From Sipunculus nudus (taxonomy: Eukaryota; Annelida; Sipuncula; Golfingiida; Sipunculidae): DNA of 64,000 bases. Both the position numbers and the translations under genes were made by a program. Below are positions 1 through 64,000 of the stretch, one piece after another. Below the pieces are notes generated by a model. It searched no databases. It saw only the letters and a program-made list of their open reading frames with translations, and was not told the DNA's origin. The stretch lies in the NCBI GenBank assembly GCA_026874595.1, contig CM049317.1:46648401-46712400 (forward strand). Reading direction: 5' to 3'. Positions within the stretch are counted from its first letter, which is position 1, and every line of letters starts with the position of its first letter.

Positions 1-394
1 ATTGTAGTCATTTTATAGTAAATAAATAGAAAAAAATTCGTTAAAAAATACAGGTGGTGCCATCACGTTTCAGGAACTGACAAAACTAGTCGTAGCCAAT
101 ATTCAAGGCAAGATTCATGACAAACCATGCATTAATTATAAAGATATAGGAGGTTTTGTATCAAATTTTTTACTGTTCTGGGGGGTACTTTTAAGCCCCA
201 TAGCTCAAAGGATATAGGTCGCAGTGACCTAATGTCAGGTTTCCACTTAAATTTTTTATTGACCTCCCTGGATCTTCACTTAGATGTTACTAGGACATGC
301 TTTTATGATTTGTGCCCTGCTAACGGACTGCCGGAAGCCCAGATGGACAGGAGCCATTCCTAAACATCAGTTGACTTACAGTCAGCTGAGCTAA
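1..394 (-). repeat. Hairpin-headed interspersed repeat, 'accatagctc' family (5' head at about 394)
   Basis: It shares long stretches with 16440-18270, and inverted with 39850-40300 and 47150-47570 (blocks such as cccatagctc, gacctccctggat, gatttgtgccctg). The - strand head at 367-394 folds as an imperfect hairpin of the AGCTCAGCTGACT type. It contains a degenerate copy of the GGTGGCGCCACC palindrome at 54-64 (ggtggtgccat). The element runs off the left edge. Confidence 0.6.
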
Positions 395-395
395 A

Positions 396-1080
396 AATGA
401 TTGTAGCTGGCACCACCAGTCTTGTATATGACAAAGCTGTTCGATAGGTATAAATATGCCCAATTTCAGGATGACATATCAAATTCCTCTACAGAAATAA
501 CCAGGCACATACACTGTGCAAAAGTCATTGTAGGTGGCGACACCTGTCTTGTGAATGATAAAGCCATCAAAGACACATAGACAGGTCATAATATCAGGCC
601 AATACATCAAACTTACCTTGAGTCTGATGCATGGGGCTGACCAGGCTTAGGTGAGAAAGGCAGTTGCCCCGAGTGAACTGTGACAAATTTGCTAGTTCAG
701 GCTACTGCACTGAGTGAACTCATGACCTGCACCTGGCTAGACTGGGTGAACTTTTGACCTGTACCTGGCTGCACTGAGTGAACTCTTGACCTTTTGCCTA
801 ATCTTATACAGTTGGCAGTCTGCCAAAGCTATAAATAGATTGGCTCCACATGCAGCCCTTGGGGGCATGACACCCATGAGGTGATGACATGGTGCCCATG
901 AGGTGTTCACATGTCACCCATGAGGGGATCACATGCCTTGTGCTTGGCTGCACTGAATGAACTCTTGATCTATTGCCAAATCTGAAACAGTTGGCAGTTT
1001 CTTAACCTATTTAAATATACAGACACAATCTTGGCCTGTTGGTAAATCTGTTTACACATACTGAAAGACTTTGGCTAAAA
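396..1080 (-). repeat. Tandem-module repeat, inverted copy of 20736-21770
   Basis: It holds modules with 'gcactgagtgaactc', 'cttgacctg' and 'ttggcagtctgcc', each about 60-115 bases. The same modules appear in reverse order and orientation at 20736-21770, including the boundary block tttacacatactgaaagac. It includes variants of the GGTGGCGCCACC motif (for example ggtggcgacacc at about 533). Confidence 0.65.
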
Positions 1081-1260
1081 TGCTTTTTTTTTCAAGCTTA
1101 AATATTCATAAACTTTTTATCAAAATATCTAGATTAACAAGGGACTCATGGGTCACAACGCTCAGCTGACTGTGACAGTTATAACTGCATTACCATAGAT
1201 TTTTTGAAGTTGCAATAAAATTACTATCCTCAGTGCTCAGGAACTAGGGCTGAATGACTG

Positions 1261-1280
1261 AGGGGGGGGGGGGGGGGGGG
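1261..1280. repeat. Poly-G tract
   Basis: An uninterrupted run of about 20 G following 'tgactgag'. Length may vary or be unreliable in assembly. Confidence 0.9.
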
Positions 1281-2008
1281 AGTAACAAAACCTTTGGATA
1301 TAAATACAGAATACGGAATTAAATTCAATGGTGCTTACAAGGACTGGTGGGAGTACAGCACCTCAGCATATACGTAAAGGATAAAATTTAATTTAAATGA
1401 AATTATTTTTAAATATTTAAAAACAGGCAGAGATATGAAAAACAAAGCAAAAAACTTTAATTTCCATTCTGCTTATACAGGAAAATAATGAACAAATATT
1501 TGCATTAGATCCTATTTTTTCTTTTGTTTAGTCATTTTTTTTAGTTCATAAATTTTACTATATATTTACAGAATATCATACATATTTGAATATTTAAATT
1601 GATTCACAAATCTAATTTTATCAACATTTATACTTAATTTAGTCAGGTAACATCACATAATGCACACAATATATATTTTTTTTATAAAAAAAATATTTTT
1701 TAAATTTGCAAAGCAATAAATATATGAAAAAAGCACTCCAGAATTCACAATTTTAAATTGCACCTTTATTTATCCATGATTTGTTCCATATATTATCAAA
1801 TTATGCCTACTGATGGGTTAAATTATATTATGTTCAATTATTTAAAAGGAAATAATTTCTTAACAATGCTACATCAGAACAACATGTCATCTCTTTGATT
1901 ACTTCTTGAATTAATATTTCAAGAAAAGTTGTGCACACTGGATCAAAAACAGCTTTACATTTAAAGAAATACAGTTGACAATAACAAATCATGTATTGCA
2001 AAATAATT
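1281..2008. other. AT-rich stretch without recognised gene
   Basis: Strongly AT-rich with short poly-T and poly-A runs. No open frame of note, no splice-bounded exon and no repeat-family head was seen. Confidence 0.5.
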
Positions 2009-2048
2009 GGTGATGGTGGTGGTGGTGGTGGTGGTGGGGGGGGGGGGG
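2009..2048. repeat. (GGT)n plus poly-G microsatellite
   Basis: Nine or so tggt/ggt units running into about 13 G. Confidence 0.9.
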
Positions 2049-2164
2049 TTGTGTTAGGGTAGGGCCCATGAGAATAAGTGCATTTTTATTGCAGCAGAGG
2101 TGTTCTGCCAGTGCTGCATCACTAATAAGGTAACCTAGGCAAGGCTGTAGATAACAAGAGTGGG

Positions 2165-2391
2165 AGTCTGGGATATAATTTCCTTAAATTCTGAAAGGAA
2201 CGAAGTCGCAAAGACCCAGTTTTCGGCTTGGTAGGAGATTTTGGGGACATCTAACATTATGCCAAATTTTGGATTCCTAGGTCATATGGTTTCAAAACGT
2301 GCCACATCTACGGACGGACGGACAGACAGACGGACGGACGACGGACAATGGACAACGACTATAGCTCAGATGACTTATAGTCAGCTGAGCT
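2165..2391 (-). repeat. Hairpin-headed repeat, 5' head on - strand; same family as 61860
   Basis: Read on the - strand from 2391: a 29-base near-perfect hairpin (13-base arms around TAT, 2363-2391), a GTCCGTCC-type tract, then body sequence matching 61890-62090 (gtttcaaaacgtgcc, tgccaaattttggattccta and tagatgtcccc equivalents). It breaks off after about 230 bases, so the copy is truncated. Confidence 0.75.
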
Positions 2392-2399
2392 AATAAAAA

Positions 2400-4510
2400 A
2401 TGCAGTTCTTTCATTGTTAAAGGTCCATTAATTCTGCCAAAAATCATTCAAGTAAACTTGAACAAAGGCCACCTAAGAATAATTTTAGTGCCATGATACA
2501 GAAGTTATAATTGAAACAATAATTTTTTAGAAGAACAGTTTTGCAGTCCTCAGTTTGAGTTAGACATAATAATGGCCATAAGACAAACTTAAGCTTTCCT
2601 GATTTGATAGAAAGAACCATGCCCTAGGATAATTCTTTTGAAAAATTGAACGTATCAACTTGACATTTTCATCATAAACATTTAAAGCTGAAAAAGGCAA
2701 AAATTTTGAGGTTTTTGCCCATAAAAAACAGGTCAATGTAGGTGGCACCACAAAATCTGCAACTTCAAATATGAGTCATGTGACCAACATTTGCACAATA
2801 CTTGGTAATGCTAGCTTCTGTCATTTCTGAGATAACCATGTCAGTATGCTTACTTGGCAAGATGACTGTTCAAATTCGTTTAACTGCACTAAAATTCATC
2901 TAAAGCAAACCATTTGAACAAACTTGAGAGGGCTTGCCTCTGGGATCATTTCTGAAAAATATTGAACAATTTGGCTGGTCCATTTACAAGAAGCAGTTAG
3001 CAAATAATCAGCTGAATCCCACGACATTTGATATGTGACAGATTATTGCATAAAATCTGGGGATGGTAGCTCCTGCTATTCCTGAGAAATTCTGGGTTAA
3101 TATACAGATGACCAATGACCCCCGTACAAAAAACGGTCAATGCAGGTGGCACCACCAATACCTGAATTTCATATATGACTCATGTGACCAACACTGGCAT
3201 ACAATTTGGTGACGATAGCTCTGGCCGTTTCTGAGATTTTCATTTTAGTATGCTTTTTTGGATAGATGACTAGGTTCAATTTCATGTGATTGTCTGGCAT
3301 GAGGAATATCTAAAATCATAAATCTACATTTTTTAAAAGTTATTTAAAACACATTCTTGTCAATATTAACCATAGATAACCTGAAATCTAAATGTCTGGA
3401 GGCATGATGTAATGGATGCTGATAAACTGGTTAGAGGCTAGATGTATCTGCTTCACACAGCTAACATATATGGTAAAATGACTCAATTCAATCTTTATAA
3501 TTCAGCCAAAATTCATTCTTTGGAACCATAAAAGACAATTATTATAAGAATTATTCAGGGGATAATTCTTGTAAAATATCAAACAAATTGGCCTCAGTGG
3601 CATCAGTCAAAAAAACGTTTTGCAGGTTTATAACTCATATGGGAAAATATAGCAAAATGGCTAAGTTAAGCTTCCCATAACTCAGCCAAAAATCACTGAA
3701 CCAAAACCATTTGAACAAACTTGAATTATCAACATCTAAGGATAATTTATATGTGAGATTTAAGAATTTGGCCCAGTGGTTTTTGAGAAGATCTTTGAAG
3801 CCACTGAGCTAAAAAGGGCTGTTATGGCATATGACTAAATTCAGCTTCCCATAACTCAGCCAAAAGTTACTGAACTGAGACCATTTGAACAAACTTCAGA
3901 AAGCACTACCCTAGGATCATTTATGTGGGATATTAAACAATTTGGCCATATGGTTTCAGAGAAGAAGTTTTTTTAGCTGTCAGTATGATACGGGCACTGA
4001 TGACCCCCGTACAAAAAAGGCTGATGCAGGTGGCGCCACCAATACCTCAATTTTAGATATGACTCATGTGACCAACATTGGCATAAAATTTGATGATGAT
4101 AGCTCCAGCCGTTTCTAAGATTGTAATTTTAGTATGCTTTTTTGGACAGATGACTAAGTTCAACTAGCTGTAACTCGGCCAAAAATCACCGAACTTAAAC
4201 CATTTGAACAAACTTGAGAGAGATTGTTCCAGGGATCATTTCTGTGAAACAATGGACAATTTGGCTAGACAGTTTCGGAAAGAAGATTTTTAAAGCTTTT
4301 TTAAGCTTTTTCCCTATAAAATCTGAAAAAATGCAGTTAGCCAAAAAATAAGCAAAATCCGATTGTTTTTCAGATGACTAACTTTTTGCCTAAAATTTCG
4401 TGATGCTAACTCTTGCTGTTTCAAGATAGTATGGGTTAATGTACAGATGACGGTTGATGGACGCCTGACGACGGACGCCACCACACCATCACATAAGCTC
4501 ACAGGTTCGC
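2400..4510 (-). repeat. Composite interspersed repeat with tandem modules (inverted relative to 19260 and 49560)
   Basis: At least three modules repeat the same order: 'gaaccatttgaacaaacttgag', 'catttctgtgaaa', 'ggtggcgccaccaatacctc', 'actcatgtgaccaacattgg', 'tgatgatagctc'. The same modules occur in the opposite orientation at 19260-20390 and 49560-50690. The head is at about 4490-4510 on the - strand (degraded AGCTCAC-hairpin followed by TTATGTGATGG and a cgtccgtcgtc tract). Confidence 0.7.
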
Positions 4511-4885
4511 TAATAATCTAAAAGGGGGGCATGTGCCACAGGCGTCCCCCTCTGGATCCGCCACTGCTGAAATACCATATTCTCATAATAACCATTAACA
4601 ATGTTTCTTTTGGTTTAACTAATTACACAGTGTCAAAATCAAATGGTGTTTCACAAGCTAAATGGGCAACATCAACTGAGCCTCAGCCTCAGTTTCTCTC
4701 AGTTTTTTCACAATATATTTACTGGTTCAGCAGATCAAGCTTCATCTTCAAGCCAGATCTTTAAGGACACTCTCTTGTTTTAAACCCCTTGATGATATCT
4801 GTATTCAGTAAGATTTTTTGTGTGTTAGAATTCCATTGCCAGCCATTACTTCTGTGTATACAAATAACCACTGTTGTGTACTTAC

Positions 4886-4939
4886 AAGGCAACACCCCAC
4901 AGCCAGGGGTTATTTGCGGAGAACTTCTGGACTTCTTCA
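4886..4939 (-). CDS. Lifeguard-like gene, loop exon
   Basis: 54 bases, acceptor gtcattttcag, donor CCTT|gtaagtac. It completes a split Val and encodes EEVQKFSANNPWLWGVA and a split codon. The lumenal loop with an N-P-W motif precedes membrane segment 2, as in lifeguard proteins. Confidence 0.85.
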
Positions 4940-7271
4940 CTGAAAATGACAAATAATAGCATATTTAATACACTACATTTGTAAAATAAAGACTCTTATA
5001 GAATTACATTCTCCATAAAAAATGCAAATATTTCTTTGATAACATGGACTGAAACTTTTTAGTTATCACTGCAATGAATTCTTAAACACGTTCAAAAGAA
5101 ATCACAAACAAGAGGTATCATTATTTACCTATAATCCATTTGATTTACTCAGAGTAGGCCAGAGTTATACATAAATTGAAGGTGGATAGCTTGCTTTAAT
5201 TGACTAATTAATGAGACTTCACAATGTTACTCATACAAACATACTCAGTTTATCACTTACACATAGAGGAACACACAAATGAAGATGCTGGTGACGATAA
5301 GCTGACACAGCAGTATGGCATACACCTTTCTGATGAAACCTGCAAAAATTATGAACAAGGATATGTCAACACGTCTCAGGCTGAATTTGTGCATGGGGTA
5401 ACATGTTTTAGTGAGTACGTAAGACTGGCACAATTAAATGCTTTCATTATATCAAATGGTGCTCATGAACAGACATAAATATTCCTGATACTCAGAAGAA
5501 ATAATAACGTGATATCTTTTAAAATCTACAAAATCCTGTGATAGACAGATTTTATATTTAATCTATAACATTGCTTAATTTTTTTATAGTATTTTCTAAT
5601 ACACTAACATTTGTAGGATTAATTTAAAATTCAAATGGAAAAAGCTTCAACATAATTCCTGGTGACTTCACAAGATAAAAATCAATATGCAGCATTGACT
5701 CGGTTGGTGAAAACCCTTTTTACAAAATTTTTTGGACAAAAATAGCCTACATGATGACCAAACATTTTGGTGTACTGTACATGTATATTGTTTACATAAC
5801 CACATCAACACACCGCTGAGAGAATCAACACACCGCTGGATGCCTTCTAACTTCCTGCCAAGGCTATAAAGTCTACCGGTATTTCATTCCATCATGTCCA
5901 CCTGTTTTTTGCTAAGAAAATTTGTATTAGCTTCATTGCAAGGAGGGAAAATGGTAATGCAGGGTAGAAGATTACAGGGCCTAATTTTTCAACTACAAAA
6001 CATCATTAATGTTTACCAGATCTAATAGAAAATATCCTGAGGATTCCAAATATGTATGATAGTAAGAACTTAACAGAAAGAGGGTCAGCATATTTGCTCA
6101 TCAGTGGGACATTCATATGATGACAGCCAGCTAATATAACAACCGTGTTGTTCAACTGATTCAGGGTTATCTGTGGGTTTTGATTTTGTGGATTTTTGGG
6201 TTTTCGTTTTCCATGAAATTGAAGAAAAGAGAATAAAAATGGGGAAACTGACAACTTTTGCAAAGTTTCTTACTATTCAAACCTGCAATACCCCTGTCAT
6301 TGTTCCTGATATTCTTGGCCTTATGCCAGGACCCTAGCGGCCATATATAGCAATGCCAGCCTTTGCAAGCAGCAGGCGAGTTAACATAGTTAGAATAAAT
6401 CACTAGGAGCGTTAATTTCACAAAAAGATTAAACAGCCTGATAAATGAGAATTATTTTTAAGATAAGATAAGATCAGATTACATTTATTAGCCTTCAGTT
6501 CCACAAGTTTGTTGTTGACTTGAAATTCATTACATAAAAATAATTCAAATAAATACATAAGATAAGATAAGATAACATTTATTAGCCTTCAGTTCCAATA
6601 ATTTGTTGTTGACTTGCAATTCATTACATAACAAAAATTAAATAAACACATAAAACAATGCATAAAAAACACAGAACGTGTTTGACTATGCATGTAAAAA
6701 TAAGCAAGTAAAAATGACAAAAACAGATAATTATCATAATTCTGAAGGGAAAATTACATAATTCAAAACATTAAATATCCAGAGGGTTGAGAGTTAAAAA
6801 GTAAAATACTTTATGATTTCATACTGATACTGATTCTAGTATTTCATTTAATAATTCAGGATGATTTACAAAGCAACAGGTACTGGTTAGATCCCGTGTT
6901 TTCCTGAACATCTAATCTCACAGAGACTTACAAATTACACATTTACCTGGTATGAATCTCTCTGAAAATGACAAGATTAAACACTCCTGGGACTGAGCCT
7001 GAATACAAAGTCATAAATATTCTCTGTATTCATGGCAAAAGTATTTTCTACGGCCAAAGCAAACTATGATTGATACACTTTTGCAGTAAGCATAATCAGT
7101 CAAGCATACATCTGATGCATACAGTCAGATCTTACCATCTGTTATCAAAATATAGAGGTTTTCACCACCAGTTATCATTGTAACAAATGATTTACCTAAT
7201 CTGATGGACTTTTCTGTAAATTCAAAAGTGTTGAAGTCATTCTCAAGCGGCTCAGACTCCCCGTCATACAT
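4886..7271 (-). CDS. Lifeguard/TMBIM (BAX-inhibitor-1-like) family membrane protein, N-terminal part
   Basis: Three - strand exons join in frame: 7271-7196 (the exon itself starts at 7280), 5339-5261 and 4939-4886, all with GT-AG junctions (gtaaat, gtaagt and gtaagt donors). They encode MYDGESEPLENDF..., then after a split Gly the block GFIRKVYAILLCQLIVTSIF and ICVFLYV, then EEVQKFSANNPWLWGVA. The xFIRKVYxIL-x-QL motif at the first membrane segment and the NNPWL motif are typical of lifeguard/TMBIM proteins, multi-pass ER/Golgi proteins that restrain apoptosis and affect calcium. The ATG in the 7280 exon gives a short N-tail (25 residues before the split Gly) without the long proline-rich extension of LFG1-3. 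A further upstream coding exon cannot be excluded, because the exon is open back to its acceptor. The last donor is at phase 2; I could not find the next exon before the left edge, so the gene is incomplete. Confidence 0.8.
5261..5339 (-). CDS. Lifeguard-like gene, exon with first membrane segment
   Basis: 79 bases, acceptor atttttgcag, donor TATGT|gtaagtg. It completes the split Gly and encodes FIRKVYAILLCQLIVTSIFI then CVFLY. It holds the family's signature at the start of transmembrane segment 1. Confidence 0.88.
6460..6660. repeat. Two tandem copies of a 100-bp repeat
   Basis: Units start at about 6460 and 6560, each beginning with agataagataagat and continuing acatttattagccttcagtt, then gttgttgacttg and attcattacataa. 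The phased GATAA motif and A-rich end look like a repeated retroelement tail; the class is not established. Confidence 0.7.
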
Positions 7272-7280
7272 TATGGCTAC
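7196..7280 (-). CDS. Lifeguard-like gene, first coding exon
   Basis: The acceptor tatttacag is followed by GTAGCCATA and ATG at 7271. The exon encodes MYDGESEPLENDFNTFEFTE and then KSIRL, followed by a split Gly codon at donor TTAG|gtaaat. A longer reading to a second donor at 7136 (GATG|gtaaga) is open, but it would break the G|FIRKVY junction with the next exon, so the first donor is preferred. Confidence 0.78.
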
Positions 7281-8717
7281 CTGTAAATACAGAAACAAAT
7301 CATAACAGATGTCTGTGTAATTGTACCACTTCTTGGTACCCCTGCCATGAACACCTTGCTTTTCCAGTACAGCCACCAGGTGGCATGTGCACTGCTTAAT
7401 TGTTTTGTGACTCTGTTCATGGCCAGGGCAAGTTTATTTCCACATAACTGTGCACAGAAGTAAGTAAAAAGTTTTAGAATGAAATATTGGCAGATACCAT
7501 AATATTTTAAAGATAAAACATCATACTTCATTTAATATACCTGGTATGTGAGATTGTGAATATAGGTCCCTTTAATAAAGCCTGGTGGGAATTCATGGAT
7601 TGTAAACACAATGTATCATGTGGTTTAAATAATGATTTCAGACAGACCGTACGCATTAAGACCAAGCATATTATTCGAGTTGATCACTATATTTTGCCCC
7701 TAAATGCATAAATGTCAACGTCATTAATACAATATTTGACTTTAGAACAATCATTAAACAGGCCAAATCTGAAGAGTGATACACTAGTAAGGGATAATTG
7801 TAACACCAGGGTTCACACAGTGTTTGAGTAAATATTATTCATGTCTGTATGAAAAAAGTTGTGTTCATATAGTATTTGGGTTGTTTGATATATTTTCACT
7901 ATTAAATTATTAACAATAAAAGAACATTTTCAACTATCGGTACAATGTGTTTATCACATTTGTCACACATTGGTTAAATTTAGAAATTTGTAGATTTTTT
8001 CCAGTTATGTGATACTGAATATTCTATGCCCACATTGCATGTAATGGGGACTGGGATTTAATTTCCTGCTTTTCATTTGTAGCTATATTCAACTAAAAAT
8101 GATTGAAGTGTAGAGAGCAAATTTTAAATAATTACAATATCACATCTCATTTTCATAAGTCAATACTCACACTTTAAATTTAACTTATATTCATATTGAA
8201 GCACTGATATAATCTAAGAACAAGTAATAACTGTATTTGTTGACAAAAAATGAACTGCACGTGGTGAAGAATAGTCTGGTACAAGTGAAGTGGGCACTCT
8301 GCATAAAAGAGAGCATGATGTGTGACCAATGGGTTATATTGGTAATTTTAACTGAACTCTCACTGCATGGACATTGGACTCAATTTGCCCTGGGATCTGG
8401 GCTCCAAATTCAATCTCTTTTCAGTGATTAACCCAAAACAAGGACTCCATATAAAGCATATGGCCAAAGAAAATTGAGACCAAATATTTTTTTTCCGGTC
8501 TAACACGCAGTTATACTAAGCCTAGGATGTAACATCCGGAAACCCTATATAAATATACTATCTATAAAGATCATATCATATGATAACAACAATCATGCCA
8601 CTGAAAAATTATTATATTAAACGAGAATTTAAATATAAACGATTCTTGCCCAGATTATTACAAATGACCATTTCAATTCAGCACCACTCCGGGTGTTATA
8701 GTTTTATTTACCTTTAC
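7281..8717. other. Intergenic/intron sequence upstream of the first lifeguard coding exon
   Basis: AT-rich, with no convincing exon, RNA gene or repeat head. If 8718-9050 is the lifeguard first exon, this is intron 1 of that gene. Confidence 0.4.
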
Positions 8718-9050
8718 CTTGGACACAGAGTGACAGAACAGACTGTAGACTTCTCTATCAGGAACGTGTAGCTGACGTGCAGTCGCACGGTGGAAAAATG
8801 TCCGAGTGGTTCGATGATGTTGTCGTTTCCCTTGCCCTTACGTCATACGTGGAGAGGGGATTCCCCATGTCATTTTGGTGTAAAGAAAAATACGCTCTCA
8901 TGTATATGAAAGTTGTTGCCCGCTTGATAATGAATGCGTCTGTCCGCATTGCGCGGAATCGGATTCGCAAGAGTTCTTAGAAGAAACGAACTCTGGCGGA
9001 AGGTTGGGACCTGCATGCATGGGGCAAGAGTTACTGGGACAAATGATAGA
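8718..9050 (-). promoter_or_regulatory. Possible 5' UTR exon and promoter of the lifeguard-like gene
   Basis: The stretch is CpG-richer than its surroundings and not visibly repeated. On the - strand it ends in a donor-like GTCCAAG|gtaaag at 8718/8717. CRE-like sites occur at 8838-8845 (ttacgtca) and near 8773 (tgacgtgc). Position and strand fit a non-coding first exon for the gene at 7280-4886. No transcription start can be fixed; a + strand promoter for the sequence to the right is an alternative. Confidence 0.3.
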
Positions 9051-9189
9051 CCCCTGTTCCTATTTGTGAGAGACGTAGTCATTTTCCATCGATTTTCACT
9101 AGTTTGCACTAGCAGCATTTATTTTCTTTGTCTGTGCGACAGTTCGTGCATTTTTTTTGGTAATCAGATCAGTCTGATACCATAAGGAG

Positions 9190-11900
9190 AGAAGCATGTT
9201 GCTCAACAATATACCGCAATGTCCTTGTAATGTGACTGGCAGCCGAGATCAGCAAAAGAAATATATGTCAGGACGCGGCAAGTTTAAATTCTTTATTCTG
9301 AAGCCGATTCAATTGTGTTATATGTTCCTTGTGCCACTTAGTGAAAATCTATACATATCAACATACCTACATGCAAATTTTGAAAAGTCTACATGTGGTG
9401 GTTTTTGAGAGATATATCGCGCCGAAGACCGTGCAGTCTGTTGAATTGTTGTTTTGAGAAAGTAGCCAGAATATACAAACAGACTGCGGAGATGTTATGA
9501 ATGTGGGTCTGACCAGTACTTTGTAGCAAATTGTCCGTCCCAGCAGAACAAAAAGGAACTGACTTTAAACTAGAAAAGACTGGGCTCAGGGCCAGAACTT
9601 AGCCAAAGCACCCGTCGACATGGCACCAAGGCCTACAGAATATTCTGCTAAAAAATCACAAACAGCAACGTTCGTGACAATCTCCGGGAAACGGAAACTT
9701 TTTCTGGGATGTCCGGGAATATATAGATTTAGTGGTCTATACACAACATAAAATATTTTTGGACAGAATGTTAAGGTTTTGGTTGACACTTGGGCTGTAC
9801 AGACTTTCCTTAGTAGTCGAATTCGATCGGGACTAGATACCAGAGATTGTGAAGCCACTGCTTCAAGTGCAAACAAGGGAATTTCGATCAGCTGATGATA
9901 GTTATCTCCATTTAAAAGGAAGGGCACTTATGCAAATGGAAATAACCAGTTCGTTAATTACACATGCGGTCTGGATATGTAACTTTGAGGAAAATGCCAT
10001 ATTAGAATTGGCCTTTTTTAAGCGTCAACTGTAAGTGAAGCCGAGATCACTAAAAATAACGGGACACAGTAACGAGAAAAACGAAGAAACTCCCTTTTGC
10101 CGCGATTGTGTAAAGTAAACTGTATATTTTGTCAGCAAATTAAGAAATTTTACTTTCTTTGGAAGGCAGAATAACAGGTACCTATTCATGAAGGAATTAT
10201 CAGTGACAATGAATACATCAGACAACAGTGTGTAGACATGGCGAACTGTCTAGTTACAACTAATTCAGAAGATTGCCAGCCTGGCTTTGAAACGCATTAC
10301 CCAAACTAACAACACTGTGCAAAGAGACAACAGTCAGCTTCGTATACTATCAACAGTGTTCCAGACTATCTTCGACAGTTAATATGAAGAAATTAGCCAA
10401 ACTTTGAGAGAGGGAGAAAAGGCGGAACTCCGAAGTTTCCTCTGGAGATTCAGGATTATTTTTGTATAATAATCAAGCACAGCATACCCACTGTAAATGA
10501 CGAACCAGTCAGGTTACGTCCAATTTAAGGCAAGGTCCCATTAATCAAAGGGAAGTAGTAAGCGATCAAATAGAAAAGATGAAAGAAAGAGGTATAACGC
10601 AAGAATGCGAAAGCGAAGGGCTGCACTGCTTTTAATCGTGTGAAAGAAGAAGGGCAATGCATGCAGAATTTGTATAGAGTACTGAGCACTTAATAATGCT
10701 ATTTTGAAGGACGCACACGAACTTCCACACGTTGAGGACAATCTGGACACTTTGGCAGGTTCGAACTACTTCTCTTCATTAGACATGATATCGGTATATA
10801 CCAGTTAAAGACAGAGGAAGCTGGCCGTGATAAGACGGCATTTGTAACGGGACGCGGACATCAGCTGAGATATGTGACAATGCTGTTTTGTTTTTATAAC
10901 GAGCAGTTGACTTTCCAGCACTTATTGGGAAGAGATTGAGAGGGTAACAGTTGCAAACGGCGATGGTGTAACTAGATGTTGTGATCGTGTTTGTCAGAAT
11001 AGTTGAAGAACATCTCAAACGGCCTCACAAGTTTTCTCCGATTTCAGAATGCCTCGCTGAAACCTCAGACCTCGTAAATGCAAACTGTTACAGGAGGAGG
11101 TGACCTTTCTAGGACACCGTCTTTATAAATATGGGACAGGTACAGATCCAAGACTTGTCCAGAAAGCTAGAGACTCACCGCAACCCAAGGATAAAGGAAA
11201 AGTGAGAAACTCTGTTGGACTGGCGTCTTATTACATATCCTACGTACCTACAATAGCTCACATACAGCAAAACCCCTTCAAGGGTTAAAAGAGAAGAGAG
11301 TTCTTTTTGTATCGACTGATGAGTGGGAAGAGGCTATGGCTACCTTATAATACAGAACTACAAATGCTCAAATTTTAGCCTTCCTAGAAAATTCAGCAAA
11401 TACATTCATCCTAGACACAGACAGCAGTGGGTAGCCATTGGAAGTGTCTTATCCCAGGTTGAGTTACATAGGTAATCTTTTGGAAGTCGAACTTTGTCAA
11501 AAGCAAAAGGTAAACTACAGCATTTCACGCCGGGCGCTTCTTACAGTTGTGCACTTTGTGGAACATTTCAAATACTTTATTTATGGCAGACATTTTCTTA
11601 TGAGAACAGACCATGCTCCCTTGAAATGGCTTTATCAGACCAAGGAACCAAAAGGACAACCATCGAGATGGTTACAGAAGTTCATACCAGTTTGTGAGCC
11701 GGAATCATACACGGAAATGCCGACTCCTTGTCTCGCAGATGCCTCCGGGAGTGCTTTCAAGAAGAGCCGGATCTGTCTGTGCCAGATGGTACACTGGTAG
11801 AAGTACCTAGTTTCAACTTGGACAAAGAGGGAACCATGGTTACACATATTACTCCTGCACATGACTGAAGCAAGTAAGATTATGCATCTGAGATCTTTCT
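9190..11900 (+). mobile_element. Decayed Ty3/gypsy-type LTR retrotransposon (gag-pol remains)
   Basis: In order on the + strand: a gag zinc knuckle at 9493-9534 with spacing CX2CX4-X4C but Tyr instead of the usual His; a protease-like segment near 9782 where the Asp-Thr-Gly motif reads Asp-Thr-Trp; reverse-transcriptase stretches at about 10480-11290 (finger/palm blocks, then TFLGH and LASYY); and an RNase H segment at 11420-11700 (the VHF-HF, TDHAPLKWL and RWL motifs of Ty3/gypsy). The reading frame shifts and stops many times. Integrase is barely present, if at all, beyond 11870. Flanking LTRs were not identified. It is non-functional. Confidence 0.8.
11100..11800 (+). pseudogene. Gypsy pol fragment: RT thumb and RNase H
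   Basis: The best-preserved part of the decayed element. One open stretch (11100-11288) covers the RT connection block, with the VTFLGH and GLASYY signatures. Another (11438-11800) covers RNase H with the TDHAPLKWL signature. The two are in different frames with stops between, so this is a broken copy. Confidence 0.8.
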
Positions 11901-12229
11901 GGAATCAGTTTTTGTAGCAAAAATGCAAGAGGAAGATGGAAACATTGCATGTGTCTTCTAAAAAGCTGGAAGCAACTGATCGTACATGGTGATGTGAACA
12001 TAAACAATTCCCTTGTTGTAATAATTGGGTATCTGTGGAAGGAGACCAACCACAACACTCAACAAGATCACACAAAAATAATGAAGTTCGGATCTAAGTT
12101 ATGCGGACCTTTATTTACTCATTATAAACTCGTGACACAGATGTAATTACAATTGTACTGAAATATTTTCAAATTTAATTAAGTTAATACAAACATTAAC
12201 TCAAACACTTGGTAAAACTTAGTATTTAA

Positions 12230-12370
12230 TCATTCCAAATACCCTCATGAACTCATTATTAACTTTAAGCTTAACCATAATCTTAACTTTACTCTTAACT
12301 TACTCTTAACCGTACTCCTAACTTATTCTTAACCTAACACCTAACTTATTCTTAACCTTACTCCTAGTCC
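12230..12370. repeat. Degenerate CTTAAC short tandem repeat
   Basis: About a dozen variants of (a)cttaacc/t follow each other (cttaacc, tcttaactt, cctaactt). It resembles a decayed hexamer/heptamer repeat; it is not the canonical animal telomere repeat TTAGGG. Confidence 0.65.
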
Positions 12371-14599
12371 TGATAAACCAAGACAGAAAAGAAAGGAATA
12401 ATCATTAGAACAAAGTACATATAAGCCGACTGTTTAGTGTTAGTGTTAACAAAGTAACGTTAACTAGTATTCAGAAGTGAATAAATTAACTTTATACTAT
12501 GTGTTAAAGTCCCTCACTATAATGTAAACAAAGACATTATCAATACTTTACAGTATATAACATTCTGTTTACCAAAACAATCCATCAAGCAGTGACAAAC
12601 TGCTAAGTACTACCAAGTCAGGCACGTGCGCCAGGCTGAGGTCAGCCGTGTCATCAGCACAAGTGGCCGTGGCCTGGAGAAACTGTCTGAATATTGTATC
12701 GTGTGATATGTCCATACCGCCCTGGGGCATCAAGTTATGGATTCACGCACATGTAACATTACTACTTGGTTAAACAATGAACATATTTTACAAGTACATA
12801 TATGTCTTTCTATCAGTATATGATGATATACACAAATTGTGAAGTCAGTTATAATCATTTTACGATCCAGTATACATGCAACTGTACGACTGACCTCGAC
12901 TGAATAACCAAATGTAGGGAAGACCAGGGTGACCATGCAGGTCATGATGTACTTCACATGATATATGATACAGTCTGGTCTTGCTGTCCAGACGGCTTGA
13001 CCTAATATCTTTAGGTCCAGGTTGTAAACCACCCCTTTTGTTAGAGCTAATGAAAGTAATTTAGACTTTACACAACTGTATTTATATTTCAATCAGGAAT
13101 TTTCTCTTCATAAAATTTTAAAGAATAAACTTGTCACCCATGGTCAATATATCCTGTCACGGTGTCTGCAATACTTTGTAATTAAACCAGAACTGACCCC
13201 ACAAAAGCTTTAAGCCGACATTCATAGTCTTTATTCCTAGGAACTTATTAAATGACATATGCATTTTCATCTAACTGGAGACGATTATCTCATTATTGAA
13301 AAAGTGAAGCATCCTATACGGGTGGGAACATAACACATCAAAATATAATACATGAGCTATATAGGCAGGGTGTTCACAATGAGAAAAAAAAGACTGGTCT
13401 TGTCCAGTAATTTTAATTATTGTTTCAATTTCATCTCTACCGTCTCCTTATTTTTCTTATTATACAAATCTCACCATTTTACAAATGAATCTATTTTTCA
13501 ACAATAATCTAAAGATGGAGAACTAAATCATTCTGTATAATACACTCTACTAACATAGCCTATCAACTCCTACTTTACAGATTATGGTAAGTGAAATGAA
13601 TTGAACATTACCTTATACTAAGAATCTGTTAGGAGTGGTCTCTTCCCAGACATTGGGGATCTGAAGCCCAGGTCTCTAGTCTAGATATTTTAAGCCAATC
13701 AAGCTCTCTCGGTTCGAATAAATTGAGACTGCCGCCTGGGACACTTCTTAATCTATGATTTTGAAGGAGCCGGTAGACGTGATGCCAGCTTAAGTTTTAT
13801 GAATGATAAAAAAAAATATCCGTTTATGACTGTTGGTATGGTGCATAATGATCTCATTTATTATGATGCTGAATTCCTTAATTTATACCTTGTATGACAT
13901 CAGTGCTACCTATCACCCCTCTTATCTATACATGAGCTGACCCATTAATTCTACCCTTACGGTAAAGTAGGCTGTTCTTGGGCCCAGCAATAAAAAACCT
14001 CACTTGTTCTCTAGCGCCCGAATGATACAGGCGTGGGCACCTAGTCAAGTCACTATGACGTACTTATAGGGGCTAAACGTTAATCAACATAAAGGGAAAT
14101 CTTTAATATATAGTACCTGCCGTAGGCCCCCTACGTGACTGCATGTTTTCTCTTTTATCATCACGTTCAGACTTTCAGTACATGTTTTGGCTTAGTACTA
14201 ATAGCCATTCCAAATCTGAGTAGATCTTCCGGAAATTTGATGATTTAAAACTTAAATTGTTGTGTTTTTTATTTTATCTGTGGAAGAAATCCTACACCCT
14301 CAATCCAGGTGGGGCTCTGTCCCCATCAGGATCAAGCGTGGGGACATATTTGAAGATGGTAACATATTTGCCGTACACCTCCCAGACTGGTTCTCAAAGT
14401 GATACGTGTCGAAAGTTTTGGATACCGTTTTTATGGAATAAAAATTTCAACAAATCACTTTCACTATGCTAATAATACTCAGTCGTGAGCCAGGGGTCGT
14501 TTGTGTTTTTTTCCTATCGCTGGTGAAGATGGTAAAAAAGCCTCCATGGCGCCATCTGTGATGAATGATATGATACCAAACTATAGTGAATAGTCAAAT
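12371..14599. other. Intergenic, no supported feature
   Basis: No coding exon with credible splice sites and no repeat head was seen. An open - strand stretch at 12730-13092 has no recognisable composition or motif and is not called. Confidence 0.4.
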
Positions 14600-14744
14600 T
14601 GGCCAATCAGAGGGCTCAAAATAATCTGTGCGAGGCCATCACAACAAGAATGTTTAAACATGGCGGGCAGTGCGTGTGGTTGTTAGACCTGGTTACAGAA
14701 ACATTAATGAGCTGAGCATCACAGAATATATTCACTTTTTGTCG
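14600..14744 (+). promoter_or_regulatory. Candidate promoter and non-coding first exon, possibly of CCDC13
   Basis: CCDC13 needs an upstream non-coding exon. A CCAAT box (ggccaatcag, 14601-14610) is followed by unrepeated sequence with an ATGGCGG start of a 9-codon upstream ORF (14660-14686). It ends at a consensus donor, GTCG|gtgagt, at 14744/14745. Joining this to the acceptor at 26920 would put the short upstream ORF in the 5' UTR. Linkage to CCDC13 over a 12 kb intron is inference from order and strand only; it could be an unrelated promoter. Confidence 0.35.
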
Positions 14745-15094
14745 GTGAGTCCTACTGACTGATAGATAAAAGTAAGGTTAGAAATCAGATTGTTGATGTG
14801 TATCCAGCCTATATATTTTGATGCGAGCACAGAAATTATCCACAGCCAGGTTATGAATGATTCATGTCGAATTGCCAATGGCAATGGTATCACAGTATAA
14901 CTCTAAGTATAATACTATAACTATAGTACGTTCCACACCCCAAGTCAACCTGATTTTTCGCGTTATTCTCCTCATAAGACAAAATTGCCAAACAAAATTT
15001 GTGCCAATGGCATTTATAGTGTGTTCTCGCTCACACAATTTCACAAACATCATTCTGACTACGGAGTCCAGCAAACGATATATAATATAGATTA

Positions 15095-15345
15095 GATGTT
15101 TATTTCGCCCCTGCTCGAGGGAGCCACTATAGAACGCGGGCTTCGCTTGTATTGAGGAACATATATAAAATTGTCACCTCTTACACCCTATTTTAACTCC
15201 TACTTTTCCCTGTAGATGTCCCTACACTCAACTCTTCTAACATAAACAACTACTGAGCATCAGAAGTCGTCTGAATCGGGAATCGAACCTACGATCTCTA
15301 GACTAGGAGCCCTACACGCTACTAAGTGAGCCGTGAAGACGAGAT
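15095..15345 (-). mobile_element. tRNA-derived SINE
   Basis: On the - strand a polymerase III B-box (GGTTCGATTCCC, complement of 15278-15289) lies downstream of an A-box-like CGGCTCACTTAGTAGCG (complement of about 15317-15333), with an anticodon-arm-like region between. A unique body and an A/T-rich end (aaataaacatctaatct) follow down to about 15095. The layout is that of a tRNA-related SINE, not a functional tRNA. Confidence 0.65.
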
Positions 15346-15445
15346 ACCAGCAGGAGCAAGTTTTGTTCATTTATATCTGCGATTGAAGAGGCATCTATCG
15401 CGAAAATGGGAAACCATTTACTATTTTAACAGGAAAATCAAGCTT

Positions 15446-15520
15446 AAGGTGGGGGCTCCGCCCCCACACCCCCGTTCAGACGGGGAACCCAGGTTCCCCG
15501 GACCCCTCCTCCTCTAATAT
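15446..15520. repeat. GC-rich hairpin repeat
   Basis: tgggggctccgccccca forms a 7-bp perfect stem with a TCC loop, followed by cacccccgttcagacggggaa, itself with a gttc-containing stem. It stands out in an AT-rich context and looks like the end of a dispersed element. Confidence 0.5.
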
Positions 15521-15979
15521 AATAAACTCCAGCTATGAGCAAAATTAAATACGGGAATTCTGAGGAAAATGATATGTATCGGCCTTTTCCAGGAAACAAT
15601 TTATTATGCGACACCCGTTTTACCGGCGGTAGGCTGAAGCCCGGTTTCTATAGTTCTGCCTGCTCGAGTACCAACTTACTAAAAATTTTGAGAATACCTG
15701 GCTCCATATTACGACAAAAGAACATGCAACATTTAACCTGTTCCTATCCCTGCTCTACCAGTTTTTATGAATACATTAATACAATTTCTCTGCCTGCAGA
15801 TGTCGCCTCCAGCTATACACGTTTTAATACAAGGGTTTACATATTAATACCAATTTTTGACTCCAGATGTCACCATAATCATAACACATTAAGAGGTAAA
15901 ACCATAAATTTTTGGTACCTTAACTGCTCATGATATAAATATTATTTTCCTTAGTTTTTATAGCCTGGTTGACATGTCT

Positions 15980-16010
15980 CATATATATATATATATATAC
16001 ATATATAAAT

Positions 16011-16053
<43 letters not shown>
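15980..16053. repeat. (TA)n microsatellite
   Basis: Two TA runs with a short interruption near 16001-16014. Confidence 0.95.
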
Positions 16054-16055
<2 letters not shown>

Positions 16056-16439
16056 GTGGTTCATGGTGTCCCGAATAAGTGGCCATTGTTTATCCTCCTT
16101 GGATATCATTAATTATATATAGTAATGTGACGTAACGGTGAAACGTGTGCACGCGGAGAATAGAGGTCGACAGCTCTTGATTATTGGTCCTGTGAATGTT
16201 GGTGCCTCTTTAGCAAGTCACATCTGTTATGATGTCATCACTATTCCATGATATGTCCATTTCACAGATTAGTGGCAAGATGTCGGTACAGAATAGACTA
16301 GTTACTCACAAAATGATTTTAAATTGTTTACAGGAAAATGACATAAGGTAGGCTATTATTTCAATAATAGTTAATTACCCTTTTTCTTCTTTCTGCCTTA
16401 AGGTCAAAAAGTTTTGGTGTTCTTTGATTGCAAAAAAAA

Positions 16440-18270
16440 ACTAGTGGCCCATGGGCCATGACGCTCAGCTGAATTCAAGGAATGTTGAACAATGAGCAAA
16501 ATGATTGCCAGAGTGCTAAAAAATCATGAATTTCGTGAAAAGTCCTTAGAAATTCTGGTTTACGAGAAAACTCTCCAAGACAGATTGACATGCCAAATTT
16601 CCGACAAATACCTTGAACCACTCCTAAAAGTATGAGCAAGTTTCACCAAGAAAACATGTATGGATAGACGCCACAAGAAAACTATTGCAGATGGCATCAC
16701 CAGTCTTGAGTACATTATGGAGGAGTCCAAGATCTATGGTTATGCACCAATCCAGGCCAATACAGCACTTGTGAGAAAAGTGCATTTTTTAATTCTACTA
16801 AACCAGGAAAGTAGGAGGCGCCACCTGTCTGGCTTATGAGAAAACTTTCCAAGAAGGACGGACATGCCAAATTTCATGCCAAATACTTATCTTGAACCAT
16901 TCCTGAGATTTGAGCCATTTTCCCCCTAAAGCACATGTATGGAGAGACGCCACAGGAAAATGATTGCAGGTGGCTCCGCCAGTCTTGTTACGAGATGTAG
17001 GTGTTGAGGATCCATTAACATGCACACATCAACCCAATACATTGAAGAACCACTGAGACGAACAGATGGCAATTGCACAGATAGACACTACGCTAAAGTA
17101 TTGTAGGTGGTGCCGCCAGTCGCAATTATGAGATAGAGAGATCCAAGGTCTATGGACATGCAAACTTTCAGCACAATACATTCAACCACTCCTGAGGTAT
17201 GGGCAGTTATCTAAAGGACACCCAGCTTCGTACTGCATGGAAAGGATTGCTGGTGGTGCCACCTGTCTTTGTTAGGCACAACAACACAGGTGAAGGAACA
17301 ACTATGCTGGGTTTCAGAAAGATTGGACCAAGGGTCTCAGAAGAGTTCTCTGGAAACTAAAGCAGAGTTTTTGTATCACATTTTAATTATTCTAGGGGTA
17401 CTTACGAGACCCATAGCTTGGAGGATATGGGTAACAGAGACCTAACAGATTTCCATGGAGACTTTTCATTGACCTCCTTTGATGTCAAGTTAGAAGATTT
17501 CAGGTCCAGCGTTACGATTTGTGCCCTGTTAACAGATGACAGCTTCTTTGAAGGTATCAAAAATAGAGAGAAATAGAGAGAAAAAAATCGTAAAGATTAG
17601 AAAAAATACAGGTGGCGCCACCAGTTTGTAGGAACTGATGGATGACTCCATGATCAATATTCATGCAAAGAATCATGGTGATCAAGGCAGATACTGGTGA
17701 TACTGAAGCTTTTGTATAAAAATTTTGATTATTCTAGGGGTACATAGGAGACCCATAGCTCGGAGAAAATAGGCAACAATGACCTAATTTCCAGATATCA
17801 AGGAGATTTATCATGGACCTCCCTGGATGTCAAGTTAGAAGATTCCAGGTCTAGCGGTTACGATTTGTGCCATGTTTACAGATGATAGCTTCTTTGAAGG
17901 TATCAAAAATAGAGAAAAAAAATTGTAAAAATCCAGTTGGCACCACCAGTTTGCAGAAACTGATGAAACACTCCATGATCAATTTTCATACCAAGAATCA
18001 TGATGATCAATACAGTAGTTATTCAGATACTTGAGGTTTTGTATCAAATTGTTGACTATTCTGGGGGGTACTTACGAGACCCATAGCTCGGAGAATATGG
18101 GTAACAGACCCCTAATTTCAGGTTTTCAAGGAGATTTTTCATGGACCTCCCTGGATGTCAAGAAAAAAAGATTCCAGGTCCAGCGGTTACGATTTGTGCC
18201 CTGTTAACAAACAGACCAATGACGGACAAAGGGTGATCGCTATATAACTCGGATGACTTTCAGCAATCCA
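16440..18270 (+). repeat. Hairpin-headed interspersed repeat with tandem modules ('accatagctc' family)
   Basis: It starts near a degraded gctcagctga head (16469-16478). The body carries three copies of a module of about 340 bases: 'gaacttgatgaaactccatga', 'gtacttacgagacccatagc', 'gacctccctggatgtcaagt', 'cagcggttacgatttgtgcc'. A perfect GGTGGCGCCACC is at 17611-17622. Modules start near 17370, 17720 and 18060. Similarity to 1-394, 39850-40300 and 47150-47570 is clear by eye. Confidence 0.75.
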
Positions 18271-18798
18271 TTTCTATTTAGTTTGTATGCCTAGAGTTAC
18301 ACTATTAGTCACTAGCTGGAGAACAGTATACTTGTTCACCACAGTTCACACCTTTTAATTGACAAAGAGGTCAATCATGTTTAGTGATTATCAGCTAATT
18401 AGCTGAAGGAGGAAGGCTGTTGAATTGCAGAAGGATTCACCTCTAGGTTATGGTTGTGTACACAAGAGTAGATATCAAATGAGTGAAATGACCACCATGA
18501 CCAATGCAGTCCTCTCAACAGGCCAGTGCTCCTTGGCTCATGCATGATTAGCACACCTGTCTTTGTGAGTTATGTAAAGCTAGACCCAGCTGGTGACAGA
18601 GGCAGATGCACCCAGATATAATCCTGGTGCTCTACCCTCAGTCATGTTATGTAATATCTGAGATATCTACTGGCCACTAGTATAGGCCTACAGTGCTGAA
18701 GTCTAAAAATACAACACCTAATTCTAGGTACATTTATTCAAAAATCTGATCAGTGGTCCCGGCTAAGATGAATCTGTCTCAAAAACTCGGAGAATTTA

Positions 18799-19134
18799 GG
18801 CCCAAAAAATAAAAGATATGGTTCTCAGGCACAGCCCACATCAATCGTAAACCCCCGCATCAAAAATTTTTATTTTGTTTTCTGTAGTAACTTTCCAATT
18901 TTGAGCTCCAGCCGCTCAGACATTTCTTTCAAGAAAAAAAAATCCTACAATTTCCTTTGCTATTTAGGGCTTTTACTTGTTAAGCCAAAATAAATCTGTT
19001 ATTGTCATGCTTTTCCCTTATCATTTGACATTTTCATCGAAACATAACAAAAAATTTTAAAAAAAATTAAAAAAACACCCACATTGATTTCTGAAAAAAG
19101 TGCCTGAGAACCATACTTTTTTTTTATTTTGGCC
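18799..19134. mobile_element. PIF/Harbinger-like MITE, copy 1
   Basis: 336 bases with terminal inverted repeats of about 35 bases (outer end GGCC(C)AAAA..., inner end ...ATGGTTCTCAGGCAC), flanked by TTA at 18796-18798 and 19135-19137. A 3-bp TTA/TAA duplication with GGCC-starting ends is typical of PIF/Harbinger elements. It has no coding capacity. Confidence 0.8.
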
Positions 19135-19227
19135 TTATATTTCAGGCCTGCACCCACTGGTAGGTAATATATTTTTGGCCTGCCCTGCGCCACAATATCC
19201 TAAAAGACTCAGCCTGTGAGGGCCCAT

Positions 19228-19245
19228 GGGGGGGGGGGGGGGGGG
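19228..19245. repeat. Poly-G tract
   Basis: Run of about 18 G after ggcccat. Confidence 0.9.
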
Positions 19246-19259
19246 CGATGCAGGGCTTT

Positions 19260-20390
19260 AGTGACAGCTCAGTACATTTACTAGACCCAGCCTAGGATGA
19301 TGAACAATCATTCCCCAGTGTGTTTGAATGGTTCAAGTTATGTGAATTTTGGCCAAGTTACAGGAAGTTGAACTTAGTCTTCTGTCCAAAAAAGCATACT
19401 AAAATTACAGTCTCAGAAAAGGCTGGAGCTATCATCACCAAATTTCATGCAAATGTTGGTCACATGAGTCATATTTGAAATTGAGGTATTGGTGGTGGCA
19501 CCTGCATCGATTGTTTCTGTACAGGGGATATCAGTCGTCAGTACATTAATCCATAATTTCTCAGGAATAGCAGGAGCTGGCATCCCCAAATTTCATGCAA
19601 AAATCTGTTACATATCAAATGATGTAGGATTGAGTGTTTTGTGGCGCCTCTTGCATTAACTTACATTTTATGGGGGAAAAGCTAAAAAAAAACTTGAAAA
19701 TCTTCTACTAAAAAATCATTCAGCCCAATGGTTTAATATTTCACAGAAATGATCCCAGAATCCAGCTGTCTTAAGTTTGTTCAAATGGTTCTGGTTTGAT
19801 GAATTTTGGCCGAGTTACAGGAATTTGAAATTAGTCATTTGGCAAGTAAGCATACTAATATAATCTCAGAAACAATAGGAGCTAGGATCACTAAATTTTG
19901 TGTAAATGTTGGTCATGTGACTCATATTTGAAATTGCAGTTTTTGTGGCACCACTTACATCAACCTGTTTATTTTACGGTAAGAAACCTTGTAATTTTAG
20001 CCACTTATAGCTTTAAAAATGTTTTATGATGAAACTGTCAAGCTGAATGGTTTAATTTTTCACAAGAATATTCTAGGATAGGGTTTTTCAATTGTATAAG
20101 GATAGGTTGGGTTCATTGATTTTTGGTAGAGTCATGGAAAGCTTAAGTTGGTCTTGAGGCCATTAGTAAGCTTATTTATAATTGAGGGTTGCAATAGTCT
20201 CCTTCTGCAAAACTGTTGTTTCAATTTAAGTAACATTACACAAATATGATACTCAGGTGGCCTTTATTAGAGTCTATCTAATTGATTTTTGGCACAATTA
20301 TTAGACCTTTAAAAATAAAAGGACTGCAATTTTTATTATTCTAAACATTTTTATAAAAAATCCTATGAATGGGTCAGCTTAAAAAAAGCA
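19260..20390 (+). repeat. Interspersed repeat with tandem modules (same family as 49560 and inverted 2400-4510)
   Basis: Modules with 'atcatcaccaaatttcatgc', 'gttggtcacatgagtcata', 'gaggtattggtggtggcacc' and 'tgttcaaatggttctggttt' recur every 400-450 bases. It is interrupted at its 3' side by the MITE at 20396. Confidence 0.7.
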
Positions 20391-20395
20391 TATTA

Positions 20396-20732
20396 GGCCA
20401 AAAAAAATTAAAGGTATGGTTCTCAGGCACCGCCCGCATCAATTTTAACACCCCGCATCAAAACTTTTTATTTTGATTTTCAATAAAAACTTTCCAATTT
20501 TGAACTGCTGCCGCTCCGACATTTCTTTCAAGAAGATTAAACCATACAATATCCTTTGTTTTGTAGTGCTTTTACTTATTTAGCAAAATGAAACTGTTAT
20601 TTTCATGCTTTTCCCTTATCATTTGACATTTTTATCGAAACATACCAACAAATTAAAATTAAAAAAAGCGCCCGCCTGCATTGATTTCTGAAAAAAAGTG
20701 CCTGAGAACCATACCTTTTTTTTATTTTGGCC
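20396..20732. mobile_element. PIF/Harbinger-like MITE, copy 2
   Basis: 337 bases, TTA duplication at 20393-20395 and 20733-20735. The terminal inverted repeats (ggccaaaaaaaattaaaggt...ggttctcaggcac) are almost perfect. The interior matches copy 1 closely. Confidence 0.85.
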
Positions 20733-20735
20733 TTA

Positions 20736-21770
20736 GCCAAAGTTTTTCAGTATGTGTAAACAGATTTACCAACAAGATTGTGTCTGTAGAGATCTATAAA
20801 TAGCTTGGCAGACTGCCAACTATTTCAGATTTGGCAACAGATCAAAGGTCAGTCTGGGTCTATTTATAGCATTAGCATTCTGCCAGCAACTGTAGAAGAT
20901 TAGGCAACAGGTAGAGCTCACTCAGTGCAGCCAGGTATAGGTCAGGAGTTCACTCAGTGCAGTAGCTGCATACTATTTATAGCTTTGGCAGACTGCCCAC
21001 TGTGTTAGATTATGCAATATGTCAAGGGTTTACTCAATGCAGCCAGGTACAGGTCAAAAGTTCACTCAGTCTAGCCAGGTGCAGGTCAAGAGTTCACTCA
21101 CTGCAGTAGCTGCATTCTATTTATAGCTTTCGCAGACTACCCACTGCTTAAGATTTGGCACAGATCCATTTGTAGTTTTGGCAGACTGCCAACTGTGTCA
21201 GATTATGCAACAGGTCAAGAATTAATTCGGTGCAGCCATGTACAGGTTAAAAGTTCACTCAGTCTAGCCAGGTGCAGATCAGAGTTCACTCAGTGTAGTA
21301 GCTTGAGCCAGCAATTTGTCACAGTTCACTCAGGGCAACTGCCTTTCTCACCTTAGCCTGGTCAGCCCCCTGCATCAAACTCAAGGGAAGTTTTATGTAT
21401 TGGCCTGATATTTTTGACCTGTCAATAGGTCATTGATGGCTTTCTCCTTCACAAGACTGGTGTCGCCACCTACAATGACTTTTGCTCAGTGTATGTGCCT
21501 GTATATTTCTACGGAAGAATTTGATATATCAGCCTGAAATTGGGCATTTTATATATATATATGATAGCTTTATCATGTACAAGACTTGTGGTGCCACCTA
21601 CAATAATTTTTGCACATTGTATATCCCTGCATATTTCTCAGAAGGGGTTTGACATTTAAGTCTGAAATTAGACATATGTATAAATCTCTGATAGCTTCTT
21701 TGTATACAAGACTGGTGGTCCCAGCTACAATCATTTTTGTGTTATGTGCACCCATGCCAGAATTTCAGCA
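20736..21770 (+). repeat. Tandem-module repeat (inverted copy at 396-1080; partial copy at 53100-53580)
   Basis: Five to six modules of 90-120 bases contain 'tctatttatagctttggcag', 'actgcccactgtg', 'agccaggtacaggtca' and 'gttcactcagtgcag'. They are followed by three modules around 'acaagactggtggtgccacc' (palindrome variants). Confidence 0.75.
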
Positions 21771-21998
21771 GTGATGTTTGTGTAATTGTTTCTTGTTCAA
21801 AATGTTTAGTACTTGTATTGTTCATATAAATGTTACACATATTCTTGAAAAGTAATGGTCCAGCATTGAAGCATTATACCTGGTGTATATCTGATTGCAC
21901 AGGTTCGCATAAGGCCTGTAGACTAATTAGAAGTACTGTTAGTCATTGTAATAATACAGAAATACCATGAATATACTATTCCCCACTATAAGTTATTG

Positions 21999-22421
21999 TA
22001 TCCGCCAAAACGAAGTTTTTGACCGGGTTCCGCCGCCGTGGAGTTCGTTTCCGGAGAACTCCTCTGAGACTACTGGATGGATTTTTCCGAAACTCACACA
22101 AATTATCAGGTCACATGTGAACTGGTGCCTAACCAAGTGACCTTGACCTCTGACCTTTCCTCTCTGCCCAGTGTCCGTTTGTGCATCTGTTTCCACACAT
22201 AAACCCAGACACATTTAATAAGGACATCTGGTGGCAGTTCAGACAAACCAAATCACTCATAACTTCCCATTGGCTAAGTTTGTTTTGTAACTACTTGCCT
22301 TTCAACTACAGCACTTGTGCAGCCATGCGGTCATCTAAGTTACATGGTTTTTCTTTTTGTCAACATTACTTTGCTTAACAGTGTGTAGGTAAACAAGCTC
22401 ATGCTTCCCTTAAAGAGGCGT
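21999..22421 (+). repeat. TATCCGCC-family head joined to a 215-bp unique-looking insert
   Basis: It begins with the TATCCGCCAAAAC head seen at 22548, 25363 and 35545 and shares about 200 bases of head sequence (ggagaactcctctgagac, ctgacctttcctct). From 22207 it switches to a segment repeated only at 27285-27492. No 3' terminus follows. Confidence 0.65.
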
Positions 22422-22547
22422 TATAATAACTTTTCTTCACATGAATTACTTAGAGTTCATTTATAATTGAATGTATGCAAATTAAGCCAGAAATTGTATA
22501 AATTCTATAGAAATATAGAAATAGATGTGAATATTCCGCTTAAATTT

Positions 22548-23725
22548 TATCCGCCAAAACAGAGTTTTGCGGATACTATGTTTTCAGCCCCCCGCCGCCG
22601 CGTCCGCGTAGGTGTCCGGAGAACTCCTCCGTAACCACTGGGCGGAATTTTACAAAACCCGGGATTATGTTCGGGTCACATGTGAACTGCTGCGCCCCTA
22701 TTTTGTTTTGACCTCTGACCTTTCCTCTGTGCTCTGCGTCCATTTGTGCGTCTGTTCCAACACATAAACCCACATATCTCGGGAACCGTTTGACCGATCA
22801 GGAAAAAAAAATTACACAAATGTAGCCCTTGGAGAGCTTTATAACATACACAAAAATGGTGGCGCCACCTGCAGCCATTTTTGTACAGCGTCGATCTGTT
22901 TGTCTGCCTTAGGTTAAAATCATTCATATCTCTGCAGTGGTTTGACCAAATTACCTGAAATGTGGTATGCGTATACATCCCGCATAGCTTTCTTGATTTT
23001 AAGACAGGTGGCACCACCTACATTCATGTTCACGCTGTAGACATCCATGCTTATATCTCCGGACTCGTTCAACCAATCAGAAAAATTTTTTTACACAAAT
23101 GTAGCCCTTGGATAGCATTATAACATACACAAAAATGGTGGCGCTACCTGCAGCCATTTTTGCACAGCCTCCATCTGTTTGTCTGCCTTGGGTTAAAATC
23201 ACTCTTATCTCTGCAGTGGTTTTACCAAATTACCTGTAATTCGGCATGCATACATATCCTGGATAGCTTTCTTGATTTTATGACAGGTGGCGCCACCTAC
23301 ATTCACGTTCATGCTGCAGACATTAATGCTTATATCTCCGGAACCGTTTGTCCAATCAGGGAAAAAAATTTACACAAATGTAGCCCTTGGATAGCTTTAT
23401 AACATATACAAAAATGGTGGCGCTACCTGCAGCCATTTTTGCACAGCGTCCATCTGTTTGTCTGCTGTGGGATAAAATCACTCATATCTCTGCAGTGGTT
23501 TGACTTTTCCACATGAAATTTTGCATGTGTATACATCTTGGATAGTTTCTCGTTCAAATAACAGGTGGCACCACCTACAATCATGTTTATGTGACAGAGA
23601 TCCATTCTAATGTGTAACACATGTAACTCTATATCCCCTTGTCACTCAATCCATGCCTCACTTCACCCGTCCTTCTCTGATTTTGGCGGATACACGTAGT
23701 CTCTTGTTGACTACCTGTATTCTGG
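22548..23725 (+). mobile_element. Helitron/Helentron-like non-autonomous element (TATCCGCC family), complete copy
   Basis: The 5' head hairpin TATCCGCCAAAAC-AGA-GTTTTGCGGATA is at 22548-22575. The inner body has alternating modules with the palindrome GGTGGCGCCACC (22858, 23286) and one-base variants. Near the 3' end the head arm returns inverted (ggcgga, about 23686), followed by a hairpin GTAGTC...GACTAC (23696-23714), then CTGG at 23722-23725 followed by T. No coding capacity. Confidence 0.7.
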
Positions 23726-23744
23726 TTGATTTCAGTTATGATTA

Positions 23745-23986
23745 AGCCATAAAAAAAAGGTATGGTTCTCAGGCCCTTTTTTCAGAAATCAGTGTAGGCA
23801 TGCAATTTTTTTATACCTTTTTTTGTGTATGTTTAGATAAAAGTGTCATATAATCAGGGAAAACATGAAAATAACTGATTTCTTTGCTAAACAGGAAAAA
23901 GCATTACATACAAAATAAAATTTGTTGATGGGAGGGGTTAAAATTGACACAGTTGGTGCCAGAGAACCATACCTTTTTTTTTGGCC
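23745..23986. mobile_element. PIF/Harbinger-like MITE, copy 3 (shortened)
   Basis: It has the same ends (aaggtatggttctcaggc ... agagaaccataccttttttt ttggcc) but is only about 240 bases, with an internal deletion and degraded duplication (TTA/ATA). It sits 19 bases after the 3' end of the element at 22548-23725. Confidence 0.7.
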
Positions 23987-24599
23987 ATACATGTACTTGA
24001 CTTTTGTAAATAAATATGATCATACATAAGAGAATGTAACTGATAAAAATTATTTAAAGTCACTGAAAACATTTAGTTTCTGTCTGCTTTCCAATGCAAC
24101 ATGTAACCGCCAATATTTACTGAGGATTCTCACAAGGGGCTTAAGGAAATCTTCATGACTATAATTGGTCAGTCATAAATATTCACAATTAACTAACACA
24201 TGGTTCTTATGTATAAATGTAATGCAAGCTTGTCTAATGTGTTGACAGGGATTTTGGGTTATATTGGGGCATACCATGGTCCATGTAACATATTAGTCAC
24301 TCGTGTATGTGAGTCATGTCTGACAGTAATAATCACATAGAAGATCTTTTCATCCAACAAACTGATCCAAATCAATAATCTTTGTCATATGTGATCTCAT
24401 GAATAATTTATCATTGGCCCTTTAACACTGGAGGTGACTTGAATCCTTTTAGACTTTCAAAGGTGAAAAGGTGATAAATAATCGAATGCTCAGACTGTCA
24501 AGGAATTAAAATATGAATAAGGGCCTCATTTAAAAAGCCTACCTTAAGGTAATCACTGTATCAGTCCTTTCATCCTTACATCAGTGACGCTTTCTTTCC
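23987..24599. other. No supported feature
   Basis: Unrepeated AT-rich sequence; no exon, RNA gene or repeat recognised. Confidence 0.4.
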
Positions 24600-25045
24600 A
24601 GCATGATGACTCAACCAGAACATGCTTGATCTTTTTCATATTCACAGGGATGATTGGTACATTGAGAACATCATCCCTATCAAATTAAAGGTCTGTCAAA
24701 ATTCAAATATGGCCGCCAAAGCACAATTGGTGATTTTCTTTCACGCTCAGTATCTCAACAAGAACATGCTTGATCTTTCTCAAATTCACAGCAATGATTT
24801 GTGCTTATGAGGACCTCACTACATCCTCTCAAATTACAAACCTGCCCAAAATATAATATGGTGGCCAGACCACAATCAGAGATTTTTTGTCACAAACATT
24901 TCCACAAACAGAATACCTTTGATCAATTTCCAAATTCACCGGTTTGATTTGTGCTAATGAGGACTCCATCCCTATTGAATTACAGATCTGTCTGAAATCA
25001 AATATGGCCACCAGAGTACAATCATTGATTTTGTTTTGCACACAT
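24600..25045. repeat. Three tandem copies of a module of about 140-150 bp
   Basis: Each unit holds 'acatgcttgatctttttcat'-like, 'attcacagggatgatt', 'atccctatcaaattaaagg' and 'caaatatggccgcc' blocks in the same order. Units diverge visibly from each other. Confidence 0.7.
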
Positions 25046-25362
25046 TATTTCAAACATATCTTCTTTAATATGATTTGAACCAGCAGGATTTTTCCCTCAT
25101 GCACATTGATAAAAACCTGTTTCTGTTTGTCATATTTTTAAACTATAAATTAAACTTTTTAACCATATGTAAAGTCAGCACTACCAGGAATGCAGGGCCC
25201 TAAGAGGACCATTGTATGACGGTGACCACATCAAGTTTATCATTAAAATTTCAGGGCACAAAAGTAAAAGGGATTCTTTTTATCATCCATAAGATGTTAT
25301 CAACTCTCAGGATGAAAAGGTACTACCTGGCATCCATTTGGATGTTTGCTGTTATTTTATTG

Positions 25363-26536
25363 TATCCGCCAAAACAGAGTTTTGCAGATACTATGTTTTC
25401 AGCTGCACGCTGCCGCCGCATAGGTTTCCGGAGAACTCCTCTGTAACCATTGGGCAGAATTTTACGAAACCCGGGATTATGTTCGGGTCATATGTGAACT
25501 GCTGAGCCCCGATTTTGTTTTGACCTCTGACCTTTCCTCTGCGCTCTGCGTCCGTTTGTGCGTCTGTTTCCACACATAAACCCACATATCTCGGGAACCG
25601 TTTGACCGATCAGGAAAATTTTTTTGCACAAATGTAGCCCTTGGAGAGCTTTATAACATACACAAAAAATGGTGGCGCCACCTGCAACCATGTTTGCACA
25701 GTGTCCATCTGTTTGTCTGCCTTGGGTTAAAATCACTCATATCTCTGCAGTGACTTGACTAATTCACCTGAAATTCAGCATGCGTATACATCCTGGATAC
25801 CTTTTCTGATTTTATGACAGGTGGCGCCACCTACATTCACGTTTACGCTGCAGACATCCAAGCTCATATCTTGGGAACCGTTTGACCGATCAGGAAAATT
25901 GTTTTGCACAAATATAGCCCTTGGAGAGCTTTATAACATAAGCAAAACTGGTGGCGCCACCTGCAGCTATTTTTGCACAGCTCCTGTCTGTTTGTCTGCC
26001 ATGGGATAAAATCACTCATATCTCGGCAGTGGTTTGACATATTTGCCTAAAATATTTTGCAGGTTTATACATCCCCGACAGCTCTCTTGATTTTATGACA
26101 GGTGGCGCCACCTGCATTCTAGTTTATGCAGCAGACATCTAAGCTCATATCTTGATAACCATTTGACCGATTGGGCCAAAGTTTTGCATGTCTATAGTTC
26201 TCACATAGCTCTTTATCATACGCAAAACTGGTGGCGTCACCTGCAACCATTTTTGCTCAGCGTCCATCTGTTTGTCTGCCACGGGCTAAAATCACTCCTA
26301 TACATGTAGTGGTTTGACTTATCTGCCTTAAATTTTGCATATGTATACAACTTGGACGGCTTTCTGGATTTTGTGGTAGGGGGGGGCAACCTACATACAC
26401 AATTTGGCAGACATCCATGCTAATATGCAACACTTCACTCTATTTCGCCTTGCCACTCAATCCATGCCTCACTTCACCCGTTCCACTCTGATTTAGGCGG
26501 ATACACGTAGTTGCTTGTCGACTACCCGTATTCTAG
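25363..26536 (+). mobile_element. Helitron/Helentron-like element (TATCCGCC family), complete copy
   Basis: The head hairpin starts at 25363. Four perfect GGTGGCGCCACC palindromes lie at 25671, 25820, 25950 and 26101. The inverted head arm ggcggata is at about 26497-26504, the 3' hairpin GTAGT...ACTAC at 26507-26525, and CTAG at 26533-26536 followed by T. It is the same length class as the 22548 copy (about 1.17 kb). Confidence 0.75.
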
Positions 26537-26920
26537 TTGTAAAATTAACTGGGCTGTGTTCTCCTTGAGAATGCTTCTGGGCTCTGACAGGGTTGGCTTT
26601 CTTCTTGAAGGAGCCTCATGTCAGATGCAACTGGAAGTAATCTGGGTATACATGTATATATTATAAATGTAAAAGATTCCCATTTTAGAGCCTTGATAAC
26701 TTTTATAAAAGGAGCTTTAATAAAGTCACAAAAGGTTCTGATGGGAGGATCTCTTACTTTCTTCTGAATATGACAGAGTCAGGAAACAACTTCCATTCTA
26801 CAATGTATAAATTATGTTTTGATAACAAATTCACCAGAACTGAAATCCACATTCATTGAACCCAGCTTGGTTCACATGAATATGTTTGAGTGAATGCTTA
26901 ACAGTTTTGTTTCATTGCAG

Positions 26921-27097
26921 GTGATGGCTACCACAGCAGGTAATGAAGCGCTGCGTCAGCAGTTCTTGGCATTACAGGAGCAGCAGCAGCAGAAGTTACA
27001 GCGCAGGAAACAGCTGAAGAAGGAGAAGGACAAGCAGAAGGAGACTGCCAGCCCTCCCAGTCTGGCATTTGGTGTCAATGACAACTTGGATCTAAAG
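26921..27097 (+). CDS. CCDC13: CCDC13 coding exon 1 (residues 1-58)
   Basis: The acceptor ttcattgcag ends at 26920 and the start ATG is at 26924, so only GTG is 5' UTR in this exon. It encodes [20 protein letters not shown] and then a Gln/Lys-rich helix. The donor AAG|gtattg leaves phase 0. An ATG at 26894 is also in frame, but it lies inside the upstream intron, before the acceptor. Confidence 0.88.
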
Positions 27098-30000
27098 GTA
27101 TTGAATTTTGATATTAAAGAGGTCTATTCCAATATCTGACATGTATTTACAAGAGATAATCCCTTTGACCTTTTATAAATATAGGCTTGAAAATGCTGAT
27201 CCTACCACACATAGATTGTGCATTGGTTTGTATGTATTTAGGTGTTTATGGGGGGGGGGGGGGGGGCACCAGAATAATCCAGACAGACACATTTAATAAG
27301 GACACCTGGTGGCAGTTCAGACAAACCAAATCACTTCCCATTGGCTGAGTTTGTTTTGTAATTACTTACCTTTCAACTACAGCACTTATGCAGCCATGCA
27401 GTCATCTAAGTTACATGGTTTTTCTTTTTGTCAACATTACTTTGCTTAACAGTGTGTAGGTACACAAGCTCATGCTTCCCTTAAAGAGGCGTCTATTTCC
27501 CCTTGCCACTTAATCCATGCCTCACTTCACCCGTTCCACTCTGATTTAGGCGGATACACGTAGTCGCTTGTCGACTACCCGTATTCTAGTTGTTATTTCA
27601 TGTCAGAGCAACTTAAGTATGTCCAGTATCTTAAACAAATATTTACTCCTGTGACAGGTTCACTTCCAGCCATGGTTTTTACCATGCCTCTCTCCCCGCC
27701 CCCTCCCCCCCCTCTTTAACTGATATATCTGGGAAGTCCAGATGAAAAACAGCACAAAACTACCCCCGAGTGCACCATTAAAGTCTAAATGTTCATAAGG
27801 GTGAGAGAAACCCATATGCATGTACCCCTACCCGTCCCCCACCCTTTACCCCCACCCTCCCCCTAGCTGTGTCACAGTGACCTCACTGGTTAAGCCACCT
27901 ACCCCTGCCCCCCTCTTTAACTGATATATCTGGGAAGTCCAGATGAAAAACAGCACAAAACTACCTCTGAGTGCACCATTAAAGTCTAAATGTTCATAAG
28001 GGTGAGAGATACCCATATGCATGTACCCCTAGCTGTCCCCCACCCTTTACCCCCACCCTCCCCCTAGCTGTTTCACAGTGACCTCACTGGTCAGCCACCT
28101 ACCCCCCGCCCCCCCCCCCCCCCTCTTAAACTGATATATCTTGGAAGTCCAGATGAAAAACAGCACAAAACTACCCCCTAGTGCACCATTAAAGTCTAAA
28201 TGTTCATAAGGGTGAGAGATACCCATATGCATGTACCCCCACCCGTCCCCCACCCTTTACCCCCACCCTCCCCCTAGCTGTTTCACAGTGACCTCACTGG
28301 TTAAGCCACCTACCCCCCCCCCCCCCACACACACACACACACACTTCTCAATCCTGAAATTCTCTATCCATCCTTGCAACCAGTGCTTTACCCAAAAGCC
28401 TAGCTAAGATATTGGCCATTAAGCCCATACCTTGTTGTTAAAATTTTAAATTTTGCAATGATCCACCTGGATTAATTTCTTGGCTTCCAAGGACTTGTTG
28501 TATTCCTTCACATATGTGCAGCACTAACTTCATGAACTCAAACAATTCAAACCATTGAAAGTTACCCTATATACCACTCTGTTCTGTAAGTTAGTAACTG
28601 TGACAGCAGTGTTGGTGGCATGTGGAGTACAACAATGTTGTCTTTTGTAGCTTGCTGACCCCCCTCCAAAGAGTGATGCTGTTTACTCAGAAGAACTCAC
28701 ACAACACCTTAATGAACAGATCAGGGTATGTACATGATTCATTTACTCTTATTTTATAACATGATCTGTATCTGTCTTTCGTTTGTCACCCATGAATTTC
28801 ACTTTGACTTGTATCAATGCATGCATGCCATGAATGTTGCAGTGCTTTTGATCTTGATTGCTTTATCAGTTATGTTAATAAGCTAGAATAAAGTACTGCT
28901 TTAACTTGTAATTCCTCAGTTTTCATGCAAGTTTAATGGTTTTTCGAGAATTGACAGATAGCTATACTGATAGCAGAAGCCATAACAATAGTTATGTCAT
29001 AGTGTTAGCTCAGAAATTATACATTTGCAGTGGGACATTAAAGGAGGTTCTGGGAGCTTTCTGACCTTTATAAAAGGTTAAAATAGTCAGTAAATGTGTA
29101 TTGTAAAGGTTTTTTATGCCCCCGCCACAAAGTGGCCGGGGCATATAGTTTTACCCATGTCTGTCATTCCGTCAGTCCGTCATTCCGTCATTCCGAAATC
29201 AAACAGTTGTATGGACTTTTTTTCGCAGTGCCTGCAGATATTGGCCTGATTTTTTGTGTGTGGGCAGATAATGACCAGTTACAGATCGAGTTCGCGTTTC
29301 GTCCTGGTTGACCTACTTTTGACCGTTTTACTGCTCCTAAACTTAGAATATTTCTTGAAAAATAGAAATTTTCATGACAAATACACATGTACAGACTTTT
29401 TTTCGCAATGCCTGCACATATTGGCCTGATTTTTGGTGTGTGTACAGATAATGACCAGTTACAGATTGAGTTCACGTTTCGTCCCAGTTGACCTACTTTT
29501 GACCGTTTTACGGCTCCTAAACTTAGAAAATTTCATGAAAAATAGAAATTTTCATGAAAAATACACATGTACGGATTTATTTTCGCAATGCCTGCAGATA
29601 TTGGCCTGATTTTTGGTGTGTGGGCAGATAATGACCAGTTACAGATCGAGTTCGCGTTTCGTCCCGGTTGACCTACTTTTGACTGTTTTATGGCTTCTAA
29701 ACTTAGAAAATTTCATGAAAAATAGAAATTTTATTGACAAATACACATGTACGGACTTTTTTTCGCAGTGCCGGCAGATATTGGCCTGATTTTTAGTGTG
29801 TGGGCAGATAATGACCAGTTACAGATCGAGTTCGCGTTTCGTCCCGGTTGACCTACTTTTGACCGTTTTACGGCTCCTAAACTTAGAAAAATTCATGAAA
29901 AATAGAAATTTTTGTGACAAATACACATGTACAGCCGTTTTTAGCCCTCAGCTCATAGGCTGATGGGCTATTGTCGTCACCCAAGCTGTCCGTCTGTCCA

Positions 30001-33000
30001 TCTGTCTGTCCGGTGTCTGTCCGTCCGTCCGTCCGTCCGTTCCGCGTCTGTTAACTTTTACCTTGTGAGCGGGATATCTCTAAAAGGATTCACCGTTGGA
30101 ATTTTATTTCATCAGTGAAGATGTATATTGATAAAATCTCGGTCAAGTTCGAAGATGGGTGACCTTGACCCATTTTTCTACATTTTAGAGCTTATTATAG
30201 AAAAACACTCAGAGGTTTATATCTCAGGAACCATTGTGTGGAATTTCACAAAACTTACTATGATCATTGAGACTGATGGTCTGTATGTGCTGCACAATTT
30301 TGGTGGCGCCACCTGCAGTTTCTGATTTTTTAATGAAATTTTATCCGATTTTTTCAATTTTGGCCTTTTGTGCAGGATATCTCTAAAGGTATTCAACACA
30401 GGAACTTCATTTCTTCAGTGCTATTGCATTATATTTACAAAATCTTGGTCAAGTTCAGAGATGGGTGATCTTGACCTACTTTTCAATATCACAGAGCTTA
30501 GTATAGAAAAAAACTTAGGAGCTTATTTCTCAGGAAGCATTTGGTGGATTGTTATGAAACATGGTATATACCTCTCCAATTTAAATTATAAATGATTATC
30601 AACTTTTGCTAATATTCTAGTTTCGCAATAAAATGCTTACAGATACTGGCCTAATGTTTGGTCTGTGGGCGCATAATGACCACTTACAGATCGAGTTCGC
30701 GTTTCGTCCCAGTTAACCTATTTTTCACCATATGACAGATCCTGAACATAGAAAATTTCATGAAAGACAGAAATTTTTATGAAAAATGCACATATATGGA
30801 CTTTTTTACACAATGCCTGCAGATACTGGCCTGATTTTTGGTGTGTTGCTTGATAATGACCCTTTACAGATCGAGTTTGCATTTTGCCCTTGTTGACCTA
30901 CTTTTGACCATACAACACTTCCTGAACTTAAAAAATTTTACAAAATTTTAACAAATGTTTCTAATTTGCCCCAGGCGGGGGCATTCGTGTTGTTCCGACA
31001 CATCTAGTTTTTTTCAAAGACCTATTTAACAATCTTTAACAAAAATTATAAATTAAGGTTATATTCTGTATTAATACTGAGGAGATGTGTAGTTTAATAT
31101 ACCAGCTCAAATTTTGATCATCCACCATAACGTTATTATTGAAGTTGATTACATCCCCAAGAAAATGTTGCACTGCACAAGCTACTTTTTAGCAGTTATG
31201 GTCATAACATATTATATATATATATTGCTTATCAAACTCTCTTAGCCTTTTCTTTTATTTAAGTATACATCTTACTTTACAACAAAATACTAAAATTATG
31301 AAAATAATGTACTAAAGATGGTTTAATAAGACTTTGCAAAGAATCTCTAAAACGCACATATATATATATATACAAATTAGTCACCTATTCATCACATGCA
31401 GGAACTAAAAGATGAATCTGGAAGACTATACAAGCTGCTCAGTGAACGTGACCTTGAACTTAGACAACTGCGAAAAAAGAACAAGTCTGCAGAGGCTGGA
31501 TTGACAAGTGGCCAGATGGCAAGTGAAGTGGCTGCCACCAAGATTGTTGACTTGTCGAAGAAAGTTCGTGAAATCACAGCTGAACTGGAGGCTGAGAGAA
31601 CCAAGTCCAAGCAAGCACAGAGACAGTGTCGAGATTTACAAATAGAGGTTTGTATATTTATATTTACAATATTGCTTTGTTGTTAACTTTTTATTAACAC
31701 TTCTGACTCATATATATTATTTGCACAGTTGCTTTCCAGTAACTCTAAGCAACAGATCCTTGTTTATTGCCTGGTTTGTTAGCAGGGTAAACATAACCTT
31801 TAGACAAAGAAAGTTCTAACTGGATTTTTTTAGATGTCTGAAAGAGATACTGATCGAAACCTGAAATTAGGTCTTGATGACATGAATCTTCTAAGGTATA
31901 CATGGTTGGAACCAGGTTATGAACACTGTGAAAATCAGACATTTGTCAGTGTTTAATGTTGCTGAATGCATATTTAACCTTATGATTAAAACTGAAATTA
32001 GTTATCTCTCATAAATTGTAGTTGAAACATCCCAATCTTTTTGTAATTTGCAGCTGTGATGATTAAAATCTAAAGTAAATTAAAAAGCTTTGATAAAAGG
32101 TGTTTTGATTCACAGCTTCAGAAAGTAACATCAGGAGAATCCAAGGCACCGCAGAAAAAATACCTGACGGAGGATGAAGAATCCAAGGTCAGTAACAACA
32201 ATATAAGAACATACATGCCTGTAAAAACACATACATACACATACACTATATCGTTAAATAGCACATAAATCAAAAACATATATGTATATATAAATAATAC
32301 ATACTTATAAATAGCACTCATCATACATAATTAACATGCACAAACATAAATGACACACACACATACATATGAATCCCCCAGTATACATCACATGAGCGAA
32401 TGAAAAACACACACCTGCCTGAATTATAAATACACACAACGATGACACTTATACACATACATATGAAAAATAAACAACATATCCAAATCAGTCATATGGA
32501 TTACAAGAATACATCTCAAGAGGAATATTATTTCTAATAAACTCTACCCCTATTTGAGCTTATGGCTGTTTTCTAAATTTTAGTTGTCCTAAATTTCCTT
32601 CAATCCTGTGAAAACAAATTTTCAGATGTACTGTCATTGTTTGCCTTAGATGAAGCCAGTGGTCAAGTGGTTTGTTTTAATCAGAAGTGTTCCAAATAAT
32701 TAAATATAACATTTTAATGGTTATGAATAGAGTTATATAATAACAATCCTGACTATGACAGATTGAAATGTCTGTTCTTGCATCAGTTACTGTTAAACCT
32801 CTGTGAAGGACCACCTGTGTAATAAGACCACCTGTGAATTAAGATCACCTGTGAATTAAGACCACCTGTCTAATAAGATCACCTGTGAATAAAGACCTTT
32901 TGTCAGTCCAACTGATGGTCTTATTACACAGGATTCACTGTATTACCAAACACCTGTGGACTGAGGATCCTTTTAGAAAATGCTTTGTGCAAAAAAAAAA

Positions 33001-36000
33001 TTTTTATAACTTAGACCAATCCTAGCTAGCTGGTGGCCATGGTGCTGCCGTCAGTTATAATTTTGTGCGTTCTTTAACAGGAGACAATGCAGCATGAATT
33101 AAAAAGTACTCAGGAAAAACTCAAGCAGGCAGAGAGTAAGTCAGCTGACCTAAGGAATCAATGTGCTGCCCTCAAACAGGAGCTCAAGGTCGCACATAAG
33201 GTCAGAATCAAATCAATGTTTTTGTCTACATTTAACCCCTTAAATATGATGATTGTGAAAATACATGTGATCTGCAGTTAATGTACCAGTTCTTTTTGTA
33301 AATAATGAATAGTTGAAATGTTTCACATTGCTCTTTAAGCTAAAATGATTTATAAATTCAAATTAGAAAGAGTGGAATATATTTATATATATTAATAGTT
33401 AATGGTATATTTAAAAATGCAATCATATGAGTCAATATAACAATGGAAAAAAATGGCATTTCATACACTGGATAGTCTGTCTATATTGTGATAATGATCA
33501 TTCCCGGCAGACTCCATCTTGGTGCTGTAACTTTTTATTTTCATCACAAGGTTTTAGAATCAGAGGTTGGAGAAAATGTGAACATCCAGAGTCTGCTTAA
33601 CTCCTCAAGCAACTGGAAGGGGCGACAACAACAGGTCATAACGTTACAGAAAAAGGTAAAACCTGGCTATGATTTGAAAAAGTTTTCATTATATAATTTG
33701 TGCGCTACAGCAAAGCTAAACATAAATATATACATATCATTGATTGTAGTCTTGGAGCTCCAGCAGGTAACCTTCAGTTTGAGCTTTGGTAGAAAACAAA
33801 GTCTCATGTTATTTATTATTGTTGGCTCTGCATGGTGTACCGTAAAATCTCCACTTAAAACCGCACTTCCGATTAAAACCGCACCCAGACTTCGCCAGAA
33901 TTCCAGGCGAGACACCGCGAGGGGCTCAAATACTAAGAACCCCCCTTTAAAACCGCACCAACTTTCGCTACGGAATGATTTGACAAAAGACAATCAAGCT
34001 ATCATCTAGAAATGAACACGCGTAGGTTGCGACTCGGTCATTCCTGTCCACTTTAAAAATTCCTTGGGCATTTTATTTAAACAAATGATAACACTTTTTT
34101 GCAGGGTCACTCAAGCATGAAGTTTGGGAAGACGTAAGGGCCGGTGAACCTCTGCCTGGTTATACAGATTTTATATTCCGTGCCGTATTCTTGTTTGCTA
34201 CTGATTTGTCATTATATTATCGAAAAAAATATTCTGCTGATCCATTTCAAGTCACTGTATATTTTAATTCTAAAAGTATTATTTTGAAATCTTAATTTTT
34301 GATGAAAATTCCATTTTCTGGAATTACTCGGAAGATTCAACTCATTTTCATACCGGTTACTTCGGTATTATCATCGTCTCATCGTACGTTGACATTGCTC
34401 CATGTCACAATATGCTGGTGCGTTTGAAAACATCGCTGGTCAACTAAATATCAAAGTAACTGAAGTTACCTTGTCGAGATACGCACGTATAGGAAACATG
34501 ACGCTTGAAAACGAGTGATTTTAAGGTCAAATTAAAGTGGCCAGTCCGGGTGAGCAAGTTTTTTACCTGAAGAAAGTTTCCGTGTGGAGAGCCATTTTGT
34601 CAAGGCAGTGTTCGCGCAAGGCACGCTGGGACGAAATAGGTGGCTATTCTATTTACCACCCACCGCGTACAGCCGTTCAAAATATTCTTAGCAGAATACC
34701 AGGGCGTTTCAACACATGGCGGCACTCAAACTTGATTTTAAAACGATCGTCTGCCATTGTGTGACTCTTTACGATGTCAGCTTTTTATTCATTTTACGTT
34801 TTAAACAAATAATCATTGCTAAATAATGCCGCAAATGGGTTAAAGTAGGCTTTTATTTCAATTTTGCTTGACCATTCCCAACGAAGTGGGCCGCTGTGTG
34901 TAACAGCAGGGTTGATGTAAACGTATTATTTGGTGACAATTACCAAGATTTTATAACAAGTTATATATCACACGAAAACTAATCAGCAATATTTAATTTA
35001 TAAATAATAAATAATCGTAAATAATACATTTACACACGGCGCCCATGCATGCTAAGAACAGCCTTCGAAAGTTGCAATGTTATCGCCCACGCGCCGGCCC
35101 AAAACGATGTCTGTCAGGAAGATATTCAGGAAACCCTTCTAGTATAAACCGCACAGTGCTTTCAGGAAATCAACCTGATTTCAAGATTTTGAATTTCTTG
35201 ATTAAACCGCGGTTTTAAGTGGAGATTTTACGGTAGTGCCATTTCAACCCTCTGACGTTAAAGAGTCTACAACCAGTGTCAGCGTACTAGCATTAGAGTG
35301 CTTTTACATCTTGCATCAAGGACCCACTATAAGGCCCTATGATGATGATGGTATTTTTGACAATGCTGCATGGCCCACAAGTTTGCTGTCACTTGACAAA
35401 AACCAGATCTTTTAAATGTATGCCCATTCTTTTTCCTATCATACCTGTCACATGTTGGTTAGTAGTAAGAAATGCCAAGAACAACTTGGAAATAACCACA
35501 GATTTTAGTAAGTTGTCAGGTTTCAGAGTTAATTCACCTAATTGTATCCGCCAAAACAGTTTTGCGGATACTATGTTTTCAGTCGGATGCCGCCGCGGCC
35601 GCGTAGGTGTCCGGAGTACTCCTCTGTAACCACTGGGCGGAATTTTACAAAACCCGGGATTATGTTCGGGTCACATGTGAACTGCTGCGCCCCAATTTTG
35701 TTTTCGCCTCTGACCTTTCCTCTGTGCTCTGTGTTCATTTGTGCGTCTGTTTCCACACATAAACCCACATATCTCGGGAACCGTTTGACCGATCAGGCTA
35801 AAAATTTTACACAAATGTAGCCCTTGGATAGCTTTATAACATACTCTAAAAATGGTGGCACAACCTGCAACCATTTTTGAACTGTGTCCATCTGTTCATC
35901 TGCCTTGGGATAAAATCACTCATATCTCTGCATTGGTTGGACTTATCCACCTAAAATTCGACATGTATATACATCCTGGATAGCTTTTTGGATTTTGTGA

Positions 36001-39000
36001 CAGGTGGCACCAACTACATTCACGTTTACGCTGCAGACATCCAAGCTCATATCTCAGGAACCATTTGACCGATCAGGCTAAAAATTTTATACAAATGTAG
36101 CCCTTGGATAGTTTTATAACATACACTAGAAATGGTGGCACCACCTGCAACCATTTTTGCATAGCGTCCGTCTGTTTGTCTGCCTTGGGCTAAAATCACG
36201 CATATCTCTGTAGTAGACTTATCTGCCTAAAGATTTTGCGTGTTTATACATCTTGGATCGCTTTCACGATTTTTTTCGGCAGGTGGCGCCACCTTCATTT
36301 ATGTGACAGCGTTCTGCATTTATGCTAGGTGGTGCAACCTACATATACATTTTGGCTGCAGACATCCATGCTAATATGCAACACACCTCACTCTATTTTC
36401 CCTTGCCACTCAATCCATGCCTCACTTCACCCGTTCCACTCTGATTTCGGTGGATACACGTAGTGGCTTGTCGACTACCCGTATTCTAGTTATAACATGG
36501 AGATGAGACTTTCATAGTTTCAAAATAATCAGATAAAAGATCATGAATTACATATTCTATCACATAAATTTCGTATAAGGATTCTGTGGCTCAGGAGTAG
36601 ATAGCAGGACTCAAAATCAGGTTGTAAGTTCAAATCTTGGCTGAGAAGCAGGGAGATATTCACGGTCAGGCCCCAACCCAGTGTGAGCACAAGTGCATCT
36701 TTGGGAGGTTCCTCAGTGTTATGACCCAGCAATGGGGATGATTACACACCCAGGACCTGCAGGTATGGTGGACACCGGGCCTGGGTGACACCAGGATGTA
36801 AAAATAAAATGACAGGAAGTGAATATCATATAAACTTGTATATTTTACATGGATTGTACAAATAGTTATTATAACTAATCAAGGCACTCTCCATGGCTCT
36901 AATGATGGCATTCAGCCAGTAGTCTGTAGAGGTGGAGGAAGCCAGAGAACCCAGAGAAAACCACTGGCCTGAGATGGGCAACTAAAGCCCACACTCACAG
37001 CCACAAAGGGGGGTCGAACCCAGGTTGCCAGCCGAGAAAGCCAAGTGTTTTACCCCTCCACTGTCCAGGGTACCACCCTGTCACAAAGTCCAAGACTGAA
37101 ATGGAACTCTGTAGATGTAATACTTAGCTTAAGAATTAGATAAGTCAGCATTAAAAAACTGGAGGTAGTTACCTCCTCAAGAAAAAGAGTTTTTAAGAGT
37201 GAAAAAAAAATCTTATAAGGAATTTTACTGTTACAGGTATCAGAGCTGAAGGCACAACTTGGTCAGTCACAGATGGGCAGTGTTCTCAGTTTACGCATGG
37301 ACCATGACTTGGAAAATGAATTGATGGGGTCATCCAGGACTCGAAGGTCAGGGGTTGAAGAACGTCACCACGAGCAGATAAGGAAACTGGAAAAGGAGAG
37401 ACGAGAGGCTCAGGAGGTACAGTAATGGAGGTGAAAGTGAGGTTATTGAGAATATGGGTGTAGGATTTATCCTGTAGATAAAATAAAACAACACAGCAAT
37501 AAAAGTTTTAAATAACCATATGGCGGTAAGGTCTGTGCAAATTTGGAATGTTTGTTATTACGAAGCCAAAACGTATACTGCCGGTCTGAGGGTTGAACAT
37601 GATATACTGCCGGTCTGATGGTTGAATGTGATGATTAAGGAGCTATACAATCATGCAGATACTGTCAAAAGATTTCCCCTTAGGTTGATTAACATTTAGC
37701 TTTAGCAGGACATAATGACTTGAAAAATGCTGTCTTAGACATGGGCCTGGTGGCAATGTCTGTATCATTCAAGTGCAAGAGAACAAGTGAGGTTTTTTTC
37801 ACCCAGCCCCAGGGCAGTCTATTTTCCCATAGGTGTAGTGTATTTATGATTCAGTCCACTTATTGCTGAGAGGGGTGGTAGGCAGCTTTGATGTCTGACA
37901 TTGGTAAATCAGTTCTTGGGATGGATGTGTGGAAGGTAGGAGTCAGGAGAGCTGATGTCATTGATTTGTGAGTATGTTAAAAATGCGGCTGTATGTTCTG
38001 GTAGCACAGGCCTCCTCAGTCAAAAGGATAGAAGACCACAAATATTCATTAATAAGAACAGTATGCATCATTAAAAGTTCATTTTAAACATCATAAGAGA
38101 TCTTTTGGTTAACATATCATCTTAAGTACATGTGTTTGCAAATATTTCACAGCTCATGCATATTCATATTATTCACAGTTTGTAAACAGTTAATGTAACT
38201 GTATATAAATATAATCCACAGAAAGCAGCATCAGAACTGGAGGCTCTGGAGAAAGACCATGCTGCCCTCAAGTCCAAAGTGGAAGCCTCAAAAGCCAGGT
38301 ATCGTCATTTACAAAGTGTCATAATGGCAAAATTAGTCTTACCAACTTTTGTCAGCTGTGAAAACTATGTTTGTCATAAGAGAAACTGAAAAAATCAGGT
38401 CCATGAATTGATATAATGCACACTTCATTATTTCAGAAAACAGTATTGCATATGAATAGTGCAAGTCAGGAATTTCTCAGAATGGATCTAATTAAAGAGA
38501 TGCTGTGCCGCTACTTGTTTTGACTTCTGGATGAAGCATTTTAACTGCATTTTACTTTGGCTAGAATTATCAGTAAAGGAAAATTCAAACCCACCCACTT
38601 AACATATTATTTCCCCTGATTTGCATATTAATTAAAATATACAAATAAAATTTACAATCTTTTGTTGAATAAATTTCACATATAAATGGTAAAGTTGCCC
38701 AAGTAAGGCCTGTTTATCAATACTCTGATGAAAATTTTGACCAGTTTTAATATACATCGTAAGGTAAATGCCCTTTCTATCCATATTTGTCAGGTTATGC
38801 ACAAGTGATCATTACAAATCTTCTCGTTATTTCAGAAATAAGGTTTTATCTGGTGAGCTGAAAACTTTGAAACAACAGATACAGACTCTGTTAGAAAAGG
38901 GAAAACACGATGATGAGCTGATCCAGGCACTCATGGTAGGTCACATTAGGATATGTATTAAACTTTAACATTTCTGTCTTTGTCATGTTTCACAAGGCAA

Positions 39001-42000
39001 GGCCTACATCCTAGCAGACTATAAACTGTATACAACTTTGGTCAGCAAGCAAGATCCATGTTAGTTATAATTAGAAAAACTACTTTGGTTGAAACACAGG
39101 TTGATGCTTTGGACCAGGGCATTTGGTTCAGTATCAGCTGGCACTAGATGTTTTTTGTCAGAGACATGCCAGCTGTGAATGGGTCAGTCATGGTTTCCAG
39201 TGAAATTTCAGCTAGACTTTTTTAACTGTTCCAGAAATATGAAAAGTTCCATCTCGGATGGTCTTTACTTTATTACATGACTTCCTGCAATGAATCAGTT
39301 TTGGGTTATCTGAATTTTATTTATTACCCCTGTCATATGACAGGAGAATTATGGTATACCCACCATCTGTCTGTCCATTTGTCTGTCCGTTAACTTAAGT
39401 GTTGCTTCAGTTACTCATTTGGGGCTTCGATGGATTTTTCACCAAACTCACCATAAATACTTACCAACAGATTATCTTGCCCAAGTCTGATTATGTGCAA
39501 CATCCACGCATATTTAAAAAGGTCGAAGGTCAATGTGCTACTTTATGGTGTCACCACAATAACTTACAAGGAATATGAAGGATTTTAATAAAAAAACCTC
39601 ACCTAAGTTTGATTTTTAGCAAAATCCACACATATTTAATGAGGTCAGAGGTCACCCCACTTTGAGGCACCTTGGTGACTTACCAAAAATCCTATGGATT
39701 TTCATTATACCTATTTACCAATAGAATTTCTCACCTACATTAAATTCCTCAGCAGATTTAACGCATGTTTAATGAGAATAGAGGTCACAAGACATAAGAC
39801 AGGCATAGTTTGCATGTTTGCGGTGCTCTTGTCTTGATGTTACAAAGTATCTATATTGTTCAAAGCAAGTGGGTTATCTTGTTCAGCTTAGCTGACTGAA
39901 AGTCAAATGAGGTATAGGAATGGGAGTTGTTGTCCAGTTGTCCAGCCATTGGGTTATTTAGCTGTCTGGTTGTTCAGCCGTTAGCAAGCTCAAATCCTAA
40001 CAGCTGGCACTAGAAATATTTAAGTGAAAATGCAGGGATGTCCATAAAAAATCTCCTTGGAAACAAGGTCACTGCAATCTATATCCTTTGAGCTGTGGGG
40101 CTTGTAAGTACCCCAAAGAATAATTAAAAATTTGATACAAAACCTCCAGTATTTTGATAATTAATTCATGGATAGCCATGAATCTTGTCTTGAATAGAGA
40201 CCATGATCAGGGTTGTCAGTTCTTGAAAACTGGTGGTGCCACCTGTGTTTTTTTCTAATTTTTACAATTTTTTTTTTCTGTTTTTGAAACGTCAGTTTCT
40301 CAGCTGTGGTTTCATCTTGTGTCCCGAAACCTAGTATGTTACTTGATTATGACATGTTTCTTTAGTTCATGAAGACTGGTAGTGCCACCTGTATTTCTTT
40401 CTTTTTTTAGCCATTTTTTCTTTTATTTTGAGATTGCCAGATTATATTGATACTATAAGATTTGCAACTGTTTCATCTATTGTCCTGAAACCTTGTGTAT
40501 TGATTAGAGCCCGGCTTGAATAAGGGATGCCCTATACAGTAACCACCCGGTCAGGCTGTCTGTCAGTCTGTATGTCTTTCTGTATGTTTGTCAAATTTGT
40601 TTCTTGATGACAACTCCAGTTACGATTGACATATGGATTTCAAACTTAGCTGATATATGGCCCACCTTGAAAGCAAGATTTTTTGGTCATGAGGTCAAGG
40701 TCACAGAACCCACTTATTTAGATTGATTGTGGATGCATTTTTAGCCAAACTTTACATCCAAAACCTTCCATCTTGCACATATTGCAAATTACAGAATTTT
40801 AGATCAAGTTTGTTCTAGTTAGATATTTGTCAGTCATGTCATTTCATGTTATGAGTCATGTTAGTTTAAGTCGTTGTTTTGAGTCATTTTATTTTGAGCC
40901 ATGTTGTTTTGAGTCATGTTGTTTGAGTCATGTCATTTTTAGTCAAGTTGTTTTACATCATGTCACTATGAGGCATGTCATTTTGAGTCATGTTATTTTT
41001 AGTCATATCATTTTCAGTGTTGAGTCATGTTATTTTGAGTCATATCATTTTCAGTGTTTGAGTCATGTTATTTTGAGTCATGTCATTTTCTGTTATGTCA
41101 TATTGAGTCGTCATTTTGAGTCATGTCATTTTGAGTCATGTCATTTTGAGTCATGTTATTTTGAGTCATGTCACTTTCAGTTATGTCATTTTGAGTCATG
41201 TCATTTTGTGTCATGTCATTTTCAGTTTTGTCATTTTGAGTCATGTCGTTTTGAGTCATGTCATTTTTAGTCTTGTTATTTTGAGTCATGTTATTTCCAG
41301 CCATGTATTTTTGTCTTGTTATTGTGATTCATGTTGTTTTAAGTAAAGTTATTTTGACTTCAGAAGCAGCAGGCTCAGATGAAGAAGATGATCGATGATG
41401 TCAGTAAAACCCAGCAGGTTAAAAAAGAGCAGGAGGTCGAGGACAACAAGAAGAAGAACCTCCGCACCCAGCAGGAAGGCAACGTGGTCGAGCAACTCAA
41501 GATTATCGTCGCTGAGAAGGAGGCCAAGGTTAAAGCACTGGAGCAGGAGATTAAGGACATGCAGTTAGCTGTAGGTTTTATATTTCGAGTTTTATATGAA
41601 GGAATAAAGATTGGCTGAAGTTATTTTATGAGTTTAATAGGAAAAACCAGATCAGATTTTACAAACATTGTGTGAAATCTTCTGACATTCTGGTTTGCAC
41701 ATTAACTGCAGATAGTTTTTTGAAGGATAATGAATAATCACATTATAATCCTGAAAAATTTTGCAGTATTTAGCACTCAACAGTTAAGTAACATATTGAT
41801 TAAAACATAAATGTAAAACTGTTACAAGGTGCTGCCTAAACTGTTGATGTGTTCTCTAATATATCAGAAAATACTACAATAAGTGTAGATTTTGTTTTGT
41901 ATGACTTTCATGCACAGGTTCTTATTAAAATATTTTTTTGCACATAATAACAACTATTTCAGTGTATGAGCCTAGAACTCATACTGGTTAACTTTTCACT

Positions 42001-45000
42001 CAAAGCACTGAACCTGGCCATTACTATATTTCATCTCTTAGACCAGAAGAAACAACAATATTCATTACCATTACATGAAACTTTGTGTTCTGTTGATTTA
42101 TTTGTGCCAGCAGCTGTTTCCAGAATTAAATATGTGATACGTTACAGGTTGATGCTTATTGAATCAGTAATGAATGTAAATGAAATTATTTCATTAATAA
42201 CATAAAAATACATTTAAAACTAATTCTTTGCTGCGTCTATAAAAAGTTCACTTTTTTTTAATTTGTTTATATCAGGTGTGTTACAGGTTAGCTTGGCATG
42301 CTGAGCATCATAGCACACAGGCCTCTTGTTTACCTTATGCTTATATCATATCATAATATTACACTTCTGCCAGAGGTCATATTCAAAACAAACCTCTCCC
42401 AGTTGGGCAGTGTAAAACAACTGTGACTTTTTTGTCTCAGCTGTCAAACTTTATGATCAAAATTTGTTACATTTCAAGGAAACACCTTCTGTTAACTTAC
42501 ATATCTCATGCAAATGCTTACAAAAGATTACTTATTTTGTGAAGTCCTTACCACAAAAACACATTTGTTTATGTAATTTGCCATGAAACACTTCTTATCC
42601 AGCATATTTGAACAGACTACCTTACCCTCTTTACTACATATATATGTATACACTGCATGAGTATTTAGAAGCCCAGGTGCATTGTTGGCTGTTGATATAA
42701 AGCCCACAAACCCTACCCAGCAGAGCTGTACTCTTGTGATTCTGATTCTGTGATGACAATTTTTTTTATAATCATAACAGTACTGTGTTTGTAGAATCTC
42801 CATGTTTAATAGTCATAACAATACTGTGTTTGTAGAGTCTCCACGTTTGATAGTCATAACAATACTGTGTTTGTAGAGTCTCCATGTTTGATAGTCATAA
42901 CAATACTGTGTTTGTAGAGTCTCATGTTTGATAGTCATAACAATACTGTGTTTGTAGAGTCTCCACGTTTGATAGTCATAACAATACTGTGTTTGTAGAG
43001 TCTCCACGTTTGATAGTCATAACAATACTGTGTTTGTAGAGTCTCCATGTTTGATAGTCATAACAATACTGTGTTTGTAGAGTCTCCATGTTTGATAGTC
43101 ATTACAAAATACTGTGTCTGTAGAGTCTCCATGTTTGATAGTCATAACAAAACTGTGTTTGTAGAGTCTCATGTTTGATAGTCATAACAATACTGTGTTT
43201 GTAGAGTCTCCATGTTTGATAGTCATAACAATACTGTGTTTGTAGAGTCTCCATATTTGATAGTCATAACAATACTGTGCTTGTAGAGTCTCCATGTTTG
43301 ATAGTCATAACAATACTGTGTTTGTAGTCTCCATGTTTGATAGTCATAACAATACTGTGTTTGTAGAGTCTCCATGTTTGATAGTCATAACAGTACTGTG
43401 TTTGTAGAGTCTCCAGAAGGCACAGATGAACGGTGTACAAGCCTTGTTTACTCAGATCTCAGACCGTCCACCGACAGCTCAGCATTCCAGCCGCCCCTCC
43501 TCCAGTAGAACACCTATTGTAGAGGTTTTAGATGAAGTTGAGAGCATTAATCACACACCTATGTCTTCTGCCAGGTAGGTTCTGATCTCACATTCATTAA
43601 AGATAGCTATAGGTATAAACAGTAGAAGACATGGTATTATGATGTCAAGATAACACTGCGTCTTTATAACATCAATCAGTTATGCTGAGCTGAAGTGTTG
43701 CGTCTGTGTCTAATCTGCAGCTATCATCATCAAATTTTATATACCTATTGTTGCAAATGTACAGTAATTAGTCTTGAGTGCAATCCCTTGTAAGTGTTGA
43801 CTTTCTTGCCTCAGTACAAGGATGAGTAAATATGTGTATATTAGTTAAAATTATTTACAAAATATCTGGACATCATTTAAATTCAGCAGATTGCAAATTC
43901 TTTGTTTTGTTTCTTAATCCATGCCTGATAAGCTGTCCATTGCCATAATCTCTAAAATGGCTGCAGCTATTACTTCTAAATTTTGCATACAATGGTTATG
44001 TGACCATGTGCAAAAATCAGCTAACATAGGTAGACCTATCCTTGTCTTATTCCTGTTTGCACAGATTGTATATTCAAATTTCACTACTTCATGTCATTGT
44101 AATCAGCCATCAAGTGGAGTACAATTAAGACCGATTGGTCTCTTGTTTCTATTTTCTTTGTATTAATAACATAAAATAATATTCAAAAGTAATGGCCGAT
44201 AAAAAAGAAAACATACCTATTTGTTTGTTGTAAGACATTACTCAGCTATTAGCTCATGTATATTGTTATTGGTGAGCATTTGGTACTTTGACCCTTGTTT
44301 CTTTATTCTGCTTGGTTAACCTTAAACTAGCTTATGTTTCACCTTTTTGCTTGTGTTCTTTGACTCACACTTGTGCCTGTATTAGTCAGATGTAACATTT
44401 TATATTATAATGATTTTAAATTTCACAATACTGATTATAATTTCTTCATGTTTTTTTAGAAACAGTGCACGGAGCTTGTCACGTCACAGCATGTTAAGTG
44501 ATATTTCCGGCAGACCATTCTCATCTAGGAGTACTGGACAACCCAGTGCCAGGTGAGTTGTACTTACAGTGTTAATGCTGAGATTTAATGAAAGGACTCA
44601 ACATAAACTTTGGAATGTATTTACCCAATCAGGCAAGAAACATTAAGGTTTTACTTGCCCTACATGCAATTGTACTTGGCCCTTCTAAAATCAGTAATCA
44701 CAGTCACAAACTCGAAGTGTGTTCCACTTGACTGTGCAGCTTGTTTTTTTGTATGTTAGACAACAGGCATTTTTAAATGTCTGTTAATTATATTTCTCTT
44801 TTGTATTCACTGTTTGTATAGATAAATGTACAGGTAATTTAAGATGAAGAAGTATTATCAGTATGATTTCTTTTCTTCAGCTGAAGATTTTCCCTGATTC
44901 AGGCCTTAGGGTGAAGGTTTATGTTTGACCCCCTTGCCCAGTCTGGCAAGTAGGAGCTGAATTTTGGTTGTCCTACCACCATATTCTGGAACTTTTTCAT

Positions 45001-48000
45001 GTATCAGCCAAATGGTTAACTGTTGATGTCAAGCCCTGAATGTTAACCAGATATGTTACCATATGACAATGCAGCTGTGCTGAATTTTTTTTTCAGAATA
45101 TAATGCAACTACAGATATGTGGAAATTTAGTTTGAAAATATAGTGCTACCATGTTTATGTATATTTTGAAAATAAAATGCAACTCTATTGAAATATGATT
45201 AAAAAATCAAGTGTTATCCTTAAGTGTTCAAATGTAGACTTGTAGAAATATTGCCTTAGTCAGATCTTGTATTTCAGTACGCAACTCTGAATTGGGTCTA
45301 TCTTTTGCCATTAATAGTATTTTTTTCAGCACACTTCTTTGAAAGTTGTCTTCATGTTAGAGTCTTTGGACACATAACATTTCTGAAATGATCCTTTTAT
45401 AAATAAGATTCAGGGAAATTTTCATTGTGTTTTTTCCACGTCATAATTCTTTTTTTAACTAGGTCAGAGAACAAGGAGCTTGATGAGTTACGGACACAAA
45501 ATCAGGAGTTTAAATCATTGTACCATGCTGCAACAGTGGAGAGAGACAAGCTAGCTGAACTTACAAAGGTCCTACAACAAAGGTCAGCTTCTGTGTCTAC
45601 CTAGATTTCTGTTGGTGACATATATTCCAGTTAAAGAAGAAAAATCTAGTTGGTTAAACATTAACTAACATATGAAGCTGTCACGAAAGGCTTGAGATCT
45701 AAGAAATAATCCCTTCGCCCAACCTCTTTGGGCCCAAAGTGCTCAACTGGCCAAATGATGCATGGTTGTGGCATGTCTGTGCAGCAGACAAGTAATCTGT
45801 TGTTTTCACACACTGAAGCACCTGGGGATCAGCTGCATCATGGCTCATACGAATGCACTTTAAATGACGAAAAAGCCATTGAAAATGACAACCTATTATA
45901 CGGAAGACAGTTATTCTGGTGCCACACCAGGTTATGGAAATAACGTTCAGGTTGAATTGTCATGACTTATATTTCAGATACAAGGTTTACTAGAGGATAT
46001 GTACTATATAAGATGAAAAACAAGCATGTAATGGGTATACATATGATTTTTATGCAACCAGAGAATGTTTCTTTAACCATATGCTAGGCCTGATGAATAT
46101 TTGCTCAGCACTGGGTATTTATATTGGTGTACATCTGTTTAGTTCAGACAACATATAATTGTTTTCACATAGTTGAACCACTAAAAATTGCACCAAAGAG
46201 TAGACCAGAGAAGAAAATGCCATAGTGCATAATGTCCATAGACAAATGCCATAAAGCTTAATGTCCATGGACAAACTTGACAGGACATGATGTCCATAGA
46301 CAAGTGTGACAACATATAATATCCATGGGCGAATGTAGCAGGACAGTGTCCACAGATATATGTAACATAACATTATGTATGGACAATTATGAAAGAAAAA
46401 ATGTTCATGGACAAGTGTCATATGACAATTCCTTTTTTTTTTACGAATGTGATGGGCACAATACAACTCCATTTATTTGAGTCTTTGACTTTCAGTCCAG
46501 CATGTTCAAGGAAGATTATATATTCAAAAAATTTTAGCTATAAATGGTGCCTTTTTTATGAACTGGATTGAAAGGAACTGCTTAGACCTATAATATTGTC
46601 TCATTTACTGCTGGTCTATGTTACAAACAAATCGTGTTTCAGGTTGGATGATAGCACTCAGCAGCTGACAGATATCAACAGAGAGCTACAGTCACAAAAG
46701 CACAAGAATGTATCTCTAGAAAAACAGCTAGGAAAATCCAAAGTTGAGCTTGGTCCAAAATCAGGTCAGTAATCCACATGGATGAAGTAATGGTTTATTT
46801 TTATTTGAAGGGTAGATGCCCTCTGTCTGAATGCTACTTAATAAAAAAATAGGTAATTTTTTAAGAGGTGTTCGTTTGTACAAATCCAAAACAATTAATG
46901 CCATTACCAATCCACCCTTCCCTTAAGATACATGTAAATTTAAAGCTATCACTAGAGTTTGATAGACTTCTGTTAAGTGCTTATGCTTCATGCTCTTAAA
47001 GTTAGGGCACAATGGCACACCTTCCTTTTATCACTGTTCCATGAACACCTTCCCAAACTTCCAAATACCATGGAGAGAACATCAAGAAGTACTGGGTTAC
47101 AAGATTTGGCCTTGAAGATGAAGAAGCTTTTCTGAAAGTCATCTGAGCTTAAGCAATCATGCTTTGTCTGTCTGTTTGTCTGTTAACAGGGCACAAATCG
47201 TAACTGCTGACCTTGAATCTACTAACTTGACATCCAGGGAGGTCCATGAAAAATCTCCTTAGAAACCTGAAATTAGGTCTCTGTTACCCATATTCTCCCA
47301 GCTATTTGGCTCAGAAGTACTCCCCCCCCCCCCCCCCCCCCCCCCCGAATAATTTAAAAATTGATACAGAAGCTCCAGTGTGTGGACAACAAATACATTG
47401 ATCAACCTTGATTCTTTGCATGCATATTCGTCATGGAGTGTTTTATCAATTTGTGCAGACTGATGGCACCACCTGTATTTTTTTTTAAATTTTATGCATA
47501 TTTTGCTCCAATTTTTTAGACCTTCAAAGATGTGGTCATCTGTTAACAGGGCATAAATTGTAACCATTGGACCAAGAAACTTCTAACTTGCCAGTGTTTC
47601 ACAAAGTCACTGGATATACCAAATACTGGAATATATATATACTTTCATACCTTAAGCTAGATTAAAAACATCACATACTGTAAAATTATACAAAAATCAC
47701 GCTATATCAGTGGCATAGATTTTATTTTTACAGAAAATGTTTTATCTTTTTTAAGATTTTTTACTTTTGTTCATTAAATCCAGAGTGGCAGCACTGGAGG
47801 TGTGTCAGGGCAGGAAGGTGTACCTTCTAGCCCTCACTGCTAGGCTAGGGATGTTTACCTTCCTGTCAAGGTAAACTTTAAGGACAGTAAAAGCTGACAA
47901 AAAATAGATAACTTGTTTAACTGGTTCATGTATGATTGACAGTGAATTAGGATGCAGTAGGTTCATTTTATGTTTCAGGAAACACTGGGGAAAACAGATA

Positions 48001-48820
48001 TAGAAAACATCCTAGAACCTTTGCAGTGTCAGTGCGACCTATATGAAATCATAATTCAAGAAACATTTTGCATGTCATTTTTCTTAAAAATAATAATATT
48101 ACAGGATGATATGTGCATTGGATTAGACATTGCAGAAGTCAGCAGAAAATAGTTGTTCCATCAAGGATCATCCCTTGTAACAATACAGACTTTCTACCAT
48201 TTGACTGACCATGAGAAATGTTTCCTCTGTGTACTCAACAGGAAGAAAAACAAAAAGTAAAGCTGCTTCAACCACTAGTCTGAGAGAAACTATTGACCTT
48301 GAGGGGGATGATCCATTTGAGGGCATGACATTAGAAGAGCTACAAACCACGTATGGATGATATGCATTTCTGGTTTATGTACAGTTTTATGAATTTTTAT
48401 TATGATTTAATTGACACACTATCTTGTTTTACATAACATTAAATATTAAATTAGTAAACTTTATAAGCATTAGGTTGCAAAAAAAAAATAATAAATATAT
48501 GAACAGGAGTGACATTTTTTCTGCAAGACAGTAATCAGTACATCAAAGGATACATTTTATGACTGAGCTTATGTTGGGTAAGTTGAAAGTATTTAACTTT
48601 ATAATGTGGTCCCTACCATGTTACAACTAAGTTATAATTTCCAGATGCTTTTCTTTCCAGTTTAGCAATACAGCGGGATGAAAATGAGGCTCTGAAAGCT
48701 GCACTGCAAAGCACTCTCAGGGCGAAGGAGGAGGATTTGAAACTGTACCAGCAAATGATGGCTGAGACCAAGGCAGTCTTCCTGCAGGGACTGAGACAGT
48801 TCAGGGGACAAGCATCATGA
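26924..48820 (+). CDS. CCDC13: CCDC13 orthologue, coiled-coil centriolar-satellite protein, 16 coding exons, 708 aa
   Basis: Spliced CDS: 26924-27097, 28651-28725, 31402-31647, 32116-32187, 33081-33200, 33551-33655, 37237-37416, 38222-38298, 38836-38935, 41364-41570, 43408-43574, 44460-44552, 45463-45582, 46643-46764, 48242-48350, 48661-48820 (TGA). These total 2127 bases (708 codons plus stop), every junction is GT-AG, and the frame stays open throughout. The protein is charged, Glu/Lys/Gln-rich coiled coil apart from a Ser/Pro linker at residues about 465-540. I recognise conserved blocks of animal CCDC13: ESGRLYKLL (exon 3), [12 protein letters not shown] (exon 6), [14 protein letters not shown] (exon 9), [12 protein letters not shown] (exon 10), and the C-terminal [10 protein letters not shown]...VFLQGLRQ. 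Length is close to the human protein (about 715). Known for the family: human CCDC13 is reported as a centriolar-satellite protein needed for ciliogenesis and genome stability; the same role here is inference. The ATG follows a splice acceptor directly, so a non-coding first exon lies upstream. Intron 6 (3.6 kb) and the other introns are full of repeats. Confidence 0.94.
27246..27589 (+). repeat. Poly-G tract and 3' half of a TATCCGCC-family element with insert
   Basis: After about 17 G (27250-27266), sequence matching 22207-22421 (27285-27492) runs directly into the family's 3' end: 'ccttgccact', 'ggcggata', perfect hairpin GTAGTCG-CTTGT-CGACTAC (27560-27578), CCGTATT, CTAG (27586-27589), T. 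It lies in CCDC13 intron 1. Confidence 0.75.
27690..28340. repeat. Three tandem copies of a C-rich 200-bp repeat (CCDC13 intron 1)
   Basis: Units start near 27711, 27912 and 28122 (spacing about 201 and 210 bases) with 'ctgatatatctgggaagtcc', 'gtgcaccattaaagtctaaa', 'acccatatgcatgtacccc' and C-runs (ccccaccctttaccccc). They are very similar to each other, so recent. The last ends in a (CA)n tract at 28325-28342. Confidence 0.85.
28651..28725 (+). CDS. CCDC13: CCDC13 coding exon 2 (residues 59-83)
   Basis: This is 75 bases, phase 0 at both ends, between acceptor tcttttgtag and donor AGG|gtatgt. It encodes [20 protein letters not shown] and the start of the next helix (NEQIR). It is too short to appear as a long ORF and was found by splice sites and frame continuity. 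Confidence 0.85.
29116..31007 (+). mobile_element. Helitron/Helentron-like element (GCCCCCGCC family) with 180-bp array, CCDC13 intron 2
   Basis: The head hairpin ATGCCCCCGCCAC-AAA-GTGGCCGGGGCAT (29116-29144) has one mismatch in 13 pairs. It is followed by TATAG and a cagtccgtcattccgtc tract. Then come modules of exactly 180 bases: cctgcagatattggcc-type blocks at 29231, 29411, 29591 and 29771, plus two after the nested insertion. The head arm returns inverted as ggcgggggca (30974-30983). The end is a short GTGT...ACAC hairpin and CTAG (31004-31007) followed by T. Confidence 0.75.
29943..30620 (+). mobile_element. Nested hairpin-headed element inserted in the 180-bp array
   Basis: The array sequence stops at 'acagccgttttt' and resumes at 'tttcgcaat' (30621). 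Between them lies an element starting with an imperfect hairpin (agccctcagc...gctgatgggct), then TATTG and a long tccgtccgtcc tract. It carries a perfect GGTGGCGCCACC (30302-30313) and ends in CTAG (30617-30620). No target duplication is seen; the junction falls in a T run. Confidence 0.75.
31402..31647 (+). CDS. CCDC13: CCDC13 coding exon 3 (residues 84-165)
   Basis: 246 bases, phase 0 at both ends (acceptor catgcag, donor GAG|gtttgt). It encodes the conserved block [20 protein letters not shown], and later [20 protein letters not shown]. This is the most recognisable N-terminal part of CCDC13. Confidence 0.93.
32116..32187 (+). CDS. CCDC13: CCDC13 coding exon 4 (residues 166-189)
   Basis: 72 bases, phase 0, acceptor gattcacag and donor AAG|gtcagt. 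It encodes a short Lys/Glu-rich, poorly conserved linker ([20 protein letters not shown]). Its support is frame continuity and good splice sites rather than similarity. Confidence 0.8.
32190..32470. repeat. Degenerate (ACATACA)n-rich stretch, CCDC13 intron 4
   Basis: Many acatac/acacac/atacat words on the + strand. It is simple-sequence-like and imperfect. Confidence 0.6.
32811..32935. repeat. Short tandem repeat of about 20 bp, CCDC13 intron 4
   Basis: Five to six units of 'aagaccacctgtgaatt' variants, each with a CACCTG E-box core. Confidence 0.7.
33081..33200 (+). CDS. CCDC13: CCDC13 coding exon 5 (residues 190-229)
   Basis: 120 bases, phase 0, acceptor tctttaacag and donor AAG|gtcaga. 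It encodes a coiled-coil segment ending [20 protein letters not shown], matching the family's SDLRNQ...KQEL block. Confidence 0.92.
33551..33655 (+). CDS. CCDC13: CCDC13 coding exon 6 (residues 230-264)
   Basis: 105 bases, phase 0, acceptor catcacaag and donor AAG|gtaaaa. It encodes [20 protein letters not shown] and then [15 protein letters not shown]. The EVGE-N-QSLL...W-GR-QQ pattern is diagnostic for CCDC13. Confidence 0.94.
33840..35233. mobile_element. TIR DNA transposon remnant, 1394 bp, TA duplication (CCDC13 intron 6)
   Basis: Starts CCGTAAAATCTCCACTTAAA and ends with the exact complement; the inverted repeat is 25 bases. It is flanked by TA at 33838-33839 and 35234-35235, as in Tc1/mariner/pogo-type elements. 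Inside the left end, 'ttaaaaccgcac' recurs three times as subterminal repeats. No transposase motif was found in its short ORFs, so it is non-autonomous. Confidence 0.8.
35545..36489 (+). mobile_element. Helitron/Helentron-like element (TATCCGCC family), CCDC13 intron 6
   Basis: The head hairpin starts at 35545. The body has palindrome variants and one perfect GGTGGCGCCACC (36282-36293). The 3' hairpin GTAGTGGCTTGTCGACTAC has one mismatch. It ends in CTAG at 36486-36489 followed by T. At 945 bases it is shorter than its sister copies, lacking a module. Confidence 0.75.
36575..36830 (+). mobile_element. tRNA-derived SINE, + strand (CCDC13 intron 6)
   Basis: The A-box-like gtggctcaggagtaga (36587 on) and the B-box-like agttcaaatcttggc (about 36628-36642) have tRNA-like spacing. 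A body and an A-rich end (atgtaaaaataaaatgac, about 36797) follow. It is too diverged to be a tRNA gene. Confidence 0.6.
36880..37085 (-). mobile_element. tRNA-derived SINE, - strand (CCDC13 intron 6)
   Basis: The complement of 'ggggtcgaacccagg' (about 37011-37025) is a near-perfect B-box, and the A-box-like part lies near 37060-37075. The body contains the complement of gaggaagccagagaaccc, a conserved central-domain-like block seen in several animal SINEs. It faces the SINE at 36575. Confidence 0.6.
37237..37416 (+). CDS. CCDC13: CCDC13 coding exon 7 (residues 265-324)
   Basis: 180 bases, phase 0, acceptor ctgttacag and donor GAG|gtacag. It encodes [20 protein letters not shown], a less conserved Ser/Arg stretch, then [17 protein letters not shown], corresponding to the family's IR-LE-EK block. 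Confidence 0.9.
38222..38298 (+). CDS. CCDC13: CCDC13 coding exon 8 (residues 325-349, 350 split)
   Basis: 77 bases, acceptor aatccacag and donor CAG|gtatcg, leaving phase 2. It encodes [20 protein letters not shown] and then EASKA. The split codon AG|A at the junction gives Arg350. Confidence 0.9.
38836..38935 (+). CDS. CCDC13: CCDC13 coding exon 9 (residues 350-383)
   Basis: 100 bases, acceptor ttatttcag and donor ATG|gtaggt. It encodes [20 protein letters not shown] followed by [13 protein letters not shown]. The KG-HDDELI-ALM motif is the strongest CCDC13 match in the window. Confidence 0.95.
39327..39840 (+). repeat. Hairpin-headed repeat with a perfect 16-bp palindrome head, CCDC13 intron 9
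   Basis: CCTGTCATATGACAGG (39329-39344) is fully self-complementary. It is followed by AGAATTATGG and a 'ctgtctgtccatttgtctgt' tract, then two or three diverged modules (tttgatttttagcaaaatcc, 'aatgaggtcagaggtca'). It has the same architecture as the other hairpin-headed families, but the 3' end is unclear. Confidence 0.65.
39850..40820. repeat. Inverted 'accatagctc'-family copy plus a further repeat, CCDC13 intron 9
   Basis: 39880-40300 matches the complement of the family at 16440-18270 (cctttgagctgtggggcttg, 'ccagtattttgataatta'). From about 40500 a ctgtctgtcagtctgtatgt tract opens another repeat, which seems to end in TTCTAG (about 40814-40819) followed by T. Confidence 0.55.
40845..41345. 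repeat. 15-bp minisatellite (TGAGTCATGTCATTT)n, CCDC13 intron 9
   Basis: About 33 units of 15 bases with point variants, ending about 18 bases before exon 10. By hand count about 17 units keep a perfect TGAGTCA. The array is open on both strands because its length is a multiple of three; that is not evidence of coding. Confidence 0.93.
41364..41570 (+). CDS. CCDC13: CCDC13 coding exon 10 (residues 384-452)
   Basis: 207 bases, phase 0 at both ends. The acceptor gacttcag follows directly on a 15-bp minisatellite; the donor is GCT|gtaggt. It encodes a long Lys/Gln/Glu coiled coil ending [20 protein letters not shown], matching the family's VAEREAKV-QLE block. Codons here are more GC-rich than in neighbouring exons. 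Confidence 0.92.
42787..43407. repeat. 41-bp minisatellite containing the exon 11 splice acceptor, CCDC13 intron 10
   Basis: About 15 units of 'gtttgtagagtctccatgtt' plus 'tgatagtcataacaatactgt', a few units missing two or three bases. The last unit runs straight into exon 11, so each unit carries a copy of the acceptor tttgtag and of the first eight exonic bases AGTCTCCA. Confidence 0.93.
43408..43574 (+). CDS. CCDC13: CCDC13 coding exon 11 (residues 453-507, 508 split)
   Basis: 167 bases, donor CAG|gtaggt, phase 2. The acceptor is read as tttgtag ending at 43407; an alternative acceptor (ctccag, ending at 43416) would drop three residues and keep the frame. It encodes [20 protein letters not shown] and then a Ser/Pro-rich linker. 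The 41-bp tandem array directly upstream repeats this acceptor and the first exonic bases many times. Confidence 0.85.
44460..44552 (+). CDS. CCDC13: CCDC13 coding exon 12 (residues 508-538, 539 split)
   Basis: 93 bases, acceptor tttttttag, donor CAG|gtgagt. It encodes a Ser/Arg-rich, probably disordered linker ([20 protein letters not shown]). Family similarity is weak here, as it is for the same region of the human protein. Support is frame continuity and strong splice sites. Confidence 0.85.
45463..45582 (+). CDS. CCDC13: CCDC13 coding exon 13 (residues 540-578)
   Basis: 120 bases, acceptor taactag, donor AAG|gtcagc. It encodes a renewed coiled coil with [20 protein letters not shown], matching the family's W-AAEVERD-L-E---VLQ block. 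Confidence 0.93.
46643..46764 (+). CDS. CCDC13: CCDC13 coding exon 14 (residues 580-619)
   Basis: 122 bases, acceptor tgtttcag, donor TCAG|gtcagt, leaving phase 1. It encodes [20 protein letters not shown] followed by a Lys-rich helix ending KVELGPKS. Confidence 0.9.
47120..47575. repeat. 'accatagctc'-family copy (inverted body) with poly-C, CCDC13 intron 14
   Basis: The complement matches 16440-18270 (tccagggaggtccatgaaaa, 'ctgttacccatattctccc'). It includes a run of about 25 C at 47322-47346, which in sister copies is only a short 'ggggggta'. This is a recent homopolymer expansion. Confidence 0.7.
48242..48350 (+). CDS. CCDC13: CCDC13 coding exon 15 (residues 620-655)
   Basis: 109 bases, acceptor tcaacag, donor CAC|gtatgg. 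It encodes a basic stretch ([11 protein letters not shown]) then an acidic one ([18 protein letters not shown]). The basic part corresponds to the PRTKTG region of vertebrate CCDC13. Confidence 0.9.
48661..48820 (+). CDS. CCDC13: CCDC13 coding exon 16, C-terminus and stop (residues 656-708)
   Basis: The acceptor is ttctttccag. It encodes [20 protein letters not shown] and then [11 protein letters not shown]...[14 protein letters not shown] with a TGA stop at 48818-48820. This is the conserved C-terminal block of the family. No confident AATAAA was found near the stop, so the 3' end of the mRNA is not called. Confidence 0.95.
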
Positions 48821-49555
48821 CCATTTACATCACCTTATTGTGATCTGTTTTTGACAAATGACCGTTGAAGCAACCACATATTGTCTACTGTAGATCGGCA
48901 TGTGTGATCAGCATGTATTTATCACTGATCGAAATAGGAACTAGCATTTTTTTCACTTTTCAGATTTAGAAGTGGCCAAGGGGACATTATTTCTTCAATG
49001 TTTCTCCAAGCTATAGGCCAAAACATTTTTAACCATTAAAAGCATATGTAATTGTTCATAACTCATCAAAACACTCTTTCAGCCCATCTGTAAGTTTTAC
49101 TGAAGATTTGTTTGTATATTGGCATATACTGGGAAGCATTTCTACCTTGCATATACATTATACACCCTTATGAGTACTTGTTGGACAATTTTGAATGTTT
49201 AGGGTCTCTTGTTACCAAAAAAGGAAACAAATCAAATTTAAAATGGGTCCACAGATTTAAAAACACACATTAATTGTGATTCCAGTTGGTAGAACATGTT
49301 GCATGCCTGGTAAAAGATATGTCTTAAAAACAAGTTAAAGATGTACACATTTTAAAAATTTCTCTTGAATGTGGGCTAGGCTGGTAAAAATGACGTTCCA
49401 AATGTGGCAGATGGCATAGCCAGTGACCCCCGAAACATGACTTAAATAGACTGAACATACAAAAGAAATACAATGTCTTTCATGTATGGAGCATTCATTG
49501 TCTTTAAACTCGATGTTAGTGGTGTTTCGCATGGCTTCAGTTTATATGCACTTTG
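48821..49555 (+). other. 3' flank of CCDC13
   Basis: Probably 3' UTR at first. Possible weak signals such as attaaa (49037) occur, but none with a clear downstream element. No other gene or repeat recognised. Confidence 0.35.
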
Positions 49556-49579
49556 GTGCAGTGTAAAAAATGCACTTTT

Positions 49580-50690
49580 TTTTAGCAAACCTGTGAGCTT
49601 ATGTGATGGCACGGATTCCTCCATCAGCAATCCGCTGTCTGCCGTCCATGGGTGTAAGTCAGAAACCGTCAGAGCTAGCAGCTCTAAATTCATGTAAGAA
49701 TTAGTCATGTGAAACTTGGTGCCCTAGAGCTTATTATCGGTATCTGCATTAATTTAGATTTTATAGAGAAAAAGTTTAAAAAACTTTAAAATCTTCTTCT
49801 CTGAAACTGTCCAGCCAAATTGTCCAATATTTCACAGAAATGTTCCCTGGGACAATCTCTCTCAAGTTTGTTCGAATGGTTCCAGTTAAGTGATTTTTGT
49901 CCCAGTTACAGGAAGTTGAACTTAGTCATTTGCATGCTTAAATTACAATCTGGGAAATGACTAGAGCTATCATCATCAAATTTTATGTTAATGTAGGTCA
50001 CTCGAGTCATATCTGAAATTGAGGTATTGATGGCGCCACCTGCATTGGTCTTTTTGTACGGGGTCAATGGTGCCTGAAGCATACAGAGGGCTACAAAAAA
50101 CTTCTTCTCTGAAAGCGTAAAGCCAAATTGTTTAATATTGCACAGAAATGTTCCTAGGGTAGTGCTTTCATAAATTTGTTCAGTTGGTCTCTGTTCAATG
50201 ACTTTTGGCTGAGTTATGGGAAGCTGGATATAGTCAGATGTCGTAGCAGCCCATTTCTGCTCAGTGGCTACAAAGATCTTCTTCTCAAAAACCACAGCGT
50301 CAAATTCTTTAATCTCACACATGAATGATCCTTAGATGTTGGTTATTCAAATTTGTTCAAATGGTTTTGATTCAGTGATTTTCTTAGATTTTATACAGGA
50401 AAAGTTAAAAAAAGATATAAAAATCTTCTTCTCCAAAACTTTCCAGCCAAATGTTTCAGTATTTCACAGAAATGATCCCTAGAACAATCTCTCACAGATT
50501 TGTTTGAATGGCTCCAGTCAACTTAGTCATCTGTGCAAAAAAGCATACTAAACTTAAAGTCGCAGTCACAGCTGGAGCTGTCATCACCAAATTTTATGCC
50601 AATGTTTATCACATGAGTCATATCTGAAATTGAGGTGTTGGTTGCGCCACCTACATTGATCTGTTTTTACAAGCAAAAATGTAAGTTTAG
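49580..50690 (+). repeat. Hairpin-headed repeat with tandem modules (same family as 19260 and inverted 2400-4510)
   Basis: The head 'agcaaacctgtgagcttatg' (49585 on) is a degraded AGCTCAC/GTGAGCT hairpin followed by ctgccgtcc. Modules with 'cagttacaggaagttgaact', 'gctatcatcatcaaatttta' and 'gaggtattgatggcgccacc' repeat at about 270-400-base spacing. Confidence 0.7.
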
Positions 50691-50718
50691 ACTCTTCTAG
50701 CTTATATACACTGTTTTT

Positions 50719-52975
50719 AGTTCACTCTGTGAACTTATGCCATGGCGCAGCGTCCGCCGTCCACTGTCCACTGTCAACTGTCCACCGTCCACCGTCTGTT
50801 ACCAAATATCTCAACAGCCACAGCAGCTACCTTCATGAAACTTTGCAGAATTATTGATCATGGGATGGAGATGTAAAAATAAGCTTTTGGTGGCGCCACC
50901 TATGTTGACCTACTTTCTGCGGGACGAAATGGTCTTTTCAACTTCTTCCAAGATAAGTCATAAAGTATTAATATTTTGGCCTTCATATCATAGTCAACAG
51001 TTCCTTAGAAGAAGGGGAATAATTTGTGTGTAAATTCAGTCAGGTCATTTTCAAGATAGCGTCTCTACGGAACTTCAAATCGTGTCTAGTGCAAAATATG
51101 ACAACTTGATGTGTTTCCATACAGGATGTATTGTCTGATACCAAATATCTGAGGAACTGCTGCAGCCTTCAGTTTCAAATTTCACAGGAATATTGATCAT
51201 GTGACTGCTGAATGATTTTGACCTGCAGGTGGCGCCACCTATGTTGACCTACTTTCTACAGGCTGTAATGTTTTTTTCTGCTTTTTCCAAGATATGTGTC
51301 CGCAAGAACTCCTCCGTAACCGCTGGGCGGAATTTTACGAAACCCGGGATTATGTTTGGGTCACATGTGAACTGCTGCGCCCCGATTTTGTTTTGACCTC
51401 TGACCTTTCCTCTGCGCTCTGTGTCCGTTTGTGCGTCTGTTTCCACACATAAACCCACATATCTCGGGAACCGTTTGACCGATCAGGAAAATTTTTTTGC
51501 ACAAATGTAGCCCTTGGAGAGCTTTATAACATACACAAAAAATGGTGGCACCACCTGCAACAATGTTTGCACAGTGTCCATCTGTTCATCTGCCTTGGGT
51601 TAAAATCACTCATATCTCTGCAGTGACTTGACTAATTCACCTGAAATTCGGCATGCGTATACATCCTGGATAGCTTTTCTGATTTTATGACAGGTGGCAC
51701 CACCTACATTCACGTTTACGCTGCAGACATCCAAGCTCATATCTCGGGAACCGTTTGACCGATCAGGAAAATTATTTTGCACAAATGTAGCCCTTGGAGA
51801 GCTTTATAACATACACAAAAAATGGTGGCGCCACCTGCAACCATGTTTGCACAGTGTCCATCTGTTCATCTGCCTTGGGTTAAAATCACTCATATCTCTG
51901 CAGTGACTCGACTAATTCACCTGAAATTCGGCATGCGTATACATCCTGGATAGCTTTTCTGATTTTATGACAGGTGGCGCCACCTACATTCACGTTTACC
52001 CTGCAAACATCCAAGCTCATATCTCGGGAACCGTTTGACCGATTGGGCCAAAATTTTGCATGTGTATAGATCTCACATAGCCCTTTATCATACGCAAAAC
52101 TGGTGGCGCCACCTGCAGCCATTTTTGCACAGCTCCTGTCTGTTTGTCTGCCATGGGATAAAATCACTCATATCTCAGCAGTGGTTTGACATATCTGCCT
52201 AAACTTTTGCAGGTTTATACATCCCCGACAGCTCTCTTGATTTATGACAGGTGGCACCACCTGCATTCTAGTTTATGCAGCAGACATCCAAGCTCATATC
52301 TTGGGAACCGTTTGACCGATTGGGTCAAAGTTTTGCATGTGTATAGTTCTCACATAGCTCTTTATCATACGCAAAACTGGTGGCGTCACCTGCAAACATT
52401 TTTGCTCAGCGTCCATCTGTTTGTCTGCCACGGGCTAAAATCACTCATATACATGTAGTGGTTTGACTTATCTGCCTTAAATTTTGCATATGTATACAAC
52501 TTGGACGGCTTTCTGGATTTTGTGGTAGGGGGGGGGCAACCTACATACACAATTTGGCTGCAGACATCCATGCTAATATGCAACACTTCACTCTATTACC
52601 CCTTGCCACTCGATCCATGCCTCACTTCACCCGTTCCACTCTGATTTAGGCGGATACACGTAGTCTCTTGATGACTACCCGTATTCTAGTTTGAGTATAA
52701 ATTCAGTCAAGTCATTTTCAAGATGGCATATCTACGGAACTTCAAATTGTGACAATTGCAAAATTTGACAACTTGATGTGTTTCCAAACATGATGTATTG
52801 TCTGTTACCAAATATCTTAGGTACTGCTGCAGCCTTCAGTTTCAAATTTCACAGGAATATTGATCATGTGACTGCTTAATGATTTTGACCTGCAGGTGGC
52901 GCTACTTTCAGCAGGCTGTAATGGTCTTTTCCGCTTTTATCCATAATATATCATTAAGTATTTATTTGTTATAAT
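50719..52975 (+). repeat. Hairpin-headed repeat (AGTTCAC head), interrupted by a TATCCGCC-family element
   Basis: The head AGTTCAC-TCT-GTGAACT (50719-50735) is a perfect 7-bp hairpin, then TATGCCATGG and a gtccgccgtccac tract. Modules with 'gtaaattcagtcaggtcatt', 'caacttgatgtgtttcc' and 'ggtggcgccacctatgttga' (perfect palindromes at 50889 and 51228) are interrupted at about 51297 and resume at 52690. Confidence 0.7.
51297..52689 (+). mobile_element. Helitron/Helentron-like element (TATCCGCC family), 5' truncated, nested
   Basis: The 5' head is missing; the copy begins at 'gtccgcaagaactcctccg', inside the family consensus. Perfect palindromes lie at 51824, 51973 and 52102. The 3' hairpin GTAGTC-TCTTGAT-GACTAC and CTAG (52686-52689) followed by T are intact. 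The outer repeat continues directly after the T. Confidence 0.75.
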
Positions 52976-53099
52976 CTGCCAAAATAGAGTCTCCTCTGAG
53001 ACTCTTGGACTGATCTTTCTGAAACATTTTTTAATCACCTGCCAAAATGCACAGTAATTTACAGGGAAAATTAGACCCCTGGGTCTCTTGTTTAAGAAA

Positions 53100-53580
53100 C
53101 TGTTAGGTTGATTGGTTTAACCTTTACAAGAATTGTTCTATGGTATTGTTGTGTCACTTTTATAAGAATAGGTTGGGTAGATGCAGCTGTAAAAAAGCAG
53201 TGTAGCCAATTGAAAAAGGCTTTCAGTGTTGGAAAACAGATTTGGCAGCAAGGCAAGTTTCAACATGTTAGGTCAAGAGGTCAATCAGTGCACTCAGGTG
53301 CAGTCCAGACATCACCTTGACAATTGACCTGGCTCTGCCTGGTGTCCAGATGTGTCTAGACTCACCGTCTAGACGTCTAGAACCTGGCAACTGTGTCAGA
53401 TTTTACAAAAGGAACAGTTACGCTCTGTATCTATGCATAACTTTGGCAGACTGCCAACCATTTCAGATTTTTCAACAGGTCAAGCTTCAGTCTGTAAGAG
53501 CCAGTGGTAAGTTTCAGTCTGTAAGAGCCAGTGGTGCGGTTACATGTGTCACATTAGGTACCCTTGACCTGAGGGAAAGC
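53100..53580 (+). repeat. Partial copy of the 20040-21300 repeat
   Basis: Blocks such as 'ataagaataggttggg', 'catgcataactttggcagac' and 'agtgcactcaggtgcag' match the modules at 20040-21300, with a short internal duplication (gtttcagtctgtaagagcca twice near 53475-53530). Confidence 0.6.
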
Positions 53581-53599
53581 TGAGCCTCCATTGCCAGTA

Positions 53600-56500
53600 T
53601 GCATTAGTAGGTGTGACTCAATACCAAGTCTAAAAGAGGAACTTGTTCTTAGATTTTACAGGGAAAAAGCTAAAAAAAATTTTTAAATGTTCTCCGAAAC
53701 CATGCTGCCAAATTGTCTGTTCATCTGTCCCAATATCCCTCCCTGGCAAAAAGAACATATCGCAAATATCCCGACTGATACATCCTAGTATTAAAATGTC
53801 CTAGTCCGAAATGTGCAGGTCCGAAACGTCCATTTGGCTGTAATTATAATGACTAAGGTAGATATGCAAGACATGAGAAGATCAGTATTAAATTTTAGAA
53901 ATAAACATTCATACTCCAAAACTTTGCTCAGGTTCGCATTAGGTCTGTAGGCCTTGTTATATCTGAAGTGAAACAATCATAATCGGCGGTTCATGTGTGC
54001 AAAGGAACGTGACTGCTGTAAAGGTTTAATAAACCACAATCTGATTTGAGAGATGTAATGTTTAAAATTAGATTTTTATTCACAAACGTTTTGGTCAGAC
54101 TGTAGTGCTACATAGATCACTTGTCAGTGGCAAGCACCACTTGGAAATAGGACGTTCCTCCAAGTGGTGACGCCAACTTTATACCTCTGTCATGATTACA
54201 TCACATAATTCTGAATTAGGAAATGATACTACGTCCATCGTTAAAATTTGCTGTGATATAATACGTTAAAAAGGCCAGCATATCAGCCTGGACAGGCCAA
54301 AATTGAATTTTCTTATTGCCATGAATGCCAATTTGATGTATCAATCTGCCTGTTTGACATTGTGTCTGTTTTATTTATGTATCTGCAACTTAGTTTTATT
54401 TTAAGTTCAGAATATCGTAACAAATAAATGTATGTTGCATGTTGAACGCTAAAATACTTGTTAGCTGGCGAATATGTCATATGCCGTACGTCCCAGCTAC
54501 TCTCTGAGTATAAGTATCTAGTCCCAGTCCCCAAACATAAATATACTGGTCAACTGTGCTATTTTTAATGAGTAATAGTTTATAATAATATGTCGGATAA
54601 AAATACCTTGATTTTTCTTTCTCTTTATCAACTTTCTGTTCCTATGCAGTGTCACATTAATGCTCATAATTAAATCTCATTGCTTTACACAACTAACAGA
54701 ATTAATACTTTTATATTAGGCATATTTTTCAGGATGTTGTGTGCCTGTAATATTCGTGATTTAAAGTTTAAACATTAAGATTATATATTCCGCTTATTGC
54801 GCGATTCTGTTAACATGAATGGATGAATTGGGGTTTATATTCTCGCGCGCACTTTATTTCGCATTATTGTCAATCTTATATCCCATTCCACAAAGGAATA
54901 TCCGCTTTACAGCATTGTATGGTACGTTTTTGACATTTTGTAATCATTTTAAACACAGGAGCGCATATCAGGTTATGATATTATTACAACTTTCCACACA
55001 GACGATGTAGACTCTGATTAATTCAGTAACAGATGCTAAGGGTTCAGTATTCCTTGAACAGTCATCAAGAAGACCAGTAGTGACAAATATTTGCACAACA
55101 CGTGGGCCACCTTTTATTAACTATTTATACACATCTGATTTGTACACAGATTATCCTAAATAAACCGTGGGACTTGTTTGTTCTCTGTGTTACGTGGATG
55201 ATCACTGTTCGTGCACTCAGTGCCCACACTGCTGGATATGTATGTACGATGATATAACGAAATCACCGAACCTCGAATAATCATTGTTTTTATGTTTCTT
55301 TTAAAAGGGCCGGTCGACTGCTTGGTTCCTCTGTGGTAATTCTGCCTTGCAACATAAATCCCTTACAGTTCAATTAACCTGTAACTTTCCTTCTGTGGGA
55401 GCTAATATTTTACAAAACTTGAATTATCGTACTTAAATTAGCACAAGCATGTAAGGGTATGGTAATAAAATAATGAGATGGGTTATAGTGCAATATTTTG
55501 GACAAAGTTTAAAGAACTTGTGATATCAACTCAATATTAATCTCTCATCTTGTAAATCGCGCGGGATGTAAAGTGCTTTTACTTGAGCTAAATTCTGCAT
55601 TCTTCAGCTCACGCTCCCACTCAAACCAGTTTGAGGCACAGAGCCACCGCATGAAGGCTTAAATTCTGCAACTTGGGAAATTAAATTTATTCTTCAGTAT
55701 GAGTATATATCCAGTATAACGAAACTGTCAATACAGGCAACTAATCTTAGGTGCAGAGTTGCCAATGAGAATTCCCACACATCATTAAACCATGGCGTCT
55801 CTCTCTCATTCATTCATATATTTATATAAACAAATCCCCCTGCAACCACTACATTGGCTAGAAGGGTAAAGTGAATACACAATATACTACCCAATCACAT
55901 GAAGTAAACAGTTTATTGAATATACTCCTGACAAATGTAAGATTTAAGTACACCTACAGTGCACTTATACATTATCTACAGCGATATCATTTGTCTATGC
56001 GTACACCGGTTATTATTACAGCGAGCTTCCACCTGGGCATGAAGTTATCAGATATAATTCCTTCCGGGTTCAGAGCCCCGTTGTCATTCAGTACTAGCTC
56101 AGCTACCAAGACAAAAAATAATTGATCCAACATTTCTGATCGATAATTTATGTGTTTAAAATGATTTACTAATTCACGAGGTCTGATGGCCAGCCAGGGT
56201 GATTTCTTGTACCGTTAAAAAATTCTTCATCCACTAATGTGAAGGCATTTGAATGTAGAAAAGGTTATGTTCATTTATTTAGTCAAATCATAATAATAAT
56301 CAAAATATCCATACTAGGTGTAAACAAATGAGAAAAGCTGTAAATGAGAGAGAAGCCTATATTGAACTCATTTAGTGTGATTTGAAATAATACACCGGTA
56401 GTCAGGCTAAATCTTATAAGGGAATTCAACTGAATTCACAGATACACAATGATTCAAAAAGGTTTACCCAGGCTTCGATACCGCTTTGGATAAGACAAAT

Positions 56501-57180
56501 TAACACAAGATGTTTAGCCTAAGCTCCAGGCAGGCCACCCATCAAGGTCACTCAATTTATACAATTGTGTCGTCAGACTAAGTCGGGGGGGGGGGGGGGG
56601 ATTGTTTTAGCACGGCCTCACCGCCACAGTTATATCTTGCAATCCAGACAGCTCAAAACGTGCATGAATATGGATGAGAGGACGAAGCCTTTATAAAATG
56701 GGGTCACTAGGGGAGTAACCTTGACCTGAATACGTCAATTTTGTGGTGAAAAACCCACAAAACTAAATTCAAGAAAGGTTGCAGGGAACTTTCACATATG
56801 GCTTCCTGACAATAGGAGAAGAATATTTTAATTTTGAGACAACAAGATAAAAGGCCAAGTTTAGAGAACCTACTTCTTCAAAAGGCAGGGGACGCATTTT
56901 AAGGGAAGTTTTTATCCCAAACCTTCCTTTTTTCACTTATGGCTCGCCTAACGAAAGGGCAAGAACCATCCTGATTTTGATGTCACAAGCTAGGTCACGT
57001 TCACTGGACCATCTTAATGATTTATATGCTGGCCATGCTTACAGTTTACCACATGAGATTTAATTATGCTTCCTTTGATTGGGATGCTCCACTCGTACAT
57101 CTTAATACAAGACTATTAGTGAATTTCAAAAGAATTCAATAGGCCTTTTGCGGGGCCAGTGTTCTAGTTACATGAAACTC
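53600..57180. other. Long intergenic stretch without supported gene
   Basis: No exon with credible splice sites and protein similarity was found. 54060-54170 contains ttcacaaacgttttggtcag and a short inverted repeat around ccaagtggt/accacttgg (54140-54170), possibly a retroelement tail. The ORF at 55871-56125 has no recognisable feature. Confidence 0.4.
56585..56600. repeat. Poly-G tract
   Basis: Run of about 16 G after agtc. Confidence 0.9.
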
Positions 57181-57200
57181 GCTGATTTATGGTTGATCGT

Positions 57201-57217
57201 CACACACGCACACACAC

Positions 57218-57278
<61 letters not shown>
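57201..57278. repeat. (CA)n followed by (TA)n microsatellite
   Basis: Short cacacacgca tract, then about 28 TA units. Confidence 0.95.
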
Positions 57279-57279
<1 letters not shown>

Positions 57280-57459
57280 CATGTTTAAAACGCAAATTTA
57301 TTATTTAATGTAACTATTCATTTTCTGGAACTATCTTCAAACTGAACACTCGGCGAATTATGTTTTTCAGTGATTCATCATATTGCGAAAGTCTTTTTAT
57401 CGCCTCCTCTATGAGGAGTAGAGGGTGTCGACTGCTCATCGCCAGCGGGCAATGTTGTG

Positions 57460-59110
57460 GTCAGCTTAACCATGAGTAAACAGTTTCCTTTGCCACCTCG
57501 ACATATTTTTTTCTAGTTTCCCTCTGCCATCCAATCTTCTTTCCCCCGTAGAGCCAATCTAAAGTTTGCCTGGTGATGCTACTTGGCGGTTTATGTAGAG
57601 TATGATCAGTCTTACCCATCTTCTTTTCCTGATCTCTTGGTTGATGCACATGGGTGTTTGGTTGGTTTCCTCTCACAGAGATCCTGAGATTTGAGATCCT
57701 GTTCTTCCACTGGATTTTGAGAAGGAAGAGAAGGCATCTGTTGGTTAACGTCTGCAGCTTGTTTTATATGGCCTTGGTGATCCTACAAGTTTCGGGCCCA
57801 TTGAGAATATCCGACTTGACATCGGTGTTACAAAAGGTCATCCACTTATTGCTTTGGAGTTTACGATGGGTTTAAGGGTTTTAAAGACACGTCGTGTCTT
57901 GCCAATCGTTGATCTCACATCTTCACTCGAATGTTCTCATGATTGAGACAATTCTGCCAATGTAAACAAACTTGTCGATTTCCGGAAGTTCGACTTCATC
58001 AAGCTGGATTGGTTTTCGCTGCTTGTTTTTCAGCTACAGCACCTCGGCTTTGTGGTGCATGGTTCAACCGGATTCCTGTTTTTACGGCTTCGTCTGCCAA
58101 CTTTAGAGTGCATCAGTGGTTCTTTTGTGACAGCAGGCCTATGTCTTCAGCAAAGAAGGGATCCCCAGCTGAATTACACCGGTTTCTCACCTGGTGACGC
58201 TCTGTTGAGGATGTATTTGAAATGTTCCATCCATGGTTCGTGCTCCCCAGATTCACTGGTATTGGTCTTCTCGTCCTTGTGTTCCACCGGTTACCAAGGA
58301 GGGTTCCCGTGGTGTTAGTCAGCCGAATTATGTCCCTCTTGCCAGCCGCGTTCTCTGCTTCTCCTGCTAGGTCTTGTACATAATTTCTCTTTTCTTTGCG
58401 TGCACACTTCTTTGCCTTCCTCTTGGCGATCCTGACACTGGTTGATCAAATTTTTGTAGTTGCTGTAAGCCACTCCTTATGCTGTCGCTCCTTCTGGCCA
58501 CGGGATTTGATGCATGAGGATTTCCCAAGTTTTGTCCAGTGGGCGTCTATAGTCTCATCACGGATTCAGGGTAGAGCACCAAACCGGTTCCTGGCATCGA
58601 ACTGTAAACTCAGGTGCTACTTCCTTGAGGTTCCTAGTGTTGAATTTGAAGTGGGACCTCACTGAGCTGTCCAGGAAGTCATGCTTTCCCAACCACTTTG
58701 TTTCAAGCACGAGGTGGTGGTCTGATGCAGTGTCTGCTCCTAACTTTGGTTCGCTGTGTGTCCATCTGGCGATACGCAGCTTGCCGTGTGGATACGATGT
58801 ACGGGAAGATAGTTCCCCTATATTGATCAGGTCATTGAAGGCACAACTACCACGTACTGCTATCATCATCAACGTTGGCTTTTGGATCCCTATAAGAAAT
58901 CTGGTCGATTTTGCTTGCAGCCTACTGTAAAATCCAGCCGTTAAATGTTTTGTTACCAGCGTTGGTGTCCGGTTTACACCAGATGATGTTTGTCTTCCTT
59001 CCCCAAGGGTGCCTTTCGATCCATGCGGACCCCTGTGCGGGTCCCACATGGGTAAAATCCAACAAGTGTATTATCTTTGTCTCCTTTCCATATGTTTAGG
59101 CCCCGCATGT
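57460..59110 (-). pseudogene. Decayed LINE (non-LTR retrotransposon), endonuclease and RT C-terminus
   Basis: On the - strand, 59100-58558 retains an apurinic-type endonuclease region: CAFNDLI, then GADTASDHHLVL with the catalytic Ser-Asp-His. 57676-57461 retains the C-terminal tail after the RT, GKTDHTLHKPPSSITRQTLD followed by W and a basic stretch. The middle (57680-58560), where RT should be, is out of frame and hard to recognise. Order (endonuclease first) and spacing fit one truncated element. Clade is uncertain: the tail resembles RTE/CR1-like elements of invertebrates. Confidence 0.7.
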
Positions 59111-59317
59111 CGATCCTGCAGTGTTCGATTTCTGCGAGGGCCCGCATGCAAATGCTACATGCAGTATTAAGGTTGCTGATACATGCCCTTGTCTTTGGAA
59201 AAAATAAAAGAGCTGACAGTGTTTTAATGCTGAATAAAAAAATATAGGACAAATTTTCATCGAAATACGGCCCGGAAGCCAAAGCTAGGTAACGTAGGCA
59301 GGACCCAGGTAAAAAAA

Positions 59318-59730
59318 TACTGCAGTATACCGCAGTATTCCTGCAGTTTACTACAGTAATTCTGTAGAATACCACAGTTTACTGCAGTATAACACAGTTT
59401 ACTGTTGTAAACGTGCAGTATGCAAAGAGCTGACTGCAGTAATCCTGCAATATACCACAGTAAACTGCAGTATGCCACAGTTTACTGCGATATACCTCAG
59501 TTTACTGCACAGTCTGCAGTAAACTAACATCGTGCAAAGATTAAACTGCAGTCATACTGCAGTGTGCTACATTTTACTGCAGTATACCACACTTTACTGC
59601 AGTCAACTTGGATTATGCACATTGATTTCAACCGTATTAACAGATGAACTGCAGTATATCTCAGGTATACTGCAGTTTTGCTGCACCTCCTGAGGTATTA
59701 CCGAAGTATACTGCAAAATTATTGCAGTAT
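59318..59730. repeat. Degenerate tandem repeat built on TACTGCAGTA
   Basis: About 20 units of roughly 16-22 bases such as 'actgcagtataccacagttt'. The core ctgcagta is palindromic, so the region can fold in many registers. Part is read through by the - strand LINE flank. Confidence 0.85.
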
Positions 59731-59799
59731 TAATGACTATTATCCACTACACCATACGCTGTTGTAATAATATGCATTATGCACTAGATTTTTTAAAGA

Positions 59800-60122
59800 A
59801 AATCATGTAGACTGATACGTTACCCAGTAAAGTGGGGCAGTTGAATGTATTAATTACTTTAATTATATGTTTAAATTTTATAAATTTAATATTTTATCAA
59901 TTATATTTCAAATTATTTCACAATAATTGAAATCTCATCTGATTGAAATTGTTTTTTTTTTTTCAATCATAATCTGTTAAGAAGATATATATCAACAATT
60001 ATTTTCAATTATATTAAAAAAGAATTTAAATGTCTAGAGTAGTTTTGATTTATTGGAAGAACACAAACGGCTGATTCAGTTACTATAAAAATATTTAATT
60101 TTATCATGTGCAAAAAAAAGAA

Positions 60123-60203
<81 letters not shown>

Positions 60204-61130
60204 TTACTTTATGGAAACAACACTTACATGAACGAATTTTTATGAAAAGTACGTTTCAAAATAACAATAATATTTATAATAATAATAATAAAAATAATAA
60301 CAATGATAATAATTTTAATAAAAATAATTATTATTATAATAATATACTAATGTATGGCACCATATCATGAAAATTAAGTTATTATCAATAATTATTGTAA
60401 TAATTATGAAAATACCGATAAAATTGATAACAATTTTATATCATATTTTATGTTTTTATATTATGATATCATTATGTAAGTATAGATCGATGTTTGTAAT
60501 AATAATGATAATTATAATATAATATCAATAATATATAAAAAAATAAAATATTAATAATAAATTAATAAGATAAATATAATTTTATAAATTATATATATAA
60601 TTTTTTTTTCTAATATATATATTATTGATTATTTTTAATGACATTTAAATTGATCATGTTTGCCATATATTCCATTAACTGAATGTGAGGAACTATTATG
60701 TTGATAACTATACACTAATAAGCATGGATTAGAAACCATGTTTACATATAAAATATAAAAAAAAAATAAATGGAATATGTTGCTTAAAATTATATTCCAT
60801 ATGTACAATTAATGCTGCAGTAGCAGAATTTTGTTTGAAATATGAAAAAATTGTATTATATAAAATTATTGAATAAAGAAATATTAAACAAAATATGAAT
60901 TTACCAACAAGAGATCATTGTTTAATTTTAATCTATTTATCTTTTTATTTTAAATGAAAATTAATATATTTATTTATCTTTACAATAACATTAACTTAAA
61001 TTGAATATCAGTGGTTAATGTGTCTAAATTTAAGGTAACCCTTAACTATTCTTCAAAATGTCCGTCTTTTTTAACTATCGTTAAATTTAGAAATACAACG
61101 TGCATACAATCTTACGATATATTTTTACCA
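59800..61130. repeat. Very AT-rich region with (TA)n(GA)n and (AAT)n tracts
   Basis: (TA)n at 60127-60169 runs into (GA)n at 60170-60200. Imperfect aataat/taataa repeats fill 60255-60345 and 60480-60610. No gene was seen. Strong curvature or a matrix-attachment role is possible but not shown. Confidence 0.7.
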
Positions 61131-61139
61131 CTGAAAGGA

Positions 61140-61450
61140 CTATTTTGTATGGCGTAATCCAAAGTCTCTTTGTATGACGTCACACAGCGCATGGGCCCGC
61201 GTAGTGATAAGAAATGAGTGCGGGTCATGTCGTCTGCTATGTCTGTGACAGACAGTCGAGGATATTTCGGCCGGTTGAACACAAAGTTCCGTCAAGAAGT
61301 TCAAAATTTTATAGTTTCTACGTACTTTAGACTTCATTTTCACGGAGGGAAAGATTATTATTGGATTACGCTTTCTCTACAACGCTTGATTAGCGGATAA
61401 ACGCAGCCAGTTGTTGGGTCTTCGCGCGCCGACCGATGTCAAGGATGCTG
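61140..61450. promoter_or_regulatory. Candidate promoter: CpG-enriched island with perfect CRE
   Basis: It lies between AT-rich flanks. The stretch has TGACGTCA (61175-61182), gggcccgcg, cggccgg and cgcgcgccgac. An ATG at 61214 opens MSAGHVVCYVCDRQS... for about 33 codons up to an unremarkable sequence. I recognise no protein. Direction is not established. Confidence 0.3.
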
Positions 61451-61859
61451 GTTGAATTCCCGGATGTCCGGTGTCCGAAGTCGGTGGTGATGCAAGACGT
61501 AAATAAATTGCTATGTTTAGCAAAGGATTTCTGACAAACTTTGCTGTGTGACCATGAATAATCAAATCTTGCTTTTTTAAATTTCAGGAATGTTACCTTT
61601 TCACATGATTCATCTATTACCAAGAGATTGATGTTAATAATTATCATGTTCATGTACTTCTTGGTTGTTTACTGTTATTTTAATGTTTGACATTTTCTTT
61701 TCTTTTATTTGAATAACAATGTCATCGTGACTGAAAGGTATTAATAAGTATATACAAATGCATATTCTTTTTGCAGATGCCAACATATGCTGTCATATTG
61801 CTTTTTTTTATTATGCATAGCCATATGTTACAGATTTTCCAATGTTATTTGTTATTATT

Positions 61860-63240
61860 AGCTCAGCTGACTATAAGTCATCTGAGCTATAGTCATGGTC
61901 CATTGTCCGTCGTCCGTCCGTCTGTCTGTCCGTCCGTCCGTCTGTCCGTCTGGATGTCCGTCCGTAAGACTGGCACGTTTCGACACCGTTTGACCTACGA
62001 ATCTGAATTTCGGCATACAGTTAGATGTCCCCATAATCTCCTACCATGCCAAAAATTGGGTCAATAGGACTTCGTTCCTTTGAGATATTAAGGAAAAACC
62101 TCAATTTTTTATTAGAAATCCATTTTCACACTTCAGGACTGCCTAATATCAAAACCACTCATCTGGTTTTCTTCATTTTTACCATGAATATTCCTCTATA
62201 TAGTTCCTATGTACATGCCAGATATGAAGTCAGTATTATATAATTTAAAAAAGTTATGGGCCCAAACATAATGGACTTTGTAAAAAAATCAGGAAGATAT
62301 TTGGTCACTTAAGACCAAAAGTGTTAAAGGTAGGGACTTTTTTCCAGTAATACTATTTTAAATAATCAAAATTTAATTGTATACCAAAAATTAGAACAAA
62401 ATCTGTTAAATTTTTTTAAATATTGGCAAAAATATAAAATTGGTACCTTAAATTTTGCCCAACTTTGGCCATGGCACGTTTTTTTCCTGTAAGTACTGTG
62501 GATTTTAATTTTCACACCATGTATACATAAGGATTTAATCTGTTAAAATCTGAAATTTGAAAATAAAAGCTGCAAAATTAGGCTAGTTATTGAATTTTTT
62601 TGGAGGCTCTTGTTGTATTCCCTTACATTGTCAAGCAGTCCACTTTGATGACTGTAGGTCATTCAGTGCACATCTCTATGCTCCCCAGGCTGTTGACATA
62701 ATTTTAGATGTCCCAAAAATCTCCTACCATACCGAAAATTGGGTCATTAGGACTTTGTTCCTTCGAGATATTAAGGGAAAAAACTCTGTTTTCCATAAAA
62801 AAAAAGCCATTGTTACACTTCAAGGCTGCCTAATATCAAAACCACTGATCTGTTTTTGATCGTATTTAGTATTCACATTCTTTTATACATTTGCTATAAA
62901 CATATTAAAAATTAGCTCAGTATTGGGTATTATTTTGAAGTTATGGGCCAAAACATAATGCAATTTTTTTAAAAAATCAGGAAATATATTTACTCACCTA
63001 ACATGAGAATTGCTGAACCTAGAGACTTTTTTCAGGAATATAACTTTATTTAATCAAGATTCAGTTGTTTACCCAAAATTAAATCTGAATTTTGCAAATT
63101 TTTCAAGTTATTAGCATAAATAAAAAATCAATACCTTAAATTTTGTCCAACTTTGACACTGTTGATTTAATTTTCCCAGCATATATGCATAAGGATTTAT
63201 TCTTTTAAAATCTGAACTTTCAAAAGAAATTGATTGGAAT
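61860..63240 (+). mobile_element. Hairpin-headed interspersed element (AGCTCAGCTGACT family)
   Basis: The head is a 29-base hairpin, AGCTCAGCTGACT-ATA-AGTCATCTGAGCT (61860-61888, one mismatch in 13 pairs), then ATAGTC and a long gtccgtccgtctgtctgtcc tract. The body is two tandem modules offset by about 683 bases (ttagatgtcc at 62021 and 62704; 'gttatgggcc' at about 62255 and 62940). The truncated sister copy is at 2165-2391. The 3' terminus could not be fixed. Confidence 0.7.
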
Positions 63241-63249
63241 GAATAGCTT

Positions 63250-64000
63250 TTATTCATGTTTTCATACACCGTGTCAAGTGTTGTTTACATCTAGCCCACC
63301 TAGTAGTACAGCCTTCACTTGCATTATGTAACCCACCCCAGGCAGCTTACCTTGGCCCAGCTTGGCCACTACTAGCAGGCTTCCCCTCTGCCCTGCACTC
63401 ATCCCCCCAGCTGGTGCATAATCTAGATGAATGTTATAATTTTTCTGTATTTTATTTTATTCTTGGACATGCTACATTTTAGATTTTGTATTGAACCACC
63501 AGGGTTACAATGATTAAAGTGTACATTTAATTGTGTCCACAAAGTGGCGTATTGCTGTGAAAGTGTGGATGTTCATGAGATAAGTAATTCCTTACTTCAG
63601 AAGAGTAAAAACTTCACCAGGTGTGAAATTGACTATTAATTCCAGTAATTAATTAAAAGTGGGATAGTAATAAGCACAATGATATTGTTTGTCCCTCATT
63701 CAACCAACAGTGTGTATAGTTTATTTGAAAAGATGTTTTATTTTATCAAATTTACTTTTATTTTATTTTGGTGAATAAAATTAAGCATGTCCTGAAAACT
63801 CCAATGTGCAAAACTTTTTAATAGTGATTCAAGGAATATTCTTGTAGATGCCATGTTGTGGCATTATTTTCTTTTAAAAATCAGTTTAAACATTTATGAT
63901 TTAAAAATAATAAAATATATGTGTATGCATAATATGACCCAATGTTTTTTACTCTGTATATATAATGATTGCAACTTTTGCAACAATTCTAATATTTTAA
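63250..64000. other. No supported feature
   Basis: AT-rich sequence to the window end. A C-rich stretch (63295-63420) resembles a retroelement or UTR fragment but gives no motif. Confidence 0.35.

Follow-up and report, generated by a model that had tools for sequence, protein, structure and literature searches.

Non-autonomous Helentron elements of the HINE (DINE-1) kind are described in Drosophila, a mite and a mosquito as having a 5' subTIR that is accompanied by an inverted repeat or is itself palindromic, a microsatellite, tandem repeats, a 3' subTIR, a 3' palindrome, and a T-T target at which no change was found (PMC4067079, available portions). The same source pairs these elements with a Rep/Helicase/Endonuclease partner bearing the same ends, and its reference list includes a 2003 bivalve paper. 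In the Pacific oyster, Cg_HINE elements combine a 5' subTIR of 11-12 bp with a complementary inverted repeat (IR) of 7-12 bp, tandem satellite-like repeats, a GTCY/GTCC microsatellite in several elements, a 3' subTIR with a palindrome, and T-rich insertion without a TSD (PMC7492417, available portions). In the Helitron2 elements of Fusarium (FoHeli), the terminal inverted repeat is asymmetric and a hairpin is present at one end or at both; PCR suggests that they form a circular intermediate (PMC5148889, in excerpt). The asymmetric inverted repeats of Helentrons are described in the portions of these papers that were available, where their purpose goes unexplained (PMC4067079; PMC7492417; PMC5148889).

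The window analyzed here is a 64,000-nucleotide stretch of the Sipunculus nudus genome, which comprises about 1.4 billion bases. Many repeats in the window are very probably HINEs, that is, putatively protein-less Helentron (Helitron2-type) transposons belonging to at least seven families and mobilized in trans by a Rep-helicase-endonuclease Helentron. This kind of element is already known, and the anatomy found here agrees with that of published HINEs, in line with the non-autonomous Helentron-type reading of the first-pass annotation; the HINE structural features given in the available portions of PMC4067079 and PMC7492417 are present. Demonstrated in this analysis are the anatomy, the T-run target, nested insertion and the dispersal of a composite element, to which family F alone adds a Rep/Hel/Endo element with the same ends. 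With this reading, the nature of many of the window's repeats is settled, and one non-autonomous family is tied through its own ends to a Rep-helicase-endonuclease source.

Seven families (A-G) were defined in the window (Table 1). They share a 5' arm folded into a hairpin (weakly in G), an inverted copy of this arm near the 3' end, a short palindrome, and CT(A/T)G before a T, and several families also contain long tandem repeats and a GTCC-like tract, internal features that HINEs often but do not always have. The longest stop-free stretch listed within any element spans 141 aa (49906-50331, minus strand). The elements are likened to HINE/DINE-1 by anatomy, and differ in their CT(A/T)G end, in the flawed 5' hairpin of most families, and in the 3' copy, which lies about 19-34 nt from the 3' terminus in six families as opposed to 38-60 bp in the mite (PMC4067079, available portions). 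The likeness to Cg_HINE is likewise one of anatomy (PMC7492417, in part). FoHeli elements are fungal, lack the endonuclease domain and have other terminal sequences (PMC5148889, in excerpt).

Table 1. Elements and partial copies in the window; head starts are counted from the A that follows the flanking T.
Feature	Position	Strand	Characteristics
Family A element	22549..23725	+	~279-bp tandem repeats; head hairpin ATCCGCCAAAAC-AGA-GTTTTGCGGAT; 3' copy TTTTGGCGGAT; palindrome GTAGTC..GACTAC; ends CTGG before TT
Family A element	25364..26536	+	ends CTAG before TT
Family A element	35546..36489	+	ends CTAG before TT
Headless family A copy	27280..27589	+	canonical end, CTAG before TT; left limit approximate
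Family B element	29116..31007	+	contains nested C; head ATGCCCCCGCCAC-AAA-GTGGCCGGGGCAT; GTC tract; 180-bp repeats; 3' copy GGCGGGGGCAT; palindrome; CTAG before T
Family C element	29943..30620	+	within T-run of B tandem repeat; 3' copy decayed; ends CTAG before TTT
Family D element, old copy	39326..39831	+	perfect core CCTGTCATATGACAGG; start (~39326) inferred from relatives, copy decayed; ends CTCTTG before T
Family G element	49584..53956	+	contains nested E; head AGCAAACCTGTGAGCT; 3' copy CTCAGGTTCGC; palindrome AGGTCTGTAGGCCT; ends CTTG before TT
Family E element	50719..53090	+	contains nested A; head AGTTCAC-TCT-GTGAACT; 3' copy decayed; palindrome AGACCC-CT-GGGTCT; ends CTTG before TTT
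Headless family A copy inside E	51296..52689	+	left junction within A, approximate; canonical right end, CTAG before TTT
Family F head and GTCC tract	61860..61965	+	AGCTCAGCTGACT-ATA-AGTCATCTGAGCT; 5' part only, no tail found in window
Family F element (F2)	1138..2391	-	head; GTCC tract; 3' copy AGTCAGCTGAGC; palindrome; CTTG before TT
F' element	16441..18272	-	decayed head; ~350-bp repeats; tail ATTCAGCTGAGCGTCATGGCCCATGGGCCACTAG before TTTT; head limit approximate

All six heads named in the first-pass annotation (families A to F) are real short hairpins and constitute the 5' ends of HINEs, with the start of the family A head corrected from 22548 to 22549. Family G, the seventh, has heads at 49584 (plus strand) and 4511 (minus strand), and a second family F head lies at 2391 (minus strand). 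The idea that unrelated arms preserve a common structure holds, with the addition that arm and 3' copy agree within each family and the right arm is flawed. Seven hairpin heads that start at an A after TT and have at least four GTC shortly behind were found on the two strands of the window, compared with a mean of 0.95 and a maximum of 4 in 40 dinucleotide shuffles. Five of these are the heads of B, C, E and the two F copies, and two (49505 and 27359, both minus strand) fall outside all families defined here; the A and D heads do not pass this filter. When all parts were required together (a head hairpin, the inverted copy of its arm, a hairpin at the 3' end and CT(A/T)G preceding a T), the 335 kb made up of the window and fetched loci, many of them fetched for resemblance to these heads, gave eight matches (A 5, B 2, C 1) versus none in reversed sequence. 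Because one A match links a head to the tail of a neighboring A copy, seven of the eight are single elements. A loose three-part scan omitting the 3' hairpin was uninformative (22 matches, versus 28 on reversed sequence and 8 on Markov-generated sequence), and a head-only scan of the loci was unspecific and did not clearly beat its control (61 versus 27 reversed).

The inverted return of the head arm near the 3' end, originally claimed for two families, extends to all seven, each of which has it in some copies at least; the C and E elements of the window carry it in decayed form. A palindrome, short in D, separates the 3' subTIR from the 3' terminus. The proposed CTRR end applies to A (CTAG or CTGG in the window) and, as CTAG, to B, C and the decayed F', and fails for D, E, G and F2, all of which end in CTTG; CT(A/T)G replaces it as the general rule. 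Among fetched tails, CTTG terminates 10 of 10 in family E, family F divides into seven with CTAG and three with CTTG (n=10), and one family A tail ends in CTAC. For F2, comparison of tails favors an end at CTTG (1138) over one at CTAG (1129). No F tail was recognized within 1.5 kb of F heads, the elements being longer, and the E tail, not reached in three fetched copies, was found by genome search instead. The GTCC-like tract said to follow most heads is, as read by eye, plainly visible in B, C, E and F and less so in D and G; family A lacks it and carries a GCCGCC tract instead. The pearl elements of bivalves are similar by description, being repeats of molluscs in which tandem core repeats accompany a microsatellite of the ACGG type (= CCGT).

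Runs of T mark the insertion sites. Exactly five Ts precede 31 of 38 forward F heads, five or six precede the seven paired E heads, and TTGT precedes the arm in 10 of 11 family A heads; fetched E and F ends have T on both flanks. The anticipated insertion without target duplication is borne out at two sites, where a nested insertion can be set against the uninterrupted repeat and nothing is duplicated beyond one or two ambiguous Ts. The C element within a B repeat has no duplication beyond Ts, and an E element within a B repeat is bordered by GAC-T5 on the left and T4-CACAATG on the right, versus GAC-T7-CACAATG in uninterrupted units. Both empty sites (n=2) are paralogous, and the extra one or two Ts can be assigned to either side.

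A Rep-Helicase partner with the same ends was located for family F, as a single copy with broken reading frames, and not, among the places compared, for A, B, D or E. The F partner (C7:23948175-23959818, 11,644 bases) carries Rep, a PIF1 helicase and an endonuclease between an F head and an F tail, a combination that is a hallmark of Helentrons. Its domains include Helitron_like_N (23955169-23955651), PIF1 (E 5.7e-22) and Exo_endo_phos_2 (E 3.7e-7), and the portion read (9,845 of 11,644 bases) contains a single F head and a single F tail. The partner's head is of type F' with the same right-arm flaw; the F' element of the window has the same tail and similar ~350-bp repeats (about 75-84% identical). 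Proximity to Rep was assessed at 117 of 143 Rep places against up to 40 scored matches of each query (F, A, B, E and D heads; F and E tails), the window's own excluded. Among these 40 matches per query and 117 Rep places, the F tail on C7 is the only head or tail within 20 kb of Rep; hence, A, B, D and E are without a partner here. A hunt for sources through long intact Rep ORFs covered 8 kb beside an element at C7:31578448 and 1.7 kb beside a relative on C11, and the two are 98% alike over the 1.7 kb compared, placing their 5' ends further out.

Two other classes of transposon have features in common with these repeats. Canonical Helitrons (Helitron1) start with 5' TC, end with a 3' hairpin and CTRR, and insert between A and T, and the CTAG that follows the palindrome in some families would suit them. 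However, the arms begin with A after T rather than TC, and CTTG is the end of D, E, G and some of F. Fetched ends of E and F have T on either side, the elements carry subterminal inverted copies, and the F partner has an endonuclease domain, which makes Helitron1 a highly improbable assignment. Of the original Helentron/Helitron-like designation, the Helentron part is retained and the Helitron label fails, because these repeats do not as a rule show 5' TC, CTRR or insertion between A and T. Cut-and-paste elements of the MITE type, with their terminal inverted repeats, are also short, high-copy and inverted at their ends, and elements such as these were formerly annotated as MITEs (PMC4067079, available portions). 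Their case is weaker still, with almost no probability left to it, as the inverted copy stops short of the 3' terminus and has a second palindrome behind it, and the two nested insertions lack duplication apart from Ts, a TT duplication being indistinguishable from the Ts of the element.

For the HINE heads themselves, the explanations to be weighed concern a fixed flaw in the right arm of the hairpin (in E, the hairpin instead has just 7 bp), at which the typical 3' copy matches the 5' arm. In six families, whose arms differ, this flaw lies at arm positions 4-8; outer and inner stem are kept in five of them, and the family G hairpin is weak (predicted -0.1 kcal/mol). Given the flawed right arm and the matching 3' copy, pairing of the 5' arm with the far end is predicted to be better than with its own hairpin partner, the two being nearly equal in family A; this comparison spans seven families of one genome, takes a majority reading in D and unequal lengths in E and G, and includes 3' copies that in A-C were located by searching for matches to the 5' arm. 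The pattern suggests, rather than shows, an end-pairing switch. If the flaw were such a built-in switch, the first arm would be metastable locally and would re-pair, when single-stranded, with the matched copy toward the 3' end; agreement of this copy with the 5' arm, and a right arm one step off, would then follow from the pairing of the ends. We regard this as rather unlikely. It is somewhat probable that the flaw is inherited drift, with 5' arm and 3' copy kept identical as protein-binding sites and a loose right arm that has no pairing role. Within a family, the flaw could reflect common ancestry, and the families number just seven. In oyster HINEs, the IR arms measure 7-12 bp next to 11-12 bp for the subTIRs, and perfect subTIRs are a minority in most elements (PMC7492417, in part); PMC5148889 (in excerpt) mentions imperfect palindromes that overlap the inverted repeat. 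Against drift, the recurrence of the flaw at positions 4-8 of six differing arms, together with the outer and inner stem kept in five, indicates that the right arm is not free.

In line with what is described for Helentrons, Rep would nick the 5' end in the T-run, one strand would be unwound up to the 3' palindrome acting as terminator, and a circular or single-stranded intermediate would join a new T-run without target duplication. We infer, in addition, that the 5' arm may fold first on its flawed partner and then pair with the matched copy near the 3' end. Such pairing could juxtapose the ends, as in circle formation, or mark the true terminus of the element. A head pairing rule of this sort may be unreported in the HINE/Helentron literature, as far as the available portions of the cited papers extend, and, if valid genome-wide, would provide a testable account of the purpose of Helentron asymmetric inverted repeats.

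The families are dispersed and many-copied. First-look genome candidates amount to 2251 for A, 2180 for D, 1474 for the F tail, 716 for B, 596 for E, 401 for the E tail and 115 for the F head, with 40 candidates scored per family query. Family E is young, since 32 of its 40 scored head matches (the window's own included) stand at 99% or 100%. The B and C composite has itself been copied, as 7 of 12 B loci, the window's own among them, have C next to the same stretch of B.

The hairpin-headed repeat families of the window are real, and they are new families of the already known HINE (non-autonomous Helentron) kind. All six heads named in the first-pass annotation are short hairpins when read at their coordinates, and its interpretation as Helentron/Helitron-like non-autonomous elements was right in kind, with Helitron corrected here to Helentron/HINE. 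In all seven families (A to G), a 5' arm of ~10-13 nt and a local right arm form a hairpin, which is weak in G. A TATG or ATAG-like word is found in most families and a GTCC-like tract in several; most carry tandem repeats, with units of ~279 bp (A), 180 bp (B), and about 339 bp (E), for example. The 3' region follows a common order: the 5' arm repeated in inverted orientation (the 3' copy), a palindrome, CT(A/T)G, and then T. By its role in rolling-circle transposons, the 3' hairpin would act as a terminator. In oyster HINEs, likewise, a 5' subTIR with its complementary IR is combined with tandem repeats, a 3' subTIR, and a palindrome; several of those elements also contain a GTCY-type microsatellite, and insertion is T-rich, without duplication (PMC7492417). 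Hairpins at both ends and an asymmetric inverted repeat are described for Helitron2, and imperfect palindromes overlapping the inverted repeat for one fungus (PMC5148889).

Heads of A (at 22549), B, C, E, and F begin with A immediately after T. Seven heads in the window start with A after TT and have GTC-rich sequence behind them, five of which belong to B, C, E, and F; the same count in 40 dinucleotide shuffles averaged 0.95, with a maximum of 4. A complete-anatomy scan of 335 kb returned eight matches, one spanning two neighbouring copies, versus none in the reversed sequence; two scans with looser criteria gave no clear excess over their controls.

Family A ends in TTTAGGCGGAT in 8/10 tails, with TTTTGGCGGAT and TTTCGGTGGAT in one each; no tail was seen in one further fetched copy (L086). 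The 12 B loci include the window's own copy (L071); four have a recognised tail, always GGCGGGGGCAT, and none was recognised inside the fetched piece of the other eight. The F tail, ATTCAGCTGAGCG, occurs in 10/10 fetched copies, in the Rep-bearing partner described below, and in F', an F-type element of the window. E tails read CACAGAGTGAAC in 9/10 fetched copies, the tenth (L117) being altered and the window's own decayed. C has one intact tail, in locus L044, and D tails vary among eight old copies. The CTRR ends proposed earlier are not borne out: the terminus is CT(A/T)G, with CTTG in E (10/10 tails), F (3/10, the remaining 7/10 having CTAG), and the D and G copies of the window.

Left flanks are T-runs, with exactly five Ts before 31/38 forward F heads. 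TTGT precedes the arm in 10/11 family A heads, a pattern compatible with an element that begins a few nucleotides before its arm; in mite HINEs, two to four nucleotides separate the 5' end from the subTIR (PMC4067079). Two nested copies show no target duplication beyond one or two Ts. C interrupts the T-run within a tandem repeat of B: repeats without an insertion typically read GAC-T7-CGCAATG, and the filled site reads GCCG-T5, element C, T3-CGCAAT. In L124/L114, E splits another B repeat (GAC-T5, element E, T4-CACAATG versus GAC-T7-CACAATG). Ambiguity over Ts at HINE insertion sites is also reported in PMC4067079. The B+C composite recurs in 7/12 B loci (the window's own, L074-L077, L079, and L081) and was therefore mobilised as one element. 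The window also shows three-deep nesting, a headless A with a canonical 3' end lying within E, itself within G.

A Rep-bearing element with matching ends was found for one family, F, in a single copy. At least 143 Helitron_like_N matches occur in the genome (150 of 195 candidates scored), and this domain accompanies an OTU domain in two Rep-bearing stretches. These, L011 and L023 on C7, carry an OTU-type cysteine protease domain, L011 also having DUF6570; their element ends were not found. Among the 40 of 1474 candidates listed for the F' tail, one shares its strand with a Rep match and sits 4.6 kb downstream of it. This C7 locus has an F'-type head, an F tail, and, between them, Rep, PIF1 helicase, and endonuclease domains; its repeats are ~75-84% identical to those of F'. 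In the literature, Helentrons are marked by Rep and helicase together with an endonuclease (PMC4067079; PMC5148889). The reading frames of the C7 element are broken, and this copy is therefore probably inactive. No partner was found for A, B, D, or E: in a comparison with 117 Rep places, none of the listed A, B, D, E, or F heads or E tails came within 20 kb of one.

The part of the finding most worth following is a pairing rule. The right arm is flawed within arm positions 5-8 in A and C (a bulge; a small internal loop in the L044 copy of C) and in B, D, and F (a mismatch). The G head has two mismatches at positions 4-5, and the E head has only 7 paired bases. The flaw is present in 11/11 A, 13/13 B, 8/8 C, and 38/38 F forward heads, retrieved with patterns that fixed most of the arm, including the flawed base in A and C but not in B and F; 11/11 E heads have the 7-bp form. 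At the flawed position, each family's typical 3' copy matches the 5' arm (in D, by majority reading). The F 3' copy mismatches the arm at positions 1 and 12, and the 3' copy of most A elements carries a separate mismatch, at position 8. Predicted energies suggest that the 5' arm pairs better with the 3' copy than with the right arm in 7/7 families. This agreement is no more than suggestive, given the small number of families and the fact that some 3' copies were located through their match to the arm itself. By eye, the sequence directly behind the head is common to E and G, which differ in their arms, and each 3' copy follows its own family's arm, a pattern that fits joint change of arm and 3' copy. 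In the literature searched, including passages of PMC4067079, PMC7492417, and PMC5148889, no mention was found of the head flaw or of an arm that pairs more strongly with its 3' copy.

Feature coordinates and predicted DNA pairing energies (kcal/mol) of the 5' arm
Feature	Position	With 3' copy	With right arm
A, typical (difference within error)		-10.7	-10.4
A, single copy	22549	-14.3	-10.4
A, headless (left limit approximate)	51296-52689
B		-18.0	-14.5
C		-16.2	-10.4
C, window head		-14.6	-11.7
B+C composite	29116-31007
D		-14.4	-10.8
D, window head (decayed; start inferred from eight relatives)	39326
E (longer 5' stretch given to 3' copy)		-15.5	-6.9
E, nested copy	50719-53090
F		-14.2	-12.0
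F, single copy	2391	-16.8	-12.0
F'	16441..18272 (-), head limit approximate
F-type partner	C7:23948175-23959818
G (longer 5' stretch given to 3' copy)		-16.3	-3.5
G, nested copy	49584-53956
G tails	21898; before 53956
~201-bp tandem array	27694-28326
41-bp tandem array	42764-43415
Open stretches	26904-38940

Two further tandem arrays lie in the window, one of three ~201-bp copies with runs of C, with no link seen to any head or tail, and one of sixteen 41-bp copies (94% match), with no link seen to the HINE families. Short exon-like open stretches between elements, read partly by eye, look like one host gene with introns filled by elements.
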